DNA of 64,000 nt from Gaiellaceae bacterium (GTDB lineage Bacteria > Actinomycetota > Thermoleophilia > Gaiellales > Gaiellaceae), in NCBI GenBank assembly GCA_026002995.1, contig BPGK01000001.1:2108001-2172000 (forward strand), written 5' to 3'. The notes under the pieces were generated by a model. That model was not told the DNA's origin and searched no databases. It worked only from the letters and a program-made list of their open reading frames with translations. The position numbers and the translations under genes are program-made. The stretch's first letter is position 1. Each line of letters starts with the position of its first letter. Positions 1 to 64,000 of this stretch are shown piece by piece.

Positions 1-624
1 GCGCTCGAGCGCCTCGACGTCGTTGAACTCGACGACCCGCGTCGTCACCGCCGGATCGACCGGAGGCCCGAGGTTGCCTTTCCGGGCGACGACGCGGCCT
101 CCCTCGAGCGTGGCGAATGTCTCGTCGACGGTGCCGTGGTAGCACCAGTTGAACACGAGCACGATTGACCGCCCAGTCAGGTGGCGAGCCAGCCGGATCG
201 AGAAGCGGTTCGCATCGGTCGCCGTGAGCGCGAACTGCCAGGAGGTGACGCCGAAGCGGCGCGTGAGCTCCTGCGACACCCAGAGCGCGTCCTCGCTCGG
301 GAGCATGAGCGTGATCCCCTTGGCTGACTGGTCAATCAGCGCCCTGCGCGTCGGCTCAGGAGCGTGGCCGGTCATAGCGCCCGTGTCGCCGAGGCAGAAG
401 TCGACGTACTCGATCCCGTCCACGTCGACGAACCGCGCGCCCTTCGCCTCGCGCACGTACACCGGGAAGCCGCCCGGCCACTTGCGCATCCAGTGCATCG
501 GGACGCCTTCGAACAGCGTCGCCGCGGCCCGCTCGTGGAGCCGACGCGAGCGCGGGTGCGACTCGACGAACCGCGCCTCCTCACGGGCGTAGAGCTCCGC
601 GATCCGCTCCGGAGACGGGTTCAT
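1..624 (-). CDS. Class-III PLP aminotransferase, glutamate-1-semialdehyde-aminomutase-like (partial, C-terminus off the window)
   Basis: The frame runs from an ATG at 624 to the window edge, giving the first 208 residues. The stretch from about residue 63 (GARFVDVDG, then VDFCLGDTGAMTGHAPEP) is the N-terminal fold of class-III (acetylornithine/GSA-type) aminotransferases, and YHGTVDE near 162-168 is the cofactor-stacking region. The usual NSGTEA motif is here altered to a TATDAN-like form (about 134-139), so substrate use may differ from HemL. The PLP lysine lies beyond the edge. The start overlaps the stop of the upstream SDR gene (ATGA), indicating one transcript with it. A catabolic amino-acid or amine aminotransferase is likelier than heme synthesis; exact substrate unknown. 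Confidence 0.8.
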   Translation of the reverse strand, partial: MNPSPERIAELYAREEARFVESHPRSRRLHERAAATLFEGVPMHWMRKWPGGFPVYVREAKGARFVDVDGIEYVDFCLGDTGAMTGHAPEPTRRALIDQSAKGITLMLPSEDALWVSQELTRRFGVTSWQFALTATDANRFSIRLARHLTGRSIVLVFNWCYHGTVDETFATLEGGRVVARKGNLGPPVDPAVTTRVVEFNDVEALER

Positions 625-1412
625 GCCGCCGCCCAGGCCGTCGTGGACGGATCGACGACGAGCGCCCCTCCGTCGACGGGCACCGCAGCACCCGTGACGT
701 AGCTCGCCTCGTCCGAGAGCAGGAAGGCGACGACGGCGGCGACCTCCTCGGGCGCGGCCGGGCGGCGCAGGGGAACGTGACGGTGCGCGAGCGCGTACGC
801 CTCGTCGAGGGACATCCCGCGCGACGCGGCGAGGCCGCTCATATCCTCGTCCCCCATCGGCGTACGAACCCAGCCGGGACAGACGGCGTTGGCGCGGACG
901 CCTCGCGGACCGTAGTCGTTCGCAATCGACTGGACGAGCATCACGAGCCCGGCCTTCGAGGCGCAGTAGGACGCCCAGCCAGGACCGGCCCGGTGGGCGT
1001 TGATCGAGGCGACTCCGACGATCGCGCCCCCGCGCTCGACGAGCAGCGGCAGCGACGCCCGTGCGACGAGGAACGCTCCGGTGAGGTTCGTCCGCAGCGT
1101 GCGCTCCCAGCCCTCGGGCGTGTCCTCGCCCACGGAGGCGGAGTCCCCGATGCCGGCATTCAGGACGACCGCAGCGAGCCCGCCGAACGCTTCCCGGGCG
1201 GCCCTCGCGAGCTCCTCGGCGTGCGCGGGATCGCCGACATCACCGGGCACGATCACTGCGTGCTCGAGCCCGGAGGCGACCTCCTCGAGCGGACCCGGAC
1301 GACGGCCGGAGAGAACGATCCCGAACCCCTCGTGCGCAAGCCGTCGGGCGACGGCGGCGCCGATCCCGGTTCCGGCGCCCGTGACGATCGCAGCCCGCAC
1401 GCCGCTACGCAC
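621..1412 (-). CDS. Short-chain dehydrogenase/reductase (SDR family)
   Basis: Classical SDR of about 260 residues: Rossmann glycine motif TGAGTGIG near the N-terminus, NAGIG after the fourth strand, catalytic Ser in VASINAH and the YCASK (YxxxK) active site, then the usual PGWVRTPM and C-terminal YVTGAAVPVDGG. It oxidises or reduces an alcohol/ketone with NAD(P); the substrate cannot be told from sequence. I prefer a GTG start at 1412 (or 1400) because the ATG at 1448 lies inside greA and would add residues with no family counterpart. It ends in a 4-nt overlap with the aminotransferase, so the two are probably co-translated and may act on the same compound. Confidence 0.88.
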   Translation of the reverse strand: MRSGVRAAIVTGAGTGIGAAVARRLAHEGFGIVLSGRRPGPLEEVASGLEHAVIVPGDVGDPAHAEELARAAREAFGGLAAVVLNAGIGDSASVGEDTPEGWERTLRTNLTGAFLVARASLPLLVERGGAIVGVASINAHRAGPGWASYCASKAGLVMLVQSIANDYGPRGVRANAVCPGWVRTPMGDEDMSGLAASRGMSLDEAYALAHRHVPLRRPAAPEEVAAVVAFLLSDEASYVTGAAVPVDGGALVVDPSTTAWAAA

Positions 1413-1857
1413 GACGGATGCCGAGGATCCGGGCCTTCCAGCGCCCACGGGGGGCCTCGACCTCGACGACGTCTCCGACGGCGGCGCCCATCAGAGCGCG
1501 GCCGAGCGGCGAGTCCGGCCCGACACCGCCGACTGCCGAGATCTCGACCTCCATCGTCTCGCCGTCCTCGTCGGCGATCTCGACGATCGATCCGACCCCG
1601 ACATGCTCGTCCGTGTCGTGCTCCACGACGATCGCGTTGGCAAGGCGAGCGCGCAGCTTCTTGATGCGCGCCTCCAGGAGCCCCTGCTCGTTCTTGGCTG
1701 CGTGGTACTCGAAGTTCTCGGACAGGTCTCCGAACGAGCGTGCGGTCTTGATCGCCTCGATCACCTCGGCGCGTCTCGGCCCCTCGAGCTCCGCCAACTC
1801 GGCTTCGAGCGCAGCGACCTGGGCGGGGGTCAAGCGCTCTCGTCTCGGCTCGGGCAT
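1405..1857 (-). CDS. greA: Transcription elongation factor GreA
   Basis: 150 residues, the normal GreA length. The N-terminal coiled coil carries the acidic tip GDLSENFEYHAAKNEQ (about residues 43-58) that reaches into the RNA polymerase secondary channel and stimulates cleavage of backtracked RNA; the C-terminal half, with VGVGSIVEI and SPLGRALMGAAVGDVVEVEAP, is the FKBP-like polymerase-binding domain. Housekeeping gene, apparently unrelated to the methylamine functions next door. It starts at 1857, divergent from the glutamine-synthetase gene at 2042, and its end touches the SDR gene. Confidence 0.95.
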   Translation of the reverse strand: MPEPRRERLTPAQVAALEAELAELEGPRRAEVIEAIKTARSFGDLSENFEYHAAKNEQGLLEARIKKLRARLANAIVVEHDTDEHVGVGSIVEIADEDGETMEVEISAVGGVGPDSPLGRALMGAAVGDVVEVEAPRGRWKARILGIRRA

Positions 1858-1920
1858 GGGGAAAACCTAGACCATCTCGCGAGCGGCGCGCCTCCCGACA
1901 GCGATCCGATGGAAGGAAAC

Positions 1921-1959
1921 GAGCGGCCCGGGCTCCTACGCCGGAGGCCCGGGCCGCTC
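1921..1959. promoter_or_regulatory. Strong GC hairpin in the greA / glutamine-synthetase divergent spacer
   Basis: A perfect 13-bp inverted repeat (GAGCGGCCCGGGC at 1921-1933, its complement at 1947-1959) with a 13-nt loop. It lies between divergent genes, so an end-of-gene terminator is not expected; it sits about 80 nt upstream of the GTG at 2042 and could be an attenuator in that leader or in the greA leader. No run of T follows on either strand. The remaining spacer holds a ribosome site (AAAGGAGG at 2029-2036) for the plus-strand gene. Confidence 0.5.
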
Positions 1960-2041
1960 CTCGCACGTTCGTCGTGCATGCCTGTCTTCGCCAGACTAGG
2001 CTCTCGCGACACACGTTCGAGCCGACGAAAGGAGGAGAGCC

Positions 2042-3439
2042 GTGGCGACCGACTTGGAGCGCTTCGTCGAGGCCGAGGGGCGTGCCGAGCTCGTGAAGGA
2101 AGTGCGTCGGCGGATCGACGCAGAGGGAATCCGCTACATCTACTACCAGTTCCCCTCAGTGACCGGGCGCATCATGGGGAAGGGCGTGCCCGCGGAGCAC
2201 TGGGAGACGATCGCGGCGAAGGGCTTCCAGCTCGTCTACGGTGCCACGGCGAACCTCTTCACCGACCGCCACGGGAACTACATCGGGTACGGGCCGGAGG
2301 CAGCGGAGCTCGTCGGCATCCCTGAGCCTGAGACGTTCCAGCCGCTCCCGTGGGATCCGAAAGTCGCCCGCGTCTGGTGCATCTGCTTCCGCAACCGCGA
2401 GGAGCGCGAGGACCCGGGCGCGTTCCTGACCTCGGACTGCCGCGGGAACCTCAAGCGCATGCAGGCGGCGTTCGAGGAGGCGACCGGCCTCCACCTCCGC
2501 GCCGGCACCGAGCCCGAGATGATGTGGCTGAAGCTGAAGGACGACGGCACGCCCTCCGTCGAGGGCATGACGAAGCCCTACTGCTACCACATCGACCAGT
2601 TCTCCGAGCTCCAGCCGATCATCCACAAGGTGATCGAGTACGGGCAGTTCATGGGGCTCGACATGATCCAGGGCGACCACGAGGACGCCCCCGGTCAGAT
2701 CGAGCTCAACTTCGGATTCGACCGCGCCGAGCGGACTGCGGACAACCTCTCGACCTTCCGGCAGATCTGCAAGGCGGTGGGTCGAGAGCTCGGGGCCTTC
2801 CCGTGCTTCATGCCGAAGCCGTTCATGGGTGTCTCGGCGAACGGATGCCACCACAACATCTCCCTCTGGCGCGGCGACGAGAACGCCTTCCTGCCCGATA
2901 CCGACGACCCGCAGAAGCCGAGCCAGATCGGCCTGTGGGCGATCGGCGGGATCATGGAGCACCTCGCCGCCCTGACCGCGGTCACCGCGTCGACCGTCAA
3001 CTCGTACCGGCGCCTGTGGGACACGGGCTTCTGGGCCCCGGTGTTCGCCGACTGGGGCTACCAGAACCGGACGACCGCGCTCCGTGTCTCGGCGCCTGGC
3101 CGCTTCGAGTACCGCTCGGTCGACTCGGCGGTCAACCCGTACCTCTCGATGAGCGCGCTCATCGCCGCCATGTGGGACGGGATCGAGCGGAAGCTCGACC
3201 CCGGCGAGCCGGAGGAGCGGAACATCTACGAGGCGATGGAGGCGGGAAAGGACGTCAAGCGGATCCCGATGACGTTCGGGGAGGCGCTCGACGCGCTCGA
3301 GGCCGACGAGGTCATCAAGAAGGCGCTCCCGGGCGACATGTACCGCGTCTTCATGCACTACAAGCGGGACGAGTGGGAGCGCTACTGCGCGACCGTCACG
3401 GACTGGGACGTCAACGAGTACCTGGACGTGCTGCCCTGA
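2042..3439 (+). CDS. Glutamine synthetase family protein (GlnT / gamma-glutamylmethylamide synthetase type), copy 1
   Basis: 465 residues, GTG start with an excellent AAAGGAGG ribosome site. Beta-grasp N-domain about 15-115 and catalytic domain after 120; visible active-site pieces are the metal-binding AGTEPEMMWL, the nucleotide-side SANGCHHNISLW (about 267-278) and the arginine-bearing NRTTALRV and EYRSVDSAVNPYLS. It belongs to the GS superfamily, ATP-dependent joining of ammonia or an amine to glutamate. Its place directly before an amidotransferase / GXGXG / FMN glutamate-synthase trio matches both the rhizobial glnT-glxBCD arrangement and the gmaS-mgsABC arrangement of the N-methylglutamate pathway. 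Given the surrounding betaine and sarcosine genes I favour methylamine ligation, but true glutamine formation is not excluded. A second copy sits at the far right edge. Confidence 0.85.
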   Translation: MATDLERFVEAEGRAELVKEVRRRIDAEGIRYIYYQFPSVTGRIMGKGVPAEHWETIAAKGFQLVYGATANLFTDRHGNYIGYGPEAAELVGIPEPETFQPLPWDPKVARVWCICFRNREEREDPGAFLTSDCRGNLKRMQAAFEEATGLHLRAGTEPEMMWLKLKDDGTPSVEGMTKPYCYHIDQFSELQPIIHKVIEYGQFMGLDMIQGDHEDAPGQIELNFGFDRAERTADNLSTFRQICKAVGRELGAFPCFMPKPFMGVSANGCHHNISLWRGDENAFLPDTDDPQKPSQIGLWAIGGIMEHLAALTAVTASTVNSYRRLWDTGFWAPVFADWGYQNRTTALRVSAPGRFEYRSVDSAVNPYLSMSALIAAMWDGIERKLDPGEPEERNIYEAMEAGKDVKRIPMTFGEALDALEADEVIKKALPGDMYRVFMHYKRDEWERYCATVTDWDVNEYLDVLP

Positions 3440-3570
3440 CGCGGGTGCTGCCATAGGAACACGGCCCAGTTAACGGGGCATAGGTCCCCGACGTCTTGCT
3501 ATAGGAGTCATGACCATCTAGAACGCCGAGAGACGCCGGCCAGAGGAGCAGCAAAGGAGCAGGCAGAGAC

Positions 3571-4506
3571 ATGTGCGGAATCGCAGGGATCATCTACCGG
3601 GACGGCTCGACACACCGGATCGGTGATGAGATGACTCGGATGCTGCAGTCCATGAAGCACCGGGGACCCGACTCGACGGGCTATGCGCTCTACGGGTCGG
3701 CGTCGAACGGCAGCCTCGTCATGCGCTACAAGCTCGCCGACGCGAACACGCCGCGAGACTTCGAGTTCGAGGATCGACTCCGCCGACACCGCTTCGAGGT
3801 CGAGTCCCGACTCGCCGCGCTCGGAGCGCGTATCCACGAGGTCGAGGAGGAGACCCCGTACGCCTTCCGTGTCACCTTCGACTACGACGGGGACCTGAAG
3901 CTCTTGGCCGACTTCGTGGAGGACATCCCCGAGGCCGAGGTCCTCTCGCTGGGGCACTCGCTCGAGATCATCAAGGATCTCGGAGACGCGGAGACGGTGC
4001 ACAGGCAGTACGGCCTCGACGAGTTCGAAGGGACGCACGCCATCGGGCACGTGCGGATGGCGACGGAGTCGGACGTCGACATCGCCGGCGCGCACCCGTA
4101 CTGGGCTTACCCGTACTCGGACGTCGCCGTCGTCCACAACGGGCAGCTCACGAACTACTTCCAGTGGCGCCGCCGCCTCGAGCGCGCCGGACGCCGGTTC
4201 ATGTCCGAGTGCGACTCGGAGGTGATCGCGGTCTACCTGGCGGAGGAGATGTCGAAGGGGCTCTCCCTGGAGGAGGCCATGCACAAGTCTCTCGACGACC
4301 TCGACGGCGTCTTCACGTACATCGCGGTGACGAAGGACGAGCTCGGCGTCGCCAAGGACGAGCTCGCCGCGAAGCCGCTCGTCCTCTACGAGTCGGACGA
4401 CCTCGTCGCGCTCGCCTCCGAGGAGATCGCGATCCGCCAGGTCGTCGACCACGAGATCGAGACATACGACCCCTACGAGCGCGAGGTGCTGGTGTGGAAG
4501 CGATAG
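3571..4506 (+). CDS. Class-II glutamine amidotransferase subunit (GlxB / MgsA type), copy 1
   Basis: 311 residues. Cys2 directly follows the initiator Met (MCGIAGI), the N-terminal nucleophile of class-II amidotransferases, with KHRGPDSTGYALYG (about 30-43) and the VVHNGQLTNYFQWR glutamine-binding region further on. It hydrolyses glutamine (or the gamma-glutamyl amide) and hands the nitrogen to the partner subunits. It is the first of three overlapping genes that together equal a split glutamate synthase large subunit. The preceding 131-nt spacer contains three CATAGG/TATAGG-like boxes (about 3452, 3480, 3501) and probably its own promoter; ribosome site AAAGGAGCAGG lies near 3553. Confidence 0.88.
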   Translation: MCGIAGIIYRDGSTHRIGDEMTRMLQSMKHRGPDSTGYALYGSASNGSLVMRYKLADANTPRDFEFEDRLRRHRFEVESRLAALGARIHEVEEETPYAFRVTFDYDGDLKLLADFVEDIPEAEVLSLGHSLEIIKDLGDAETVHRQYGLDEFEGTHAIGHVRMATESDVDIAGAHPYWAYPYSDVAVVHNGQLTNYFQWRRRLERAGRRFMSECDSEVIAVYLAEEMSKGLSLEEAMHKSLDDLDGVFTYIAVTKDELGVAKDELAAKPLVLYESDDLVALASEEIAIRQVVDHEIETYDPYEREVLVWKR

Positions 4507-5285
4507 CTGGCGAGCGACGGATCTCCTACGACGCGCGCGGGCTCGCCGAACCCGATGCGGTCGCGCCCCGCATCGCGGAGATCGACGGCGAGAAGGCGCG
4601 CCTCGACGCGCGCGACCTCACGACGCGAACGATCAACCTCGAGCTGCGACGGCTCCTGTACGAAGAGGGAGTGAAGGAGGTCGAGGTCTTCAACCCGATG
4701 TCGCGGCACTCGCTCGGAGTCGGGATCCTCACTCGCTGCAAGATCACCTTCCACGGGTCGCTCGGGTACTTCGCTTGCGGGCTCATCGACGGCCCCGAGG
4801 TGCACATCACCGGGCGTGTCGGCTGGTCGGCGTGCGAGAACATGATGTCCGGCGTCGTCGTCGTGGAAGGCAACGCCGGGTCGCTGACGGGAGCGGCGCT
4901 CCGCGGCGGCGACCTCGTGGTCAAGGGACGCGTCGGTGCGCGCACGGGCATCGACCAAAAGGGGGGCACCATCATCACCCTCGGCTCGGCCGGCTCGATG
5001 ACCGGGTTCATGATGCAGCGTGGCCGGATCATCATCTGTGGCGACGTCGGACCCGGTCTCGGCGACTCGATGTACGACGGAACGATCTACGTCGCCGGGA
5101 AGGTCCGCTCGCTCGGGATCGACTGCGTCCCCGGCGAGTGGACGGATGCGGACACGGAGCTGATCGAGCGGAAGTTCCGGATCTACGGGCTCGGCTCGCC
5201 GCCCGAGTTCCAGAAGTTCGTGTGCGGGAAACAGCTCTACAACTACGACTCGCTCGAGCCCGCCGAGCGCAAGCTCGTCATCTGA
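4494..5285 (+). CDS. GXGXG-repeat glutamate synthase domain protein (GlxC / MgsB type), copy 1
   Basis: 263 residues from a GTG at 4494 that overlaps the end of the amidotransferase gene by 13 nt, implying translational coupling. From about residue 85 there is a right-handed beta-helix with repeated G-x-x-G turns (VHITGRVGWSA, VVEGNAGSLTG, VVKGRVGARTG, IICGDVGPGLGDSM), the domain that in GltB packs between amidotransferase and FMN domains. It has no catalytic residues of its own and is a structural or channelling subunit. The last residues (GKQLYNYDSLEPAERK) resemble the corresponding tail of copy 2. Confidence 0.87.
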   Translation: MEAIAGERRISYDARGLAEPDAVAPRIAEIDGEKARLDARDLTTRTINLELRRLLYEEGVKEVEVFNPMSRHSLGVGILTRCKITFHGSLGYFACGLIDGPEVHITGRVGWSACENMMSGVVVVEGNAGSLTGAALRGGDLVVKGRVGARTGIDQKGGTIITLGSAGSMTGFMMQRGRIIICGDVGPGLGDSMYDGTIYVAGKVRSLGIDCVPGEWTDADTELIERKFRIYGLGSPPEFQKFVCGKQLYNYDSLEPAERKLVI

Positions 5286-5302
5286 GGACCTAGAGGAGAG
5301 CC

Positions 5303-6748
5303 ATGGCCGACGAGACCGCACCTACCGCGAAGACCGTCCTCGGACAGAGCCGGATCTTCACGCCGGAGGTCATCAACGACATCCACATGAAGGCCGAGCT
5401 CGGCCGCTATCGCATGCGCGGCTTCTCGATCTTCAAGCCGATCCCGCACTGGGACGAGCTCGTCTTCCTCCCGGGGACGCTCACGCGCTTCGTGATCGAG
5501 GGATACCGCGAGAAGTGCGAGACGAAGACCGTGCTCGGAGCGCGCTTCGCGCGCAAGCCGCTCGAGCTCGACATCCCGATCTACATCACGGGCATGTCCT
5601 TCGGAGCCCTCTCGCTCGAGGCCAAGATGGCGCTCGCGAAGGGCGCCTCGATGGCCGGCACCGCCACGTGTTCGGGAGAGGGCGGGATGATCCCGCCGGA
5701 GCGCGACTTCTCGACCAAGTGGTACTACCAGGTGATCCAGTCGCGCTACGGGTTCAACCCGCACCACCTCATGCTCGCCGACGCGGTCGAGTTCTTCATC
5801 GGACAAGGCTGCAAGGTCGGGCTCGGCGGCCACCTCATGGGCCAGAAGGTGACGGAGCAGGTGGCCGAGATGCGCTCGCTCCCGGCCGGGATCGATCAGC
5901 GCTCGCCCGCCCGCCACCCCGACTGGCTCGGGCCGGACGACCTCTCGCTGAAGGTGCAGGAGATCCGAGAGGCGACCGACTACCAGATCCCGATCCAGCT
6001 CAAGCTCGGCGCTGCGCGCGTCTACGACGACGTGCGCATGGCTGCGAAGTGCGGGCCCGACATCATCTACCTCGACGGCGCCGAAGGAGGGACGGGCGCC
6101 GGCCCGCACATCGCGACCGAGGAGACCGGAATCCCGCTCATGGCCGCCATCCCCGAGGCGCGCCGCGCGCTCGAGGACGTCGGTCTCGCGGACGAGATCG
6201 ACCTCGTCGTCGCAGGCGGGATCCGCAACGGCGCCGACGTCGCGAAGTGCCTCGCCCTCGGCGCGAAGGCGGTGGCGATCGGCCACTCGGCGCTCATGGC
6301 CCTCAACTGCAACAAGGAGATCCCTGGAGTCACCGACTACGAGGGCACGGTCGGCGTTCCCGCGGGACGCTGCTACCACTGCCATACGGGCCGCTGCCCG
6401 GTCGGCATCGCGACTCAGGATCCGGAGTTGCGTAAGCGCCTGGTCGTCGAGGAGGCGGCCGAGCGCGTCTACAACTTCCTCACCGCGATGACCATGGAGC
6501 TGCAGATGCTCGCGCGGGCGTGCGGGAAGACGAACGTCCACTCGCTCGAGCCGGAGGATCTCGCCGCCCTCACCCCCGCGGCCTCCGCGATGGCGCGCGT
6601 GCCTCTCGCCGGCACGACGTACGTCGTCGGCCAGACCGAGCAGGAGATCCTGGCAGAGGTCAAGGCGCTCCTCGCCAAGAAGGAAGAGGAGGAGCTCCAG
6701 ATCCACCACGCCGAGAACGTCGAGCACCTGCGGGCAGTGGAGCGCTGA
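5303..6748 (+). CDS. FMN-binding glutamate synthase family protein (GlxD / MgsC type), copy 1
   Basis: 481 residues with an AGAGGAG ribosome site. TIM-barrel glutamate synthase domain: GMSFGALSLEAKMALAKG (FMN/2-oxoglutarate site), GSGEGG-like ATCSGEGGMIPPE, GAEGGTGAGP and GGIRNGADVAKCLALGA phosphate-binding loop. A cysteine cluster C357-x2-C360-x4-C365 within GRCYHCHTGRCPVGIATQ matches the 3Fe-4S ligands of GltB, so this copy should carry an Fe-S centre. It would combine 2-oxoglutarate with ammonia (glutamate) or methylamine (N-methylglutamate) using reduced FMN. Third subunit of the cassette; the only other copy here (60472-61833) lacks the cysteines. Confidence 0.88.
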   Translation: MADETAPTAKTVLGQSRIFTPEVINDIHMKAELGRYRMRGFSIFKPIPHWDELVFLPGTLTRFVIEGYREKCETKTVLGARFARKPLELDIPIYITGMSFGALSLEAKMALAKGASMAGTATCSGEGGMIPPERDFSTKWYYQVIQSRYGFNPHHLMLADAVEFFIGQGCKVGLGGHLMGQKVTEQVAEMRSLPAGIDQRSPARHPDWLGPDDLSLKVQEIREATDYQIPIQLKLGAARVYDDVRMAAKCGPDIIYLDGAEGGTGAGPHIATEETGIPLMAAIPEARRALEDVGLADEIDLVVAGGIRNGADVAKCLALGAKAVAIGHSALMALNCNKEIPGVTDYEGTVGVPAGRCYHCHTGRCPVGIATQDPELRKRLVVEEAAERVYNFLTAMTMELQMLARACGKTNVHSLEPEDLAALTPAASAMARVPLAGTTYVVGQTEQEILAEVKALLAKKEEEELQIHHAENVEHLRAVER

Positions 6749-6750
6749 CG

Positions 6751-7212
6751 ATGACCGAGCAGCCACACTCGCACGAGCTCGCCTACTCCGAGCCCGAGAA
6801 GATCAAGGAGATCGATGCCGAGTTCCTCGCCGGGCACCGCTTCCCCTACCAAGAGGACATCTCGCTCGTCGAGGACGTCGACCTGCTCGCCGCGACACCT
6901 GGCGAAGACCTGAACTGGCTCGAGGACATCCATCTCCTCGAGGAGGAGGGCGTGCCGGCGGTCTTCGACCGCTACTCGAACTCCTTCCTCCGGATCTACT
7001 TCCCCATCCCCGAGGGTCGAGAGGACGAGATCGCCCGCAAGGTGCTCATCAAGCACCTCCAGTCGGGGAACTCGTACGGCATCCAACTCAAGGAGATCCA
7101 CTGCAAGTTCCCGCAGCCGGAGCTCGGGCCGTGGGTCGAGGGCTCGAGGACCGTCGGGACCGACTGGCAGCCGCCGGTGCTCGAGGGCTGGGAGAAGCCG
7201 GTCGGCCACTGA
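6751..7212 (+). CDS. Uncharacterised 153-aa protein attached to the first glutamate-synthase-like cassette
   Basis: The ATG lies 3 nt after the stop of the FMN subunit gene, so it belongs to the same operon. No signal peptide, membrane segment or cysteine motif is visible. The first half is strongly acidic (many Glu/Asp, e.g. [21 protein letters not shown]), the second half contains [20 protein letters not shown] and ends in a Trp/Pro-rich tail ([15 protein letters not shown]). I do not recognise the family. Position suggests a fourth, accessory subunit of the enzyme, perhaps an electron-transfer or assembly partner; it has no counterpart in the second cassette. Function unassigned. Confidence 0.7.
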
Positions 7213-7348
7213 GACGAAGCGGGTCCGGCGCCGGTCGCATCGGCTCCCCGAGGCTCACGCGCGCGGCGCGCGGTCCCGGAGTGGAGCGCCGGCGCCGAGC
7301 CCCGCTCCTCCCGCGAGAGCGACGCTCGCCGATCGGCGCTCGACCTGC

Positions 7349-7365
7349 ATATACTTTTCGTATAT
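7349..7365. promoter_or_regulatory. Inverted-repeat operator candidate upstream of proV
   Basis: ATATACTTTTCGTATAT, perfect 6-bp arms around a 5-nt spacer, in the only AT-rich patch of the 181-nt spacer before the transporter operon and 28 nt upstream of its GTG. Architecture suits a dimeric GntR- or IclR-type repressor; both families are encoded nearby (11542, 20143). The rest of the spacer is GC-rich with no clear feature. Confidence 0.5.
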
Positions 7366-7393
7366 CACGGCTCTGGCTTCCGCACCTTCTCTC

Positions 7394-8437
7394 GTGACCG
7401 GCTCCGTCGGGCAGGCCCCGGTCATCCGGGCGCACGGCGTCTGGAAGGTCTTCGGTCCGCGCGCCGAGCGCATCGTCGGGACGCCCGAGGCTGACCTCCC
7501 ACGGCGCGAGCTGCTCGAGAGAACCGGGTGCGTGGCCGCCGTGCGCGACGTCTCCTTCGAGGTCTGGCCGGGAGAGGTGTTCGTCGTCATGGGCCTCTCG
7601 GGGTCGGGAAAGTCGACACTCGTGCGCACGCTCATCCGCCTCATCGAACCGACCGCGGGCGAGATCGAGATCGCCGGTCGCGACGTGACAAGGGCGAGTC
7701 GCAGCGAGCTGCGAGCGCTTCGCCGGCACGAGGTGGGGATGGTCTTCCAGCACTTCGGACTCCTCGCCCACCGTCGCGTCCTCGACAACGTCGCCTTCGG
7801 TCTCGAGGTTCGGGGAGTGCCGAAGGCGGAGCGCCAGGCCCGCGCCCGCGAGGTGTTGCGCCTCGTCGGACTGGAGGACGTGGCCGACCGCTTCCCCGAC
7901 CAGCTGTCTGGGGGCATGCAGCAGCGCGTCGGCGTCGCACGCGCGTTCGCAGTCGACCCGGCAGTCCTCCTCTACGACGAGCCCTTCAGCGCGCTCGACC
8001 CGCTCATCCGCCGCGACATGCAGGACGAGATCTGTCGTCTCCAGGCGGAGACGGGAAAGACGATGATCTTCATCACGCACGACCTGTCCGAGGCGCTCAG
8101 GCTCGGCGATCGGATCGCAATCATGCGAGACGGGAGCATCGTCCAACTCGGGACGCCCGAGGAGCTCGTCGGGTCGCCGGCAGACGCGTACGTCGCGAAC
8201 TTCACCCGCGACATCCCGCGCAGCCACGTGCTCACGTTGCGCTGGGTGATGCGGAAGCCGGCTCCAGGCGAGGAGCTCGACGGGCCACGACTGGACGTGC
8301 GCACGACCGTCCGCGACGCCGTTCCGGTGCTCGCCGCGAGCGAGAAGCCCGTGTGCGCCGTGGAGGACGGGCGCGTCGTAGGGCTCGTGGAGCGGGACGC
8401 CGTGCTGCGCGCGATCGCGAGCGGGGACGAGCGGTAA
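7394..8437 (+). CDS. proV: Glycine betaine/proline betaine ABC transporter ATP-binding protein (ProV/OpuAA-like)
   Basis: 347 residues, GTG start. Walker [10 protein letters not shown] (67-75), Q-loop VFQHFGLL, signature [14 protein letters not shown] (about 172), Walker [13 protein letters not shown] and switch FITHDL. The N-terminal extension before the core and the [11 protein letters not shown] linker after it are typical of the quaternary-amine uptake class; the C-terminal 45 residues look like a single degenerate CBS unit ([22 protein letters not shown]) where ProV/OpuAA usually have two. It energises import of betaine-type compounds. The stop is 2 nt before the permease ATG. Import of glycine betaine fits every downstream operon. 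Confidence 0.92.
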
Positions 8438-8439
8438 CG

Positions 8440-10443
8440 ATGGCGTCGGTCGCAGCCGACACGGTCTCCACCCGACCCCTCTCCCACCGCCCGTGGTGGC
8501 GCGGTCGCCTCGTGGGGGTGGGAGTGGTCGTCGCGCTCATGGTCGCGAGCTACCGCCTCGGAGTGACGACGGACGCGAACGGCGTTGCCGTCGCCCGCTT
8601 CCCGTGGCCGGAGGAGCTCGTCTGGAACGCCTTCCCCGGCCACCTGGACGCCTTCCAGACGTGGCTCCTCGACCAGCGCAACGCCGAGGATCCAAGCATC
8701 GTCTTCGCCCTCTTCAACGGATTCGCGACACTCGTCGACAGCCTCGTCTCGTGGCTCGACCGCTTCCTCCTCTGGCTCACCTGGGTGGGAACGGCTGCGA
8801 CGGCAACGCTCGTCGCACTCCGCTTCGGAGGGGTGCGGGCGGCAGCCTGGGTCGCCGGAGCGCTTGCCGCCTTCGCCCTCATGGGTCTGTGGGAGGAGAG
8901 CATGCAGACGGTCGCGCTCATGCTCGCCGCCGTCGCCCTCTCGCTCGCCGTCGGCATCCCTGTCGGGATCGCCGCCGGGCTCTCGACCCGCGTGCAGAGA
9001 GCCGTCACTCCCGTCCTCGACACGATGCAGATCGTTCCCGCGTTCGCCTATCTCATGCCGGTCGTGATCCTCTTCTCGGTCGGACCGGGAGCGGCGGTCG
9101 TAGCGACGATGATCTACGCGATCCCTCCTGCCGTCCGCATCACGGCGCTCGGGATCCGCAGCGTCGCGCCGAACACGGTGGAGGCGGCGACGTCGCTCGG
9201 AGCGACCAGGCCTCAGATCCTCGCCAAGGTGCAGCTTCCGCTGGCGCGGCGCATGCTCATGCTCGGCGTCAATCAGACGATCCTGTTCGCGCTCTCCATG
9301 GTCGTCATCGCGGGACTCATCGGGGGAGGCGGCCTCGGCGACCTCGTCACGAGCGGCCTCTACTCGAGCCCGGCCATGGCGATCCTCGCAGGGGCGGCGA
9401 TCGTCATCGTGGCCATGGCCCTCGACCGCGCGACAGAGGCGACGGCGAGCCGGACCGACCCCACCCGTCGCCACCTCGACGACTCTGCGCGCCGAACGCT
9501 GCGCTTCTTGACGGTCGGCGCCGCAGCCGCGGCCGCCGCGTCCGTCGCTCTCGCGAAGGAGCTCGGCGCCCCCGCCGCTTACCCGGAGGGAAGAAGCGCG
9601 CAAGAGTGGCTCCTCGCCCGCATCCAGAGCGCGCTCGACTACGTCCAGGACCCTGCGCGCTTCCTCTTCGCGGTGACCGAGCCCCTGGGGAACGCCATCC
9701 TCGTGCACCTCGTCCAGCCGCTCCAGTCGTTCCTCATACTCGGGCCGTGGTTCACGACGCTCGCCGGGGTAACGGCGATCGCCCTCGTCGTGAGCGGCGT
9801 ACGGCCGGCTCTCACCACGCTCGCGATGTTCGTCGCGATCGGCGTCGTGGGCATGTGGGAGCCGGCCATGGACACGTTCTCCCAGGTGCTCGTCGCGACC
9901 GGGATCGCGGTCGCGATCGGAATCGCGCTCGGGATCGCGGCTTCCGAGAGCGCGCTCGTCTCCCGTGCGCTGCGCCCCGTCAACGACGTGCTCCAGACGC
10001 TCCCCCAGCTCGTGTACATCATCCCCTTCGTCTACCTCATGCCCGTGTCGATCGTCCCCGGCATCGTCGCCGGCGTCCTCTACGCCTTCCCCGTCGTCGT
10101 TCGACTCGTCGAGCGCGGCCTGCGAGACGTCGCTCCCGAAGCGGTCGAGGCGGCGTCGGCTTTCGGCGCCTCTCGCACACAGCTCATCGCGAAGGTGAAG
10201 GTCCCGCTCGCCGGGGACGCGATCATGCTCGGCATCAACCAGGGGATCATCATGGTGCTCGCCGTCGTCGTCATCGGCGGGCTCGTCGGGTCCGGCGGTC
10301 TCGGCTACCTCGTGACCGAGGGGCTCGTCCGTGGTCAGTTCGGGCAAGGGGTCGCAGCATCGCTCGCGATCCTCGCGCTCGGGATCGCACTCGACCGCGT
10401 CACCCAGGCAACTCGGCAGGCAGGAAAGGAGGTACTCGCGTGA
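8440..10443 (+). CDS. proW: Fused double-domain betaine ABC transporter permease (ProW-like tandem)
   Basis: 667 residues, about twice a normal ProW. Two complete permease modules occur in tandem: the first (about 20-330) with the EAA loop EAATSLGATRPQILAKVQLPLARRM and exit GLIGGGGLGDLV, the second (about 390-660) with EAASAFGASRTQLIAKVKVPLAG and GLVGSGGLGYLV. Each half has about six hydrophobic helices, and each is preceded by a periplasm-like amphipathic stretch (DAFQTWLLDQRN; EWLLARIQSALDYVQ). One polypeptide can therefore supply both membrane halves of the transporter. The ATG overlaps a good start region just after the ATPase gene; the stop is followed by proX in the same operon. Confidence 0.9.
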   Translation: MASVAADTVSTRPLSHRPWWRGRLVGVGVVVALMVASYRLGVTTDANGVAVARFPWPEELVWNAFPGHLDAFQTWLLDQRNAEDPSIVFALFNGFATLVDSLVSWLDRFLLWLTWVGTAATATLVALRFGGVRAAAWVAGALAAFALMGLWEESMQTVALMLAAVALSLAVGIPVGIAAGLSTRVQRAVTPVLDTMQIVPAFAYLMPVVILFSVGPGAAVVATMIYAIPPAVRITALGIRSVAPNTVEAATSLGATRPQILAKVQLPLARRMLMLGVNQTILFALSMVVIAGLIGGGGLGDLVTSGLYSSPAMAILAGAAIVIVAMALDRATEATASRTDPTRRHLDDSARRTLRFLTVGAAAAAAASVALAKELGAPAAYPEGRSAQEWLLARIQSALDYVQDPARFLFAVTEPLGNAILVHLVQPLQSFLILGPWFTTLAGVTAIALVVSGVRPALTTLAMFVAIGVVGMWEPAMDTFSQVLVATGIAVAIGIALGIAASESALVSRALRPVNDVLQTLPQLVYIIPFVYLMPVSIVPGIVAGVLYAFPVVVRLVERGLRDVAPEAVEAASAFGASRTQLIAKVKVPLAGDAIMLGINQGIIMVLAVVVIGGLVGSGGLGYLVTEGLVRGQFGQGVAASLAILALGIALDRVTQATRQAGKEVLA

Positions 10444-10481
10444 GCGAGAGCAGTTGTTGCGAGGAGAGAAGAGAAGGCTCC

Positions 10482-11459
10482 ATGCACAGGACGAGAAGGA
10501 AGAGCCCGATCGGGCACGTGCTCGGCCTGGCCGTGCTCGTGCTCGCAGTTGCGGGGCTCGTCTCATCCGGGTCCGCGCTCGGCGGCGCCCGGCAGGCGTG
10601 CGGCACCGTGACCTTGAACGAGCAGGCCTGGGCCGGCTCGACCGCGAACACGTACGTCGCGAAGTACGTGCTCGAGAAGCGGCTCGGTTGCACGGTGAAG
10701 ATCACGAAGATCGCCGAGATCCCCGTGTTCCAGGCGATGGCGGACGGGAAGGTCGACGCAGTCCTCGAGGACTGGCAGCACGTCGATCAGTACCAGCAGT
10801 TCGTGCGCAAGCAGAAGTCCGTCGTCCTCGCCGGCTCGAACGGGCTCATCGGGCACATCGGCTGGTTCATCCCGCGCTACCTCCTCAAGCAGTACCCGGA
10901 GTTCAAGACCTGGCGAGGCCTGAAGGGGAAGGAGCAGGTCTTCCGCTCGCCCGAGTCGGGAAGCCAGGGAATGTTCCTCGGCGGTGACCCCTCCTACGTC
11001 CAGAAAGACAAGGAGCTCATCCAACTTCTCGGTCTCAACTTCAAGCACGTAACGGTGGGCGCGGAGCCCGCCCAGGTCGCCCGCTTCATGCAGCTCATCA
11101 AGCAGCGCAAGCCGGTCATCTTCTACTGGTGGACGCCGCAGTACCTGAACGCGAGCCTCGACCTCGTCGAAGTCCAGCTCCCACCGCGGTTCAAGGGCTG
11201 CAAGGACGACGCGAGCTCGGGTGGCGACATCAAGCAGTACCGCTGTCGGTACGACGCGTACCCGCTCATGAAGCTCTTCAGCAAGAGGTTCGCGACGAGC
11301 GGCTCGCCGGCGGTCAAGGTGCTGCGCAACTTCCGCTGGTCGAACGCCGACCAAAACCTCGTCGCCAAGTGGATCGCTGGCGACAAGGTCAAGCCGGAGA
11401 AGGCAGCCGAGCGCTGGGTGAAGGCGAACGCGGCGAAGGTGAACGCCTGGCTGAAGTAG
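10482..11459 (+). CDS. proX: Glycine betaine ABC transporter substrate-binding protein (ProX/OpuAC-like)
   Basis: 325 residues with a Sec signal peptide: basic start MHRTRRK, hydrophobic LGLAVLVLAVAGLVSSG and likely cleavage around residue 35. The mature part is an OpuAC-type periplasmic binding domain (VTLNEQAWAGSTANTYV, DAVLEDWQHVDQYQQF, VIFYWWTPQYLN); the tryptophans in EDW, FYWW and similar could form the aromatic cage for a trimethylammonium group. It has no lipobox cysteine at the cleavage site, unusual for an actinobacterial binding protein, unless anchored otherwise. Ends 10 nt before a strong repeat hairpin that may terminate the operon. Substrate inferred as betaine or choline. Confidence 0.9.
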   Translation: MHRTRRKSPIGHVLGLAVLVLAVAGLVSSGSALGGARQACGTVTLNEQAWAGSTANTYVAKYVLEKRLGCTVKITKIAEIPVFQAMADGKVDAVLEDWQHVDQYQQFVRKQKSVVLAGSNGLIGHIGWFIPRYLLKQYPEFKTWRGLKGKEQVFRSPESGSQGMFLGGDPSYVQKDKELIQLLGLNFKHVTVGAEPAQVARFMQLIKQRKPVIFYWWTPQYLNASLDLVEVQLPPRFKGCKDDASSGGDIKQYRCRYDAYPLMKLFSKRFATSGSPAVKVLRNFRWSNADQNLVAKWIAGDKVKPEKAAERWVKANAAKVNAWLK

Positions 11460-11469
11460 CTGCAAACCG

Positions 11470-11521
11470 GGGGTCAGGTCCCTTTTGTTGCGCGGGCGTG
11501 CAACGAAAGGGACCTGACCCC
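11470..11521. repeat. Dispersed palindromic repeat, copy 1 (hairpin between proX and gntR)
   Basis: Two 22-nt arms beginning GGGGTCAGGTCCCTTTT and ending AAAGGGACCTGACCCC pair with one G-T wobble around an 8-nt loop. A second, partly degraded copy with the same GGGGTCAGGTC/GACCTGACCCC arms lies at 45521-45606. Located immediately after proX it can act as a transcription terminator, but the shared sequence shows it is a repeat family rather than an ordinary terminator. Confidence 0.8.
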
Positions 11522-11541
11522 CTGTTGCGCGACTCACTCCC

Positions 11542-12216
11542 ATGAGCACCTCGCCCCTCCACGTCCACCAGCCCGAAGCGGCCGAGGCGCAGTCGCTGGG
11601 CGACCGCGCCTACTACCGCATCCGGGAGCTGATCGTCACGCTCGAGCTGCCCCCGGCCTCCGTCGTCACCGAGCGCGAGCTGCAGGAGCGGCTCGGACTC
11701 GGGCGGACACCCGTGCGAGAGGCGCTCCAACGCCTCGAGCGCGAGCGCCTGGTCGAGGTGTACCCGCGACGGGGGATCTTCGTCACACCCGTGAACGTCC
11801 TCGACCTCGGCGTCTTGTCCGAGGTCCGGGGGGTGCTCGAGAGCTTCGCCGCCCGACTGGCCGCAGAACGGTCGACGAGCAAGGAGGTCGAGGAGACGAC
11901 ACGCCTCGTCGCTCGCCTGGATGAGCTCTCCGAGCACGAAGGCGAGCGCCTCCTCATCGACCTGGACCAGCGTATCCACCGCCACATCTGGCGCTGCGCC
12001 CATAACCCGTTCCTCGCCGAGACGCTCGAGGGCTACTACGTCCTCACGCTCCGCATCTGGTTCCTCGTCCTCGACCGCGTGCGGCGCCTGGACGAGGCGG
12101 TGCGCGAGCACCGGGAGCTCCTGGAGGCGATCGTCGCAGGAGACGCTCCGCGGGCTGAGGAGGCGATGCGGCGGCACGTCGCGGGCTTCGAGCAGGCAAT
12201 CCGAACAGTCCTGTAA
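11542..12216 (+). CDS. GntR-family transcriptional regulator with FCD domain
   Basis: 224 residues. Winged helix-turn-helix about residues 15-85 (YYRIRELIVTLELPPASVVTERELQERLGLGRTPVREALQRLERERLVEV) followed by an all-helical FCD ligand domain with the metal-binding style DLDQRIHRHIWRCAHNPFL and HVAGFEQAI histidines. Such proteins sense small acids or amine-derived metabolites. Only 30 nt separate it from the dimethylglycine-dehydrogenase-like gene, in an AT-rich stretch (about 12217-12246) that looks like a promoter or operator, so it probably controls 12247-20174 and perhaps itself. Confidence 0.9.
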   Translation: MSTSPLHVHQPEAAEAQSLGDRAYYRIRELIVTLELPPASVVTERELQERLGLGRTPVREALQRLERERLVEVYPRRGIFVTPVNVLDLGVLSEVRGVLESFAARLAAERSTSKEVEETTRLVARLDELSEHEGERLLIDLDQRIHRHIWRCAHNPFLAETLEGYYVLTLRIWFLVLDRVRRLDEAVREHRELLEAIVAGDAPRAEEAMRRHVAGFEQAIRTVL

Positions 12217-12246
12217 CTAAGATACTCGTGATAAGATGATTGATAT

Positions 12247-14766
12247 ATGAGCTCTCTCCCCCCACGCGCCCGCGCAGTCGTCATCGGCGCCGGCATCGTC
12301 GGCTCGAGCGTCGCCTACCACCTGTGCCGCCTGGGCTGGGACGGAGTCGTGCTCCTCGACAAGGGCCCGCTCCCGAACCCTGGCGGCTCCACGGGACACG
12401 CTTCGAACTTCATCTTCCCCGTCGACCACTCGAAGGAGATGACGCAGCTCACGCTCGACAGCGTTCGCCAGTACGAGGAGCTCGGCGTGTTCACGCGGTC
12501 GGGAGGCATCGAGGTGGCGCGGACCGAGGAGCGGATGCAGGAGCTCACCCGCCGGATCGCCTCCGCCAAGGCTTGGGGGGTCGAGCCCGTCTCTCTGCTC
12601 AGCCCCGCCGAGGTGAAGGAGCTCGTGCCCTACCTCGACGAGCGCGTCATCCTGGGCGGCTTCTTCACGCCGGGGGTGGGCGTCGTCGACTCGCTCCAGG
12701 CGGGCACGCTCATGCGCGAGCGGATGGTCGCGGCGGGCGGCCTCGTGGTCTCCCCGCGGACGGAGGTGGTCGGAATCGAGGTCGAGCGGGGACGCATCCG
12801 CGCGGTGCGGACAACGGCCGGAGACGTCGAGACACCGGTGCTCGTCGTCGCCTGCGGCGTCTGGAGCCCCCGCCTTGCGCGCATGGCGGGAGCGTCGATT
12901 CCGCTCACACCCGCAGTCCACCAGATGATCGACATCGGCCCGGTGCCGCGCTTCGAGCGCTGCACGCGAGCGATCGAGTTCCCCATCGTGCGGGACATGG
13001 ATCGGAACATGTACGAGCGCCAGGACGGAACCTCCCTCGAGATCGGCTCCTACGCTCACCGCCCGATCCTCCACGATCCGGACGAGATCCCCTCGCTCGA
13101 AGAGGCCGCGCTCTCCCCGACGGAGCTCCCCTTCACCCAGGAGGACTTCGCGCCACAGCTCGAGGACGCCCTCGAGCTGATGCCGGAGATCGTGGGCGAC
13201 GAGTCGGTCGGCATCAAGTACGCGATCAACGGGCTCCTCTCGCTGACGCCGGACGGCATGCCCATCCTCGGCGAGACCCCCGAGGTACGAGGCCTGTGGT
13301 CGGCGGCAGCGGTGTGGGTGAAGGAGGGTCCCGGCGTCGGACGCGCCGTGGCCGAGTGGATGGTCGAGGGCGAGTCCGAGATCGACCTCCACTCCTCGGA
13401 CGTCTCCCGCTTCCATGAGCACCAGAAGACCCGCTCCCACGTCAAGGCACGGGCGGCCGAGGGCTTCAACAAGACGTACGGGATCGTCCACCCGTTCGAG
13501 CAGTGGTCGTCCAACCGCGAAGTGCGCCTCTCCCCTTTCTACGAGCGTGAGAGAGAGCTCGGAGCCGTCTTCTTCGAGGCAGCAGGCTGGGAGCGTCCAC
13601 AGTGGTACGAGTCGAACGCGTCGCTGCTCGAGGAGTACGGAGACCGAGTCACGAGGCGCGAGGCGGAATGGGACGCGCGCTGGTGGTCGCCGATCATCAA
13701 CGCCGAGCACCTCGCCATGCGTGACCGCGCGGCGATCTTCGACCTCTCCGCCTTCGCCATCTTCGACGTGACCGGCCCGGGCGCGCTCGACACGCTCCAG
13801 CAGGTCTCGCTACGGCAGATGGACGTGCCGCTCGGACGGGTCGTGTACACACCGTGGCTGACACCGAGCGGCGGTTTCCGCTCGGATCTCACCATCATGC
13901 GCCTGGGAGACGAGCACTTCCGCGTCGTCACGGGCGGGGCGCACGGGATGGCCGACCGCAAGTGGCTTTCCGACCACCTCCCCGAGAACGGCTCCGCACA
14001 GCTCGCCGACCTCACCTCCGCCTGGTGCACGCTCGGCCTCTGGGGGCCGCGGGCGCGCGACATCCTCGCGAGCCTCACGAGCGACGACGTCTCGCATGAG
14101 GGCTTCCCGTTCGCGACCTGCCGGACGATCGAGGTCGGTCCACTCCGCGTCCTCGCCTCGCGCATCTCGTACGTGGGCGACCTCGGCTGGGAGCTCTACG
14201 TCCCCATCGAGCAGGGAGCCCGGCTCTGGGATCTCGTCTGGGAGGCAGGACGCCCGCACGGGCTGGTCGCAGCCGGCATCGGCGTCTATGGCACCACCGG
14301 CCGGCTGGAAAAGTGCTACCGCGCGTACGGCGCCGAGCTCGAGAGCGAGTACACGGTGGTCGAGGCCGGGATGGCGCCCCCGCGGGTAAAGGACGAGGAC
14401 TTCGTCGGCAAGGAGGCGCACCTCCGCCACCGCGAGGAGGAGCCGGCCGCGATCCTGTGCACGCTGACCGTCGACGATCACGCCTCTGCGAGCGGGGTGC
14501 GGCGTTACCCGCTCGGGCGCGAGCCGATCCTGACGCGCGCCGGCGAACCGATCGTGGACGCCAAGGGACGCCGCTCGTACGTGACGAGCGCCGGCGCGGG
14601 CCCATCCGTCGGAAAGCACATCCTCATGGCCTACCTGCCGCCGGAGCAAGCCGTGGTCGGCCAGGAACTCGCCGTCGAGTACTTCGGCGAGCGCTACCCG
14701 GTTACGGTCGCAGTGGCCGGCTCGACGCCGCTCTTCGACCCCGAGAACAGTCGCATCCGCGCGTGA
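12247..14766 (+). CDS. Dimethylglycine dehydrogenase-like FAD oxidoreductase fused to GcvT
   Basis: 839 residues. N-terminal DAO-type flavin domain with VIGAGIVGSS (12-20) and a PGGSTGHASN motif whose His51 matches the covalent-FAD histidine of dimethylglycine oxidase/dehydrogenase; FAO_M middle about 390-440; aminomethyltransferase (GcvT) domain from about 450 (INAEHLAMRDRAAIFDLSAFAIFDVTGPGA, SYVGDLGWELYVP) and GcvT C-terminal domain from about 720. It would demethylate an N-methyl glycine, passing the C1 to tetrahydrofolate as methylene-H4folate. Followed with 4-nt overlap by etfB, so electrons go to ETF rather than oxygen. Dimethylglycine is likeliest; sarcosine possible. Confidence 0.87.
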   Translation: MSSLPPRARAVVIGAGIVGSSVAYHLCRLGWDGVVLLDKGPLPNPGGSTGHASNFIFPVDHSKEMTQLTLDSVRQYEELGVFTRSGGIEVARTEERMQELTRRIASAKAWGVEPVSLLSPAEVKELVPYLDERVILGGFFTPGVGVVDSLQAGTLMRERMVAAGGLVVSPRTEVVGIEVERGRIRAVRTTAGDVETPVLVVACGVWSPRLARMAGASIPLTPAVHQMIDIGPVPRFERCTRAIEFPIVRDMDRNMYERQDGTSLEIGSYAHRPILHDPDEIPSLEEAALSPTELPFTQEDFAPQLEDALELMPEIVGDESVGIKYAINGLLSLTPDGMPILGETPEVRGLWSAAAVWVKEGPGVGRAVAEWMVEGESEIDLHSSDVSRFHEHQKTRSHVKARAAEGFNKTYGIVHPFEQWSSNREVRLSPFYERERELGAVFFEAAGWERPQWYESNASLLEEYGDRVTRREAEWDARWWSPIINAEHLAMRDRAAIFDLSAFAIFDVTGPGALDTLQQVSLRQMDVPLGRVVYTPWLTPSGGFRSDLTIMRLGDEHFRVVTGGAHGMADRKWLSDHLPENGSAQLADLTSAWCTLGLWGPRARDILASLTSDDVSHEGFPFATCRTIEVGPLRVLASRISYVGDLGWELYVPIEQGARLWDLVWEAGRPHGLVAAGIGVYGTTGRLEKCYRAYGAELESEYTVVEAGMAPPRVKDEDFVGKEAHLRHREEEPAAILCTLTVDDHASASGVRRYPLGREPILTRAGEPIVDAKGRRSYVTSAGAGPSVGKHILMAYLPPEQAVVGQELAVEYFGERYPVTVAVAGSTPLFDPENSRIRA

Positions 14767-15530
14767 GGATCCTCGTCGCCGTCAAGCGGGTTCCGATGAC
14801 CGGAGGCACGATCGTCCTCACGCCGGACGCGCGGGCGATCGCGACGCAGCACCTCGGGTTCACCATCAGCCCCCACGAGGAGTGCGCCGTCGAGGAGGCG
14901 GTGCGGCTCGTCGAGCGCGAAGGCGGCGAGTCGGTCGTGCTCACGCTCGGCCCCCCGGAGGCCGAGGAGCAGCTCCGCGACGCAATGGCGGTCGGCATCG
15001 ACCGCGCGATTCACCTCGTGACCGACGAGGAGGAGTGGGATGGGCAAGCGACCGCAGGGGCGATCGTCGAGGCGGTGCGCGCCGAGGAGGCTTCATCCGG
15101 TCCCTTCGACCTCCTCCTCTTCGGCAACGAGTCGGCGGACGCAGGCGGATACCAAGTCGGTGTGCGCGTGGCGCACGCTCTCGGGCTGCCATGCGTGACC
15201 GGACTGAAAGGGATCGAGGTCAGAGGCCGCCTCGTCCGCTGCGAGCAGGAGGTGCCGGGCGGTCGCGACGTGTTCGAGGTGCCGCTCCCCGCTCTGCTCA
15301 CGGTCAAGGAGGGACTGAACCTCCCTCGCTACCCCTCGGTGCCTGGCCGCATGCGAGCTCGGCAGCGGCCGATCGCTCGCCATGAACCGCAGCGACCTCC
15401 TGCTCGGCTCGAGAAGCTCCGCTTCGTCGTTCCCGAGGGCGAGCGCAAGGAGGCGGAGATCCTCGGCCGCGGCCCGGAGGCCGCGCCGAAGGTGGTGGAA
15501 CTGCTCGATCAGCTGGGGCTGCTCCGATGA
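14763..15530 (+). CDS. etfB: Electron transfer flavoprotein beta subunit
   Basis: 255 residues from a GTG that overlaps the previous stop (GTGA). Starts RILVAVKRVP, the standard EtfB N-terminus, with ISPHEECAVEEAVRL, LLLFGNESADAGGYQVGVRVAHALGLPCVTG and the LTVKEGLNLPRYPS segment of the family. Binds AMP and forms the ETF heterodimer with the next gene product. It accepts electrons from the dehydrogenase encoded just upstream, and probably from other flavoproteins of the island. The stop overlaps the EtfA start. Confidence 0.93.
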   Translation: MRILVAVKRVPMTGGTIVLTPDARAIATQHLGFTISPHEECAVEEAVRLVEREGGESVVLTLGPPEAEEQLRDAMAVGIDRAIHLVTDEEEWDGQATAGAIVEAVRAEEASSGPFDLLLFGNESADAGGYQVGVRVAHALGLPCVTGLKGIEVRGRLVRCEQEVPGGRDVFEVPLPALLTVKEGLNLPRYPSVPGRMRARQRPIARHEPQRPPARLEKLRFVVPEGERKEAEILGRGPEAAPKVVELLDQLGLLR

Positions 15531-16510
15531 GCGTGCTCGTGCTCTGTGAGCGACGCTCGGACGGGATCGACGAGCCCTCGCTCCAGGCCCTCGCCTTCGC
15601 TCGCGCGCTCTACCCCGGCACGTCGGTGCACGCGCTCGCATGCGGGGTAGCGGCCGACGAGGTCGCCCCGCTGCTCGGCGCCTACGGAGTGGAGACGCTG
15701 CACGTAGCCGAGCACGAGGTCTTCGACACCTACGCCCCGCACGCAGTTGCCCGCGCAGCCGTGGAGCTCGCCGGTAGGCTCCGGCTGCACGCGCTCCTCG
15801 CCGGCGGTAGCGAGCAGGGCAACGAGGTGGTCGCGCGCGTCGGCGCGCTCCTCGACCTCCCCTTCGCCGCCAACTGCGTGGCGGCCGAGGCCGGCCCGCC
15901 CCTGCGAGTGACGCGGGTGCGCTGGGGTGGGAGCCTGCTCGAGGAGGCACTCCTGCACGCCGAGCTCGCTCTCCTCACCGTCGCCCCGCACGCGGTCGCC
16001 GCGCAGGAGACGAACGATGGCCCTGCCGCTGTCGAGCGCTTCGCGCCTGCGCTCGACGACGCCGACCTGCTCGTCCGCGTCCGCGAGCGAGCACGGGCGG
16101 CGGGCGGCGGAGTCACGCTCGCGGACGCGAAGGTGGTCGTCTCGGCAGGGCGCGGCGCCGGCTCCGCAGAGGGCTTCGCGCCGGTCGAGGAGCTCGCCGC
16201 CCTGCTCGGCGGCGCGGTCGGCTGCTCACGGGCAGTGACGATGGCGGGATGGCGCCCGCACACGGATCAGGTGGGCCAGACGGGGACGAAGATCGCGCCC
16301 GAGCTGTACATCGCGTGCGGGATCAGCGGCGCCACCCAGCACATGGCCGGCTGCAAGGGCGCGAAGCGCATCCTGGCCATCAACACCGACCCCGACGCGC
16401 CCATCCTGGAGAGCGCCGACTACGCGGTCATCGGCGACCTGCACGACGTCGTGCCTGCGATCGCGGCAGCGATCCGCGCTGCCCGAAACGAGAAGGCGGG
16501 TGCCGAATAG
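15527..16510 (+). CDS. etfA: Electron transfer flavoprotein alpha subunit
   Basis: 327 residues. N-terminal Rossmann-like half (VLVLCERRSDGIDEPSLQALAFA...) and the conserved C-terminal FAD-binding half: VVSAGRGAGSAEGFAPVEELAALLGGAVGCSR, then GQTGTKIAPELYIACGISGATQHMAG and NTDPDAPI. Partner of EtfB; overlaps it by 4 nt. The stop (TAG at 16508-16510) abuts the next gene, whose product is the likely membrane quinone-side acceptor, so the three genes make a dedicated electron path from methylamine oxidation to the respiratory chain. Confidence 0.94.
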   Translation: MSVLVLCERRSDGIDEPSLQALAFARALYPGTSVHALACGVAADEVAPLLGAYGVETLHVAEHEVFDTYAPHAVARAAVELAGRLRLHALLAGGSEQGNEVVARVGALLDLPFAANCVAAEAGPPLRVTRVRWGGSLLEEALLHAELALLTVAPHAVAAQETNDGPAAVERFAPALDDADLLVRVRERARAAGGGVTLADAKVVVSAGRGAGSAEGFAPVEELAALLGGAVGCSRAVTMAGWRPHTDQVGQTGTKIAPELYIACGISGATQHMAGCKGAKRILAINTDPDAPILESADYAVIGDLHDVVPAIAAAIRAARNEKAGAE

Positions 16511-16545
16511 GCACGCTCCTGTCGACGCTCGCCCTCGTCGCCCTC

Positions 16546-18489
16546 GTGGGGACGGCGCTCATACTCGCGGGTCGCCGTGCTCTCGTCCTCTTCCGACTCG
16601 TCCGCGCAGGCGCCCCCCTCGCCCGGCGCGACGACCTCCCACGACGCGTTCGCACCGAGGCGGTCGTCGTGCTCGGACAGCGCAAGCTGCTCCAACGCCT
16701 CGGGCCCGGTCTCATGCACGCGTCCATCTTCTGGGGGTTCGTCGTCCTGCTCCCCACGATCCCCATCGCGGCTCTGTACGCCGTTGACGCCGAGCCGGGA
16801 CTGCCGCGGGCCTTCCCCCTCTTCTGGCTCGAGCGACAGGGCTGGTACGCAGCGCTCGTGGACGCCTTCTGCCTCTTTGTCCTGGCGGGAGTCGGAACAG
16901 CGTTCTGGATCCGCAAAGTACAGCGACCCCCCCGCTTCGAGGGGAGCCACCTGCGCGAGGCGGACCTCATCCTCTCCTTCATCGCCGGCATCGTCTCCAC
17001 GCTCCTCTTCTGGCGGGCAGCACAGGGAGCGCTCGGCCACGCGCCCTGGCCCGCCGAGTGGGCCCCCATCTCCGACGCTCTCTCCGGCCTGTTCGGGCGA
17101 GGAGCGGCCACGGAAGCCCTCGAGCGTGCGCTCGTGTGGACGCACCTGCTGCTCATCCTCTCCTTCCTCGTCTACCTCCCGTACTCGAAGCACCTCCACG
17201 TCGCCACGGCCGCGCTCAACGTCTTCTTCTCCCGCACCCGGGCACGGGGCCGGCTCGAGCCCCTCCGCTTCGACCTCCCCGAGGAGGAGCTGCGCTTCGG
17301 GGCCGGTACGGTGGCGGAGCTCACGTGGAAGGAGATCCTGGACACGCTCTCCTGCACCGAGTGCGGTCGCTGCCAGGATGTCTGCCCGGCCTACGCGACC
17401 GGCAAGGAGCTCTCTCCCAAGCTCCTGATCATGGGCCTGCGCGACCACGTCCGCGTGGAGGGGCCGAAGCTGCTCTCCGACCCCGCCGCCGCGACCGTCC
17501 CGCTCGTGCCGGGGGCGGTCTCGGACGAGGTGGTGTGGGACTGCGTCACCTGCGGCGCCTGCATCCACGAGTGCCCGGTCTCGATCGAGCACGTCGACCA
17601 CATCGTCGACCTGCGCCGGCACCTGGTCATGGTCGAGTCGCGCTTCCCGGCCGAGGCCGACCCCATGCTCCGCGACGTCGAGCGCGCAGGGAACCCCTGG
17701 GGCAAGCCCCAAGCCGAGCGCGCCGCTTGGGCGGAGGGACTCGGCCTCCGCGTGCTCGAGCCCGGAGACCCGGCGCCGGAGGTGCTCTACTGGGTGGGCT
17801 GCGCGGGCTCCTTCGACGAGCGCGCACGAGTCTCTGCGCGCGCGACCGCCCGACTGTTGCTCGACGCCGGCGTCGACGTCGCCATCCTCGGCCCCCGCGA
17901 GTCCTGCACCGGCGATCCGGCTCGCCGGATGGGGAACGAGTACGTCTTCCAGGCCCTGGCCGAGCGGAACGTCGCAACGCTCGACGCCGCCGGGGTGACG
18001 AGGATCGTGGCGAGCTGCCCCCACTGCTTCAACACGCTCGCGAACGAGTACCCCGACTTCGGAGGCCGCTACGAGGTCGTCCACCACAGCGAGCTCCTGG
18101 CCGAGTTGGTGCGCACGGGCAGGCTGCGGCCGACGCGGGGCGCGACGTCGATCACCTACCACGACTCCTGCTACCTGGCTCGCCACAACGACGTCCTCGC
18201 CGCCCCGCGCGAGCTCGTCGGCGCCGTCGGGCGGCCGCTCGAGATGGCCCGCTCGGGCAAGCGCACGTTCTGCTGCGGTGCGGGCGGGGCGCACATGTGG
18301 CTGGAGGAGCGCGGGTCGGCGATCAACGAGGAGCGCGTGCGAGAGGCCGCCGCCACCGGCGCCGAGACGCTCGCCGTCGCCTGCCCCTTCTGCACGCTGA
18401 TGCTCGACGACGGCGTCAAGCAGACGGGCCGCGAGCTGCGGGTGGCCGACGTCTCGACCCTGCTCGCGGAGGCGCTCGAGCGGGCATGA
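16546..18489 (+). CDS. DgcB-like membrane Fe-S oxidoreductase (NarI-like helices, 2x[4Fe-4S], two CCG domains)
   Basis: About 650-660 residues. NarI-like region of four to five helices at the N-terminus, then two ferredoxin clusters ([12 protein letters not shown] about 270; [12 protein letters not shown] about 330) and two CCG domains typical of HdrD/GlpC ([16 protein letters not shown]). Same domain order as DgcB of Pseudomonas dimethylglycine catabolism, where it is paired with EtfAB. It should pass electrons from ETF to the quinone pool. The first conventional start in frame is GTG 16546, but that cuts the first membrane helix; the frame is open upstream to an ATA (16507) overlapping the etfA stop and a CTG (16519), so a non-standard start is possible. 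The end overlaps the next ATG. Confidence 0.85.
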
Positions 18490-20174
18490 CCGAGAGCCGC
18501 TACGACGTCGTCATCGTCGGGGGAGGTTCGGCGGGCTGCGTGCTCGCGAACCGCCTGAGCGCCGATCCGGAGACCCGCGTGCTCGTGCTCGAGGCCGGGC
18601 GGCGGGACTCGCTCTGGGACGTCTACATCCACATGCCCGCGGCGCTCTCCTTCCCGATCGGCAACCGCCGCTACGACTGGTGCTACGCGTCGGAGCCCGA
18701 GCCCTGCCTGCACGGCCGCCGCGTCGCCCACGCGCGCGGGAAGGTGCTCGGCGGGTCGAGCTCGATCAACGGGATGATCTTCCAGCGCGGCAACCCGCTC
18801 GACTACGAAAAGTGGGCGGCCGAGCCGGGGCTCGAGCGTTGGAGCTACGCGCACTGCCTCCCCTACTTCAAGCGCATGGAGACCTGCCTCGCCGGCGCCG
18901 ACGAGTACCGCGGCGGCGAGGGTCCGCTCGTGGTCGAGCGCGGCCCGGTGACGAACCCGCTCTTCGCGGCCTTCTTCGAGGCCGTGCAGCAGGCCGGCTA
19001 CTCGCTCACGAGCGACGTCAACGGCTACCGGCAGGAGGGATTCGCAGCCTTCGACCGCAACGTCCACCAGGGGCGCAGGCTGAGCGCGGCGCGCGCGTAC
19101 CTCCACCCCGTGCTCCAGCGCCCGAACCTCGAGGTCCGCTGCCGCGCCTTCGTCACGCGGATCCTCTTCGAGGGCGCGCGGGCGGTCGGGGTCGAGGTGG
19201 CGAGGGGCCGCCGGACGGAGCGGATCTCCGCCGGGGAGGTGATCCTCTGCGGCGGGGCGATCAACTCGCCGCAGCTCCTCCAGCTCTCGGGTATCGGCGA
19301 CCCGGAGCACCTGCGCGCAGTCGGCGTCGAGCCCGTCCACGAGCTGCGCGGCGTAGGAGAGAACCTCCAGGACCACCTGGAGGTCTACGTCCAGCACGCC
19401 TGCACGAAGCCGGTCTCGGTCGCGCCGGCGCTGAAGTGGCGCAACCGCCCCTGGGTCGGGTTCCAGTGGCTCTTCTTCCGCCGCGGCCCGGGCGCGACAA
19501 ACCACTTCGAGGCGGGCGGCTTCGTGCGCTCGAACGAGGACGTCGCCTACCCGAACCTCATGTTCCACTTCCTCCCCCTCGCCATCCGCTACGACGGCAC
19601 GCAGCCGGCGGGCGGTCACGGCTACCAGGTGCACGTCGGGCCGATGAACTCCGACGCGCGCGGCCGGGTGCGGATCACCTCTCCCGATCCGCGCGTCCAC
19701 CCCGCGCTCCGCTTCAACTACCTCTCGACCGCGCAAGACCGGCGCGAGTGGGTGGAGGCGGTCCGCTGCGCCCGCCACATCCTCGGCCAGCCCGCCTTCG
19801 CCGACTACGACGGGGGCGAGCTCTCACCCGGGCCCGGCGTCGAGACCGACGAGGAGATCCTCGACTGGGTGGCCCGCGACGCCGAGACGGCGCTCCACCC
19901 CTCCTGCACCTGCCGGATGGGTCTCGACGAGCTCGCCGTCGTCCACCCCGACACGCTGCGTGTGCACGGCCTCGAGGGCCTCCGGGTCGTGGACGCATCC
20001 GTCATGCCGTACGTGACGAACGCGAACATCTACGCGCCGGTGATGATGATCGCGGAGAAGGCCGCCGACCTGATCCTGGGGAACGAGCCGCTCGGCCCCG
20101 AGCACGTCCCCTTCTACCGGCACGAGCCGGCAGGCGAGCGCGCTACCGAGTCTCGCGCTGGAGGGCGCGAGTGA
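18486..20174 (+). CDS. GMC-family oxidoreductase, choline dehydrogenase-like (BetA type)
   Basis: 562 residues. FAD-binding [14 protein letters not shown] near residue 12, VLEAG, the GMC signature [15 protein letters not shown] (about 86-100), a second signature [18 protein letters not shown], and the active-site HPSCTCRMG plus [28 protein letters not shown]. Length and C-terminus fit choline dehydrogenase, which oxidises choline to betaine aldehyde. In the same operon as the betaine-demethylating genes that reading is attractive, but no betaine aldehyde dehydrogenase is present in the window, and GMC enzymes use many alcohols. Its last 32 nt overlap the convergent IclR gene. Confidence 0.85.
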
Positions 20175-20898
20175 TCGACTGCGCCACGGCGGCGACCTCT
20201 GCCGCTACACGCTTCTCCTCCCCCTCGCGAGGGAAGCGGTATGTCGGACCGTGGACGTGCACCGCCGCGACCGGGTGGCCGCGCGCATCGCGCACTGGAG
20301 CGGCCACCGAGGTGATCCCCTCCGCGTACTCTTCCCGACCCCAGGCGTAGCCCGCGCGGCGCACCTCCTCGAGACGAGCACGGAGCGCGTCTGGGTCGGT
20401 CACGGTGCGGGCGGTGAGCGCGACGAGGCCGCGTGCGAGGTACGCGTCGAGCGCGCTCTCCGGCCACTCGGCGAGGAAAACGAGCCCCGACGGCACGGTG
20501 TGGAGCGGGGCCCTCGTCCCCGTCCAGTCGCGCACCTGCACCGGGTGGTCGCACTCCACCTGTTCGACGTAGAGCACCTCGTAACCATCCGGCAGCGAGA
20601 GCCCCGCGTCCTCGCCGAGTCCCTGTACGAGCGCGGCAAGCTGCGGGCGAGCGAGCGCGGCGAAGCTGCGCGCGGGGGAGGTGGGCTCTGCCAAAGCGGC
20701 GACGCGCGGGCCGATCCGCCAGCGGCGCCCGTCTGCGCGCTCGACCGCGCCGAGCTGCTCGAGCGAGGAGAGGAGGCGCGCGGTCGTGCTCTTGGGCAGC
20801 CCGAGCCGCTCGGCGAGCGCGGTCACACCCGCCGGCCGTTCGGACACCGCCTCCAGGATCCTGAAGGCCCGCTCGACCGACTGGACGCTTGCAGACAT
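20143..20898 (-). CDS. IclR-family transcriptional regulator (corrinoid operon)
   Basis: 251 residues. N-terminal winged HTH ([50 protein letters not shown], residues 5-55) and the C-terminal GAF-like effector domain with [21 protein letters not shown] and [24 protein letters not shown]. Divergent from the corrinoid methyltransferase operon with 53 nt between starts, containing inverted repeats, so it very likely controls that operon, in response to a methylated amine or its breakdown product. Whether it represses or activates is not visible. Confidence 0.9.
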
Positions 20899-20920
20899 CT
20901 TGGCGCTCCCCTATTATTCC

Positions 20921-20950
20921 ACTATACAGTAGAGTTCCACGATACGGAAC
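20921..20950. promoter_or_regulatory. Operator/promoter region of the corrinoid methyltransferase operon
   Basis: ACTATACAGT (20921-20930, 3-bp arms round ATAC) includes a -10-like TATACA at 20923-20928, and GTTCC-ACGATAC-GGAAC (20934-20950) is a perfect 5-bp inverted repeat ending 1 nt before the ATG at 20952. There is no Shine-Dalgarno sequence, so the transcript is probably leaderless or nearly so, and a protein on the second repeat would block initiation. Placed exactly between the IclR gene and its presumed target. Confidence 0.55.
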
Positions 20951-20951
20951 A

Positions 20952-21653
20952 ATGGCCGACGACGCACTGGATCTCTCCTCGCTCGCCGACGACGACCTCG
21001 TCGCCCAGATGCACGACGACCTCTACGACGGACTCGCCGAGGAGATCGTCGAGGGCACGGAGATCCTTCTCGAGCGCGGCTGGAGCGCCGAGAAAGTGCT
21101 GAACGACGCCCTGGTCGAGGGCATGCGCATCGTCGGCGTCGACTTCCGCGACGGGATCCTCTTCGTCCCCGAGGTGCTGCTCGCCGCGAACGCGATGAAG
21201 GCAGGCATGGAAGTGCTGCGACCGCTGCTCGCGGAGACCGGGGCGCAGCGGATCGGGAAGGTCGTCATCGGCACCGTCAAGGGAGACATCCACGACATCG
21301 GCAAGAACCTGGTCGCGATGATGCTCGAGGGCGCCGGCTTCGAGGTGGTCGACCTGGGCATCAACAACCCGGTCGAGAGCTACCTGGAGGCGATCGAGGA
21401 GCACAAGCCGGACATCCTCGGCATGTCTGCGCTCCTCACGACGACCATGCCCTACATGAAGGTGGTCATCCAGAGCCTCGTCGAGAAGGGCATCCGCGAC
21501 GACCTCATCGTCCTCGTCGGCGGAGCCCCGCTCAACGAGGAGTTCGGGAAGGCGGTCGGAGCCGATGCCTACTGCCGGGATGCGGCAGTGGCGGCCGAGA
21601 CCGCGCGGGCGCTCGTGACCGCACGCCGTGCAGCCGCTGCCACAACTCCTTGA
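20952..21653 (+). CDS. Corrinoid (B12-binding) methyltransferase protein, MtgC/MttC type
   Basis: 233 residues. Helical cap domain (residues about 10-95, B12-binding_2 type) then a Rossmann cobalamin domain with the base-off motif D112-x-H114-x-x-G117 in GDIHDIGKNL, followed by GMSALLTTTMPYMK and VLVGGAPLNEEFGKAVGADAYCRDA. It carries the methyl group between the MttB-family methyltransferase (25484) and the H4folate methyltransferase (22570). I choose the ATG at 20952 over 20889 because the added residues do not resemble the family and cross the operator. Confidence 0.92.
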   Translation: MADDALDLSSLADDDLVAQMHDDLYDGLAEEIVEGTEILLERGWSAEKVLNDALVEGMRIVGVDFRDGILFVPEVLLAANAMKAGMEVLRPLLAETGAQRIGKVVIGTVKGDIHDIGKNLVAMMLEGAGFEVVDLGINNPVESYLEAIEEHKPDILGMSALLTTTMPYMKVVIQSLVEKGIRDDLIVLVGGAPLNEEFGKAVGADAYCRDAAVAAETARALVTARRAAAATTP

Positions 21654-22269
21654 GCGCGAGCACACCTTCGAGGCCGAGCGGCCCCAGGTGCTCGTGCTCG
21701 CCTGCGGCGCCATCGCCCGCGAGGTGCTCGCGCTCGTCGAGCTCAACGGCTGGAACCACGTGACCGTCCGCTGCCTGCCCGGGAAGCTCCACTCCACGCC
21801 GGCGAAGATCGCTCCCGCGGTGGACGCGAAGCTGCGCGAGCTCGCCGGACGCTACGAACGCATCTTCGTCGCGTACGCGGATTGCGGCACCGCCGGAGCG
21901 CTCGACCGGGTGCTGGCAGCGCACGGTGTCGAGCGGCTCCCGGGCGCCCACTGCTACGGGTTCTTCACAGGGCATGAGCGCTGGCTCGCGCTGCACGAGG
22001 CAGAGCCGGCGACCTTCTACCTGACGGACTTCCTCGCTCGCCACTTCGACGCCCTCGTCGTCCGGGCACTCAAGCTCGACCGCCATCCGCAGCTCAAGCC
22101 CCAGATCTTCGGGAACTACCGCCGCCTGCTCTACCTCTCCCAGACGGACGACCCCGACCTGCTGGAGCGCGCGCGGCGCGCCGCCGAGTACCTCGGGCTC
22201 GCCTTCGAGCACCGCAGGACGGGCTACGGCGACCTCCTCACCTCGCTCAGGCGCTTCGTCGATGGCTGA
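21628..22269 (+). CDS. DUF1638 family protein of the corrinoid operon
   Basis: 213 residues, GTG start overlapping the corrinoid protein gene by 26 nt. Recognisable as DUF1638 from VLVLACGAIAREVL, a central VDAKLRELAGRYERIFVAYADCGTAGALDRVL with conserved YADCG, and GAHCYGFFTG. These conserved Cys/His/Asp positions could bind a metal, but no activity is established to my knowledge. DUF1638 genes recur beside MttB-family, corrinoid and MtrH-type genes in bacteria, so a role in the corrinoid methyl-transfer or repair is inferred from context. Confidence 0.78.
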   Translation: MQPLPQLLEREHTFEAERPQVLVLACGAIAREVLALVELNGWNHVTVRCLPGKLHSTPAKIAPAVDAKLRELAGRYERIFVAYADCGTAGALDRVLAAHGVERLPGAHCYGFFTGHERWLALHEAEPATFYLTDFLARHFDALVVRALKLDRHPQLKPQIFGNYRRLLYLSQTDDPDLLERARRAAEYLGLAFEHRRTGYGDLLTSLRRFVDG

Positions 22270-22573
22270 GCTCACAGTCATCTCTTGGCGGGACATCCCC
22301 GCGCAGGTCGTCGCCCGGGCGGGCCGGAGGAGCGCGCGCGCACAGCTCCCCGCGCGCTTCCAGGAGGCGATCGACGCCGCCGCCATGAGGGCCGGGTTGA
22401 CGGGATCGGATGAGTACCTCGAGCAGTGGCGGCGAGAGTCGCGCTCCTGCGGCGACGATCTCGAGGCCGAGGTCGCCGCCGAGGTCGCCCGGCTCGGGGC
22501 CGCCTACGACAACGGCCGACTGACGGCGCTCGCCCGCGCGGGCGGGATTGCCGGCGGAGAGGAGGGGGCGTGA
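22262..22573 (+). CDS. Small PF13769-like ('virulence factor') protein of the corrinoid operon
   Basis: 103 residues, overlapping DUF1638 by 8 nt and the next gene by 4 nt. It begins ELTVISWRDIPAQVVARAGRRSARAQLPARFQEAIDAAAM and has the YLEQWRR motif, matching the small conserved family misnamed virulence factor. It is soluble, with no catalytic motif I can identify. The name should not be taken as function: here it is wedged between corrinoid methyltransferase genes and is probably an accessory protein of that system. Confidence 0.72.
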   Translation: MAELTVISWRDIPAQVVARAGRRSARAQLPARFQEAIDAAAMRAGLTGSDEYLEQWRRESRSCGDDLEAEVAAEVARLGAAYDNGRLTALARAGGIAGGEEGA

Positions 22574-23481
22574 CGGAGACGCTGCTCAGCTCGGCGACGC
22601 GCGAGGTCGTGATCGGCTTCGATCGTCCCTTCGTGGTCATCGGCGAGCGGATCAACCCGACTGGCCGCCCGCGGCTAGCGGAGGAGCTGCGCGCCGGGAA
22701 CTTCGACACCGTCGTCGCCGACGCGGTCGCCCAGGTGGAGGCCGGCGCGCACATGCTCGACGTCAACGCCGGCGTTCCCCTCGCCGACGAGCCCGCCCTG
22801 CTCGCCGAGGCGATCCGGCGCGTGCAGGCCGTCACGGACGTCCCCCTCTGCATCGACTCCTCAATCGTGGCCGCGCTCGAGGCCGGCCTCGCCGCCTACG
22901 AGGGCAAGGCGCTCGTCAACTCGGTTACCGGCGAGGAGGAGCGGCTCGAGAGCGTGCTACCCCTCGTCGCCCGCCACGGCGCCGCGGTCGTGGGGATCAC
23001 GAACGACGAGACCGGCATCTCGGAGGACCCGGACGTGCGCTTCGAGGTGGCGCGCACGATCGTCGAGCGGGCGGCCGACCACGGCATCCCGCGCGAGGAC
23101 GTCGTCATCGACCCGCTGGTGATGCCGATCGGGGCGATGGCGAGCGCGGGCAGGCAGGTCTTCCGGATCGTCCGCCGCCTGCGCGAGGAGCTGCGCGTGA
23201 ACACGACCTGCGGGGCGTCCAACATCAGCTTCGGGCTTCCCAACCGTCACGCCCTGAACGCGGCTTTCCTCCCCATGGCGATCGCGTCCGGCCTCACCTC
23301 GGCGATCACGAGCCCGCTCCATCCGGAGGTCCGAGCCGCGATCCAGGCGGCCGACGTGCTCATGGGTCACGACGCGCACTGCGCAGCCTGGATCGCAGCT
23401 CACGGCGGCGAGGGGCCGATGCAGCCGCAACGCGGGCGCCGGGGCGGCCGCGAGGGCCGCAGGAGAGCGGCGGCGCCGTGA
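22570..23481 (+). CDS. Methyltetrahydrofolate:corrinoid methyltransferase (MtrH / pterin-binding family)
   Basis: 303 residues, GTG start overlapping the previous stop. TIM-barrel pterin-binding enzyme: GERINPTGR (25-33), DVNAG (64-68), CIDSS, ALVNSVTGEEER, GITNDETGI, and TTCGASNISFGLPNR. It moves the methyl group from the corrinoid protein to tetrahydrofolate. The last 20 or so residues are an Arg/Gly-rich tail (RGRRGGREGRRRAAAP) not typical of the family. Co-transcribed with the corrinoid protein and activase, it completes the demethylation route to methyl-H4folate. Confidence 0.92.
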   Translation: MTETLLSSATREVVIGFDRPFVVIGERINPTGRPRLAEELRAGNFDTVVADAVAQVEAGAHMLDVNAGVPLADEPALLAEAIRRVQAVTDVPLCIDSSIVAALEAGLAAYEGKALVNSVTGEEERLESVLPLVARHGAAVVGITNDETGISEDPDVRFEVARTIVERAADHGIPREDVVIDPLVMPIGAMASAGRQVFRIVRRLREELRVNTTCGASNISFGLPNRHALNAAFLPMAIASGLTSAITSPLHPEVRAAIQAADVLMGHDAHCAAWIAAHGGEGPMQPQRGRRGGREGRRRAAAP

Positions 23482-25487
23482 GCCTCGCCGAAGCGCTCGT
23501 CGTCTTCACGCCCTCCGGCAGGCGGGCGCGGTTCCCGCACGGGACGACCGTCCTCGACGCGGCTCGCTCGCTCGGGGTCGACCTGGACGCGGTCTGCGGG
23601 GGGCGGGGCATCTGCGGTCGCTGCCAGATCGAGGTAAGCGAGGGCGAGCATGCGAAGCACGGCATCACCGCTACCGCCTCCCACCTCTCTCCCATCGGGG
23701 AGGTGGAGCGGCGCTACGCAGCCGAGCGCGGGCTCGCCGACGGCCGGCGGCTCGGGTGCGCGGCGCGGATCGCTGGCGACCTCGTCGTGGACGTTCCTCC
23801 GGAGAGCCAGGTCTACCGTCAGGTCGTCCGCAAGGAGGCCGAGGAGCGCGCGATCGTGCTCGACCCCGTCGTCCGGCTCTACTACGTGGAGGTCGAGCAG
23901 CCCACGCTCGAGAGCCCGGCCGCCGACGCCCGCCGCCTGCGCGAGGCGCTCGCCCGCGAGTGGGGCCTCGAGGGTCTCGAGCTCGACCTGCACGTGCTCG
24001 CCGGGCTCCAAGCCGCCCTCCGCACCGGCGGCTTCGGAGTCACCGTCGCGGTTCACGACGGGACCTCGGTCAGCGCGATCTGGCCGGGGCTCCACGAGCG
24101 CGTCTTCGGGATCGCCTTCGACGTCGGCTCGACGACCGTCGCCGGCCACCTCTGCGACCTGACGAGCGGCGAGGTGCTCGCCTCGGCCGGGGAGATGAAC
24201 CCGCAGATCCGCTTCGGCGAGGACCTGATGAGCCGCGTCTCCTACGTGATGCTTAACCCGGGCGCGCAGACCGAACTGACGCGCCTCGTCCGCGGCTGCC
24301 TGGCCAAGCTGACCGCGCAGCTCGCCGCCGCGGCCGCGGTCGCGCGCGAGGACGTGCTGGAGGCGACGGTGGTCGGGAACCCGATCATGCACCACCTCCT
24401 GCTCGGGCTCGACCCGACAGAGCTGGGCTCGGCGCCGTTCGCGCTGACGGTCGACGAGGGGCTGCGGCTGTCCGCCGCCGCGCTCGGCCTGCCCGTGCAC
24501 CCGGGCGCCCGCGCCTACGTCCTGCCCTGCATCGCCGGGCACGTCGGAGCCGACACGGCCGGGATGATCCTCGCCGAGGCGCCGCACCTCGCCGACGAGG
24601 TGACGCTCCTCGTCGACGTGGGCACGAACGCCGAGATCGTGCTCGGCAACCGCGAGCGCCTGCTCGCGGCGTCCAGCCCGACCGGCCCCGCCTTCGAGGG
24701 CGCCCAGATCACGTACGGGCAGCGGGCGGCGCCGGGCGCGATCGAGCGCGTGCGCATCGACCCCGAGACGCTCGAGCCGCGGATCCGGGTGGTCGGCTGC
24801 GAGGCCTGGTCGGACGAGCCCGGGTTCGCCGAGGCGCGGGTGACGGGGATCTGCGGCTCAGGCATCATCGAGGCGCTCGCGGAGCTGCACCTCGCCGGGG
24901 TGCTCGGAAGCGACGGGACGATCGACGGACGGCTCGCGGAGCGGACGGCGCGCGTCGTCCCGGAGGGCCGCACGTACGCGTACGTCCTCCACGCCGCCGA
25001 GCCCCGCATCCTGATCACGCAGGACGACGTGCGGCAGATCCAGCTCGCAAAGGCCGCGCTGCACGCGGGCTGCCGGCTGCTCCTCGACCGCTACGGGCTC
25101 GAGCGCGTCGAGCGCATCCGGCTCGCGGGCGCCTTCGGGAGCCAGATCGACCCGGTCCACGCGCTCGTCCTCGGGCTCGTTCCCGACTGCGAGCCCGAGC
25201 GCGTCACCGCAGCCGGCAACGCCGCCGGCACTGGGGCGCGCATCGCCCTCCTCAACGGCGCCGCCCGACGGGAGATCGAGGAGGTCGTCCGCACGGTGGA
25301 GAAGGTGGAGACGGCGGTCGAGCCGCGCTTCCAGGAGCACTTCGTCGACGCGCTCGCGATCCCGCATGCGCGCGACCCCTACGAGCGGCTGTCGCAGACG
25401 GTGGCGCTTCCGGCCCGGAGGGCCGGCGGGCAGCGCCGGGAGCGGGCCCGGCGGGCCGGCGCGGCCGCGGGAAGGAGGCGGTCATGA
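23478..25487 (+). CDS. RamA-like corrinoid activation protein (2Fe-2S / ASKHA, DUF4445)
   Basis: 669 residues, GTG start overlapping the previous gene by 4 nt. N-terminal [2Fe-2S] ferredoxin domain with C40, C46, C49 and C94 (CGGRGICGRC, GCAAR), a middle domain, then an actin-like ASKHA ATPase fold with AFDVGSTTVAGHL, VGTNAEIVLGN and GICGSGIIEA, typical of reductive activators of Co(II) corrinoids. It would rescue the cobalamin when the super-reduced Co(I) is oxidised, essential if the cell lives with oxygen. A basic tail (about 645-669, many Arg and Gly) extends past the normal end. Confidence 0.9.
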   Translation: MSLAEALVVFTPSGRRARFPHGTTVLDAARSLGVDLDAVCGGRGICGRCQIEVSEGEHAKHGITATASHLSPIGEVERRYAAERGLADGRRLGCAARIAGDLVVDVPPESQVYRQVVRKEAEERAIVLDPVVRLYYVEVEQPTLESPAADARRLREALAREWGLEGLELDLHVLAGLQAALRTGGFGVTVAVHDGTSVSAIWPGLHERVFGIAFDVGSTTVAGHLCDLTSGEVLASAGEMNPQIRFGEDLMSRVSYVMLNPGAQTELTRLVRGCLAKLTAQLAAAAAVAREDVLEATVVGNPIMHHLLLGLDPTELGSAPFALTVDEGLRLSAAALGLPVHPGARAYVLPCIAGHVGADTAGMILAEAPHLADEVTLLVDVGTNAEIVLGNRERLLAASSPTGPAFEGAQITYGQRAAPGAIERVRIDPETLEPRIRVVGCEAWSDEPGFAEARVTGICGSGIIEALAELHLAGVLGSDGTIDGRLAERTARVVPEGRTYAYVLHAAEPRILITQDDVRQIQLAKAALHAGCRLLLDRYGLERVERIRLAGAFGSQIDPVHALVLGLVPDCEPERVTAAGNAAGTGARIALLNGAARREIEEVVRTVEKVETAVEPRFQEHFVDALAIPHARDPYERLSQTVALPARRAGGQRRERARRAGAAAGRRRS

Positions 25488-27025
25488 GCGAGGAGCGGAC
25501 AGGTAGGCGCGGAGGAGGACGGGCCGCCCGGCAGGCCGCGCGCCTGCACGCGGTCGTGAAGAAGGTCCCCTTCCTGACGCGCACGATGGCCCCCTTCGAG
25601 GTCCTCTCCGAGGAGGGCCTGGAGCTGATCGAGTGGAACGCGGACACCCTCCTCGAGCAGGTGGGGATCGAGTTCCGGGACGCGCCCGAGGCGCGCGAGC
25701 TCTTGCGTGGGGCGGGGGCGGAGGTGGAGGGAGAGCGGGTTCGCTTCCCGCGCGGCCTGGCCCGCCAGCTCGTCCAGGCGAGCGCGCCGCGCACCTTCAC
25801 CCAGGTCGCGCGCAACCCGGCGAACTCGGTCGAGATCGGCGGTTCGCACCTCGTCTTCGCACCCTCGTACGGCTCCCCGTTCGTCCGCGACCTCGAGGGC
25901 GGCCGCCGCTACGGGACGATCGAGGACTTCCGCAACTTCGTGAAGCTCGCCTACCTCTCGCCCTGGATCCACCACTCCGGGGGGACGATCTGCGAGCCGG
26001 TCGACCTCCCGGTGAACAAGCGTCACCTGGACATGGTCTACGCGCACCTGCGCTACTCGGACAAGCCGTTCATGGGCTCCGTCACGCACCCGCTCCGCGC
26101 GCAGGACACGGTGGAGATGGCCCGCATCGTCTTCGGGGCGGAGTTCCTGGAGGAGCACACGGCGATCCTCAGCCTGATCAACGCGAACTCCCCGCTCGTC
26201 TGGGACGCGACCATGCTGGGCGCGGCCCGCGTGTACGCGGAGGCGAACCAGGCCGTGCTCATGACGCCGTTCATCCTCGCGGGCGCGATGAGCCCGGTGA
26301 CGGTCGCGGGCACGGCGACGCAGACGCTCGCCGAGGCGCTCGCGGGGATGGCCTACGTCCAGCTCGTGCGCCCGGGCGCGCCCGTCGTCCTCGGCTCCTT
26401 CGCCTCCTCGCTCTCCATGCAGTCGGGGGCGCCGACCTTCGGCACGCCGGAGCCGGCGCTCGTGCTCTACGTGATGGCCGCGCTCGCCCGCCGGCTGGGC
26501 GTCCCCTTCCGCTCCGGCGGGGCGCTGACCGCATCCAAGATCGCCGACGCGCAGGCCGCCTACGAGTCGGCGAACACCATGCAGCCGACCGTGCTCGGCG
26601 GCGTCAACTTCGTCCTGCACGCGGCCGGCTGGCTCGAGGGCGGGCTGACGATCGGCTACGAGAAGTTCGTGCTCGACGCCGACCAGTGCGGCATGTGGCA
26701 CGCGTTCGTGCAAGGCGTCGACCTGAGCGAGAACGGGCAGGCGCTCGCTGCGCTGCTCACGAGCACCCCCGGGGAGCACTTCCTCGGCCACGCGCACACA
26801 CTCGCGAACTTCGAGACCGCCTTCTACCGCTCCCCGCTGGCCGACAACGCGAGCTTCGAGCAGTGGGAAGCGGAGGGCGCGCTCGATGCCGCCCAACGCG
26901 CGGCACGCCTCTGGAAGCAGACGCTCGCCGAGTACGAGCCGCCACCCATCGACGAGGCCGTGGACGAGGAGCTCCGGGAGTGGATCGAGCGCAAGAAGGC
27001 CTCCTTCCCGGACTCGGACCTGTGA
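25484..27025 (+). CDS. MttB/MtgB-family trimethylamine or glycine betaine:corrinoid methyltransferase (non-pyrrolysine)
   Basis: 513 residues. After a basic Arg/Gly-rich start (RTGRRGGGRAARQAARLH) it matches the MttB barrel: LSEEGLELIEWNADTLLEQVGIEFRDAPEA, GGSHLVFAPSYGSPFV, SGGTICEPVDLPVNKRHLDM, GAMSPVTVAGTATQTLAEALAGMAYVQLV. The open frame has no internal TAG, so it is the pyrrolysine-free subgroup, in which known members act on glycine betaine, proline betaine, carnitine and similar quaternary amines. It would transfer one methyl to the corrinoid protein. Stop TGA at 27023 overlaps the next ATG. Glycine betaine is the best guess given ProVWX. Confidence 0.9.
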   Translation: MSEERTGRRGGGRAARQAARLHAVVKKVPFLTRTMAPFEVLSEEGLELIEWNADTLLEQVGIEFRDAPEARELLRGAGAEVEGERVRFPRGLARQLVQASAPRTFTQVARNPANSVEIGGSHLVFAPSYGSPFVRDLEGGRRYGTIEDFRNFVKLAYLSPWIHHSGGTICEPVDLPVNKRHLDMVYAHLRYSDKPFMGSVTHPLRAQDTVEMARIVFGAEFLEEHTAILSLINANSPLVWDATMLGAARVYAEANQAVLMTPFILAGAMSPVTVAGTATQTLAEALAGMAYVQLVRPGAPVVLGSFASSLSMQSGAPTFGTPEPALVLYVMAALARRLGVPFRSGGALTASKIADAQAAYESANTMQPTVLGGVNFVLHAAGWLEGGLTIGYEKFVLDADQCGMWHAFVQGVDLSENGQALAALLTSTPGEHFLGHAHTLANFETAFYRSPLADNASFEQWEAEGALDAAQRAARLWKQTLAEYEPPPIDEAVDEELREWIERKKASFPDSDL

Positions 27026-27873
27026 TGGAGACGGTGGACGCGCTGGCGGCCGCGCTCGAGCGGCCCAGGTACGAGGTCATTCCTCTGGAGGGAGCCGCGG
27101 CCGCGGTGCAGGAGTACGTCCCGACCGAGGTCACGGTGACGGTCACCGCCTCCCCGAGCAAGGGCCTTGGCCCCACGCTCGACCTGGTCGAGGAGCTGGC
27201 CGCGGCCGGGTACACCGCTGTGCCGCACCTCTCCGCCCGGCTCATAGGGACGGAGGCGGAGCTGAACGAAATTCTCGAGCGGCTCGCGCGGGCCGCCGTG
27301 GAGGACGTGTTCGTCGTCGCGGGTGACGCCCCGCAACCGCGCGGCCCCTTCGCGGGGGCTGCCGACCTCCTCCGCACGATGGCCCGCCTCGGGCACGGCC
27401 TACGCGAGATCGGCATCACCGGCTACCCGGAGAGCCACCCCCTGATCGACGACGAGACGACCATCCGGGCGATGTTCGAGAAGGCGGAGTACGCGACGTA
27501 CATCACGAGTCAGATCTGCTTCGACCCACGCGTCACCGCGCAGTGGATCGAGAACGTGTGGGCACGCGGTACGCGGCTTCCCATCTACGTCGGAGTGCCA
27601 GGACCCGTCCACCTGACGAAGCTCCTGCGCATCTCGGCTCGGATCGGGCTCGGTGACTCAGTCCGCTTCCTTCGCAAGCACGGCGCGCGCATGCGCCACC
27701 TGCTCCGTCCGACGCGGTACGCGCCGGACGAGTTGCTCCGTGCCCTCGCTCCGGCGCTCGACGACCCGGAGGGGAAGGTCGCCGGGATCCACGTCTTCAC
27801 GTTCAACGAGCTCGAGGCGACCGAGCGCTGGCGCCGGGAGCGCCTCGCCGAGCTCGCCCTCGAGCGGGCGTAG
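27025..27873 (+). CDS. MetF-like methylenetetrahydrofolate reductase family protein
   Basis: 282 residues, ATG overlapping the MttB-family stop by one base. Recognisable TIM-barrel features: EVTVTVTASPSKGLGPTLDLVEELAAAGYTAVPHLSARLIG, VFVVAGDAPQPRGPF, REIGITGYPESHPLID and SQICFDP. It lacks the longer N-terminus of biosynthetic MetF. In this operon it should oxidise the methyl-H4folate made by the methyltransferase to methylene-H4folate, joining the pool produced by the GcvT-type enzymes. Terminal gene; 47 nt later comes the convergent CBS gene. Confidence 0.87.
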   Translation: METVDALAAALERPRYEVIPLEGAAAAVQEYVPTEVTVTVTASPSKGLGPTLDLVEELAAAGYTAVPHLSARLIGTEAELNEILERLARAAVEDVFVVAGDAPQPRGPFAGAADLLRTMARLGHGLREIGITGYPESHPLIDDETTIRAMFEKAEYATYITSQICFDPRVTAQWIENVWARGTRLPIYVGVPGPVHLTKLLRISARIGLGDSVRFLRKHGARMRHLLRPTRYAPDELLRALAPALDDPEGKVAGIHVFTFNELEATERWRRERLAELALERA

Positions 27874-27920
27874 CACCGACGGTCGTCGCCCCCGGCGCCG
27901 CCGAGAGCGAGCGAGAAGGA

Positions 27921-28310
27921 TCACACGCCGCGCGGCGTGCGGTCGGCGAGAGCGACCCGCATGACGTCGCGGATGGAGACGATTCCCACCACGCGACCCT
28001 CCTCGACGACGGGAAGGTGCCGATAGCCCCCGTGCACCATGAGCGAGGCCGCATGATCCATGGTGTCTCCCGGCTCGATCGTCTCGGGATGGCGCGTCAT
28101 CCACTCGGAGACGAGAGCACTCCCGTCCTTCCCCGCGGCGACGGCACTCATCACGTCCCGCTCGGTGAGGATGGCGCTGACGCGCTCCCCGTCGAGCACG
28201 ACCACGGCACCGACTCCGCGCTCCATCATCCGCGCCGCCGCCTCCGCGAGCGTCGCCTCCTCGGACACGCTGAGGAGCGTCCGAGTCATGTGCTCGGCGA
28301 CGAGAGCCAC
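27921..28310 (-). CDS. CBS-domain pair protein
   Basis: 129 residues made only of two CBS motifs (about 8-60 and 70-122): MTRTLLSVSEEATLAEAAARMMERGVGAVVV and MTRHPETIEPGDTMDHAASLMVHGGYRHLPVV. CBS pairs bind adenosyl nucleotides as energy or SAM sensors; no attached catalytic domain is present. Single gene convergent with the corrinoid operon and divergent from the serine-cycle group. Partner unknown; SAM or adenylate sensing in C1 metabolism would be speculation. Confidence 0.85.
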   Translation of the reverse strand: MALVAEHMTRTLLSVSEEATLAEAAARMMERGVGAVVVLDGERVSAILTERDVMSAVAAGKDGSALVSEWMTRHPETIEPGDTMDHAASLMVHGGYRHLPVVEEGRVVGIVSIRDVMRVALADRTPRGV

Positions 28311-28548
28311 GCGCCGATTCTAGAGCCGGTGGCCTCGAGAGGACGCCGAGCGACCGACTCGGCTCCCGAGCCGCCTGCCGGGTGCGGGGAGGACGTTCAC
28401 GGGGCGAAGCCTGGCGATACCCGAGCGGCCGAGCAAGACGGGATCCCCACGACTGATCGAGAGTGCTCTATGGCACGCGCCTGAATCCGTTTGACACGCG
28501 CCGGCGAATCGGCGACCGTCGCGCCGACCGCGGTCTGAATCGTTGGGC
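28311..28548. other. Spacer upstream of the serine-cycle operon
   Basis: 238 nt between the divergent CBS gene and the dehydrogenase at 28549. I see a TTGACA at 28491-28496, a possible -35 box, without a convincing -10 at the right spacing. I looked for glycine, THF, SAM and cobalamin riboswitch cores and a tRNA and found none. Confidence 0.4.
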
Positions 28549-29508
28549 ATGGAGGTGTACGTCACTCGGCGCGTTCCCGAGCGAGTCCGGGAGGAGCTCG
28601 AGGCCTCCTTCCACCTCCGGTACCGGGACTCGGAGCAACCCCCCACGCGGAGCGAGCTCCTCTCCGGTGTCGCGGGCGTCGACGGCCTGGTGACGATGCT
28701 CACCGACCGGGTCGACGACGAACTCCTCGACGCCGCCGGCCCGTCGCTCCGGGTGGTTGCGAACTACGCCGTCGGCTACGACAACGTCGACGTCGAGGCG
28801 TGCGCTCGACGCGGGATCGTGGTCACGAACACGCCCGACGTGCTCACGCGGGCGACGGCGGAGCTCACGATCGCGCTCGTGCTCGCCCTGCTCCGTCGCA
28901 TCGTCGAGGGGGATCGCTTCCTGCGTCGCCGGGAGCCCTGGATCTGGGCTCCGACGTTCATGCTCGGGATCGGGCTCGAGGGCCGGCGGCTCGGGCTCGT
29001 CGGGCTCGGACGGATCGGTCTCGAGGTCGCGCGACTCGCGTCGGCGCTCGGCATGGAGGTCGCGTACGCGACCCGCACCCCTCGCTGCGACGTCCCCTAC
29101 GAAGCGCTCTCGTTGCGAGACCTCCTCGCGCACGCGGACGTCGTCTCGATCCACACCCCGCTCACGCAGGAGACACACCATCTCATCGGGGCTCCGGAGC
29201 TCGCGCTCATGCGCCCGACCGCCATCCTCGTGAACACCGCCCGCGGCCCCGTCGTCGACGAGGAGGCGCTCGCCGACGCGCTCGAAGCGAAGACGATCGC
29301 GGGAGCGGCGCTCGACGTCTTCGAGCGTGAGCCGGAGGTCTGTGCGCGCCTCCTCGCCCTCGAGAACGTCGTCCTCTGCCCCCACCTCGGCAGCGCAACG
29401 CTCGAGACGCGCGAAGCGATGGGGATGCTCTGTGTCTCCGCCCTACGGGAGGTCCTCCTCGAGGGACGGACGCCCGCCAACGCCGTCCCAACGCAGTCAT
29501 CACATTAG
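28549..29508 (+). CDS. D-2-hydroxyacid dehydrogenase, hydroxypyruvate/glyoxylate reductase-like
   Basis: 319 residues from the ATG at 28549 (a TTG at 28543 is an alternative). NAD-binding GLVGLGRIGLEVARLA, substrate/catalytic NTARGPVVDEEAL (Arg), DVFEREPEV (Glu) and CPHLGSATLETREAMG (His), the Arg-Glu-His triad of the family, and NYAVGYDNVDVEAC in the substrate domain. In the serine cycle hydroxypyruvate reductase turns hydroxypyruvate into glycerate, exactly the step after the serine-glyoxylate aminotransferase encoded 3 kb downstream; this supports hydroxypyruvate as substrate, though glyoxylate is also used by relatives. Confidence 0.86.
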   Translation: MEVYVTRRVPERVREELEASFHLRYRDSEQPPTRSELLSGVAGVDGLVTMLTDRVDDELLDAAGPSLRVVANYAVGYDNVDVEACARRGIVVTNTPDVLTRATAELTIALVLALLRRIVEGDRFLRRREPWIWAPTFMLGIGLEGRRLGLVGLGRIGLEVARLASALGMEVAYATRTPRCDVPYEALSLRDLLAHADVVSIHTPLTQETHHLIGAPELALMRPTAILVNTARGPVVDEEALADALEAKTIAGAALDVFEREPEVCARLLALENVVLCPHLGSATLETREAMGMLCVSALREVLLEGRTPANAVPTQSSH

Positions 29509-29569
29509 ATCTATCGGTGTACGCCAATTTGTACGTGACATGTCGATGTTTCTGCGTCAGGATCGAGGC

Positions 29570-30832
29570 GTGACCGAGAGACGGGATCGTTCCGCGCCAC
29601 CGTCGGCTCCCGCTCCTGGCCCGCTCGCCGGGATCCGGGTGATCGAGCTCGCCACCATCTTCGCCGCCCCGAGCGCCTGCCGGCGCCTCGCCGACTTCGG
29701 AGCGGAGGTGATCAAGATCGAGCGTCCAGGCGCCGCAGACGGCGCGCGACGTCTCGGCGAGGCAGATGGAGACGACTCCTTCTACTACCGGCTGGTCGGC
29801 AGGAACAAGCGACCGATCGAGCTCGATCTGAAGCGGCCCGAAGGGCGGGAGATCCTCCTCGAGCTCGTCCGCCGCGCCCACGTGCTCGTCGAGAACTTCC
29901 GACCGGGCACGCTCGAGCGGCTCGGGCTCGACCCCGAGACGGTGCTCCTCGTCGAGAACCCGGCGCTCGTCGTCCTCCGGGTGACGGGCTACGGGCAGGA
30001 CGGGCCCTACGCGGACCGTGCGGGGTTCGGGACGATCGCCGAGGGCATGTCGACGCTCGCCCATCTGACCGGTGAGCCCGACGGGCCACCGACGTTGCCA
30101 CCGATCGCGCTCGCAGACGAGGTGACCGGTCTCCAAGGAGCGTTCGCGGTCATGGTCGCGCTCCACCACGCGCAGCGCACGGGCGAAGGCCAGGTGATCG
30201 ACGCCAACCTCCTCGAGTCCCTCATCGACATCGTCGGCCCCGGTCCCGCGATCTACCACCGCACCGGCTACGTCCAGGGTCGTCAGGGCTCCCGGCTCTC
30301 CTTCTCGGCTCCGCGCAACGTCTACCGGTGCGCGAACGGATACGCCGTGCTCTCCGGCTCGGCGAACGAGGTCGCGCTCCGCATCTTCGACGCGATCGGG
30401 CGCCCAGAGCTCCGCAACGACGCTCGGTTCACGACGGGGGCGGCGCGTCTCGCCCACGTCGACGAGCTGGATGCGATCATCGAGGAGTGGACCTCCACCC
30501 GCACCGTGGCGGAGGTCGTCGAGACGCTCTCGGCGGCCGGGGCCGCGTGCGGTCCGGTCTACGACGTGGCCCAGCTCGTTGCCGACGCACACGTGCGGGC
30601 GCGTCGCTCGTTCATCGAGGTCCCGAGCCCGGATGGCGAGGGCCCAGTGCTCCAGCTCGCGCCCACACCGCGGCTCTCACGAACACCTGGCAGCGTCCGC
30701 CACGCCGGCCTCGCCGCGGGGTCGTGCACGCGCGAGGTCCTCTCCGAGCTCGGCCTCGACGACGGCGAGACCGAGCGTCTCGTCGCTTCAGGCCTCGTCG
30801 GAGCGCCGTCGAGCGAGCGGGCCGCAGCCTGA
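29570..30832 (+). CDS. Class-III (CaiB/BaiF) acyl-CoA transferase
   Basis: About 420 residues from GTG 29570; ATGs at 29540/29546 would add a short unconserved leader. PLAGIRVIELATIFAAPSACRRLADFGAEVIKIERPG, VLVENFRPGTLERLGL and the IDANLLESLIDIVG segment, with the catalytic Asp, mark family III. It moves CoA between carboxylates. Placed among serine-cycle genes where malate thiokinase is missing, it may form malyl-CoA by succinyl-CoA:malate CoA transfer, as the Smt enzymes of Chloroflexus do; oxalate or mesaconate are alternatives. The 61-nt spacer before it has GTAC-8-GTAC (29520-29535), a possible operator. Confidence 0.85.
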   Translation: MTERRDRSAPPSAPAPGPLAGIRVIELATIFAAPSACRRLADFGAEVIKIERPGAADGARRLGEADGDDSFYYRLVGRNKRPIELDLKRPEGREILLELVRRAHVLVENFRPGTLERLGLDPETVLLVENPALVVLRVTGYGQDGPYADRAGFGTIAEGMSTLAHLTGEPDGPPTLPPIALADEVTGLQGAFAVMVALHHAQRTGEGQVIDANLLESLIDIVGPGPAIYHRTGYVQGRQGSRLSFSAPRNVYRCANGYAVLSGSANEVALRIFDAIGRPELRNDARFTTGAARLAHVDELDAIIEEWTSTRTVAEVVETLSAAGAACGPVYDVAQLVADAHVRARRSFIEVPSPDGEGPVLQLAPTPRLSRTPGSVRHAGLAAGSCTREVLSELGLDDGETERLVASGLVGAPSSERAAA

Positions 30833-30886
30833 GGGAGCCCCCAGCGGGCCGGCTGCGGGCCCCGGCTCACCGCACCCGCGCTCGCG

Positions 30887-31789
30887 TCAGGCGCACGCCT
30901 GCCCGCGTCCGTGGCGGGCGCGCGTCACCGCCGCCCTCGCCTGCTCCGAGTGGAGGAAGGCGAGAAAGCGGCGGACAGCCGGTCGTGGCTCGATCCCCTC
31001 GGCGACGAGCGCAAACCAGGGTCGGGGGATGGGGGTTCCCGGCACCGCGAGGCGCACGAGCTCGCCCGACTCGAGCTCACGGGCGACCGCGAGCTCGGAC
31101 ACGAGGGCGATCCCGAGCCCGAGTCGGAGCGCCTCCCGTACCGCCCCGTTCGAGCCGAGCGTGAGCACCGCTCGGGGGACGATCCCGAGCTCGGCGAGGA
31201 ACCGCTCCGTCGTCGCACGCGTACCCGATCCCTCCTCTCGGAGCAGCCAGGTCGCCTGCGCGAGCTCGACCGGCTCCCGAGCGACGACGACGAGGTCGTT
31301 CTCGAGGAAGGGCTCTCCCGTGACCCCCCGTGCGATCGGTCTCCCACCGATCCCGAGGTCGGCCATACGCGAGGCGACCCGATCGAGCACCGTCTTGCGG
31401 TTGCCGATCTCGAGCAGGAGCTCCGTCTCCGGGTGGAGCCGCCGATACGCATCGATGAGCGGGGGCACGAGGTACTCGCCGGCCGTCGTCACCGCCACGA
31501 GACGGATGCGGTTCCGCTGCGGGCGCGCGGCCTCCTGCGCCGCCTGCCCGCCCTGGTCGAGGAGCCCGAGGACCTCGGCCGCGTACGGGAGGAACGCCTC
31601 GCCGGCGGGGGTGAGTCGGATTCCGCGCCCGCTCCGCTCGACGAGCTCGACCTCGAGCTCCTTCCCGAGCGCCGAGATGGCGGCCGACACGGATGGCTGG
31701 CTCACGTAGAGTCGCCGCGCCGCGAGGTGCACGCTGCCCGCCTCGGCCACGGCGAGAAACGCGCGGAGCTGGGTGATCGTCACCGCCAT
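30887..31789 (-). CDS. LysR-family regulator (CbbR/QscR-like) of the serine-cycle genes
   Basis: 300 residues starting MAVTITQLRAFLAVAEAGSVHLAARRLYVSQPSVSAAISALGKE, a standard LysR winged HTH, followed by the periplasmic-binding-like effector domain (NRIRLVAVTTAGEYLVPPLIDAYRRLHPETELLL). It is divergent from the serine-glyoxylate aminotransferase gene with only 38 nt between starts, so it very likely controls sga-mcl-ppc. LysR regulators of C1 or CO2 assimilation (QscR, CbbR) occupy the same position elsewhere; I infer a similar role. Confidence 0.88.
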   Translation of the reverse strand: MAVTITQLRAFLAVAEAGSVHLAARRLYVSQPSVSAAISALGKELEVELVERSGRGIRLTPAGEAFLPYAAEVLGLLDQGGQAAQEAARPQRNRIRLVAVTTAGEYLVPPLIDAYRRLHPETELLLEIGNRKTVLDRVASRMADLGIGGRPIARGVTGEPFLENDLVVVAREPVELAQATWLLREEGSGTRATTERFLAELGIVPRAVLTLGSNGAVREALRLGLGIALVSELAVARELESGELVRLAVPGTPIPRPWFALVAEGIEPRPAVRRFLAFLHSEQARAAVTRARHGRGQACA

Positions 31790-31827
31790 GTTCTTCGAGA
31801 TACCCCTATCACACGTGCGTATTTCGT

Positions 31828-33015
31828 ATGGCAGACGTCGATGTCTCGAGTATCCTCGCCCGCATGACGCAGGCCCCCTTCTCCCCACTCGAGCCCTCGG
31901 ATCGACTCCTCGTCGGCCCGGGGCCCTCCAACGTCCCGGAGTCCGTCCGGGAGGTCATGCAGCGCTCGCAGCTCGGTCACCTCGACCCGGAGTTCTGGGA
32001 CATCTGCAGCGAGGTCGCTGCCATGCTCGCGCAGGTCTACCGCCGTCCCTCGGGCCTCTCCTTCCCGCTGTCGGCGACCGGAACCTCGGGGATCGAGGCG
32101 GTGCTGTGCGGGCTCGTCGCTCCAGGCGAGACCGCGATCGTCGCAGTGGCCGGGTTCTTCGGCTCCCGGATCGCCGAGATCGCTCGTCGTCGGGGAGCGA
32201 AGGTGGTGGCGATCGAGGCACCGCTCGGGCAGGCGGTGCCGAACGAGGCGATCCTCGACGCGCTCGCGCGTCATCCGGAGGCGCGCCTCGTCGCCGTCGT
32301 CCATGCGGAGACCTCGACCGGCGTGCGCCATCCGCTGCGCGAGCTGGCGCAGGCGCTCGCGGGCAGTGACACCCTCCTCTTCGCGGACTGCGTCACCTCG
32401 CTCGCCGGGATCGAGCTCGAGCCGGAGGCGTGGGGCGTCGATGCATGCGCCTCCTGCACGCAGAAGTGCCTCGGCGCTCCCCCCGGGATGTCTCCCCTCT
32501 CCTTGTCGGAGCGCGCCCTCGAGCGCATCCGCGCTCGCGACGAGCCCGTTCCCCTCTCCCTCGATCTCGAGCTCGTCGGTCGCTACTGGTTCGAGCGCCC
32601 CGCTCCGTACCACCACACGGCGCCGATCCTCCACGTGTACGCGCTCCACGAGGCGCTCCGCCTCGTCCTCGAGGAAGGCCTCGAGGCGCGTTGGCAGCGG
32701 CACGAGGAGGTCGGCCGCTACCTCCAGGCGGAGCTCCGGGCACGCGGATTCGAGCTCCTCGCAGACGAGGCGGTTCAGCTCCCGCAGCTCAGCGCGGTGC
32801 GTGTGCCGGAGGGCATCGACGGCCCCGAGGTGCAGCGCCGACTCGCGCGCGAGCACGGGATCGAGGTCGGCGGCGGCCTCGGGCCGTCGGCGCCGCCGAT
32901 CTGGCGTATCGGCACGATGGGGGTGAACGCGACGGTCGAGGTCGCAGACCGCGTCCTGGAGGCGCTCGACGCCGTCGTCGCTCACCGCCGCCGCCTCGCA
33001 CCCGCGTCGCGCTAG
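31828..33015 (+). CDS. Serine-glyoxylate aminotransferase-like class-V PLP enzyme
   Basis: 395 residues (or 383 from ATG 31864). PSDRLLVGPGPSNVPESVREVM, LGHLDPEFWDI, LSATGTSGIEAVL, VHAETSTGVRHPL and the PLP-lysine region CASCTQKCLGAPPGMSPLS are diagnostic for the alanine/serine-glyoxylate aminotransferase family. It would convert serine plus glyoxylate to hydroxypyruvate plus glycine, the entry reaction of the serine cycle and the one that recycles glyoxylate from malyl-CoA cleavage. Followed 12 nt later by the malyl-CoA lyase gene. Confidence 0.88.
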   Translation: MADVDVSSILARMTQAPFSPLEPSDRLLVGPGPSNVPESVREVMQRSQLGHLDPEFWDICSEVAAMLAQVYRRPSGLSFPLSATGTSGIEAVLCGLVAPGETAIVAVAGFFGSRIAEIARRRGAKVVAIEAPLGQAVPNEAILDALARHPEARLVAVVHAETSTGVRHPLRELAQALAGSDTLLFADCVTSLAGIELEPEAWGVDACASCTQKCLGAPPGMSPLSLSERALERIRARDEPVPLSLDLELVGRYWFERPAPYHHTAPILHVYALHEALRLVLEEGLEARWQRHEEVGRYLQAELRARGFELLADEAVQLPQLSAVRVPEGIDGPEVQRRLAREHGIEVGGGLGPSAPPIWRIGTMGVNATVEVADRVLEALDAVVAHRRRLAPASR

Positions 33016-33027
33016 CCCGGAGAGCGG

Positions 33028-33999
33028 ATGGACCGCCGCCAGCGCCTCCATCGCTCGGAGCTCGCCGTCCCCGGATCGAGCCCCCGGATGCTCGAGAAGG
33101 CCCCCACCTGCGGTGCCGACGTCGTCTTCCTCGACCTCGAGGACGCCGTCGCGCCCGAGGAGAAAGATGCAGCGCGCGAGCAGGTCATCGAGGCGCTCCG
33201 CGAGCTCGACTGGTCGCGCTGCGCCGTCTCGGTGCGGATCAACGGGCTCGACACGCCCTGGTGCTACCGGGACATCGTCGACGTCGTGGAGCGCGCCGGG
33301 GATCGCCTCGATCTGCTCCTCGTGCCGAAGGTGAGCTGCGCCTCCGACCTCGAGTTCGTGGCCACGCTCCTCGCGCAGATCGAAGCCGCGCGAGGCCTGC
33401 GCCCGATCGGGCTCTCCGCCCTCGTGGAGACGGCCCGCGGCATGGCGAACGTCGAGGAGATCGCGCGCGCCTGTCCCGGACGGCTCGAGGCGCTCGTCTT
33501 CGGCGTCGCCGACTACGCAGCCTCGACCGGCGCGCGCACGACCTCCATCGGGGGACCGAGCCCGGACTACGCCGTCCTCACCGATGCGGACGCCGAGGGC
33601 GAGCGCGAGCGGCACTGGGGCGATCCCTGGCACTACCCGCTCTCCCGTCTCGTCGTCGCTGCCCGCGCGTACGACCTGCGGCCGATCGACGGGCCGTTCG
33701 GGGACATCGCAGATCACGCCGGATACGTCGCCTGCGCCAGGCGTGCGGCGGCCCTCGGGTGCGAGGGGAAGTGGGCGATCCACCCCTCGCAGGTCCCGCT
33801 CGCCAACGACGTCTTCACACCGACGGCAGCGGAGGTCGAGCGTGCGCAGCGGATCCTCGCCGCGCTCGAGGCGGCCAGGCGCGAGGGGCGCGGCGCGGCC
33901 TCCCTCGACGGCAAGCTCATCGACGCCGCCTCCATCCGCATGGCGGAGAACGTCGTCGCGAAGGCGAAGCGGGCGCACGAGGCCGTCACGGAGCCATGA
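33028..33999 (+). CDS. mcl: Malyl-CoA lyase-like HpcH/HpaI (CitE) aldolase
   Basis: 323 residues. Aldolase barrel with [33 protein letters not shown] (metal-binding Asp/Glu), [21 protein letters not shown], and a C-terminal [30 protein letters not shown] and [12 protein letters not shown] that closely follow malyl-CoA/beta-methylmalyl-CoA lyases. It splits malyl-CoA to acetyl-CoA and glyoxylate, supplying glyoxylate to the aminotransferase. The stop overlaps the PEP carboxylase ATG by 4 nt. Confidence 0.9.
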
Positions 34000-36674
34000 G
34001 CCCTCGCGCCCCGCTCGCGGTCACGCACGACCGGGGCGAGGAGCCGGACCTCCCGCCGCCGACCGAGCTCGAGCGCGACCTCGAGCGCGTTCGCACGCTC
34101 GTCTCCGAGATGCTCGAAGCCGCTGGCGCCGGGCTGCGAGCGGAGATCGAGCGGCTCCACGACCTCGCCGTCCGCCGCCGAGCCGGGGACGAGGCGGCGG
34201 CGCGCGCGCTCCAGGAGGTCGTCTCCTCGCTCCCTGTCGAGCGGCTCGCCGCCATCGCGCGCGCAGCCTCCATGGAGCTCCGCGTGGCGAACGTCTGCGA
34301 GGAGCTCGAGCGCGTTCGGCGACGGCGCCGCTACGACGCCGAGGGGGGTTCGGTGCAGCCCGAGTCCCTCGCCGAAGCAGCATCGCTCCTGCGTACCCTC
34401 GCACCGGAGCGCCGCGCCGCTCTGCTCGGGGCGCTCGAGTGCCGCCTCGTGCTCACGAGCCACCCGAGCGACGCCACCCGGCGAGCGGTGCTGTACAAGC
34501 TCAAGACGATCGAGACCGCCCTCGACGAGCTCGCGCGCCCCGATCTCGCGGCGTCGCGCAGGCGAGAGCTCCTCGGCGCAGTTCGTGAGGCGCTCGCCGC
34601 CTGGTGGCGGACGGACGAGGTGCGACGGGTGCGCCCCGACGTCGGCGAGGAGGTGCGGCGAACGCTCTTCGTCTTCGAGTCCGTGCTCTACGACGCCGCC
34701 CCCGAGGCCGTCCTCGAGCTAGAGCGCTGCTTCGGCGTCGAGCTCGACCGGACGCCGCTCACCTTCGGCAGCTGGTCGGGGTCGGACATGGACGGGAACC
34801 CCGCGGTGAGCGGCGCATCGATCCTCGCCACGGCCCGCGAGCAGCGGATCCTCGCGCTCCGGCTCCTGCACGACCGGGTCCGACAGCTGACCCGCGTGTA
34901 CACGCAGTCGGACTCCTCGCTCGAGCGAACGGGACCGATCCGCGCTCGACTCGACGCCTCCCTCGCCGAGCTCCCCGGCGCGCAGGAGCTCGGCGAGCGC
35001 TTCCGCCACGAGCCGCTGCGTCTGCTCCTCTACCTCGCCGCATACCGGCTCGCCCTCACGCTCGCGCGCGCGAGAGGAGACCCGGTGGAGGAGCCAGGGT
35101 ACGAGCGGCCGCAGGAGCTCGAGCACGACCTCGAGCTCGTGCGCAGCGCGTGTCGGGAGCACGCCGTTCCGACGCACTCCCTCCGTCGAGTCCTCTGGCA
35201 GACGCGGATCTTCGGCTTCCACCTCGCGAGCCTCGACGTCCGCGAGCACGTCCTCCCCATCCGTCGCACGGCCGCCGCCCTCCTCCCGAGCTACCGCGAC
35301 GCGACCGACGAGGGCGCGCGCCAGGCTGCGCTCGCCGCCGCTCTCGAGACCTGCGAGCAGGGCTCCTCCGGCGAGGCGCTCGCCCCGCCTGAAGCTCGGG
35401 TGGTGGACGCCTTCGCGGCCGTGTCCGAGCTCTCCCGCTGGGGGGAGCAGACGATCGGGACCGTCATTCTCTCGGGCGCCGAGCACCCGTCCGACGTCCT
35501 CTGCGCCCACTGGCTCGCCCGACGAGCCGGCGCCCTCGTGGCGATCGCCCCGCTCTTCGAGTTCGGCTCGGCGCTCGCGCGTGCCCCACAGACGATCGCG
35601 CACCTGCTCGAGTGCACGCCGTACCGTCGCGACCTCCGCTCGCTCGCGGACATCCAGGAGGCCATGCTCGGTCATTCCGACTCGGCGAAGGACATCGGCT
35701 TCACCGCAGCCCAGTGGGAGATCTACCGTGCTCAGCGCTCACTGCAAGCGCTAACGTCCGCGCACGGCATCGGCCTTCGCATCCATCACGGGCGTGGCGG
35801 TTCGCCCGCCCGTGGCGGCGCGCCCACCCACGCTGCCATCCTCGCCCAACCTCCGGGCGCCCCTCGTCGCCTGAAGCTCACCGAGCAGGGCGAGGTCGTC
35901 ACCGCGAAGTACTCGCACCCCGAGCTCGCGGTGCGAGCCCTCGAGCAGACCCTCTCCGCCCTCGCCCGCGTGGCCTCGGGTGAAGGCAGCCTGCCCCCCG
36001 CGCGCTTCGAGCGGGCGATGGATCGGATCGCAGCGCGTGCCCGCGCCGTCTACTGCGCGCTCGTCGAGGAGGAGCCAGACTTCCCTGCCTTCGTCCGAGA
36101 CTGCACGCCCCTCGACCTCATCGCCGAGCTCCCCATCGGGTCGCGGCCAACCTCCCGGCCCGAAGGCGACGTTGGCATCCGCTCTCTCCGCGCCATCCCA
36201 TGGGTGTTCGCCTGGACGCAGAACCGCGTTCTCATGCCCTCGTGGTACGGCGCAGGCTCCGGCCTCGAGGACGTCACGCTCGCTCTCGAACAGGAGATGT
36301 GGCGCGAATGGCCGTTCTTCCGAGCGCTCGTGTCCACCCTCGAGATCGCGCTCTTCAAGTCCGACCTCTCGACGGGAGCACGCTACCTCGACCTCGCCCG
36401 CGACCGCGCCCGAGCCGAGCGAGTGTGGGAGCTCTGCCGGAGAGAGCACGAGCGCACCGTGGATCGCGTGCTCGCGATCACCGATCAACGAACGCTGCTC
36501 GAGCGTCGCCCGGCGCTCCGGGCGCGCCTGCCGGTGCGGAACCCCTGGGTCGACCTCCTCAACGATCTCCAGCTCGAGACGCTCCGCCGCTACCGCGCGG
36601 GAGACGGAGGCGCGCGGGAGGCGGCGCTCGCGACCGTCACCGGGATCGCGGCCGGTGTCCGCAACACCGGCTAA
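33996..36674 (+). CDS. ppc: Phosphoenolpyruvate carboxylase
   Basis: 892 residues, full length. Catalytic landmarks are present though partly altered: [10 protein letters not shown] (usually TAHPT), [12 protein letters not shown] (usually GSWMGGDRDGNP), HSDSAKD, the [24 protein letters not shown] loop, LTEQGE and the C-terminal RNTG. It carboxylates PEP to oxaloacetate, the CO2-fixing step of the serine cycle. Start ATG at 33996 overlaps mcl. The Arg of the phosphate site (DRDGNP) is Met here, worth noting but probably compatible because many divergent PEPCs vary there. Ends before a palindrome and an AT-rich spacer. Confidence 0.93.
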
Positions 36675-36690
36675 GTCATAGAGAAATGAC
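36675..36690. promoter_or_regulatory. Inverted repeat at the head of the orf61-glyA unit
   Basis: GTCAT-AGAGAA-ATGAC, perfect 5-bp arms round 6 nt, right after the PEPC stop and in the only AT-rich part (36675-36720) of the 127-nt spacer. Candidate operator or promoter for the 61-aa gene and glyA. Confidence 0.4.
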
Positions 36691-36801
36691 AAATCAGAGT
36701 TGAGTAATCGTATGGCTGAAGCGAAGAGTCGGCGCTAGCGTCCGCGGTGCCGTGCCGGAGGTGACGAGATCGTCCAGCCTGCCCGTCTGAGCCCGTCGGA
36801 G

Positions 36802-36987
36802 GTGGGGCCCCTTGCGGCCCTCGGCCTACACCGTGACGAGATCGACGCGCTCGTTCGCGCCGGCGCCTCCGTCGAGGACGCGTGGTACCTCGTGCGCGCG
36901 ATCGGCTGCCCGCCGGCGCTCGCCGCAGAGATCCTCCTCTGGGCTGCTGAGATCGACGGAGCGGCGGAGAGCGGGGAGGCCCCGTGA
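36802..36987 (+). CDS. Small 61-aa protein upstream of glyA
   Basis: GTG start preceded by GGAGG (overlapping), the only usual start after the in-frame stop at 36736; the stop overlaps the glyA GTG by 4 nt, which argues it is translated. Sequence is mostly helical: [44 protein letters not shown], with no motif I recognise. Possibly a small regulator or a coupling peptide for SHMT. Confidence 0.6.
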
Positions 36988-38279
36988 GCGCCGCACCATC
37001 CCCGACCAGCCTCGACCCGCGCACCTGGCCCCTCGCCGACCTCGACCCGGTCGTAGCCGAGCTCCTGGAGGCGGAGCTCGAGCGGCAGCGTGGCCAGATC
37101 GAGCTCATTGCGTCCGAGAACTTCACCTGGCCGGCCGTGCTCGAGGCGCTCGGCTCGGTTCCGACGAACAAGTACGCCGAGGGTTACCCCGGCAAGCGCT
37201 ACTACGGCGGCTGCGAGGTCGTCGACCGCATCGAGACCCTCGCGATCGAGCGTGCGAAGGCGCTCTTCGGAGCGGAGCACGCGAACGTGCAGCCACACGC
37301 TGGCTCGCAGACGAACATGGCCGTCTACTTCGCATGCCTCGACCCCGGGGACACGATTCTCGCGATGCGGCTCGACCACGGCGGTCACCTCACCCACGGG
37401 CACCGGGTGAACTTCTCGGGCGGCCTGTACCGCGTCGTCTCCTACGGGGTCGCGCGCGAGAGCGGGCTCATCGACTTCGAGGAGGTGCGTCGGATCGCTC
37501 GGGCGGAGCGACCGAAGCTCATCGTCTGCGGCGCCTCCGCCTACCCGCGCGCGATCGAGGCGGAGCGGTTCCGGGAGATCGCCGACGAGGTGGGAGCGCT
37601 CCTCCTCTGCGACATGGCGCACGTCGCGGGCCTCGTCGCTTCCGGGCTTCATCCGAACCCCGTCCCGCACTGCGACTTCGTGACCTCGACCACCCACAAG
37701 ACGCTCGCCGGCCCGCGCGGCGGCTTCATCCTCTGTCGAGGCGAGCACGCAGACCGGATCGACCGGGCAGTGTTCCCGGGACTCCAGGGCGGCCCGCTCG
37801 AGCATGTCATCGCAGCCAAGGCCGTGTGCTTCGCGATCGCAGCCTCGGAGCAGTTCCGCGCATACCAGAGCCAGGTGCGAGCGAACGCAAGCGCCCTCGC
37901 CGGGGCGCTCCTCGCGGGCGGGATCGAGCTCTTGACCGGCGGGACCGACACGCACCTCGTCCAGATCGATCTCCGACGTTCGCAGTGGACGGGGAAGGCC
38001 GCCGAGGACCGGCTCCACGAGATCGGCATCACCGCGAACCGCAACACCGTTCCCTACGACGAGCGCCCGCCCACCGTGGCCTCGGGCGTTCGCCTCGGGA
38101 CGCCCGCGATCACGATGCGCGGGTTCGACGAGACGGACAGCCGCGAGGTGGGAAGCATCATCGTCGAGGCGCTCGACGGCTCGGTCTCGACGGAGACGCT
38201 CCGCGCGCGGGTGGCCTCCCTGTGCGACCGCCGACCGCTCTACCCCGGCTTCCGGGGGTTCACCACGTACCGCTCCTGA
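36984..38279 (+). CDS. glyA: Serine hydroxymethyltransferase
   Basis: 431 residues, GTG start overlapping orf61. [58 protein letters not shown] and the PLP-lysine [14 protein letters not shown] match SHMT throughout. It joins glycine with methylene-H4folate to serine, the point where C1 units from the GcvT-type and MetF-like enzymes enter the serine cycle. The glycine comes from sarcosine breakdown or the aminotransferase. Followed by 55 nt with a short hairpin GGGCGC-AG-GCGCCC (38293-38306), then the convergent kinase gene. Confidence 0.95.
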
Positions 38280-38334
38280 GCGCGCTCGCCCGAGGGCGCA
38301 GGCGCCCAGCACGAGCGAGAGAGCGCAGCGGTCG

Positions 38335-39333
38335 CTAGCCGAGCACGGCGGTCTCGGGTGAGCGCACCGTCTTCCCACCGAGCGCGACGACCGCGCGCGC
38401 CGTGGCGAGGTGGTAGAGGATGAGGAGCTGAACGACGGCGAGAGAGTGCGAGCGGGCGAGGTCGGTTCCCCGCGTGAACTCGCCGAGGCGCTGGTGTCGC
38501 AGATGCCTCGCGAAATGCATGCGCTCCCAGATCGCCTCCTCGATCTCGGCTGCCCGCGCAGCACTGATCCCCCCGGACACGAAGAGCTCCTGCGCGCCGT
38601 TGTGCTCGACGAGCCGGAACTCCTCGTCGTCCTCGAGCGCGACCCCCGACAGGTCGGGATGGACGAGGCTGTCGCGGAGGAGGAGGTGGGCATCCAGGTG
38701 AGCCTGGTCCTCCGAGTCCCCGGGCTGAAAGGAGACGACGATGTCCGCGTGCCGCCGCTGGGGACGGATGTACGCCTCCGCGTCGTGCTCGCGACGATCG
38801 AGCTCCTGGAGGACCTCGTCCGTCGTGTAGCCACGGTGGTGGACGTCCCGCTTCAGCTTCCACATGCGGCGGAGCTCCTCGGGAGGGTCGAGGAAGACGC
38901 GCACGTCGAACATCTGCCTGAGCTCGGGAGTGTGGTGCCCGAGGAGACCTTCCGCGACGACGAAGGGGCCGGGCACGAAGTACTCGGGGGGGCCGAAGGT
39001 TCCGTCACTGTGACGGTAGACGGGCTTCAGCACCGGCTCGTTCGCACGGATGTGCCGCAGATGCTGGGTGAGGATGTCGAGGTAGTTGCAGTCGGGGTGG
39101 AGCGGCGTGAGTCCCCGTTCCAACCGCTGACGTCGGTCGAAGCGGTGGTAGTCGTCCGTCGAGAGGCGGCTGACGTACTCGTCTCCGAGCACGCGAACGA
39201 GACCACGGCTGATCGTCGTCTTCCCCGATCCGGAGTCCCCGACGATCCCGAGGAGGACTGGTCGCGATGCGCTCCCGACGATCCGCGCAGACGGGGCCTC
39301 GTTCGCTCTAGAATTGGCTCCAGAATTGCCCAT
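38335..39333 (-). CDS. Phosphoribulokinase-like P-loop kinase (PRK/uridine kinase family)
   Basis: 332 residues from ATG 39333 (39372 is possible). P-loop GDSGSGKTT (32-40), LSTDDYHRFDRRQR, EPVLKPVYRHSDGTFGPPEYFVPGPFVVAEGLLGHH, then WKLKRDVHHRGYTTDEVLQELDRREHDAEAYIRPQRRHADIVVSFQPG, all as in class-II phosphoribulokinase. No RuBisCO gene is in the window, so either the Calvin cycle is elsewhere or the enzyme phosphorylates something else: D-glycerate 3-kinase of plants belongs to this superfamily, and a glycerate kinase is what the adjacent serine cycle lacks. A leaderless start is possible, since no ribosome site precedes the ATG. Confidence 0.85.
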   Translation of the reverse strand: MGNSGANSRANEAPSARIVGSASRPVLLGIVGDSGSGKTTISRGLVRVLGDEYVSRLSTDDYHRFDRRQRLERGLTPLHPDCNYLDILTQHLRHIRANEPVLKPVYRHSDGTFGPPEYFVPGPFVVAEGLLGHHTPELRQMFDVRVFLDPPEELRRMWKLKRDVHHRGYTTDEVLQELDRREHDAEAYIRPQRRHADIVVSFQPGDSEDQAHLDAHLLLRDSLVHPDLSGVALEDDEEFRLVEHNGAQELFVSGGISAARAAEIEEAIWERMHFARHLRHQRLGEFTRGTDLARSHSLAVVQLLILYHLATARAVVALGGKTVRSPETAVLG

Positions 39334-39462
39334 AGAGTAACGCAGTTGCCACCTGGAGAAGGACGCTAGCACCGTGCGAGTACCGGGTCAACACTCGCCA
39401 GGCACCCGTCGAGCGGGCTGTCGCGATCGCGCGGGCAGCGTCGGCGAGGGTACGGTTCGGAG

Positions 39463-40677
39463 GTGAGCGTGGAACGGGTGATCGTCGTCGGAGCAGGCGT
39501 GCACGGGCTCTCGACCGCCCTCCACCTCGCGGAGAAGCGCGGCACCGGTGAGGGAGTCGTCGTCCTCGACAAGCAGCGCGTGGGGGCCGGCGCGAGCGGG
39601 ATCTCGGGCGGAATCGTCCGCAACTTCTACGCGTCGGCGGCTGTCCACGAGATCGTGCGTCGCTCGGTCGAGGTGTTCGAGATCGACCCGGAGCTCTTCG
39701 GGTTCCGGCAGGTGGGCTACATCGCGGTCGTGCCGGAGGCGCAGGCCGCCGAGCTCGAGCGGATCGCCGAGCACCACCGTGCGGTCGGGTACGAGTCGAC
39801 CCTCGTCCTCGGCGAGAGGTCGGTTCGCGACCACCTGCGGGCGATCTTCCCCGACTGGCGGGCGCAGGGCTCGACCGCGCTCCTGCACGAGCGTCGGAGC
39901 GGCTGGGCCGATCCGAGCGCGACGCTCCGCGCGCTCGAGGGCATGGCGCGGGCAGCGGGGGTCGAGATCCGTGAGGGCGTCGAGGTGACGGGGCTCGAGC
40001 CGGGGTCGGTCGAGACGACCGCCGGGGAGCTCCCGGTCGACGTGACCGTCCTCGCGCCGGGCCCCTGGGCACGCGATCTCCTGCCTCTGCTCGACGACCC
40101 GCCCGCGCTCGACTTCCACTTCTGGCAGGTGCGAGAGGGCGAGTACGTCCACGCGGAGGCTGCCCTCGCGCCGACGGACCCGGTCGTCCATCTCGACGCG
40201 GATGCTCCTCTCCCCGGGCTCCCCGTCCCCTGGGGGATCTACTTCCGCCCGGGCCTCGGTCGCGGGGCGGCGATCGGAGGGCTCCCGTTGCCGCTCGAGC
40301 CCGACTGCGAGCTCGATCCGTACGGCCCCTCGCACCCGTCACTCGGAGCGACGAGCAGCGAGTTCGACGACGCTGTGGTCGGCGCGATCTCGTGGGCGCT
40401 CGCCCGGTTCGACGGCGGGCGCGAGCGCTGGACGTGCTCCTCGTACGGCGCGCAGACGTGCTTCACGCCCGACTCGTACCCCGTCGTCGACTGGGTGGGC
40501 GACGGCGTGTACGCCGTGCTCGACTCGAACCACGGCTTCAAGATGCTCGCGCTCGGCGAGCTCGCGGCCGCGGAGATCCTCGGCGAGCGTCAGCCCGCGC
40601 TCGAGGCATTTCGCCGCGACCGGTTCGCGCTCGGGGCGACGCATCCAGCATCTGCGAGCCCGTACCCCTGGACCTAA
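39463..40677 (+). CDS. FAD-dependent amine oxidoreductase (DAO family, SoxB-like), paralog 1
   Basis: 404 residues; the GTG at 39469 fits its GGAGG better than the one at 39463. VIVVGAGVHGLSTALHLAE at the N-terminus, GAGASGISGGIVRNFYAS in the flavin fold, and the C-terminal YAVLDSNHGFKMLALGELAAAEIL. It resembles sarcosine-oxidase beta or D-amino acid dehydrogenase type oxidases but lacks the RHDAV covalent-FMN motif of SoxB (seen in the 54962 gene). A secondary or tertiary amine is the likely substrate. Paralogous to the gene at 48431. Confidence 0.82.
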   Translation: MSVERVIVVGAGVHGLSTALHLAEKRGTGEGVVVLDKQRVGAGASGISGGIVRNFYASAAVHEIVRRSVEVFEIDPELFGFRQVGYIAVVPEAQAAELERIAEHHRAVGYESTLVLGERSVRDHLRAIFPDWRAQGSTALLHERRSGWADPSATLRALEGMARAAGVEIREGVEVTGLEPGSVETTAGELPVDVTVLAPGPWARDLLPLLDDPPALDFHFWQVREGEYVHAEAALAPTDPVVHLDADAPLPGLPVPWGIYFRPGLGRGAAIGGLPLPLEPDCELDPYGPSHPSLGATSSEFDDAVVGAISWALARFDGGRERWTCSSYGAQTCFTPDSYPVVDWVGDGVYAVLDSNHGFKMLALGELAAAEILGERQPALEAFRRDRFALGATHPASASPYPWT

Positions 40678-40760
40678 CGGAAGGAGACGGAACCCTGTTG
40701 CTCGGCTCGCAGGTGATGCCTACGATGGCGTGAGCAACCGACACCGAGGCGGAGGTCAGC

Positions 40761-42167
40761 ATGTCCGAGAAGATGTGGGGCGGAGAGCCATTCTGGGGGC
40801 TCGGCTACGAGTGGGATCCCGACTGGGTCCTCACCGACCGCCAGAAGGAGCTGCGTGCGCTCCTGATCGAGCTGTGCGAGAAGGAGATGCGCGCGAACGC
40901 CAAGCGCTCGGACGACGAGCTCCTCTTTCCTCGTCGCAACCTCGAGCTGCTCGGCGAGCACGGGTTCCTCGGGCTCACGGTTCCCGAGGAGTACGGCGGG
41001 CTCGGCGAGAACCACGTCGCCTTCGCCATGACCTGCGAGACGATCGCTCGCTACGGCTGCGCGTCCACCGCGATGTGCTACGTGATGCACATCGGCGCGG
41101 TCATGGCGATCATGTACCGCCCCACCGATGCGCTGATCGACAAGTACATCCGCCCCCTCCGCTCGGGGAAGATCGGGACGCTCTCGTACTCCGACCCGGA
41201 GACGGGGTCGCACTTCTGGTACCCGATCTCGTCCGGAGCGGAGCGCTCGAACGGCGGGTACAAGGTGCGCAAGAAGGCGTCCTGGACGACGTCTGCCGGC
41301 TTCGCCGACTTCTACGTCGTGCAGACGACGAGCCCCGACTTCTCCGGCTACGACGACCTCTCCGTGTGGGTGATCGACGGGGAGGAGGCCAAGGCTCAGC
41401 CCGCTCTGTGGGACGCGCTCGGGCTCCGCGGGAACCAGTCGGGGCCGCTCGAGGTTCCGGACGTCGAGATTCCCGCCGAGCAGCTCATCGGCCCCATCGG
41501 GGACGGCGCCGCCTCGAACGACGAGATCGTCGACCCGTTCTTCCTCATCGGCTCCTCCTCGGTCTGGAACGGGATCGCGCTCGGGACGATCGACATCGCC
41601 AAGCGCCACACCACCCGCAAACGCCACGTGGACGTCGGGATGCGGGTCGCCGACTATCCGACGATCCAAGACTACGTGGGCGAGTGCCTGATGGACACGA
41701 ACGCGTGCCGCCTCTTCGTCTACTCGGTCGCCCAGGCGATGGACCGGGAGACGGCCGACAACACGAGGGTTCTCGAGGTCGGCGAGACCGCGCGTGCGAA
41801 CTACCTACACTGGGCCTGGCAGATCAAGTTCGAGGCGGCGAAGAACGTCGCTCACGTCGTCGACAAGATGCTCCACGCCTGCGGCGGATCGGGCTACAAG
41901 CGCGACATGGAGCTCGAGCGCTACCTGCGCGACGGCAAGGCGGGCTGGGTCATGGGCCCGACGAACGAGGTCCTGCGGCAGTTCGTCGGCAAGGCCGTCC
42001 TCCTCGGCTTCGACGCGCTCGACTACTGGAACCAGACGTACAACCGCCGAGTCGTCGAGAACGAGGTGAAGAAGCTCGACGCCGACGGCAAGCGAGAGCT
42101 CGCGGAGCAGCTCTTGGCGCAGGCCGCCGAGGAGGAGGCGAAGGCGCCGGCGAAGGCCACGTCCTAA
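40761..42167 (+). CDS. Acyl-CoA dehydrogenase-like flavoprotein
   Basis: 468 residues, longer than typical (about 385). ACAD fold: VLTDRQKELRALLIELCEKEMRAN, GFLGLTVPEEYGGLG, LSYSDPETGSHFWYP, VHACGGSGYKRDMELERYLRD and MGPTNEVLRQFVGK, where the Glu matches the base in TNE. The C-terminal tail is Glu/Lys/Ala-rich. It sits between an amine oxidase and a GcvT fusion, so a CoA-linked or free amine/acid intermediate could be its substrate; ETF (14763-16510) is a ready electron acceptor. Substrate unknown. Confidence 0.84.
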   Translation: MSEKMWGGEPFWGLGYEWDPDWVLTDRQKELRALLIELCEKEMRANAKRSDDELLFPRRNLELLGEHGFLGLTVPEEYGGLGENHVAFAMTCETIARYGCASTAMCYVMHIGAVMAIMYRPTDALIDKYIRPLRSGKIGTLSYSDPETGSHFWYPISSGAERSNGGYKVRKKASWTTSAGFADFYVVQTTSPDFSGYDDLSVWVIDGEEAKAQPALWDALGLRGNQSGPLEVPDVEIPAEQLIGPIGDGAASNDEIVDPFFLIGSSSVWNGIALGTIDIAKRHTTRKRHVDVGMRVADYPTIQDYVGECLMDTNACRLFVYSVAQAMDRETADNTRVLEVGETARANYLHWAWQIKFEAAKNVAHVVDKMLHACGGSGYKRDMELERYLRDGKAGWVMGPTNEVLRQFVGKAVLLGFDALDYWNQTYNRRVVENEVKKLDADGKRELAEQLLAQAAEEEAKAPAKATS

Positions 42168-42178
42168 TCGGACACCCG

Positions 42179-42267
42179 GTGTCTGACACCAAGTGTTAAG
42201 AGCACGTGCCGCAACGCCAGTGAACGCGACGTTCGCGCAACTTTCCGACCTACGGTGTCTGACACCG
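42179..42267. repeat. Paired palindromic repeats GGTGTCTGACACC before the GcvT fusion gene
   Basis: The 13-bp palindrome GGTGTCTGACACC (perfect around a central T) occurs at 42179-42191 and 42255-42267, each followed by a similar tail (AAGTGTTAAG, GAGCGTTAAG), i.e. a direct repeat 76 bp apart in the 123-nt spacer. A third copy is inside the mgsC-like gene at 61812-61824. Could be a regulator site or a mobile palindromic element. Confidence 0.6.
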
Positions 42268-42290
42268 AGCGTTAAGAAAGCGTCAAAAGA

Positions 42291-44609
42291 GTGAGTACGT
42301 CACCGGCGCTGATACGGGGGCTACTGCCCGAGGATCCCTTCCTGGAGACGTACCTCGTGCGGCCCGGCGGGGCGACGGTGTTCGCCCTCGGGCCCGACGA
42401 GCGGCTGACCGTCATCGACCGGGACGGAGGTCAGATCGCGGAGGTCACCGCGCTCGACGAGCGTGGCGAGGACGACGCAGCCGCGCTCGGAGCGCGGGCC
42501 GACGCTCCGGCGACGGTGATCCGGCAGGCGCTCGCCGACCGCGACGGCTCGCTCCTCTGGCGGGAGCTCGCTGCCCGCGGGCTCGACCCGGCGGAGGCGC
42601 GCGCGATCCGACTCTTCGGCGAGTGGTCGCCGCCCGGCGCTACGCAGACATTCCGCGCCGACCGCCCCGTGACGATCGTCGTCGCAGCCCCGGCCGGGCG
42701 CATCGTCGACGGCGCCCCCCCACCCTCGGAGCTCCTCGTCGAGGTCCGGCGCACGGCCCCCCGGGTCTACGAGCAGTTCGAGCTTCCGCCGCCGCTCGCC
42801 GAGCCGCGTCTCGACTTCCGCGTGGACGCCGCGACCGCACGCGCGTACGAGGTGCGCGCAGGCGAGTACATCCAGGTCATCGACATCGAAGGGAAGCAGT
42901 GCTCCGACTTCCTCGCGTTCCATCGCCGCAAGCTCGAGGCAGGGCTCGAGCGCGGACTCGATGCCACGACCACCCGTACGCTCATGGGCCACGCGTACCC
43001 GCAGCCGGGCCTGCACGGGAAGTTCTACGACGTGGACATGGATCCGCTCGTCGAGGTCGTCCGCGACACCGTCGGCCGCCACGACACGTTCGCTCTCGCT
43101 TGCACGGCCCGCTACTACGAGGACATGGGGTACCCCGGCCATGTCAACTGCACGGACAACTTCAACGGCCAGGTGACACCGTACGGCATCGCCCCGCGGA
43201 AGGGGTGGGAAGCGCTGAACTTCTTCTACAACACCGGGTTCGACTCGAACCTCGTCTTCGTCATGGACGAGCCGTGGTCGCGCCCGGGCGACTACGTGCT
43301 CCTGCGTGCGATGACCGACCTCGTCTGCGCCTCCTCGGCCTGCCCGGATGACATCGACCCCGCGAACGGGTGGCAGATCACGCCCGTCCAGGTGCGCGTG
43401 TACGCGCCCGACAACCGCTTCTCGATGGCGATCGCGCACCGTGTGACGCCCGACGCACCGCCGGTCTTGACGAAGGAGACGAGCTTCCACCCGCGGACGA
43501 GCGAGCTGACGAAGAGCTTCGTCGAGTACCGCGGCTACTGGCTTCCGCACTGCTTCGACAACCACGGGGCGATCGCGGAGTACTGGGCCTGCCGCGAGAA
43601 GGTCGCGATCATGGACCTCTCGCCGCTTCGCAAGTGGGAGGTGCTCGGCCCGGACGCGGAGGCGCTCATCCAACTCGCGATCACCCGCGACGCCCGGCGT
43701 CTCTCCGTCGGGCAGGTCACGTACACCGCGCTCTGCAACGAGACCGGCGGGATGATCGACGACGCCACCGTCTACCGCCTCGGGCAGGACAACTTCCGCT
43801 TCGTCGGGGGCGACGAGTACGACGGCGTCTGGCTCAAAGAGCTCGCCGAGAAGCACGAGCTCAGGGTGTGGGTGAAGCCGTCGACCGATCAGCTCCACAA
43901 CGTCGCCGTCCAGGGGCCCGAGAGCCGCGAGCTCCTCAAGAAGATCGTGTGGACGCCCCCCACGCAGACCGCGCTCGAGGATCTGAAGTGGTTCCGCTTT
44001 ACCGTCGGCCGGATCAAGACGTACGACGGGATCCCGATCGTCGTCTCTCGCACCGGCTACACAGGCGAGCTCGGGTACGAGGTGTGGTGCCACCCCTCCG
44101 ACGGACCCGCAGTCTGGGACGCGATCTGGGAAGCCGGACAGGAGCACGGCCTCACTCCGCTCGGCCTCGAGGCCCTCGACATCCTCCGCATCGAGTCGGG
44201 GCTCATCTTCGCCGGCTACGAGTTCGACGACCAGGTCGACCCCTTCGAGGCGGGAATCGGCTTCGCCGTGGACTTCCGCACCGACGACGACTTCGTCGGC
44301 CGGGCTGCGCTCGAGGAGCGCAAAGCGCATCCGCAACGCACGCTCGTCGGGCTCGAGCTCGAGGGGAACGAGACGGCCGGTCACGGAGACGAGGTCTACG
44401 TCGGGCGCAGGCGCGTCGGCGTCGTCACGAGCGGTACGCGGAGCCCGATCCTGCGAAAGAACATCGCGCTCTGCCGGATGGCCGTGCAGTACGCGGAGCT
44501 CGGCACGCGGGTCGAGGTCGGCAAGCTGGACGGCCTGCAGAAGCGCATTCCGGCGACCGTCGTTCGCTTCCCGTTCTACGACCCCGAGAAGGAGAGGCCG
44601 AGATCCTGA
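42291..44609 (+). CDS. DUF1989-GcvT fusion aminomethyltransferase
   Basis: 772 residues, GTG start. The first about 370 residues fit a DUF1989 (urea-carboxylase-associated) fold, with RAGEYIQVIDIEGKQCSDFLAFHRRKLEAGLERG, where the QCSDF cysteine and nearby HDTF, NCTDNF could be metal ligands. Then a GcvT domain (KVAIMDLSPLRKWEVLGPDAEALIQLAITRD, SRTGYTGELGYEVWC, LGLEALDILRIESGLIF) with GcvT C-terminal domain. It probably transfers a C1 unit to H4folate from an N- or S-methyl donor. Downstream of the amine oxidase and ACAD genes, 1 nt overlap with PhyH. Exact substrate open. Confidence 0.82.
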   Translation: MSTSPALIRGLLPEDPFLETYLVRPGGATVFALGPDERLTVIDRDGGQIAEVTALDERGEDDAAALGARADAPATVIRQALADRDGSLLWRELAARGLDPAEARAIRLFGEWSPPGATQTFRADRPVTIVVAAPAGRIVDGAPPPSELLVEVRRTAPRVYEQFELPPPLAEPRLDFRVDAATARAYEVRAGEYIQVIDIEGKQCSDFLAFHRRKLEAGLERGLDATTTRTLMGHAYPQPGLHGKFYDVDMDPLVEVVRDTVGRHDTFALACTARYYEDMGYPGHVNCTDNFNGQVTPYGIAPRKGWEALNFFYNTGFDSNLVFVMDEPWSRPGDYVLLRAMTDLVCASSACPDDIDPANGWQITPVQVRVYAPDNRFSMAIAHRVTPDAPPVLTKETSFHPRTSELTKSFVEYRGYWLPHCFDNHGAIAEYWACREKVAIMDLSPLRKWEVLGPDAEALIQLAITRDARRLSVGQVTYTALCNETGGMIDDATVYRLGQDNFRFVGGDEYDGVWLKELAEKHELRVWVKPSTDQLHNVAVQGPESRELLKKIVWTPPTQTALEDLKWFRFTVGRIKTYDGIPIVVSRTGYTGELGYEVWCHPSDGPAVWDAIWEAGQEHGLTPLGLEALDILRIESGLIFAGYEFDDQVDPFEAGIGFAVDFRTDDDFVGRAALEERKAHPQRTLVGLELEGNETAGHGDEVYVGRRRVGVVTSGTRSPILRKNIALCRMAVQYAELGTRVEVGKLDGLQKRIPATVVRFPFYDPEKERPRS

Positions 44610-45484
44610 TGGCAATCAGCGCACAGCTCGTCGACTCGTTCACGCCGGAGCAGGTCGAGTCGTTCCACCGTGACGGCTTCCTCATCATCGAAGAGGGACT
44701 CATCGCGCCTGACGCGCTCGAGCCCCTGCGCGAGCGCTACCTGCGGCTGTTCGAAGGCGACTACGAGACGGGCATCCGCCCCGACGAGGTGAACTGGGTG
44801 CCGGGCCGCGACCCGGAGGACCGTACGCGTCAGCTCTGCAACGCCTGGAAGTCGGACACGCTCGTCGCTGCGCAGGTCCTCTCGGAGCGCATCGGTCGCC
44901 TCGCGGCGCAGCTCGCCGGTTACCGCGGCGTGCGGATTCTCCAGGACAACGTCCTCTGGAAACCGCCTGGGACGAAGGCGATCGGCTTCCACCAGGACTC
45001 CTCGTACGCGGACTACCTCGTACCAGCCGAGATGATCACCTGCTGGATGTCGCTGCACGACACGGAACCCGACGCAGGCCCGCTCGCGTTCGTCCCCGGC
45101 TCCCACCGCTGGCCGAAGACGCCGCCCGAGCGCTCGCAGTTCCATGCGCCTGACGACTGGCTCGCAGGCGTGCGCTCCTCCGCGCCCGAGGGGGCCGAGA
45201 TCGAGACGGTGCCGGTGGTCGTCAAGGCCGGCGGCGGCTCGTTCCACCACGGCCTCGTCTGGCACGGATCGGAGCCGAACACGAGCGGAACGACGGCCCG
45301 CATGGCTCTCGTCTCGCACATGATCCCGGTGGAGGCACGGTTCCACCACGAGAACGTGGACGTGACCTACTCGCGCTACCGGCGCCGTGGCGACCTCGCG
45401 CTCGACGAGTCCTTCTTCCCCGTCATGTGGGACGAGTCGGGCTACCGAACGCCCTGGCTCGCCGAGCTCCCGCCGCTCCCCTGA
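44609..45484 (+). CDS. Phytanoyl-CoA dioxygenase (PhyH)-type Fe(II)/2-oxoglutarate oxygenase
   Basis: 291 residues. FTPEQVESFHRDGFLIIEEGLI is the PhyH N-terminus; the iron triad H128-x-D130 (FHQDSSY) and H219 (LVWHGSEPN), and R231 for the 2-oxoglutarate carboxylate are present. It should hydroxylate a C-H bond using 2-oxoglutarate and O2, perhaps oxidatively removing an N-methyl group of the compound handled by the neighbouring GcvT fusion. The ATG overlaps the GcvT stop by 1 base, so both are translated together. Presence of an O2 enzyme points to an aerobic host. Confidence 0.86.
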   Translation: MAISAQLVDSFTPEQVESFHRDGFLIIEEGLIAPDALEPLRERYLRLFEGDYETGIRPDEVNWVPGRDPEDRTRQLCNAWKSDTLVAAQVLSERIGRLAAQLAGYRGVRILQDNVLWKPPGTKAIGFHQDSSYADYLVPAEMITCWMSLHDTEPDAGPLAFVPGSHRWPKTPPERSQFHAPDDWLAGVRSSAPEGAEIETVPVVVKAGGGSFHHGLVWHGSEPNTSGTTARMALVSHMIPVEARFHHENVDVTYSRYRRRGDLALDESFFPVMWDESGYRTPWLAELPPLP

Positions 45485-45520
45485 CGCACGGGCGCGGGCG
45501 AAACGGTCGGCGCGTACCGC

Positions 45521-45606
45521 GCAACACCGGGGTCAGGTCCCTTTCGTTGCGCGCGTGCTCGATGCCTTCCCTCGCTGCAACACGGGAGACCTGACCCCCT
45601 GTTGCG
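45521..45606. repeat. Dispersed palindromic repeat, copy 2
   Basis: Same family as 11470-11521: GGGGTCAGGTC (45529-45539) and GACCTGACCCC (45588-45598) arms, here separated by a longer, imperfect 48-nt middle; GCAACA and GTTGCG flank the element. Lies after the PhyH stop, before the convergent gene at 45703. Confidence 0.75.
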
Positions 45607-45633
45607 TCGGTCGCCCGCATGGAGGAAGCACGC

Positions 45634-45653
45634 GGGCGAGGGAAGCCTCGCCC
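45634..45653. terminator. Hairpin in the convergent spacer 45607-45702
   Basis: GGGCGAGG-GAAG-CCTCGCCC, an 8-bp stem with a tetraloop, between converging genes. The outer CCCTACG resembles the CGTAGGGGCGA of the hairpin at 54897-54918, so it may be both a terminator and part of a repeat family. Confidence 0.45.
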
Positions 45654-45702
45654 CTACGAGGTGGTGGGAGGAACGTCGGGTGCGACTCGCCCGAGCGATC
45701 CC

Positions 45703-46737
45703 TCAGGCCGTCTCGCGGAAGCGCGAAGCAAGCACCTCGATGAGACCTACCGCCGCCCGTGGGTCCGCCTCGAGCGCCGCAACGAGCTGCTCCCGCGTGA
45801 CGACGACGCAGCGCACCGGCCCGACGGCCGTGACATCGGCGATGCGCTTGCCGACCGGGTCGAGCACCTCGATCTCGCCGACGAGTTCCCCCGGCCCGAG
45901 CATCAGCGAGCGACCGGGCCGCTCGACGCGGACCTCCCCCTCGACGACGAGCAGCAGCTCCGAGCCCGGCTCGCCGCGGCGCATGATCGCCGCCCCGTCC
46001 TCGTACCTGCGCTCGACGCCGTGCGCGAGGATCGGCTCGAGGAGCTCGTGCGGCAGCGCCGAGAACACGCGCTGGTCACGGACGAGCCGCTCGTAGCGTC
46101 CGCCGTGGAAGAGGAGTGGCTCGCCCTCGCCGTAGCGGGCGTAGACGACCTGGCCGAGGAAGAGCGAGTGGTCACCACCCCAGTACGAGCGCACGATCCG
46201 CGTCGCGAGGTGCGCGAGCGCACCCTCGACGAGCGGGGTGTCGTGCACGAGCTCGAACCGGGGCTCCACGTCCTCGGCGCCGGGTCTTCCCGCGAAGTGG
46301 TCCGAGAGCGCCGCTTGCCCGGCCTCGAGCACGTTGACGCCGAGCCGCGTGCCCTCGTGCAGGAGGTCGTTCATGCGCGCCCGCCGATCGATCGAGACGA
46401 GCACGAGCGGCGGTCGGAGGGAGACGGACATGAAGGCGTTCGCCGTCATCCCGTGGACGTTCTCACCGACCCGCGTCGTGAGGATCGTGACCCCGGTCGC
46501 GAACATCCCGAGCGTCCTCCGGAAGGCGATTGCGGGGTCGCCTTCGAGCCCGGCACCGAGCTCGAGCTCGTCGCCGGCCGGGAGCTCGTCGAACGACGCT
46601 CCGAAGGCCTCTGGGGCGGCGATCGCGCTCGCGATCGCGACCTCGAACTCCTCGGGAGCCTCTCGCTGCACCGCCATGACTCCTACGGACTCTACTCCGC
46701 GCTCGGCCTCGCGTTGGAGGTTGAAACCGTCTGGCAT
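45703..46737 (-). CDS. Flavin reductase-like domain fused to a cyclic-nucleotide-binding domain
   Basis: 344 residues from ATG 46737 (in-frame upstream sequence has no family look). Residues about 55-215 form a flavin-reductase/FMN-binding split barrel (FRRTLGMFATGVTILTTRVGENVHGMTANAFMSVSLRPPLVLVSI, RLGVNVLEAGQAALSDHFAG, VRSYWGGDHSLFLGQVV); about 220-340 is a CNB/CRP-like domain (FSALPHELLEPILAHGVERRYEDGAAIMRRGEPGSELLLVVEGEVRV, LVGEIEVLD). A flavin supply or oxidoreductase switched by a small nucleotide is implied. Divergent from the Amt-like gene with 139 nt of shared promoter. Fusion order is unusual. Confidence 0.82.
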   Translation of the reverse strand: MPDGFNLQREAERGVESVGVMAVQREAPEEFEVAIASAIAAPEAFGASFDELPAGDELELGAGLEGDPAIAFRRTLGMFATGVTILTTRVGENVHGMTANAFMSVSLRPPLVLVSIDRRARMNDLLHEGTRLGVNVLEAGQAALSDHFAGRPGAEDVEPRFELVHDTPLVEGALAHLATRIVRSYWGGDHSLFLGQVVYARYGEGEPLLFHGGRYERLVRDQRVFSALPHELLEPILAHGVERRYEDGAAIMRRGEPGSELLLVVEGEVRVERPGRSLMLGPGELVGEIEVLDPVGKRIADVTAVGPVRCVVVTREQLVAALEADPRAAVGLIEVLASRFRETA

Positions 46738-46876
46738 GCCACCGATAATCGACCTCCGTGGCGGGAGTTGACGTCCTCTTCGGATCCGGAGGTGGTGGCG
46801 GAGTTGCCGTGCTCGCGCCACTCGGCCACCGCCTTCGGCCAGGCTCCGCCGACCATCCGACCGAAAGGAGTCGCCG

Positions 46877-48307
46877 ATGCACCTAGCGAGCCTGCTCGCA
46901 CAGCAGTTCCCGGACCAGGTGACGACGAACTCGCTTCTCCAAAACGTCGTCTACGCCTCCGGAACCGTGGGCGCGCTCGTCATCCTCGCGGGCCTCATCC
47001 TCGTCGACCTGGGTGGCGTTCGCCGCGTCAACGTCTTCGCTTCAGCAGCGGAGAAGCTGATCGGGTTCTTCATCGGCTTCGCCGTCTACTTCCTGATCGG
47101 CTTCGCCATCTGGAACTGGCAGTACTACGTCGCCTTCGAGGTGGACAGCCCGTACTGGCAGGCAGTGAAGGACTGGTGGTTGGGAGGCACCTTCGCGAAC
47201 GGGCTCGCGCAGGACGTCGACCCGAACAGCATGGGCGCGAACCTCAACAACCAGCAGATCTTCATCTTCTTCCTCGCCTGCTTCGCCGGGCTCATCAACG
47301 TCCTCTTCCACCTCGCAGTGACCGAGCGGATGCGGGCGATGGCGTACTACGTCGTGTGCGCGGTCGCGGCGGTCATGTCGTCGATCCTGAGCTGGCTCAC
47401 GTGGGGCTCCACGGGCCCGCTCACGAACGCCGGCTACCACGACTTCTTCGGCGCGGGCTTCGTGTACCTCTTCCCCGCCGGCATGGCGCTCGTCTTCGTG
47501 CGCAAGGTCGGGTCGCGGCCGGGCATGTACCACCAGCACCCGAAGGTGCCGCAGTTCCGCTCGTACAACCTCGGGCTGACGACGCTCGGGGTGGTCTTCA
47601 TCATCAGCGGCCTGCCGATGGTGATCCTCTCCTGCCTCTTCTTCTTCGGCGCGCCCGAATCCGCCTACGCGGTGAGCGTGACGATGGCGGAGACGAGCGT
47701 CGGGATCGCCTTCAACAACCTCGGACTCGCCTGGTGCGCAGGCGCGCTCATGGGCGCGATTCTCGCGTACCGGACGAAGAAGTACATCTACCTCCTGCTC
47801 GGCCCGTTCGCCGGCTACGTCTCCGGGTCGCCGGCGTTCGACGTCTACACGCCGTGGCAGATGTTCCTCGTCGCCTTCTTCGCGCCGCTCGTCGCGTACG
47901 TCGTCTACGAGGAAACCCAGAAACGGCACTGGGACGAGCACAAGCTGACCCCGCTCTTCGTCGGCGTCGGCACCTACGGCCTACTCATGGTCGGGTTGAT
48001 CGACTGGGGCACCGCTCAGAGCGGGTACTTCGGAATCGAGGAGGGCGACTTCGCCTTCCAGCACGCCGAGATCAACGTCTTCTGGCAGGCGCTCGGCGTG
48101 ATCGTCAGCATCGGCTTCGGCGTCGTCACGGCGGCGATCCTGGCCCCGATCCTCGAGCGCACGACCGGCCTCAAGCTCGACGACGAGGAGCAGGTCGTCG
48201 GACTCGACTGGGGCGAGTGGGAGATCCGACACGACATCGAGCCCGAGTGGGGCGAGGCCGCTCCGCCGCCCGAGCGGCCGGATGCCGTTCCCTCGGCAGC
48301 CTCGTAG
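46877..48307 (+). CDS. Amt-like membrane protein lacking the twin histidines
   Basis: 476 residues with ribosome site AAAGGAG. About eleven hydrophobic helices and overall similarity to the Amt-like protein at 50527 (GLILVDLGGVRRVN against GFMAYEGGASRRKN; GYHDFFGAGFVYLFPAG against GFHDAIASGVVHGVAG). The first pore histidine is Tyr here and the second (VHG motif) is Val in PLFVGVGTYG, so ammonium deprotonation as in AmtB would not work by the normal route. Cytosolic C-tail rich in Glu/Asp/Pro. Could carry methylammonium, amines, or serve as partner or sensor for the second protein. Strong terminator follows. Confidence 0.72.
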   Translation: MHLASLLAQQFPDQVTTNSLLQNVVYASGTVGALVILAGLILVDLGGVRRVNVFASAAEKLIGFFIGFAVYFLIGFAIWNWQYYVAFEVDSPYWQAVKDWWLGGTFANGLAQDVDPNSMGANLNNQQIFIFFLACFAGLINVLFHLAVTERMRAMAYYVVCAVAAVMSSILSWLTWGSTGPLTNAGYHDFFGAGFVYLFPAGMALVFVRKVGSRPGMYHQHPKVPQFRSYNLGLTTLGVVFIISGLPMVILSCLFFFGAPESAYAVSVTMAETSVGIAFNNLGLAWCAGALMGAILAYRTKKYIYLLLGPFAGYVSGSPAFDVYTPWQMFLVAFFAPLVAYVVYEETQKRHWDEHKLTPLFVGVGTYGLLMVGLIDWGTAQSGYFGIEEGDFAFQHAEINVFWQALGVIVSIGFGVVTAAILAPILERTTGLKLDDEEQVVGLDWGEWEIRHDIEPEWGEAAPPPERPDAVPSAAS

Positions 48308-48326
48308 GCGTACTCGGAGCGATCCG

Positions 48327-48362
48327 GAGCCGCGGCCGGGAGGTTCCTCCCGGCCGCGGCTC
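48327..48362 (+). terminator. Strong GC hairpin after the Amt-like gene
   Basis: Perfect 17-bp stem (GAGCCGCGGCCGGGAGG and its complement) with a 2-nt loop, 19 nt after the Amt-like stop, followed by TCTTG. Best terminator candidate of the window. The spacer beyond it has a -10-like TATACT (48398-48403) and a GGGAG ribosome site for the next gene. Confidence 0.7.
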
Positions 48363-48430
48363 TTGAGGGGCTCGAAGCGACGTGGTAACGTGTGCCTTAT
48401 ACTGCAATAGAGTTGGCGAGGGAGCAACAG

Positions 48431-49747
48431 ATGGAGATTCCGAAGCGCAGCGGATACGTCGTCGTCGGAGCCGGCATCCACGGCCTCTCGACCGCCTTCC
48501 ACCTCGCGCAGGAGCTCGAGGCGCGCGGTCTCGGCTCGGGCGCGGACGTCGTCGTCCTCGACAAGGCGGGGCCGGGCGCGGGGGCGTCCGGAATCGCCTG
48601 CGGCGTCGTCCGGAACAACTACTTCCAGCCCGCCATGAGCGAGCTCATGCAGGCCTGCGTCGAGGTCTGGGAGTCGGACCCGGCAGCCTACGCGTACAAC
48701 CCGGTCGGCTACATCGCACTCGGCGCCGCGGTCCAGGAGGACGACTTGACGGCGACCTACGAGCGCCAGGAGCGGATCGGCTACCGATCCGAGCTCATCG
48801 TCGGCGCGGCCGAGGTCGATCGCCACATGCGCTCGCTCTTCCCGGACTGGCGCGCGAAAGGGGTCACGATCTGCCTCCACGAGCACCAAGGGGGCTTCGC
48901 ATTCAACATGGACTCCGTCCACGGCCTCTACGGGAAGTGCAAGGAGAAGGGCGTCTCTGTCCTCTCGGGCATCGAGGTGACCGGATTCCGCGACGCAAGC
49001 GACGGCACGATCTCGGCCGTCGAGACCTCGCACGGTGCGATCGAGGTCGGCGAGCAGGTGGTGATCGCTCCGGGTCCGTGGGCGAAGCACTTCTGGGCGC
49101 TGCTCGGCCTCCCCGAGCGGATCGACATCCGCACACCGTCGGGAGACGTCGTGCGCGACCAGCCGATGTGGACGTACTGGAACCTCCAGGAGGGTGAGAT
49201 CACCGTCGACCCGCTCGTCTTCTCCACCGCCGACGGCGGCGCCCCGCCAGTGATCCACCTCGACACCGACGCGCCCCTGTACACGGACGAGGGAAAGCTC
49301 ATCACCGACGAGCTCTGGGGCATCTACTTCAAGCGCGACCGCCACGGCGTCCAAGGCGGAGCGTCCCCGCTCGTCGTCGAGGGCGACGTCGAGCTCGACC
49401 CCTACCCGCAGACAACGGACGTCGATCCCGGCTTCCCGGACATGTGGTGCGCGGCGCTCTCGCATGCGATGAGCCGCTTCGAAGGCTGCCGCGCCCACTA
49501 CAAGCAGGCACGCTCGGGTGGCGTCGGCGCGTTCACCGCGGACAACTTCCCGGTCTTCGACTACCTGCGGCCGAACCTGTACGCGATCCTCGACTCGAAC
49601 CACGGGTACAAGATGATCGGCGTCGGCAGAGAGGTCGCCAAGGTCCTCGTCGGCGAGCACTCGGCGCTCCTCTACCCCTTCCGCTACGAGCGCTTCCAGA
49701 CGGGAGACCTGCACCCGGTCTCAAGCTCGCCGTATCCCTGGAGTTGA
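48431..49747 (+). CDS. FAD-dependent amine oxidoreductase (DAO family), paralog 2
   Basis: 438 residues. YVVVGAGIHGLSTAFHLAQELEARG, GPGAGASGIACGVVRNNYFQP, WDDEL-like LWGIYFKRDRHGVQGGASPLV and the C-terminal YAILDSNHGYKMIGVGREVAKVL closely parallel the gene at 39463. It lacks the RHDAV covalent-FMN motif of SoxB. ATG at 48431 has GGGAG upstream; an in-frame ATG at 48392 adds nothing recognisable. It lies between two Amt-like genes, so it may release ammonia or methylamine for them, or from them. Confidence 0.82.
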   Translation: MEIPKRSGYVVVGAGIHGLSTAFHLAQELEARGLGSGADVVVLDKAGPGAGASGIACGVVRNNYFQPAMSELMQACVEVWESDPAAYAYNPVGYIALGAAVQEDDLTATYERQERIGYRSELIVGAAEVDRHMRSLFPDWRAKGVTICLHEHQGGFAFNMDSVHGLYGKCKEKGVSVLSGIEVTGFRDASDGTISAVETSHGAIEVGEQVVIAPGPWAKHFWALLGLPERIDIRTPSGDVVRDQPMWTYWNLQEGEITVDPLVFSTADGGAPPVIHLDTDAPLYTDEGKLITDELWGIYFKRDRHGVQGGASPLVVEGDVELDPYPQTTDVDPGFPDMWCAALSHAMSRFEGCRAHYKQARSGGVGAFTADNFPVFDYLRPNLYAILDSNHGYKMIGVGREVAKVLVGEHSALLYPFRYERFQTGDLHPVSSSPYPWS

Positions 49748-49826
49748 CGTCCTCCCGACGTTTCCTCCGCCGCGCTCCGCGGTCGTCGCTTGCGCGCGGA
49801 CCGGAACTCGTACACGATCTCCCCCG

Positions 49827-50045
49827 ATGCTGCTCTTGCTCCTCCTCGGCTTCTCGCCCCCGCTCATGCTCCTCACGCTCGGGCTCGCGCTCTACCTCAC
49901 CGTGGTCGAGCTGCGCGAGCTCGAGGCGCACTACCTGTGGTGGTTCTGGTGGCTGCTCCTCGTCTTCATGACGCACTTCGTCGGCTACCTCGTCCTCAGG
50001 GCCTACGCTGTCTACCGACGCTGGAACTCCGCCCGCAGCGGGTAA
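49827..50045 (+). CDS. 72-aa two-helix membrane protein
   Basis: 72 residues with two hydrophobic segments, LLLLLLGFSPPLMLLTLGLALYLTVVEL and WWFWWLLLVFMTHFVGYLVL, joined by ELEAHYL, ending in a basic cytosolic tail. No known family seen. The ATG follows an AT-poor spacer without a clear ribosome site. Similar small hydrophobic genes surround the two Amt-like proteins, suggesting accessory subunits. Confidence 0.55.
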   Translation: MLLLLLLGFSPPLMLLTLGLALYLTVVELRELEAHYLWWFWWLLLVFMTHFVGYLVLRAYAVYRRWNSARSG

Positions 50046-50196
50046 CGGGAGGCCCGACCCGGACGCGGCGCCGAGGCGCGGGCTCCGCGATCGACCGCTC
50101 GGCCGGGCCCTGCTCCTCGTCGCCGTCCTCGTCGCCGCGCTCGGCGTCGCCCGCACCTGCGGCAGGCACGAGGACAGGGTCTCGAAGGAGGAGGCG

Positions 50197-50397
50197 GTGG
50201 AGATCGCGAAAGGCGCGGTCGACTTCAGGCCGTGCTCAGAGACGGGGTGCGTCGTCGTGCGCGCTGTCCAGCAGGGCATTCCGCCCCGCCTCGTCTGGAT
50301 CGTGGGACTCGCGGCGGAGGTAGGCGAGGATGGAAAGCCGCTTCGCGCCGAGAGCGTCGTCGTCGACGCTGCGACTGGCGAGGTCTCGCGCCGCTGA
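50197..50397 (+). CDS. Small PepSY-like exported protein, start uncertain
   Basis: The codable frame is open from 49972, but no ATG, GTG or TTG occurs before GTG 50197. Upstream in frame there is a hydrophobic stretch (RALLLVAVLVAALGVA, about 50125-50160) that would make a signal or anchor if translation began at a CTG (about 50128). Residues downstream (VSKEEAVEIAKGAVDF and VVVDAATGEVSRR) resemble a PepSY unit. Either a truncated gene or one with an unusual start. Confidence 0.45.
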   Translation: MEIAKGAVDFRPCSETGCVVVRAVQQGIPPRLVWIVGLAAEVGEDGKPLRAESVVVDAATGEVSRR

Positions 50398-50404
50398 GCG
50401 TTCC

Positions 50405-50436
50405 CGTGTGTACCACACGCACATAGTCGGACCGAC
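50405..50436. promoter_or_regulatory. Inverted repeats in front of the second Amt-like gene
   Basis: CGTGTG-TAC-CACACG (50405-50419) and GTCGG-A-CCGAC (50426-50436), two perfect inverted repeats within 32 nt, about 90-120 nt upstream of the ATG at 50527. Likely regulator sites; identity unknown. Confidence 0.4.
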
Positions 50437-50526
50437 AACGCCGGTACGGCCGGACATGGAAACGGCGTGCACGGCTTCATACGGTCCCCGGGACGTGGAG
50501 CGCAACGCCTCGCGAGGAGGGGTCGA

Positions 50527-52005
50527 ATGATCTCGTCGATCTTCTGGATCGCCCAGGCCACCATCGAGGAGCTCGAGGAGCGGATCGCCCTCGACTCGGC
50601 GATCCTGGCCGAGACGTTCTACTTCTGGACCGTCGTCGTCATGTGGCTGATCCACGTCGGCTTCATGGCGTACGAGGGCGGCGCTTCGCGGCGCAAGAAC
50701 CTCATGTCGACGGCGATGAAGAACATCCTGACGATCGCCGTCGTCACGCCGACGTTCTACTACTTCGGCTGGTACATCTACGGCTGCTTCCAGGAGGGGT
50801 GGCCGAAGAACGGGCACGCGAGCCCGGCGGCAGCGGAGGGCTTCTGTGGAGCCTCGGCGCCGTGGTCCTCGGCGATGGGCCCGAACCTCCAGGACCACAT
50901 CACGGGCGTCTTCTTCCTCGCGTTCCTCCTCTTCTCCTGGACGACCGGCTCGATCATGTCGGGGGCCGTCATCGAGCGGATCCGACTGTCCGCGTACCTC
51001 ATCCTGACGGCGATCCTCGGCTCGGTCGTCTGGATCATGGACGCCGCCTGGGGCTGGAGCTCCGGCGGCTGGCTGCCCAGGCAGTTCGGTTTCCACGACG
51101 CGATCGCCTCCGGGGTCGTGCACGGGGTCGCCGGCGTCTTCGCCTTCGGCGTCCTCCTCAACCTCGGTCCGCGGATCGGGAAGTACACCGCCGACGGGCT
51201 CGCGAGGACCTTCCGGCCGCATAACACCCACCTCACGCTGATGGGGCTCATGCTGATCTTCACCGGCTTCTACGGCTTCTACGCGGCGTGCCTCGTCATC
51301 CAGTCGACCGTGTTCCCGGGCTGGCTGAACATCTACCTCTCGCCGACGACGCTCGGCGCCATCGCCTGGGTGATCACGATCGGCTTCGCCGGCGGGTTCA
51401 CGGGCGGCTGGTTCGCGAGCAAGGGCGACCCGTTCTGGACCCTCTCGGGTGGGCTGGCCGGCGTCATCTCGGTGTCGGCGGGGGCCGACGTGTACCACCC
51501 CTCGCTCGCGTACCTCCTCTCGATCACGGGCGGCATGGTCGCCGTGTGGTCGGGCACCTACATCGAGAAGCGGCTGCGCGTCGACGACGCGGTCGGCGCG
51601 GTCGCCGTCCACGGGGTCGCCGGCTTCTACGGTGTCCTGCTCGTCGGGATCTTCGCCGGCGGCTACCCCACGGGCATCAACAACGTCGAGTCCTCGCTCG
51701 GCGGCCAGCTCGTGGGGATTATGGCCTTCCTCCCGCTCGCCTTCCTGCCGGGCTACGTCGTGAGCTGGATCCTCAAGCGGATGAACCTGCTGCGCGTGCC
51801 TCCGGAGGTCGAGCTCGAGGGTCTCGACATGGCCGAGTTCCAGCAGGACTTCTACCCCGAGTTCGAGCGGGTGCCGGAGATCGTCATCGAGCCGGACGGC
51901 CGCGAGGTCGACGGCGCGCCGGTGCTGCTCGAGTCGTACTGGCAGACATCCGCCGACGGCAGGCCGGCGCGCGCCGGAGTCGGTGTTGGCGAAGAAAGGA
52001 GCTGA
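50527..52005 (+). CDS. Ammonium transporter (Amt family)
   Basis: 492 residues, ATG with GAGGAGG before it. Ten or eleven helices; family signatures include SGVVHGVAGVFAFG (first pore histidine), NTHLTLMGLMLIFTGFYGFYAA and VDDAVGAVAVHGVAGFYGVLLVG (second pore histidine). The N-terminus is short and the C-terminal about 60 residues hydrophilic. It should carry ammonium or methylammonium, matching the release of amines by the island. The next two genes follow within 20 nt. Confidence 0.85.
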   Translation: MISSIFWIAQATIEELEERIALDSAILAETFYFWTVVVMWLIHVGFMAYEGGASRRKNLMSTAMKNILTIAVVTPTFYYFGWYIYGCFQEGWPKNGHASPAAAEGFCGASAPWSSAMGPNLQDHITGVFFLAFLLFSWTTGSIMSGAVIERIRLSAYLILTAILGSVVWIMDAAWGWSSGGWLPRQFGFHDAIASGVVHGVAGVFAFGVLLNLGPRIGKYTADGLARTFRPHNTHLTLMGLMLIFTGFYGFYAACLVIQSTVFPGWLNIYLSPTTLGAIAWVITIGFAGGFTGGWFASKGDPFWTLSGGLAGVISVSAGADVYHPSLAYLLSITGGMVAVWSGTYIEKRLRVDDAVGAVAVHGVAGFYGVLLVGIFAGGYPTGINNVESSLGGQLVGIMAFLPLAFLPGYVVSWILKRMNLLRVPPEVELEGLDMAEFQQDFYPEFERVPEIVIEPDGREVDGAPVLLESYWQTSADGRPARAGVGVGEERS

Positions 52006-52008
52006 GCG

Positions 52009-52251
52009 ATGTTCGACGCGTTCCCGTACGACGAGTGGAGCGAGGACGTCGCCGAGTTCTGGACCTTCGGCGGCGGCGGCTCGACGGGCACCTGGATCAT
52101 GACGATCCTCGGCTTCGCGGTGATGCTCGTCGCGTTCTGGGGGTTCGTCATCCTCGAGAACCGCAAACTGACGCACCAGGCGAGCAGGCTGAAGGCGTCC
52201 GGCGCGCTCGATCGACCGCCCGAGTCGTCCACGACCGGGCACGAGGCCTAG
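52009..52251 (+). CDS. 80-aa single-helix membrane protein in the amt operon
   Basis: ATG 3 nt after the Amt stop. FDAFPYDEWSEDVAEFWTFGGGGSTG then a hydrophobic helix WIMTILGFAVMLVAFWGFVIL and a cytosolic tail with Lys/Arg and Ser/Thr. No recognised domain. Co-translated with the transporter and the next 50-aa protein, hence probably small subunits or regulators of it. Confidence 0.65.
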   Translation: MFDAFPYDEWSEDVAEFWTFGGGGSTGTWIMTILGFAVMLVAFWGFVILENRKLTHQASRLKASGALDRPPESSTTGHEA

Positions 52252-52264
52252 AGAGGAGAGGACG

Positions 52265-52417
52265 ATGGCTGGAAAGCAGATCGACTTCCCGCCGAACCAG
52301 AAGGAAGTCTCCTGGATCGCACCCGTCTCGCTCGTCGTCTCGCTCGTCTGCGCAGCGATCGTCGTGATCCTCCTGCTCGCGGGCGCCGAGGGGCCGTTCC
52401 TCGGGCCGTGGGGCTGA
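52265..52417 (+). CDS. 50-aa single-helix membrane protein in the amt operon
   Basis: Translated from ATG 52265 (GAGGAGGACG lies just upstream) to TGA at 52415: starts MAGKQIDFPPNQKEVSWIAP and has one helix (VSLVVSLVCAAIVVILLLAG), ending in FLGPWG. Too small for many gene finders. The third member of a four-gene run with the transporter; function unknown, likely a membrane accessory peptide. Confidence 0.65.
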   Translation: MAGKQIDFPPNQKEVSWIAPVSLVVSLVCAAIVVILLLAGAEGPFLGPWG

Positions 52418-52437
52418 AGGTAGGTAGTCCGGGGTAG

Positions 52438-52683
52438 ATGTCACGGCTCTACCTCCGCTGCGCCATTTGCAGCAGGCAGCAGGCGGACGGTCTGATCTCG
52501 AGCGCGATGTGGGGGAAGCTCGAGCTCCCTCCCGGCGTCGAGGTGGATCACCCCGCCCTCAAGGGCTCTGCCTTCCGCGCGTGCCCGACCTGCGTGCAGC
52601 GCCACCCGAACTGGGCGGCAAGCCTGCTCGAGTCGCTCGGTCTCAGCCTCCCCCACGATCACCGACGGGCCGGCACCGGATGA
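52438..52683 (+). CDS. Small zinc-ribbon protein
   Basis: 81 residues: CAICSRQQADG near the start and ACPTCVQRHPNW further on give two CxxC knuckles (about 9-12 and 50-53), a likely zinc ribbon. The rest is polar, ending DHRRAGTG. ATG 21 nt after the 50-aa gene. No family recognised; could bind nucleic acid or a partner protein. Confidence 0.55.
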   Translation: MSRLYLRCAICSRQQADGLISSAMWGKLELPPGVEVDHPALKGSAFRACPTCVQRHPNWAASLLESLGLSLPHDHRRAGTG

Positions 52684-52720
52684 CGTGCGCTCGCTCCCAC
52701 CGACCCCTGGAGGCTCCGTG

Positions 52721-53104
52721 ATGAACATCCTGCTCGCCTACAACGACACCGACTCCTCGAACCGGGCGCTCGAGCGAGCAGCCCAGCTCGCGGAGCTCAC
52801 CGGTGCGAGGGTCGTGGTGACGAGCGTGACGCCCGTCGTCATCGGCGCGGCATCGGGAGAGCCGGGCCCCGAGCTCCAGAAGGCAGGCGAGACGCTACGC
52901 AGCCGCGGGCTCGAGGTGGAGCTCGTCGAGGCGATCGGAGACATCCCCGCGGCGATCGTCGAGGTGGCGGAGAGCCGGAACGTCGACCTCATCGTCCTCG
53001 GCACACGCGAGCCGAGCCAGGTGGAGCGCATGCTGGGACACAGCGTGAGCGAGTCGGTGCAGCGCATGGCGCACTGCGACGTGCTCATCGTCCACCCGCG
53101 CTGA
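52721..53104 (+). CDS. Universal stress protein (UspA family)
   Basis: 127 residues from ATG 52721 with GGAGG 9 nt before. ILLAYNDTDSSNRALERAAQLAELTGARVVVTSVTP, then VDLIVLGTREPSQVERMLGHSVSESVQRMAHCDVLIVHP contains the ATP-binding G-2-G-type loop of UspA. A stress or regulatory protein; its link to the transporter genes is only proximity. Ends 27 nt before the convergent formate-H4folate ligase. Confidence 0.88.
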   Translation: MNILLAYNDTDSSNRALERAAQLAELTGARVVVTSVTPVVIGAASGEPGPELQKAGETLRSRGLEVELVEAIGDIPAAIVEVAESRNVDLIVLGTREPSQVERMLGHSVSESVQRMAHCDVLIVHPR

Positions 53105-53131
53105 CGGGCGGGCCAACTCGGGCGGCGCGAC

Positions 53132-54799
53132 TCAGAAGAGCCCGACCGTGCGCCCCTCGGCGTCGATATCGATGCCGACCGCGGCCGGCGTCTTGCCGAG
53201 CCCGGGCATCGTCATCATCTCGCCGCAGAGCGCCACGATCCAGCCGGCGCCCGTGTAGGGACGGAGGTCACGCACGGTGACCGTGAATCCCGTCGGGGCA
53301 TTCAAGAGCTTCGGGTCGTCGGAGAGCGAGAGGTGGGTCTTCGCCATGCAGATCGGGAGCTCGCCGAGGCCGGCCGCCGCGAGCTCGGCAGCCTTGCGCT
53401 TCGCGACCGGCGAGAGCTCGACGCCGTCTGCGCCGTAGACGCGGGTCGCGATCGCCTCGATCTTCTCCTCGATCGTCGCCTCGAGCGGGTAGAGGAAGCG
53501 GAAGTCACTCGGCTGCTCCGCGGCGTCGACGACCGCCTCGGCGAGCGCCGCGGCGCCTTTGCCTCCGTCCTCGAAGGCCGTGTTCACCTCTGCCGCGTAC
53601 GCACCGTGCTGGAGCGCGAGAGAGCGCACGAGGTCGAGCTCCTCCTGCGTGTCGGTCGGGAACTTGTTCACGGCGACGACCGCCTGCAGGCCGAAGCTGC
53701 GGATGTTGGCGATGTGGCGGGCGAGGTTCGCAGAGCCGGCCTCGATCGCCGCCAGCCCGCCCTCGACACCGCCCCCGTGGTGCTGCAGCGCGCGCACGGT
53801 CGCGACGAGGACGACCGCGTTCGGCCGCAGATTCCCCGCCCGGCAGACGATGTCGAAGAACTTCTCCATCCCGAGGTCGGAGGCGAACCCCGACTCGGTC
53901 ACCACGTACTCCCCGAGCTTCAACGCCACGCGGTCGGCAACGAGGGAGTTGTTGCCGTGCGCGATGTTCGCGAACGGCCCGCAGTGGACGAACGCGGGCT
54001 GGCCCTCGAGCGTCTGGACGAGGTTCGGCTTGATCGCGTCCTTGAGGAGCACCGCCATCGAGCCCGCCGCCCGCAGCTGCTCCGCCGTCACGGGCTCCCC
54101 GTCCACCGTCTGGCCAATGGTGATGCGCCCGAGACGCTCGCGCAGGTCGGCCAGGTCACGGGCGACGGCGACGAGCGCCATCACCTCGCTGGCCGCGGTG
54201 ATGTCGAAGCCGGTCTCGCGCGGCGAACCGTGGGCGCGCCCGCCGAGACCGGTCACGACGTTCCGGAGGTTCCGATCGTTCATGTCCAGGCAGCGCCGCC
54301 ACGAGATGGAGAGCGGATCGATCCGGAGCTCGTTGCCGGCGTGGATGTGCGCGTCGATCATCGCCGCGAGCAGGTTGTTCGCCGCGGTGATCGCGTGGAT
54401 GTCGCCGGTGAAGTGCAGGTTCAGGCTCTCCATCGGCACGACCTGCGCGTAGCCGCCGCCCGCAGCGCCGCCCTTCACCCCGAACACCGGGCCGAGCGAC
54501 GCCTCGCGGAGGCAGAGCACAGGCTTGCGCCCGATCGCGCCGAGCCCCTGCGTGAGCGAGACCGAGGTCGTGGTCTTCCCCTCTCCCGCCGGTGTCGGGG
54601 TGATCGCCGTGACGTTGATCAGCTTCGCGTCGGGTCGATCCGCGAGCCGCTCGAGAACGGAGAGATCGACCTTCGCCTGGTAGCGCCCGTACTGCTCGAC
54701 CTCGTCCGGCTCGAGACCCGCGGCCGCAGCGATCTCGGTGATCGGTCGGAGAGTCGCGCGCTGCGCGATCTCGAGACTAGACGGCATTGGCGAGGTCAT
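53132..54799 (-). CDS. fhs: Formate-tetrahydrofolate ligase
   Basis: 555 residues; ATG at 54799 with AAGGAGG ideally placed. TPTPAGEGKTT (67-77) is the ATP loop; FTGDIHAITAANNLLAAMIDAHIH, NDRNLRNVVTGLGG and FANIAHGNNSLVADRVAL are strongly conserved family stretches. It adds formate to H4folate (formyl-H4folate) or, running backward, makes ATP from formyl-H4folate. In this setting it connects free formate with the C1 pool from demethylation. Downstream of the sox genes in the same direction, separated by a repeat-bearing spacer. Confidence 0.96.
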   Translation of the reverse strand: MTSPMPSSLEIAQRATLRPITEIAAAAGLEPDEVEQYGRYQAKVDLSVLERLADRPDAKLINVTAITPTPAGEGKTTTSVSLTQGLGAIGRKPVLCLREASLGPVFGVKGGAAGGGYAQVVPMESLNLHFTGDIHAITAANNLLAAMIDAHIHAGNELRIDPLSISWRRCLDMNDRNLRNVVTGLGGRAHGSPRETGFDITAASEVMALVAVARDLADLRERLGRITIGQTVDGEPVTAEQLRAAGSMAVLLKDAIKPNLVQTLEGQPAFVHCGPFANIAHGNNSLVADRVALKLGEYVVTESGFASDLGMEKFFDIVCRAGNLRPNAVVLVATVRALQHHGGGVEGGLAAIEAGSANLARHIANIRSFGLQAVVAVNKFPTDTQEELDLVRSLALQHGAYAAEVNTAFEDGGKGAAALAEAVVDAAEQPSDFRFLYPLEATIEEKIEAIATRVYGADGVELSPVAKRKAAELAAAGLGELPICMAKTHLSLSDDPKLLNAPTGFTVTVRDLRPYTGAGWIVALCGEMMTMPGLGKTPAAVGIDIDAEGRTVGLF

Positions 54800-54852
54800 C
54801 GGTCCTCCTTGACGAGAGCGAGGTCGAGAGAACGGGTGAAGGGGAGGTCGCG

Positions 54853-54918
54853 GGCGAGGCGCGCCTCGCCGAGCCGCAGTGGGCATGCGATCCGTAGGGG
54901 CGACCCCTGGGTCGCCCC
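54853..54918. repeat. Palindromes in the spacer between soxB and fhs
   Basis: GGCGAGGCGCGCCTCGCC (54853-54870) is a perfect 18-bp palindrome; GGGGCGACCC-CT-GGGTCGCCCC (54897-54918) a 10-bp-stem hairpin preceded by CGTA, resembling the hairpin at 45634-45653. Either could end transcription from soxB; the similarity suggests a repeat family. The 162-nt spacer has no other feature apart from the fhs ribosome site. Confidence 0.55.
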
Positions 54919-54961
54919 GGTACCCAAGACGCAGGCGAGGCGGGATCCGCGCAACCAGTGG

Positions 54962-56176
54962 TCAATGGCTCACCGCCGCGGCAGCCAGCTCGGAGACGAG
55001 GGTGTCCGTGTAGAACCGCTCGAGGGCAAAGGGCGCGATGAGCGCGGGCGTCTTCTGAGTCGCCACGAGCTCGGCCAGCGTCACCCCGACGATCGGCGCA
55101 GCCTTGAACCCGTACGTCCCCCAGCCGGCGGAGACGTGGAAGTTCTCGATCTCCGTCTTGCCGAGGATCGGGCTGTAGTCGGGCGAGAGGTCGCAAAGCC
55201 CGGTCCACGTCCGGAGCACCTTCGTCTTCTCGAGCTGCGGGAAGAGCTCGAGCGCGTGGCGGGCGGAGTACTCGAGGAACGAGAGCGTGCCCGTGCTCTT
55301 GTACGTCGTGTACGGCTCGATCTCGGCGCCGATCAGGAACTCGCCGCGATCTGTCTGGGAGACGTACACGTGGAGCTGCGACGAGACGATGATGACGTCG
55401 AGGAACGGCTTCAGCGGCTCCGTGACGAAGGCCTGCAGGATGTGGGTCGTGATCGGCAGGCGGAGGCCGGCGAGCTTGCCGACGAGCGACGACCAGCCTG
55501 CCGTCGCGCTCACGACCTGCCCGCACTCGACTCGCCCACGGGTCGTCTCGACGGCCACGATCCGGTCACCCGAGCGCTCGAAGCCCGTGACCTCGGTGTA
55601 CGGATGGATCTCAACGCCGAGCCGGTCGGCTCCGCGCGCGTACGCCCACACGACCGCGTCGTGACGGATGATTCCGCCGGGAGGGTGGTAGAGCGCGCCG
55701 AGGATCGGATACGCCGGCTTGTCCGAGAGGTCGAGCTCGGGGCAGAGCTCACGAATCCGGTCGGGTCCGATGACCTCCGAGCGGATGCCGAGGAGCTTGT
55801 TCACCTCCGCGCGCTCCTGCGCGACCACGAGCCCACGATCCGAGTGGGCGAGCGTCAGGTGCCCGTGCTGCGAGAACATGAGGTTGAAGTCGAGCTCGGA
55901 CGAGAGCCGCTCGTACAGCCGCACGCTCTCGCGGTAGAAGGCGGCACCCTCGGGGGTGCGGTAGTTCGCGCGGATGATGGTCGTGTTCCGGCCCGAGGCG
56001 CCCGAGCCGATGTACGAGCGCTCGAGGATGCAGACATCCTTCACCCCGTGGTGCTTCGCGAGGTAGTACGCCGTCGCGAGGCCGTGCGAGCCGCCGCCGA
56101 CGATGACGACGTCGTAGCGGCGCTTGAGGTCGCCGCGCGGCCGCCACATCCGCTTCGGGAAGAAGATCTCCCTCAT
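54962..56176 (-). CDS. soxB: Sarcosine oxidase beta subunit / N-methylglutamate dehydrogenase subunit A (SoxB type)
   Basis: 404 residues. [47 protein letters not shown], and GGIIRHDAVVWAYARGADRLG, whose RHD matches the covalent FMN histidine of heterotetrameric sarcosine oxidase. C-terminal GWGTYGFKAAPIVG completes the flavin fold. With SoxA, SoxD and SoxG it would oxidise sarcosine to glycine plus a C1 on H4folate; the closely related Mgd complex does the same with N-methylglutamate. The gene order here (D-A-G-B) differs from the usual B-D-A-G. Overlaps soxG by 4 nt. Confidence 0.9.
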   Translation of the reverse strand: MREIFFPKRMWRPRGDLKRRYDVVIVGGGSHGLATAYYLAKHHGVKDVCILERSYIGSGASGRNTTIIRANYRTPEGAAFYRESVRLYERLSSELDFNLMFSQHGHLTLAHSDRGLVVAQERAEVNKLLGIRSEVIGPDRIRELCPELDLSDKPAYPILGALYHPPGGIIRHDAVVWAYARGADRLGVEIHPYTEVTGFERSGDRIVAVETTRGRVECGQVVSATAGWSSLVGKLAGLRLPITTHILQAFVTEPLKPFLDVIIVSSQLHVYVSQTDRGEFLIGAEIEPYTTYKSTGTLSFLEYSARHALELFPQLEKTKVLRTWTGLCDLSPDYSPILGKTEIENFHVSAGWGTYGFKAAPIVGVTLAELVATQKTPALIAPFALERFYTDTLVSELAAAAVSH

Positions 56177-56703
56177 GCGCCCCCCTCGCTACTCGCCGCC
56201 GTCTCCAGCGCCTGCAACCCGTCGAGCGCGTCCAGCACCGCGAGCACGACGTCGTGTCCGAGCTCCTGTGCGACGTAGATCCGGAACCGGTCGCCGTCGT
56301 CCCGCAGGACGATCGCCGGCACGCGGAGGAAGAGCGGGCCGGCGGCGGGAAGCCGCTCGAGGTCGAGGTCGGTCAGCCTGCGCATGAGCCTCTCGCCCCG
56401 AACGGCGAAGCCCGCGTAGCCTCCCGTGACGTCGTAGGCCCGGACGCCCGCAGCACGCAGGCGCTCGACGGCCGCGAGCGGGTCGCTCGTGAGCAGGAAC
56501 GCCCGTCGTGGGGTGAGCCGGATGAGCTCCTCCCCTTCCGCCGGCTCGACCCGGTCGGCGTCGCCGCGGATCTCCACCTTGCCCTGAGCGGAGAGATCCT
56601 CGACGAGCGCGGGGTCGATGCCCGCAAGGGCGCGTGCGAGCGGCGAGACGAGCACGTCCGGGTCGCACCGCGACGGAGAGAGGAAGTCCAGGGTCACGCT
56701 CAT
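56173..56703 (-). CDS. soxG: Sarcosine oxidase gamma subunit (SoxG type)
   Basis: 176 residues from ATG 56703. A GcvT-like small subunit: EELIRLTPRRAFLLTSDPLAAVERLRAAGVRAYDVTGGYAGFAVRG and LPAAGPLFLRVPAIVLRDDGDRFRIYVAQELGHDVVLAVLDALDG fit SoxG. Both ends overlap neighbours by 4 nt (soxA before, soxB after), so the four sox genes are translated as one block. SoxG is poorly conserved; assignment rests mainly on this position. Confidence 0.82.
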   Translation of the reverse strand: MSVTLDFLSPSRCDPDVLVSPLARALAGIDPALVEDLSAQGKVEIRGDADRVEPAEGEELIRLTPRRAFLLTSDPLAAVERLRAAGVRAYDVTGGYAGFAVRGERLMRRLTDLDLERLPAAGPLFLRVPAIVLRDDGDRFRIYVAQELGHDVVLAVLDALDGLQALETAASSEGGA

Positions 56704-59297
56704 GCGCGCATCCTCTCTCCCGCCGGATCGTAGAACGGCCCATGCGCGACCCGGGCGCCGACGAGACGTCGATCGACCCGCACCTCGAACCGCGTTCCCT
56801 CCTCGGCGCGGTCGGGCGGCAGCCACGCGAGGCCGATGACTCCGCCGACGGCCTCGCTCCGGCGCGCGCTCGTCACGCGGCCGGCAGGACGCCCCTCGAC
56901 CACGATCTGCGCGCCCTCGACGGGCAGTACGTCCTCCTCCATCCGGAACCCGACGAGCCGCTCGCGCTCGGGGCGCTCCGCGAAGTGCTCGAGCGCGAGC
57001 TTGCCGACGAAGTCGTCCTTGTCCATCTTCGGAAGCCACTGCATCCCCGCCGAGAGGAGGTTCGACTCGGAGTCGGTGTCCTGGCCGACGATGATGTGGC
57101 CCTTCTCGAGGCGCAGCACCCGCTGCGGCTCGAGGCCGAACGGGCGAGCGCCCTCGGCCACGAGACGGTCCCACACGTGCTCGCCGGCCGGGCTCGGGAA
57201 GTGGAGCTCGTAGCCGAGCTCACCGACGAACCCGATGCGGAGGGCGAGACAGGGCACCCCCGCGACGACGAGGGCCTTCGCGTCGAGGTAGCGGAAGGAC
57301 TCGGCCGACACGACGTCCGGATCGTCGACGAGCCGTCCCAGCGCCTCGCGGGCCCGCGGGCCGGCGAGGTTCAGCGCCGCGAGCGCCCCGGTGACGTTGA
57401 CGATCTCCGCGTCGTAGCCCCACACCGCGTTCCACCACTCGAACCACGCGGTCACCGAGTCCGCCCCGGTCGAGGTCGTCGTCACGTAGTAGAGGTCGTC
57501 GGCGAGGCGTGCGACCGTCCCGTCGTCCATGATCCGGCCGGCGTCCGAGGTGAGGACGCCGTAGCGGATGCGGCCCGGCCGGAGGTCGCCGAAGCGGTTC
57601 GGGTAGAGCCGCTCGAGGAGGTCGGCCGCCTCCGGGCCCTCGACCAGGATCTTGCCGAGGGTCGACACGTCGATCACGCCGAGGGAGTCGTGGACGGCGC
57701 GGACCTCGTCCTCCGGCCGCTCGCCGTAGGCGTACGGTCGCTTCCACGGCCCGGCCCACATCATGCGCGCCCCCGCCTCCTCGTGGCGGAAGTGGACGGA
57801 GGTCCGGCGCGCAGGCTCGAAGTGGCGTCCAGCGAGGACACCCAGCTCGACGGGAGCCCACGGGGGCCGGGCGGTCGTCGTGCCGACGGCGGCCTCGCCA
57901 ACTCCCGTCGCTTGGGCGTACAGACGGATCGATGCGAGCTGGCAGAGCTTCCCCTGGCACGGGCCCATCGTCACGGTCGTGTACCGCTTCGCGAGCTCGA
58001 TTGAGTCGAACCCCTCGTCGATCGCACGGGCGATGTCCTTCGTCGTGACGTCCTCGCACACGCAGACGAAGCACTTGTCGCCGCCCGCGCCCTTCGTCGT
58101 CCGGACCGGGTCGACGGTCACGCAGTCTTCTCCCGTCACGGATCCGACCGCCTCGACCCCGGCAGGAAGATTTGTGGGCACGAAGATGCCGCGGCTCTCG
58201 TCGTACTCGACGCGGGCGCCGGCCTGCGCGAGGAGCGAGTACGCGGGTTGCCGGCCGGCGGAGGCGACGACGAGGTCGCAGTCGACCTTCCGGCCGTCGA
58301 CCGAGACGGCGGCCACCCGCCCCTTGCGCCCGTGGGCCTCGATCCGCCGCGCAGGCGTCGAGGTGAGATCGACGACCTCTGGCACCGCGACTCCGACCTC
58401 GCGGAGCTCCCCCGCGATCTCGAGGTCCTCCTCCCCCGCGGCGATCACAACCGCCCGGGAGCCGGGCGCGATCGCGAAGTCGCGCACGAGCCGCCGGACG
58501 CCGCCGGGCAGCATGACTCCGACGAGGTCGTTGCCCGGGAAGACGAGCGGCTGGTCGAGGGCGCCCGCGGCGACGACGATGCGCTCCGCGCGAAACCGAT
58601 GCAACACCGAGCCGGCGACGACCGGAACGAGGCCGCCCTCCCAGATCCCGAGCGCACGTGCTGGAGCGAGGACCTCAACCCCCTCGAGCTCGTGACCCAC
58701 GAGGTCGGCGGTCTCGTCCACGAGCACGACATCGGGGCCGAGCGCGGCGGCAGCGAGCGCCGCGGCGCGCCCGGCCTCACCGCCGCCGACGACGAGCACG
58801 CGGGCGCGCCGATGCTCGACGTCGTAGCGCGTATGGCCCGCCCCGTCCTTGCGCAGCCTGCCGAGGCCGGCGAGGTTCCGGAGCACCTTCTCGTAGACCG
58901 GCCACAGGCGCCGCGGACGGATCATCGTCCGGTAGTAGAAGCCGACCGGTGTGAACGGGCCGCCGATCTTGTCGGTGATCGAGAGCACGTCGCGCTCGAG
59001 GGAGCCCCACACGTTCTGCGGCTCGACGACGGCGCCATCCCGGATCGGCTCGACGCAGACGCGTACGTTCGGCACGCCATCCACGGTCATCAGGCAGTTC
59101 GGGCAGTGGCCGGAGCAGCAGAGGAGGCCGCGAGGCCGGTGGTACTTGAACGAGCGCGAGAAGATCCGCTGCCCGTGAGCAAAGAGCGCGGAGCCGATCG
59201 TGTCCCCCGCGTACCCACCCACGACCTTCCCGTCGAAGGTGAAGAGGATGCGCTGGGAGCGGTCGATGCGCTCCCGCGGCTGCGGCGGAAGCCTCAC
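56700..59297 (-). CDS. soxA: Sarcosine oxidase alpha subunit (SoxA type)
   Basis: 865 residues, GTG 59297 overlapping the soxD stop (GTGA). N-terminal ferredoxin-like part with C60, C61, C65, C68 (LCCSGHCPNC); NAD/FAD pyridine-nucleotide domain (VLVVGGGEAGRAAALAAAALGPDVVLVDE, ASAGRQPAYSLL); a BFD-like [2Fe-2S] segment (CFVCVCEDVTTKDI, CQGKLC); then GcvT (YGERPEDEVRAVHDSLGVIDVSTLGKILVEGPEA, IGFVGELGYELHFP) with GcvT C-terminal. It forms methylene-H4folate from the imine made by SoxB. Slightly shorter than most SoxA (about 960-1000). Confidence 0.92.
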   Translation of the reverse strand: MRLPPQPRERIDRSQRILFTFDGKVVGGYAGDTIGSALFAHGQRIFSRSFKYHRPRGLLCCSGHCPNCLMTVDGVPNVRVCVEPIRDGAVVEPQNVWGSLERDVLSITDKIGGPFTPVGFYYRTMIRPRRLWPVYEKVLRNLAGLGRLRKDGAGHTRYDVEHRRARVLVVGGGEAGRAAALAAAALGPDVVLVDETADLVGHELEGVEVLAPARALGIWEGGLVPVVAGSVLHRFRAERIVVAAGALDQPLVFPGNDLVGVMLPGGVRRLVRDFAIAPGSRAVVIAAGEEDLEIAGELREVGVAVPEVVDLTSTPARRIEAHGRKGRVAAVSVDGRKVDCDLVVASAGRQPAYSLLAQAGARVEYDESRGIFVPTNLPAGVEAVGSVTGEDCVTVDPVRTTKGAGGDKCFVCVCEDVTTKDIARAIDEGFDSIELAKRYTTVTMGPCQGKLCQLASIRLYAQATGVGEAAVGTTTARPPWAPVELGVLAGRHFEPARRTSVHFRHEEAGARMMWAGPWKRPYAYGERPEDEVRAVHDSLGVIDVSTLGKILVEGPEAADLLERLYPNRFGDLRPGRIRYGVLTSDAGRIMDDGTVARLADDLYYVTTTSTGADSVTAWFEWWNAVWGYDAEIVNVTGALAALNLAGPRAREALGRLVDDPDVVSAESFRYLDAKALVVAGVPCLALRIGFVGELGYELHFPSPAGEHVWDRLVAEGARPFGLEPQRVLRLEKGHIIVGQDTDSESNLLSAGMQWLPKMDKDDFVGKLALEHFAERPERERLVGFRMEEDVLPVEGAQIVVEGRPAGRVTSARRSEAVGGVIGLAWLPPDRAEEGTRFEVRVDRRLVGARVAHGPFYDPAGERMRA

Positions 59298-59575
59298 TCC
59301 GCGCCTCCTGCCTGCGCGCGCTCCGGCTGCGGGAGGTGGATCGCGAGGACCTCGTTCGTCCGCGTGTCCCGCTCGGCGAGGAACCACTCGCCGCACCCCG
59401 TCCGGTGCTGCCACCACTCGCGCTGGACACCGGCGACGTTGTCGCGGAAGTAGACGTACTCGGTGAGCTCGCGGAGGCTCGCCGACCCCTTGGGACGTCG
59501 CGTCACCTCTCCGAAGTACGCGAACTCATCGACGGGCCGAGAACCGCACCGGGGACACTCGAGTAGGAACGACAT
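59294..59575 (-). CDS. soxD: Sarcosine oxidase delta subunit (SoxD type)
   Basis: 93 residues. LLECPRCGSRPVDEFAYFGE plus HRTGCGEWFLAERDTRTNEVL carry the Cys/His zinc site of SoxD (CPRCG and H-x3-CG). Small structural subunit of the heterotetramer. First gene of the block; its start region overlaps the promoter facing the IclR gene at 59635. Confidence 0.92.
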   Translation of the reverse strand: MSFLLECPRCGSRPVDEFAYFGEVTRRPKGSASLRELTEYVYFRDNVAGVQREWWQHRTGCGEWFLAERDTRTNEVLAIHLPQPERAQAGGAE

Positions 59576-59586
59576 CAGACCACCAA

Positions 59587-59601
59587 TTGCACTATTAGCA
59601 A
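59587..59601. promoter_or_regulatory. Operator between soxD and the second IclR gene
   Basis: TTGC-ACTATTA-GCAA, perfect 4-bp arms, 12 nt before the soxD ATG and 34 nt before the IclR ATG. Read on the minus strand, TTGCAG and TAATAG with 18 nt between give a fair -35/-10 pair, the operator covering the -10. A regulator here would control both directions. Confidence 0.5.
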
Positions 59602-59634
59602 CACTGTGCCAAGATCTGCAACGAACCTACACTG

Positions 59635-60414
59635 ATGTCGCGCACACGTCAACCCTCAACGCGCCGAATCGGCGCCGCCGAGCGTGCTATCGCGCTGCTC
59701 GACACGCTCGCGGAGGGAGGAGAGCTCGGGACGAACGAGATCGCGCGCCGTACCGGCATGACGCCGAGCACGGTCTCCCGACAGCTCGGCACGCTCGTCG
59801 CTGCCGGGCTCGTGGAGCGCGCGCCGTCCGGGCGCTATCGCCTCGGCCTTCGGATCGTGCACCTCGCCAACGCGCTTCTCGCCCGTCTCGACGTCCGCGA
59901 GGTCGCGCGTCCCCACCTCCAGGAGCTCGTCACGACGACCGGCGAGACCGCGACGCTGTCGGTTCCGGGCGACACCGACGCGATCACCGTCGACTTCGTC
60001 CCCGGCCTCCACCACGTCCAGCCCGTCTCCCGGCTCGGTCGTCCCTCGATCGCGCACGCGACGTCCGCTGGGAAGGTGATGCTGGCGTTCTCCGGGCGCG
60101 AGCTCCCCGAGGGGCCGCTCCGCGCGTACACGCCGCGGACCATCACCGACCCACGCGCGCTCGCGGAGGAGATCGCGCGCGTACGCGAACAGGGTTGGGC
60201 GAAGGCGATCGGCGAGCGCGAGCCCGACCTCACGGCAATCGCAGCCCCGATCCGATCAGCGCGCGGTGAGCTGGAGGCGATCGTCGCACTCCAGGGACCG
60301 TCGAGCCGCTTCGACGACGCCGAGGTCGAGCGAGCGCTCCCCGTGTTGCTCGCCCATGCGGACGCGATCTCGCGCGAGCTCGGCTGGCGGCCACCCGGGG
60401 AGGACGAGCGCTGA
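59635..60414 (+). CDS. IclR-family transcriptional regulator (sox operon)
   Basis: 259 residues, divergent from soxDAGB. N-terminal winged HTH (RRIGAAERAIALLDTLAEGGELGTNEIARRTGMTPSTVSRQLGTLVAAGLVER) and effector domain with TLSVPGDTDAITVDFVPGLHHVQPVSRLGRPS and LTAIAAPIRSARGELEAIVALQGP. Probably responds to a sarcosine- or methylamine-related compound. Its 3' end faces the mgs cassette with 57 nt between. Confidence 0.92.
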   Translation: MSRTRQPSTRRIGAAERAIALLDTLAEGGELGTNEIARRTGMTPSTVSRQLGTLVAAGLVERAPSGRYRLGLRIVHLANALLARLDVREVARPHLQELVTTTGETATLSVPGDTDAITVDFVPGLHHVQPVSRLGRPSIAHATSAGKVMLAFSGRELPEGPLRAYTPRTITDPRALAEEIARVREQGWAKAIGEREPDLTAIAAPIRSARGELEAIVALQGPSSRFDDAEVERALPVLLAHADAISRELGWRPPGEDER

Positions 60415-60471
60415 GTCGGGGCCCTCGGGTCGCCCTCCGTCGGCGAGCGCACGGGCGAGACGAGCCTCTAC

Positions 60472-61833
60472 CTACGGACGCTCGAGACCCGGGATCCAGT
60501 CCGTCCCGGCGAGCGGGACGCGGGCCATCGCAGCCGCTTCGATCGTGAGCGCGACGAGATCTTCGGGCTCGAGGTTGTGGACGTGCGACTTCCCGCACGC
60601 GCGGGCGAGCGTCTGCGTCTCGAGCGTGAGCACGCGGAGGTAGTTCGCAACCTTGCGGCCGCCAACGACCGGGTCGAAGCGGGCGGCGAGCTCGTCGTCC
60701 TGCGTCGAGATCCCGACGGGGTCGCGACCCGCCTGCCAGTCGTCGTAGAAGCCCGCGGACGACCCGATCTTCCGGTACTCGCGCTCGTATTCGGGGCTGT
60801 TGTCCCCCATCGCGATGAGCGCGGCCGTGCCGATCGAGACGGCATCTGCGCCGAGCGCGAGCGCCTTCGCGACGTCCGCCCCGCTGCGGATCCCGCCCGA
60901 GACGATGAGCTGCACCTTGCGGTGCATGCCGAGCTCCTGGAGCGCGTCGACGGCGATCCGGGTGGCGGGGAGCGTCGGGATCCCGACGTGCTCGATGAAG
61001 ACCTCCTGGGTCGCGGCGGTGCCCCCTTGCATCCCGTCGACGACGATCACGTCCGCCCCGGCCTTCACGGCGAGCTGGACGTCGTAGTACGTGCGCGTCG
61101 CCCCGACCTTGACGAAGATCGGCTTCTCCCAGTCGGTGATCTCGCGAAGCTCGGTGATCTTGATCTCGAGGTCGTCCGGGCCCGTCCAATCGGGGTGGCG
61201 TGAGGCCGACCGCTGGTCGATGCCCTTCGGCAGGTCGCGCATCTCGGCGACCCGGTCGGAGATCTTGTGCCCGAGGAGCATCCCGCCCCCACCGGGCTTC
61301 GCCCCTTGACCGACGACGACCTCGATCGCGTCCGCCTTGCGCAGGTCGTCCGGGTTCATCCCGTAGCGGGACGGGAGGAGCTGGTAGACGAGGATCTTCG
61401 AGTGCTCGCGCTCCTCCGGCGTCATGCCGCCGTCCCCGGTCGTGGTCGACGTCCCCACCTCGGTCGCGCCGCGGCCGAGCGCCTCCTTGGCCGGGGCGGA
61501 GAGGGCGCCAAAGCTCATGCCGGCGATGGTGATCGGGATCGCGAGCTCGAGGGGTTTCTTCGCGAAGCGCGTCCCGAGGACGACGTCGGTCGAGCACCGC
61601 TCGCGGTAGCCCTCGAGTGGGTAACGCGAGATGGACGCGCCGAGGAAGAGCAGGTCGTCGAAGTGCGGGAGGCGTCGCTTGGCCCCGAAGCCGCGGATGT
61701 CGTAGATCCCTTCGCGCGCGGCGCGCTGGATCTCGGCGATGACGGGCCGGGGGAAGAGGTACGACTCGCGCAGGTTCCACGGCTGGCCATCGCCACGTTC
61801 GGACACGTCCGGGTGTCTGACACCGGGCGTCAT
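60472..61833 (-). CDS. FMN-binding glutamate synthase family protein (GlxD / MgsC type), copy 2, without Fe-S cysteines
   Basis: 453 residues; ATG 61833 overlaps the previous gene's stop. TIM-barrel landmarks match copy 1: GMSFGALSAPAKEALGRGATEVG, GGTAATQEV, GGIRSGADVAKALALGADAVSIGTAAL, FAKKPLELAIPITIAG. At the position of the CYHCHTGRC cluster it reads YDDWQAGRD, i.e. no cysteine, so no Fe-S centre can form there. The first codons contain the GGTGTCAGACACC palindrome, giving the odd start MTPGVRHPD. Probably N-methylglutamate or glutamate formation with altered electron supply. Confidence 0.86.
   Translation of the reverse strand: MTPGVRHPDVSERGDGQPWNLRESYLFPRPVIAEIQRAAREGIYDIRGFGAKRRLPHFDDLLFLGASISRYPLEGYRERCSTDVVLGTRFAKKPLELAIPITIAGMSFGALSAPAKEALGRGATEVGTSTTTGDGGMTPEEREHSKILVYQLLPSRYGMNPDDLRKADAIEVVVGQGAKPGGGGMLLGHKISDRVAEMRDLPKGIDQRSASRHPDWTGPDDLEIKITELREITDWEKPIFVKVGATRTYYDVQLAVKAGADVIVVDGMQGGTAATQEVFIEHVGIPTLPATRIAVDALQELGMHRKVQLIVSGGIRSGADVAKALALGADAVSIGTAALIAMGDNSPEYEREYRKIGSSAGFYDDWQAGRDPVGISTQDDELAARFDPVVGGRKVANYLRVLTLETQTLARACGKSHVHNLEPEDLVALTIEAAAMARVPLAGTDWIPGLERP
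61812..61824. repeat. GGTGTCTGACACC palindrome, third copy, inside the FMN subunit gene
   Basis: Same 13-bp palindrome as at 42179 and 42255, here in codons 4-8 of the FMN subunit gene; the local context (GGACAC before it) also resembles the 42170s copy. Possibly an old insertion that changed the N-terminus. Confidence 0.6.
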
Positions 61834-62540
61834 CAGTACGCCCCCGCGTTGTCGATCTTGAAGGTGTAGAGCTGTCGCGCGGAGCCGTAGCGCCGGAACT
61901 CCGTGGGGTCGGCATCGATCCCGGCCGCCTCGAGCAGGCCGCGGAGTTGTGCGACGTGCTCTTCGCGCAGCTCCTTCTCGATGCAGTCGGCGCCGAGACC
62001 CGCGACCTTCCCCCGGACGTAGAGGCGCGCCTCGTAGATCGAGTCGCCGAGCGCATCGCCCGCGTCCCCGCACACGACGAGGCAGCCCTTCTGGGCCATG
62101 AACGCGCTCATGTGGCCGACGTCGCCACCGACGACGATGTCGATGCCCTTCATCGAGATCCCGCACCGCGACGACGCGTTCCCGCGCACGACGAGGAGCC
62201 CTCCGCGGCCGGTGGCGCCCGCCGACTGACTGACGTTTCCGTCCACCTCGACGCGGCCGGACATGAGGTTCTCCGCGATCCCGGTCGACGCGTTGCCGTG
62301 CACGCGCACCGTCGCGCGCTTGTTCATGCCGGCGCAGTAGTACCCGACGTGCCCTTCGATCTCGACCTCGAGGTCGGCGTCGAGCCCGCAGGCGAGGGCG
62401 TGCGCGCCGTTCGGGTTGAGAATCCGCCAGAGGCGTGGACCGGGAGTCCGGGCGAGGTCGTGGAGACGCTGGTTCAGCTCGCGGACGGAGGTCGTCGCGA
62501 GGTCGACGACCTCCACCGCCTCGCTTGTCGCCACTGCCAT
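61833..62540 (-). CDS. GXGXG-repeat glutamate synthase domain protein (GlxC / MgsB type), copy 2
   Basis: 235 residues, ATG 62540 overlapping the amidotransferase stop by one base. Beta-helix repeats: VEIEGHVGYYCAGMNK, VRVHGNASTGIAENLMSGRVEVDGNVSQSAGATG, VVRGNASSRCGISMKG, VVGGDVGHMSAFM, VVCGDAGDALGDSIYEA. C-terminus RQLYTFKIDNAGAY is like that of copy 1. Structural subunit of the three-part enzyme. Confidence 0.87.
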   Translation of the reverse strand: MAVATSEAVEVVDLATTSVRELNQRLHDLARTPGPRLWRILNPNGAHALACGLDADLEVEIEGHVGYYCAGMNKRATVRVHGNASTGIAENLMSGRVEVDGNVSQSAGATGRGGLLVVRGNASSRCGISMKGIDIVVGGDVGHMSAFMAQKGCLVVCGDAGDALGDSIYEARLYVRGKVAGLGADCIEKELREEHVAQLRGLLEAAGIDADPTEFRRYGSARQLYTFKIDNAGAY

Positions 62541-63451
62541 CAGACGGCCACCCCCGCACGCTCCCACACGTAGACGACTGCGGGCTCCGGCTCCCACGCG
62601 CGCGCCTCGGCCGCTCCCGGGAGCACGGCGATCGAGCGCCACTCGGACGCCATCGCCACCCACTCGTCGGTCTCGGCGAGCACCGCGGGCTTGCACGCGA
62701 TCGGGTCGCGCAGGACGGCGAAGCCGTCGGCCGTGCCCACGGCGAAGGTGTAGAAGCCGTCGAGGTCTTCGAGGCAGCCTTCGAGCGCCTGCTCGAGCGT
62801 CGCCCCTTCACGAAGCCGCCACGCGAGGTAGCCGGCGGCGACCTCGGTGTCGTTCTCGGTCTGGAACTCGATCCCCTCGCGACGCAGGTACTCACGCAGC
62901 CGGTTGTGGTTCGAGAGCGAGCCGTTGTGGACGAGGCAGAGGTCGAGGCCGGTCGAGAACGGGTGCGAGCCCTCGGTCGTCACCTTGCTCTCGGTCGCCA
63001 TGCGCGTGTGGCCGAGCGCGTGCGTCCCGTGGAGGTCTCGGAGCCGGAACGAGTCGACGAACTCCTCGGGCGATCCGACCTCCTTGTAGATCTCGATCAC
63101 GCGGCCCGCGCTCATGACGCGGAGGTCGGGGCGCTGCTCGCGAACCCACGCCTCGGCCGCGTCCGCCTCGGCGTCGACGACGAGCACGGCGTGGCTCGCC
63201 CGCAGCTCCCGGACGTCACAGCCACCGAAAGCTTCGCGCAGCCCGTCCTCGACGGCGCCCCAGTGCTCGTGCGGGTCGGGCGAGTAGAGCGTCAGCTTGC
63301 TCGACCCGGCGGGGACGGGATCGCGGTAGACGGCGACGCCCGCCGAGTCGGGCCCGCGACTCGACATCTGGACGAGCATCGCCGCGAGGTGCTCGCCGAG
63401 GCGCTCCTCGATCCGCGGCGCCTTCGCGAAGAGTCCGACGATTCCACACAT
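62540..63451 (-). CDS. Class-II glutamine amidotransferase subunit (GlxB / MgsA type), copy 2
   Basis: 303 residues, Cys2 nucleophile (MCGIVGL), MSSRGPDSAGVAVYRD (about 29-44), THALGHTRMATES, LCLVHNGSLSNHNRLREYL. Same role as the gene at 3571. The preceding 80-nt spacer holds a strong inverted repeat. Overlap of 1-4 nt with each following gene makes the trio one translation unit. Confidence 0.89.
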   Translation of the reverse strand: MCGIVGLFAKAPRIEERLGEHLAAMLVQMSSRGPDSAGVAVYRDPVPAGSSKLTLYSPDPHEHWGAVEDGLREAFGGCDVRELRASHAVLVVDAEADAAEAWVREQRPDLRVMSAGRVIEIYKEVGSPEEFVDSFRLRDLHGTHALGHTRMATESKVTTEGSHPFSTGLDLCLVHNGSLSNHNRLREYLRREGIEFQTENDTEVAAGYLAWRLREGATLEQALEGCLEDLDGFYTFAVGTADGFAVLRDPIACKPAVLAETDEWVAMASEWRSIAVLPGAAEARAWEPEPAVVYVWERAGVAV

Positions 63452-63506
63452 ATGTTCAGTATCTCCATATCCCGGTCGCCAATGGCGACGCTTTCCTGAT
63501 CCCCTC

Positions 63507-63525
63507 TATGGAGCTTTCCTCCATA
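63507..63525. promoter_or_regulatory. Inverted-repeat operator between GS copy 2 and its amidotransferase gene
   Basis: TATGGAG-CTTTC-CTCCATA: perfect 7-bp arms, 5-nt spacer, in an AT-richer spacer (63452-63531), about 55 nt upstream of the amidotransferase ATG. Its design (6/7-bp arms, pyrimidine spacer TTTTC or CTTTC) echoes the site before proV, hinting at related regulators. Confidence 0.5.
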
Positions 63526-63531
63526 TAGCCA

Positions 63532-64000
63532 TCAGAACCGGGTCAAGTACTCGCGGATCTCCCACGGCGTCACCTGCTCGTGGTAGCGGAACCACTCGTC
63601 GCGCTTCACGCGCACGTAGTAGTCGAGGTAGTCCTCGTCGCGGCCACGCCCCAGCGCCTCGCGTAGGACGTCGTCGCGCTCCGCTTCCTCGAGGGCATCG
63701 AGGAGGTTCGCAGGCAGCGACTGGAGGCCCCGCGCACGGAGCTCCTCGTACCCGAAGGAGTAGAGGTTTTCGGCATTCGGCTCGCCGGCGTCGAGCCCAC
63801 GTTCGATGCCGTCGAGCCCGGCGGCGAGGACCGCGGCGGCGGCGAGGTACGGGTTGCAGGAGCCGTCGACCGTGCGATCCTCGACCCGACCCGGCCCGGG
63901 GATGCGGAGCATCTGCGTCCGGTTGTTGTAGCCGTACGAGATCCAGACCGGCGACCACGTCGCCCCGCTCGAGGTCGTCCCCGGCTTCAGCCGCTTGTAC
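63532..64000 (-). CDS. Glutamine synthetase family protein, copy 2 (partial, N-terminus off the window)
   Basis: The frame enters at the right edge (first full codon ends at 63999, [21 protein letters not shown]) and ends at TGA 63532-63534, giving about 155 C-terminal residues. [23 protein letters not shown] is the ATP/arginine region of the GS catalytic domain (NRT...R), then [24 protein letters not shown]. Equivalent to the C-terminal third of the gene at 2042, followed by the same amidotransferase-GXGXG-FMN series, so the whole cassette is duplicated. Whether the missing part is intact cannot be seen. Confidence 0.85.

What the first reader, a model, noticed from the sequence alone, without database searches (positions are those of the whole stretch)
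7394..38279. One island joins betaine import, two demethylation chemistries and a serine cycle
Seen: ProVWX-like importer, FAD-GcvT/ETF/DgcB oxidative demethylation, a corrinoid MttB-type operon with MetF, and hydroxypyruvate reductase, serine-glyoxylate aminotransferase, malyl-CoA lyase, PEPC and GlyA genes within 31 kb. Known: serine-cycle enzymes assimilate methylene-H4folate in proteobacterial methylotrophs. Inference: a high-GC actinobacterium uses quaternary amines as both carbon and C1 source through a serine cycle, an arrangement I do not know to be described.
Basis: partly seen in the sequence, partly recalled or inferred. Interest (0 to 1): 0.82.

Follow-up and report, generated by a model that had tools for sequence, protein, structure and literature searches.

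The report
Serine cycle in amine-eating actinobacterium
An uncultured-type actinobacterium carries, next to its genes for using choline, betaine and methylamines, what looks like a full set of genes to build cell material from the methyl groups, probably with an unusual enzyme at one step and a borrowed sugar-phosphate signal as its switch.

Summary
The lyase is the true malyl-CoA type. Genome-wide I found GlxK, isocitrate lyase, malate synthase, FolD and Fhs, but one SucCD pair and no malate thiokinase.

By the tree's labels, 50 of 62 pseudomonadotal lyase genes have mtkAB-like genes nearby. In this order a close CaiB occurs in 12 of 13 lyase-bearing genomes (window's included) and in none of 14 lyase-free ones tested; a fifteenth, fragmentary G037, has CaiB and no lyase found. 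I infer a malate CoA-transferase replacing malate thiokinase. RuBisCO-less phosphoribulokinase accompanies the lyase in 11 of 13 genomes, recalling ribulose-bisphosphate/QscR control in Methylorubrum.

In same-genus G003, MetF nearly abuts the gene that follows the 12.9-kb module here, so the module is a cassette in a methylated-amine locus that also encodes TMAO demethylase. The predicted conserved betaine-serine linkage was not seen in eight related loci read. CaiB's substrate, the signal, and flux are inferences; no activity is shown.

The parts
2042..6748 (+). Type III glutamine-synthetase-like gene and three glutamate-synthase-like genes (2042-3439, 3571-4506, 4494-5285, 5303-6748), resembling gmaS-mgsABC of the N-methylglutamate pathway
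   Evidence: family hits below cut-offs; the block recurs in the related genomes read; pathway name is recalled
7394..11459 (+). ProV, ProW with two transport-domain stretches, ProX: betaine/choline-type importer
11542..12216 (+). GntR/FCD regulator
12247..18489 (+). FAD-GcvT dimethylglycine-oxidase-like protein, EtfB, EtfA, DgcB-like Fe-S protein (start of the last uncertain)
18486..20174 (+). BetA choline dehydrogenase
   Evidence: TIGR01810 836.8 bits, cut-off 732.1
20143..20898 (-). IclR regulator
20952..27873 (+). Corrinoid methyltransfer operon: corrinoid protein, DUF1638, MeTr, RamA/AcsV-like activase, MttB without in-frame TAG, MetF-like
   Evidence: same gene order in G006 (L016)
28543..29508 (+). 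Glyoxylate/hydroxypyruvate reductase-like dehydrogenase
   Evidence: glyoxylate reductase 335.6 bits (cut-off 455)
29570..30832 (+). CaiB class III CoA-transferase; inferred succinyl-CoA:malate CoA-transferase
   Evidence: co-occurrence; neighbourhood
30887..31789 (-). CbbR-like LysR regulator, divergent from the aminotransferase gene
   Evidence: a CbbR or Rubisco-operon regulator is the best match in both; 67% identical to the LysR beside RuBisCO in G012
31828..33015 (+). Class V aminotransferase, inferred serine-glyoxylate aminotransferase
   Evidence: beside the lyase in L001-L004
33028..33999 (+). Malyl-CoA lyase
   Evidence: 5ugr 499 bits; tree
33996..36674 (+). Phosphoenolpyruvate carboxylase
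   Evidence: 654 bits over full length (cut-off 815)
36984..38279 (+). GlyA, second copy in the genome
   Evidence: 582 bits, cut-off 335; another copy at C1:1439179-1440468, 73% identical
38335..39372 (-). Phosphoribulokinase in a genome without RuBisCO; inferred source of a ribulose-bisphosphate signal
27834..40749 (.). Stretch missing in same-genus genome G003, where MetF and the acyl-CoA-dehydrogenase-like gene nearly abut
   Evidence: L124
42291..44609 (+). Trimethylamine N-oxide demethylase
   Evidence: NF053776 1207 bits, cut-off 1100
53132..54886 (-). Fhs formate-tetrahydrofolate ligase
   Evidence: 815.5 bits, cut-off 652
54962..59282 (-). SoxB-like and SoxA-like subunits (candidate N-methylglutamate dehydrogenase; start of SoxA uncertain)
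   Evidence: both below cut-offs; role inferred

Best explanation
A serine cycle has been inserted as a cassette into a methylated-amine locus of a probable Thermoleophilia actinobacterium. Choline and betaine are imported and demethylated (BetA; corrinoid MttB/MeTr/MetF; FAD-GcvT with ETF and DgcB), giving methylene-tetrahydrofolate and glycine; neighbouring genes feed in methyl groups from TMAO and methylamine. GlyA makes serine; the aminotransferase, hydroxypyruvate reductase and GlxK turn it into 2-phosphoglycerate; PEPC makes oxaloacetate, which becomes malate. A CaiB-type transferase moves CoA from succinyl-CoA (inferred donor) to malate, taking the place of ATP-dependent malate thiokinase; malyl-CoA lyase then yields acetyl-CoA and glyoxylate, and isocitrate lyase regenerates glyoxylate. 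Phosphoribulokinase makes ribulose-1,5-bisphosphate as a signal for the CbbR-like LysR regulator, as reported for QscR. Shown by sequence: gene families, the single SucCD pair, co-occurrences, the insertion. Inferred: substrates of CaiB, aminotransferase, HPR and MttB, the signal, flux direction, growth on betaine. Not searched: enolase, malate dehydrogenase, betaine aldehyde dehydrogenase.
For: Lyase matches solved malyl-CoA lyase and groups with lyases next to mtkAB. Genome has GlxK, FolD, AceB and one SucCD pair, ICL (21), Fhs (80), a second GlyA (76). Of 85 lyase genes, 54 have SucC/SucD-like genes within 6 kb and 7 a close CaiB (6 distinct contigs, window labelled by hand); those 7 form one clade at 99/95. 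Close CaiB in 12 of 13 lyase-bearing genomes of the order (64-70% in the 11 others, plus the window's own); among the 14 lyase-free ones the best listed is 43%; no MtkB match above 50% identity listed in any of 28. Described CaiB relatives include transferases for dicarboxylates: succinate-glutarate (244 bits, best) and succinyl-CoA:mesaconate, succinate-hydroxymethylglutarate. PRK in 11 of 13 lyase-bearing genomes, 9 of 9 RuBisCO-bearing ones and 1 of the other 107. G019 and G028 show no ICL (21) but Ccr over cut-off (34): either known glyoxylate route goes with the module.
Against: No activity, expression or growth data. In G019 and G028 CaiB stands away from the lyase, and their lyases fall outside the CaiB clade, with actinobacterial lyases four of which have mtkAB-like neighbours. 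G037 has CaiB with no lyase found. SucCD might activate malate itself. Formyl-CoA:oxalate transferases score nearly as well as dicarboxylate ones, and the top solved hit is an uncharacterised CaiB protein. The order genomes are related, so counts are not independent; searches scored at most 10, 5 and 2 candidates per genome. PEPC has no match at 1e-40 in G019 or G026, and the cluster copy in G026 is cut down to a 181-aa frame. Sixteen lyase-bearing genomes outside the order list no close CaiB. CaiB, HPR, aminotransferase, lyase, PEPC, corrinoid protein, MttB, activase and MetF-like protein all miss the curated cut-offs of their best specific models.
Confidence: 0.62

Rival explanations
1. The serine cycle is real but malate is activated by the housekeeping SucCD; CaiB acts on another acid, such as citramalate or oxalate.
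For: One SucCD pair exists; CaiB specificity cannot be read from sequence; formyl-CoA transferase models score only slightly lower (224 and 217 against 244 bits).
Against: Close CaiB tracks the lyase in 12 of 13 genomes and stands in its neighbourhood in six distinct contigs without mtkAB.
Confidence: 0.22
2. The genes serve glycine/glyoxylate (C2) salvage from betaine rather than net methyl-group assimilation; the cycle is not closed in practice.
For: Betaine demethylation yields glycine; ICL and AceB for glyoxylate are elsewhere in the genome; the betaine and serine parts are separable in relatives.
Against: PEPC and a second GlyA stand in the same cassette; the lyase groups with lyases beside mtkAB.
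Confidence: 0.12
3. Phosphoribulokinase and the LysR protein are relics of a lost Calvin cycle and have no part in the serine cycle.
For: Both are about 67% identical to the genes beside RuBisCO in G012; G000 has no RuBisCO match.
Against: PRK is kept in 11 of 13 lyase-bearing genomes over three families, none of which has RuBisCO, while it was found in 1 of 107 genomes with neither.
Confidence: 0.25

Closest known systems
Serine cycle of Methylorubrum/Methylobacterium and gammaproteobacterial methanotrophs
   Same: GlyA, aminotransferase, HPR, PEPC, malyl-CoA lyase; ICL or Ccr as partner; PRK plus LysR regulator (QscR as a ribulose-bisphosphate-responsive activator: passages of PMC8388818; PRK role: Ochsner 2017 cited in PMC9727194, passages; that paper itself is not held; absence of RuBisCO there is recalled)
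   Different: No mtkAB found, CaiB instead; GlxK and no GckA-type kinase; PRK closest to a cyanobacterial one (279 bits) and barely to 1a7j (23 bits); methyl supply from betaine, choline, TMAO and methylamine genes, no PQQ alcohol dehydrogenase match at 1e-30
[quoted passage not shown]
   Same: CoA-transferase feeding a malyl-CoA lyase (recalled; the activity is named in passages of PMC10521678)
   Different: One gene here, two in Chloroflexus (recalled); no sequence comparison with SmtAB was made
Corrinoid betaine demethylation (MtgB system)
   Same: MttB without in-frame TAG, corrinoid protein, MeTr; 402 bits to 2qne and to glycine betaine methyltransferase 9yce
   Different: Much closer to 4yyc, a putative trimethylamine methyltransferase (702 bits); substrate open
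N-methylglutamate pathway in actinobacteria (Mycobacterium; PMC5023230, passages)
   Same: gma-mgsABC-like genes and Sox-like dehydrogenase genes
   Different: Here beside serine-cycle genes; the main text of that paper has no occurrence of 'malyl'

Membership tests
Serine cycle | Malyl-CoA lyase | tested here: met
   (5ugr 499 bits)
Serine cycle | GlyA, aminotransferase, HPR, PEPC encoded | tested here: met
   only GlyA passes its cut-off; substrates of aminotransferase and HPR inferred
Serine cycle | Glycerate kinase | tested here: met
   GlxK-like at C1:438385-439275, two segments 42% and 44%; GckA family not found
Serine cycle | Malate thiokinase mtkAB | tested here: not met
   one SucCD pair only; CaiB proposed instead
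Serine cycle | Glyoxylate regeneration | tested here: met
   ICL at C1:1819792-1821006; Ccr not over cut-off in G000
Serine cycle | Enolase and malate dehydrogenase | not tested
   no search made
Serine cycle | Flux from C1 units to acetyl-CoA | not testable with these tools
   needs labelling
Class III CoA-transferase, malate-specific | CoA-transferase family III | tested here: met
   PF02515 375 bits
Class III CoA-transferase, malate-specific | Malate as CoA acceptor | not testable with these tools
   no NCBIfam model reached its cut-off
QscR/CbbR-PRK signalling | PRK present, RuBisCO absent | tested here: met
QscR/CbbR-PRK signalling | LysR of the CbbR group next to serine-cycle genes | tested here: met
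   best matches are CbbR, but NF045990 reaches only 177 of 450 bits
QscR/CbbR-PRK signalling | Conserved operator in the intergenic region | tested here: inconclusive
   T-N11-A matches found, no control for chance
Glycine betaine methyltransferase MtgB | Betaine-specific match | tested here: inconclusive
   betaine enzyme is not the best match; corrinoid NF047996 216 of 370 bits
Pyrrolysine trimethylamine methyltransferase MttB | TIGR02369 cut-off and in-frame TAG | tested here: not met
   255 of 525 bits, uninterrupted frame

The most novel reading that the evidence does not exclude
A natural serine cycle in Thermoleophilia that activates malate by CoA transfer from succinyl-CoA instead of ATP hydrolysis, linking the cycle directly to the TCA/glyoxylate succinate pool, is switched on by ribulose-1,5-bisphosphate from a RuBisCO-less phosphoribulokinase of another class than the proteobacterial one, and travels as a cassette that can land in amine-degradation loci.
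Probability: 0.42. Interest if true: 0.76.

Novelty: new variant of a known kind. Interest (0 to 1): 0.62.

Why it matters
It would extend the serine cycle to a largely uncultured actinobacterial class, give a natural CoA-transferase solution to malate activation of interest to synthetic methylotrophy, and suggest that ribulose-bisphosphate control of C1 assimilation exists beyond Proteobacteria. Each claim can be tested with single enzymes.

Tried and rejected
CitE instead of malyl-CoA lyase: NCBIfam put CitE first; rejected on the 5ugr match. PRK as the missing glycerate kinase: set aside because GlxK is present and PRK relatives sit beside RuBisCO. PRK as part of a Calvin cycle: no RuBisCO match in G000. 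Methanol as C1 source: no PQQ alcohol dehydrogenase match at 1e-30 in G000 (of the ten genomes only G019 has one, below cut-off). Ethylmalonyl-CoA pathway in G000: no Ccr over cut-off. Operator search: inconclusive.

Paper searches for an earlier description: 'serine cycle' with Thermoleophilia 0 papers; with 'malate CoA-transferase' 1, a computational pathway-design paper; with Actinobacteria, methylotroph and glycine betaine 3 (42); 55 papers hold three of methylotroph/Thermoleophilia/serine/malyl-CoA lyase, 15 listed, none of those with 'Thermoleophilia' (43); Gaiellales with methylamine 5 (44); 'serine cycle' with Actinobacteriota 4 (46); 19 hold three of the N-methylglutamate set (47); phosphoribulokinase 'without RuBisCO' actinobacteri 1 (48); phosphoribulokinase with QscR and 'serine cycle' 4 (56). 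Beyond listings I saw only passages of PMC10521678, PMC5023230, PMC13055281, PMC6908837, PMC8388818, PMC9727194 and PMC7669889 (in the last the match was the brand name qScript). Subscription papers are mostly not held, so absence from print is not shown.

Full report
1. The genome. The window is C1:2108001-2172000 of G000, a single contig of 2,622,036 bases, 97.3% complete. So the class Thermoleophilia is likely; an order name (Gaiellales) would be a guess.

2. Observation. The flanks hold TMAO demethylase (1207 bits, cut-off 1100), Fhs, ammonium-transporter-like and Sox-like genes below their NCBIfam cut-offs and two glutamate-synthase-like sets, so methyl supply looks broader than quaternary amines.

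3. Is it one unit? By blastn against same-genus genomes, G002, G004 and G010 match the window up to about 7210 and again from about 40750, with about 3.6, 10.5 and 4.2 kb of other DNA between. In G003, DNA homologous to 27070-27833 (MetF) is followed within about 90 bp by DNA homologous to 40750-42158. So 7.2-40.7 kb is a variable segment and the 12.9-kb serine module is absent from its place in G003. G006 has the MttB operon (L016). None of the ten other genomes of the genus gave the lyase at 1e-85 or lyase or CaiB at 1e-110; four are 89-97% complete, six only 53-77%.

4. The serine cycle. The lyase profile matches 5ugr (malyl-CoA/beta-methylmalyl-CoA lyase) at 499 bits. In G000 I found GlxK, FolD, AceB and one SucCD pair (a further 27% SucD-like stretch lies at C1:356483), ICL, a second GlyA and a second PEPC-like gene; no GckA family (33), no Ccr over cut-off (34), no RuBisCO (20), no PQQ alcohol dehydrogenase at 1e-30 (75). 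Enolase, malate dehydrogenase and betaine aldehyde dehydrogenase were not searched. G019 and G028 show no ICL but Ccr at 516 and 518 bits, the other known way of regenerating glyoxylate.

5. Malate activation. Of 85 lyase genes (80, four from L001-L004, and the window), 54 have a SucC- or SucD-like gene within 6 kb, 7 a close CaiB, 24 neither. By the tree's labels 50 of the 54 are among 62 pseudomonadotal rows and four are actinobacterial or unlabelled (L032, L076, L078, L084). The window was labelled by hand, L002 and L073 are one contig (so 6 distinct), and contig ends were not corrected for. The 7 form one clade (99/95; 100% of 200 bootstrap trees). The lyases of G019 and G028 fall outside it, with actinobacterial ones, and CaiB stands apart from the lyase in both. 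In 28 chosen genomes of the order, a close CaiB occurs in 12 of 13 lyase-bearing ones, the window's included (64-70% in the other 11; missing in G032, 72% complete) and in G037, a fragmentary genome of the same genus as most of them with no lyase found; in the 14 others the best listed at 1e-80 is 43%. No MtkB match above 50% identity was listed in any of the 28. Fisher p = 8e-6, overstated by relatedness. In 399 genomes of the class, 16 outside the order carry the lyase and none lists a close CaiB, with two candidates scored per genome; how those activate malate is open. The nearest described functions are transferases for dicarboxylates, with formyl-CoA:oxalate transferases close behind. I infer a malate CoA-transferase, at about 0.7.

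6. Regulation. Over 129 genomes of the order (at most five candidates scored each): 13 with the lyase, 9 with RuBisCO, none with both. PRK occurs in 11 of 13 (not G033 and G036, 75 and 78% complete), 9 of 9, and 1 of the remaining 107 (G037). Fisher p = 8e-13 for the RuBisCO-free genomes, again without correction for relatedness; the 13 fall in three families. Five RuBisCO genomes hold two PRKs. The window LysR is 67% identical to the LysR upstream of RuBisCO in G012 and its best matches in two libraries are CbbR or Rubisco-operon regulators. It is divergent from the aminotransferase gene in the window, from the lyase in L001, L002, L059, L073, L075 and L079, and from PRK in L007 (G019) and L008 (G028); no LysR match lies near the lyase in L003 or L004. 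PMC8388818 (passages) states that QscR of Methylorubrum extorquens is a ribulose-bisphosphate-responsive activator of serine-cycle genes, citing Ochsner 2017, which is not held. The parallel is strong but inferential.

7. Against. One Solirubrobacteraceae locus (L082) has a SoxA-like gene near the lyase, so linkage to amine genes may recur. PEPC is cut down in L001 and has no match at 1e-40 in G026 or G019. MttB substrate is open. Most of the specific family cut-offs are missed.

8. Verdict. A complete-looking serine-cycle cassette in an actinobacterium, a new variant of a known pathway. The added interest lies in the CoA-transferase step and the RuBisCO-less PRK. I found no earlier description in the open-access library under the searches.

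Noticed in passing
window 42291-44609: Trimethylamine N-oxide demethylase above its curated cut-off (1207 of 1100 bits), next to an acyl-CoA-dehydrogenase-like gene also in G002, G004 and G010.
   Followed up: partly
window 2042-6748 and 60472-63912: Two sets of glutamate-synthase-like genes with glutamine-synthetase-like genes at the two ends of the window, as in the N-methylglutamate pathway.
   Followed up: no
G095, G099, G104, G105, G106: Five RuBisCO-bearing genomes of one genus carry a second phosphoribulokinase away from RuBisCO, 59-71% identical to the G012 copy against 60-62% for the one beside RuBisCO (higher in 4 of 5).
   Followed up: no
L001 14637-15182: PEPC between lyase and aminotransferase reduced to a 181-aa open frame that by eye joins its two ends, while L079 keeps it nearly full length.
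   Followed up: partly
L001 5154-9605: Diol-dehydratase-like large subunit and reactivase-like gene (recognised by eye, no search) between phosphoribulokinase and the lyase cluster.
   Followed up: no
L007 8132-13209: In G019 an MttB-like gene (43%) lies about 2.6 kb from the phosphoribulokinase.
   Followed up: no
L082: SoxA-like gene (52%) close to the lyase and aminotransferase in a Solirubrobacteraceae MAG.
   Followed up: no
L069, L073: Records titled Bifidobacterium breve whose lyases group with those of Thermoleophilia or Solirubrobacterales; labels evidently wrong.
   Followed up: partly
window 8440-10443: ProW permease with two transport-domain stretches in one frame.
   Followed up: no
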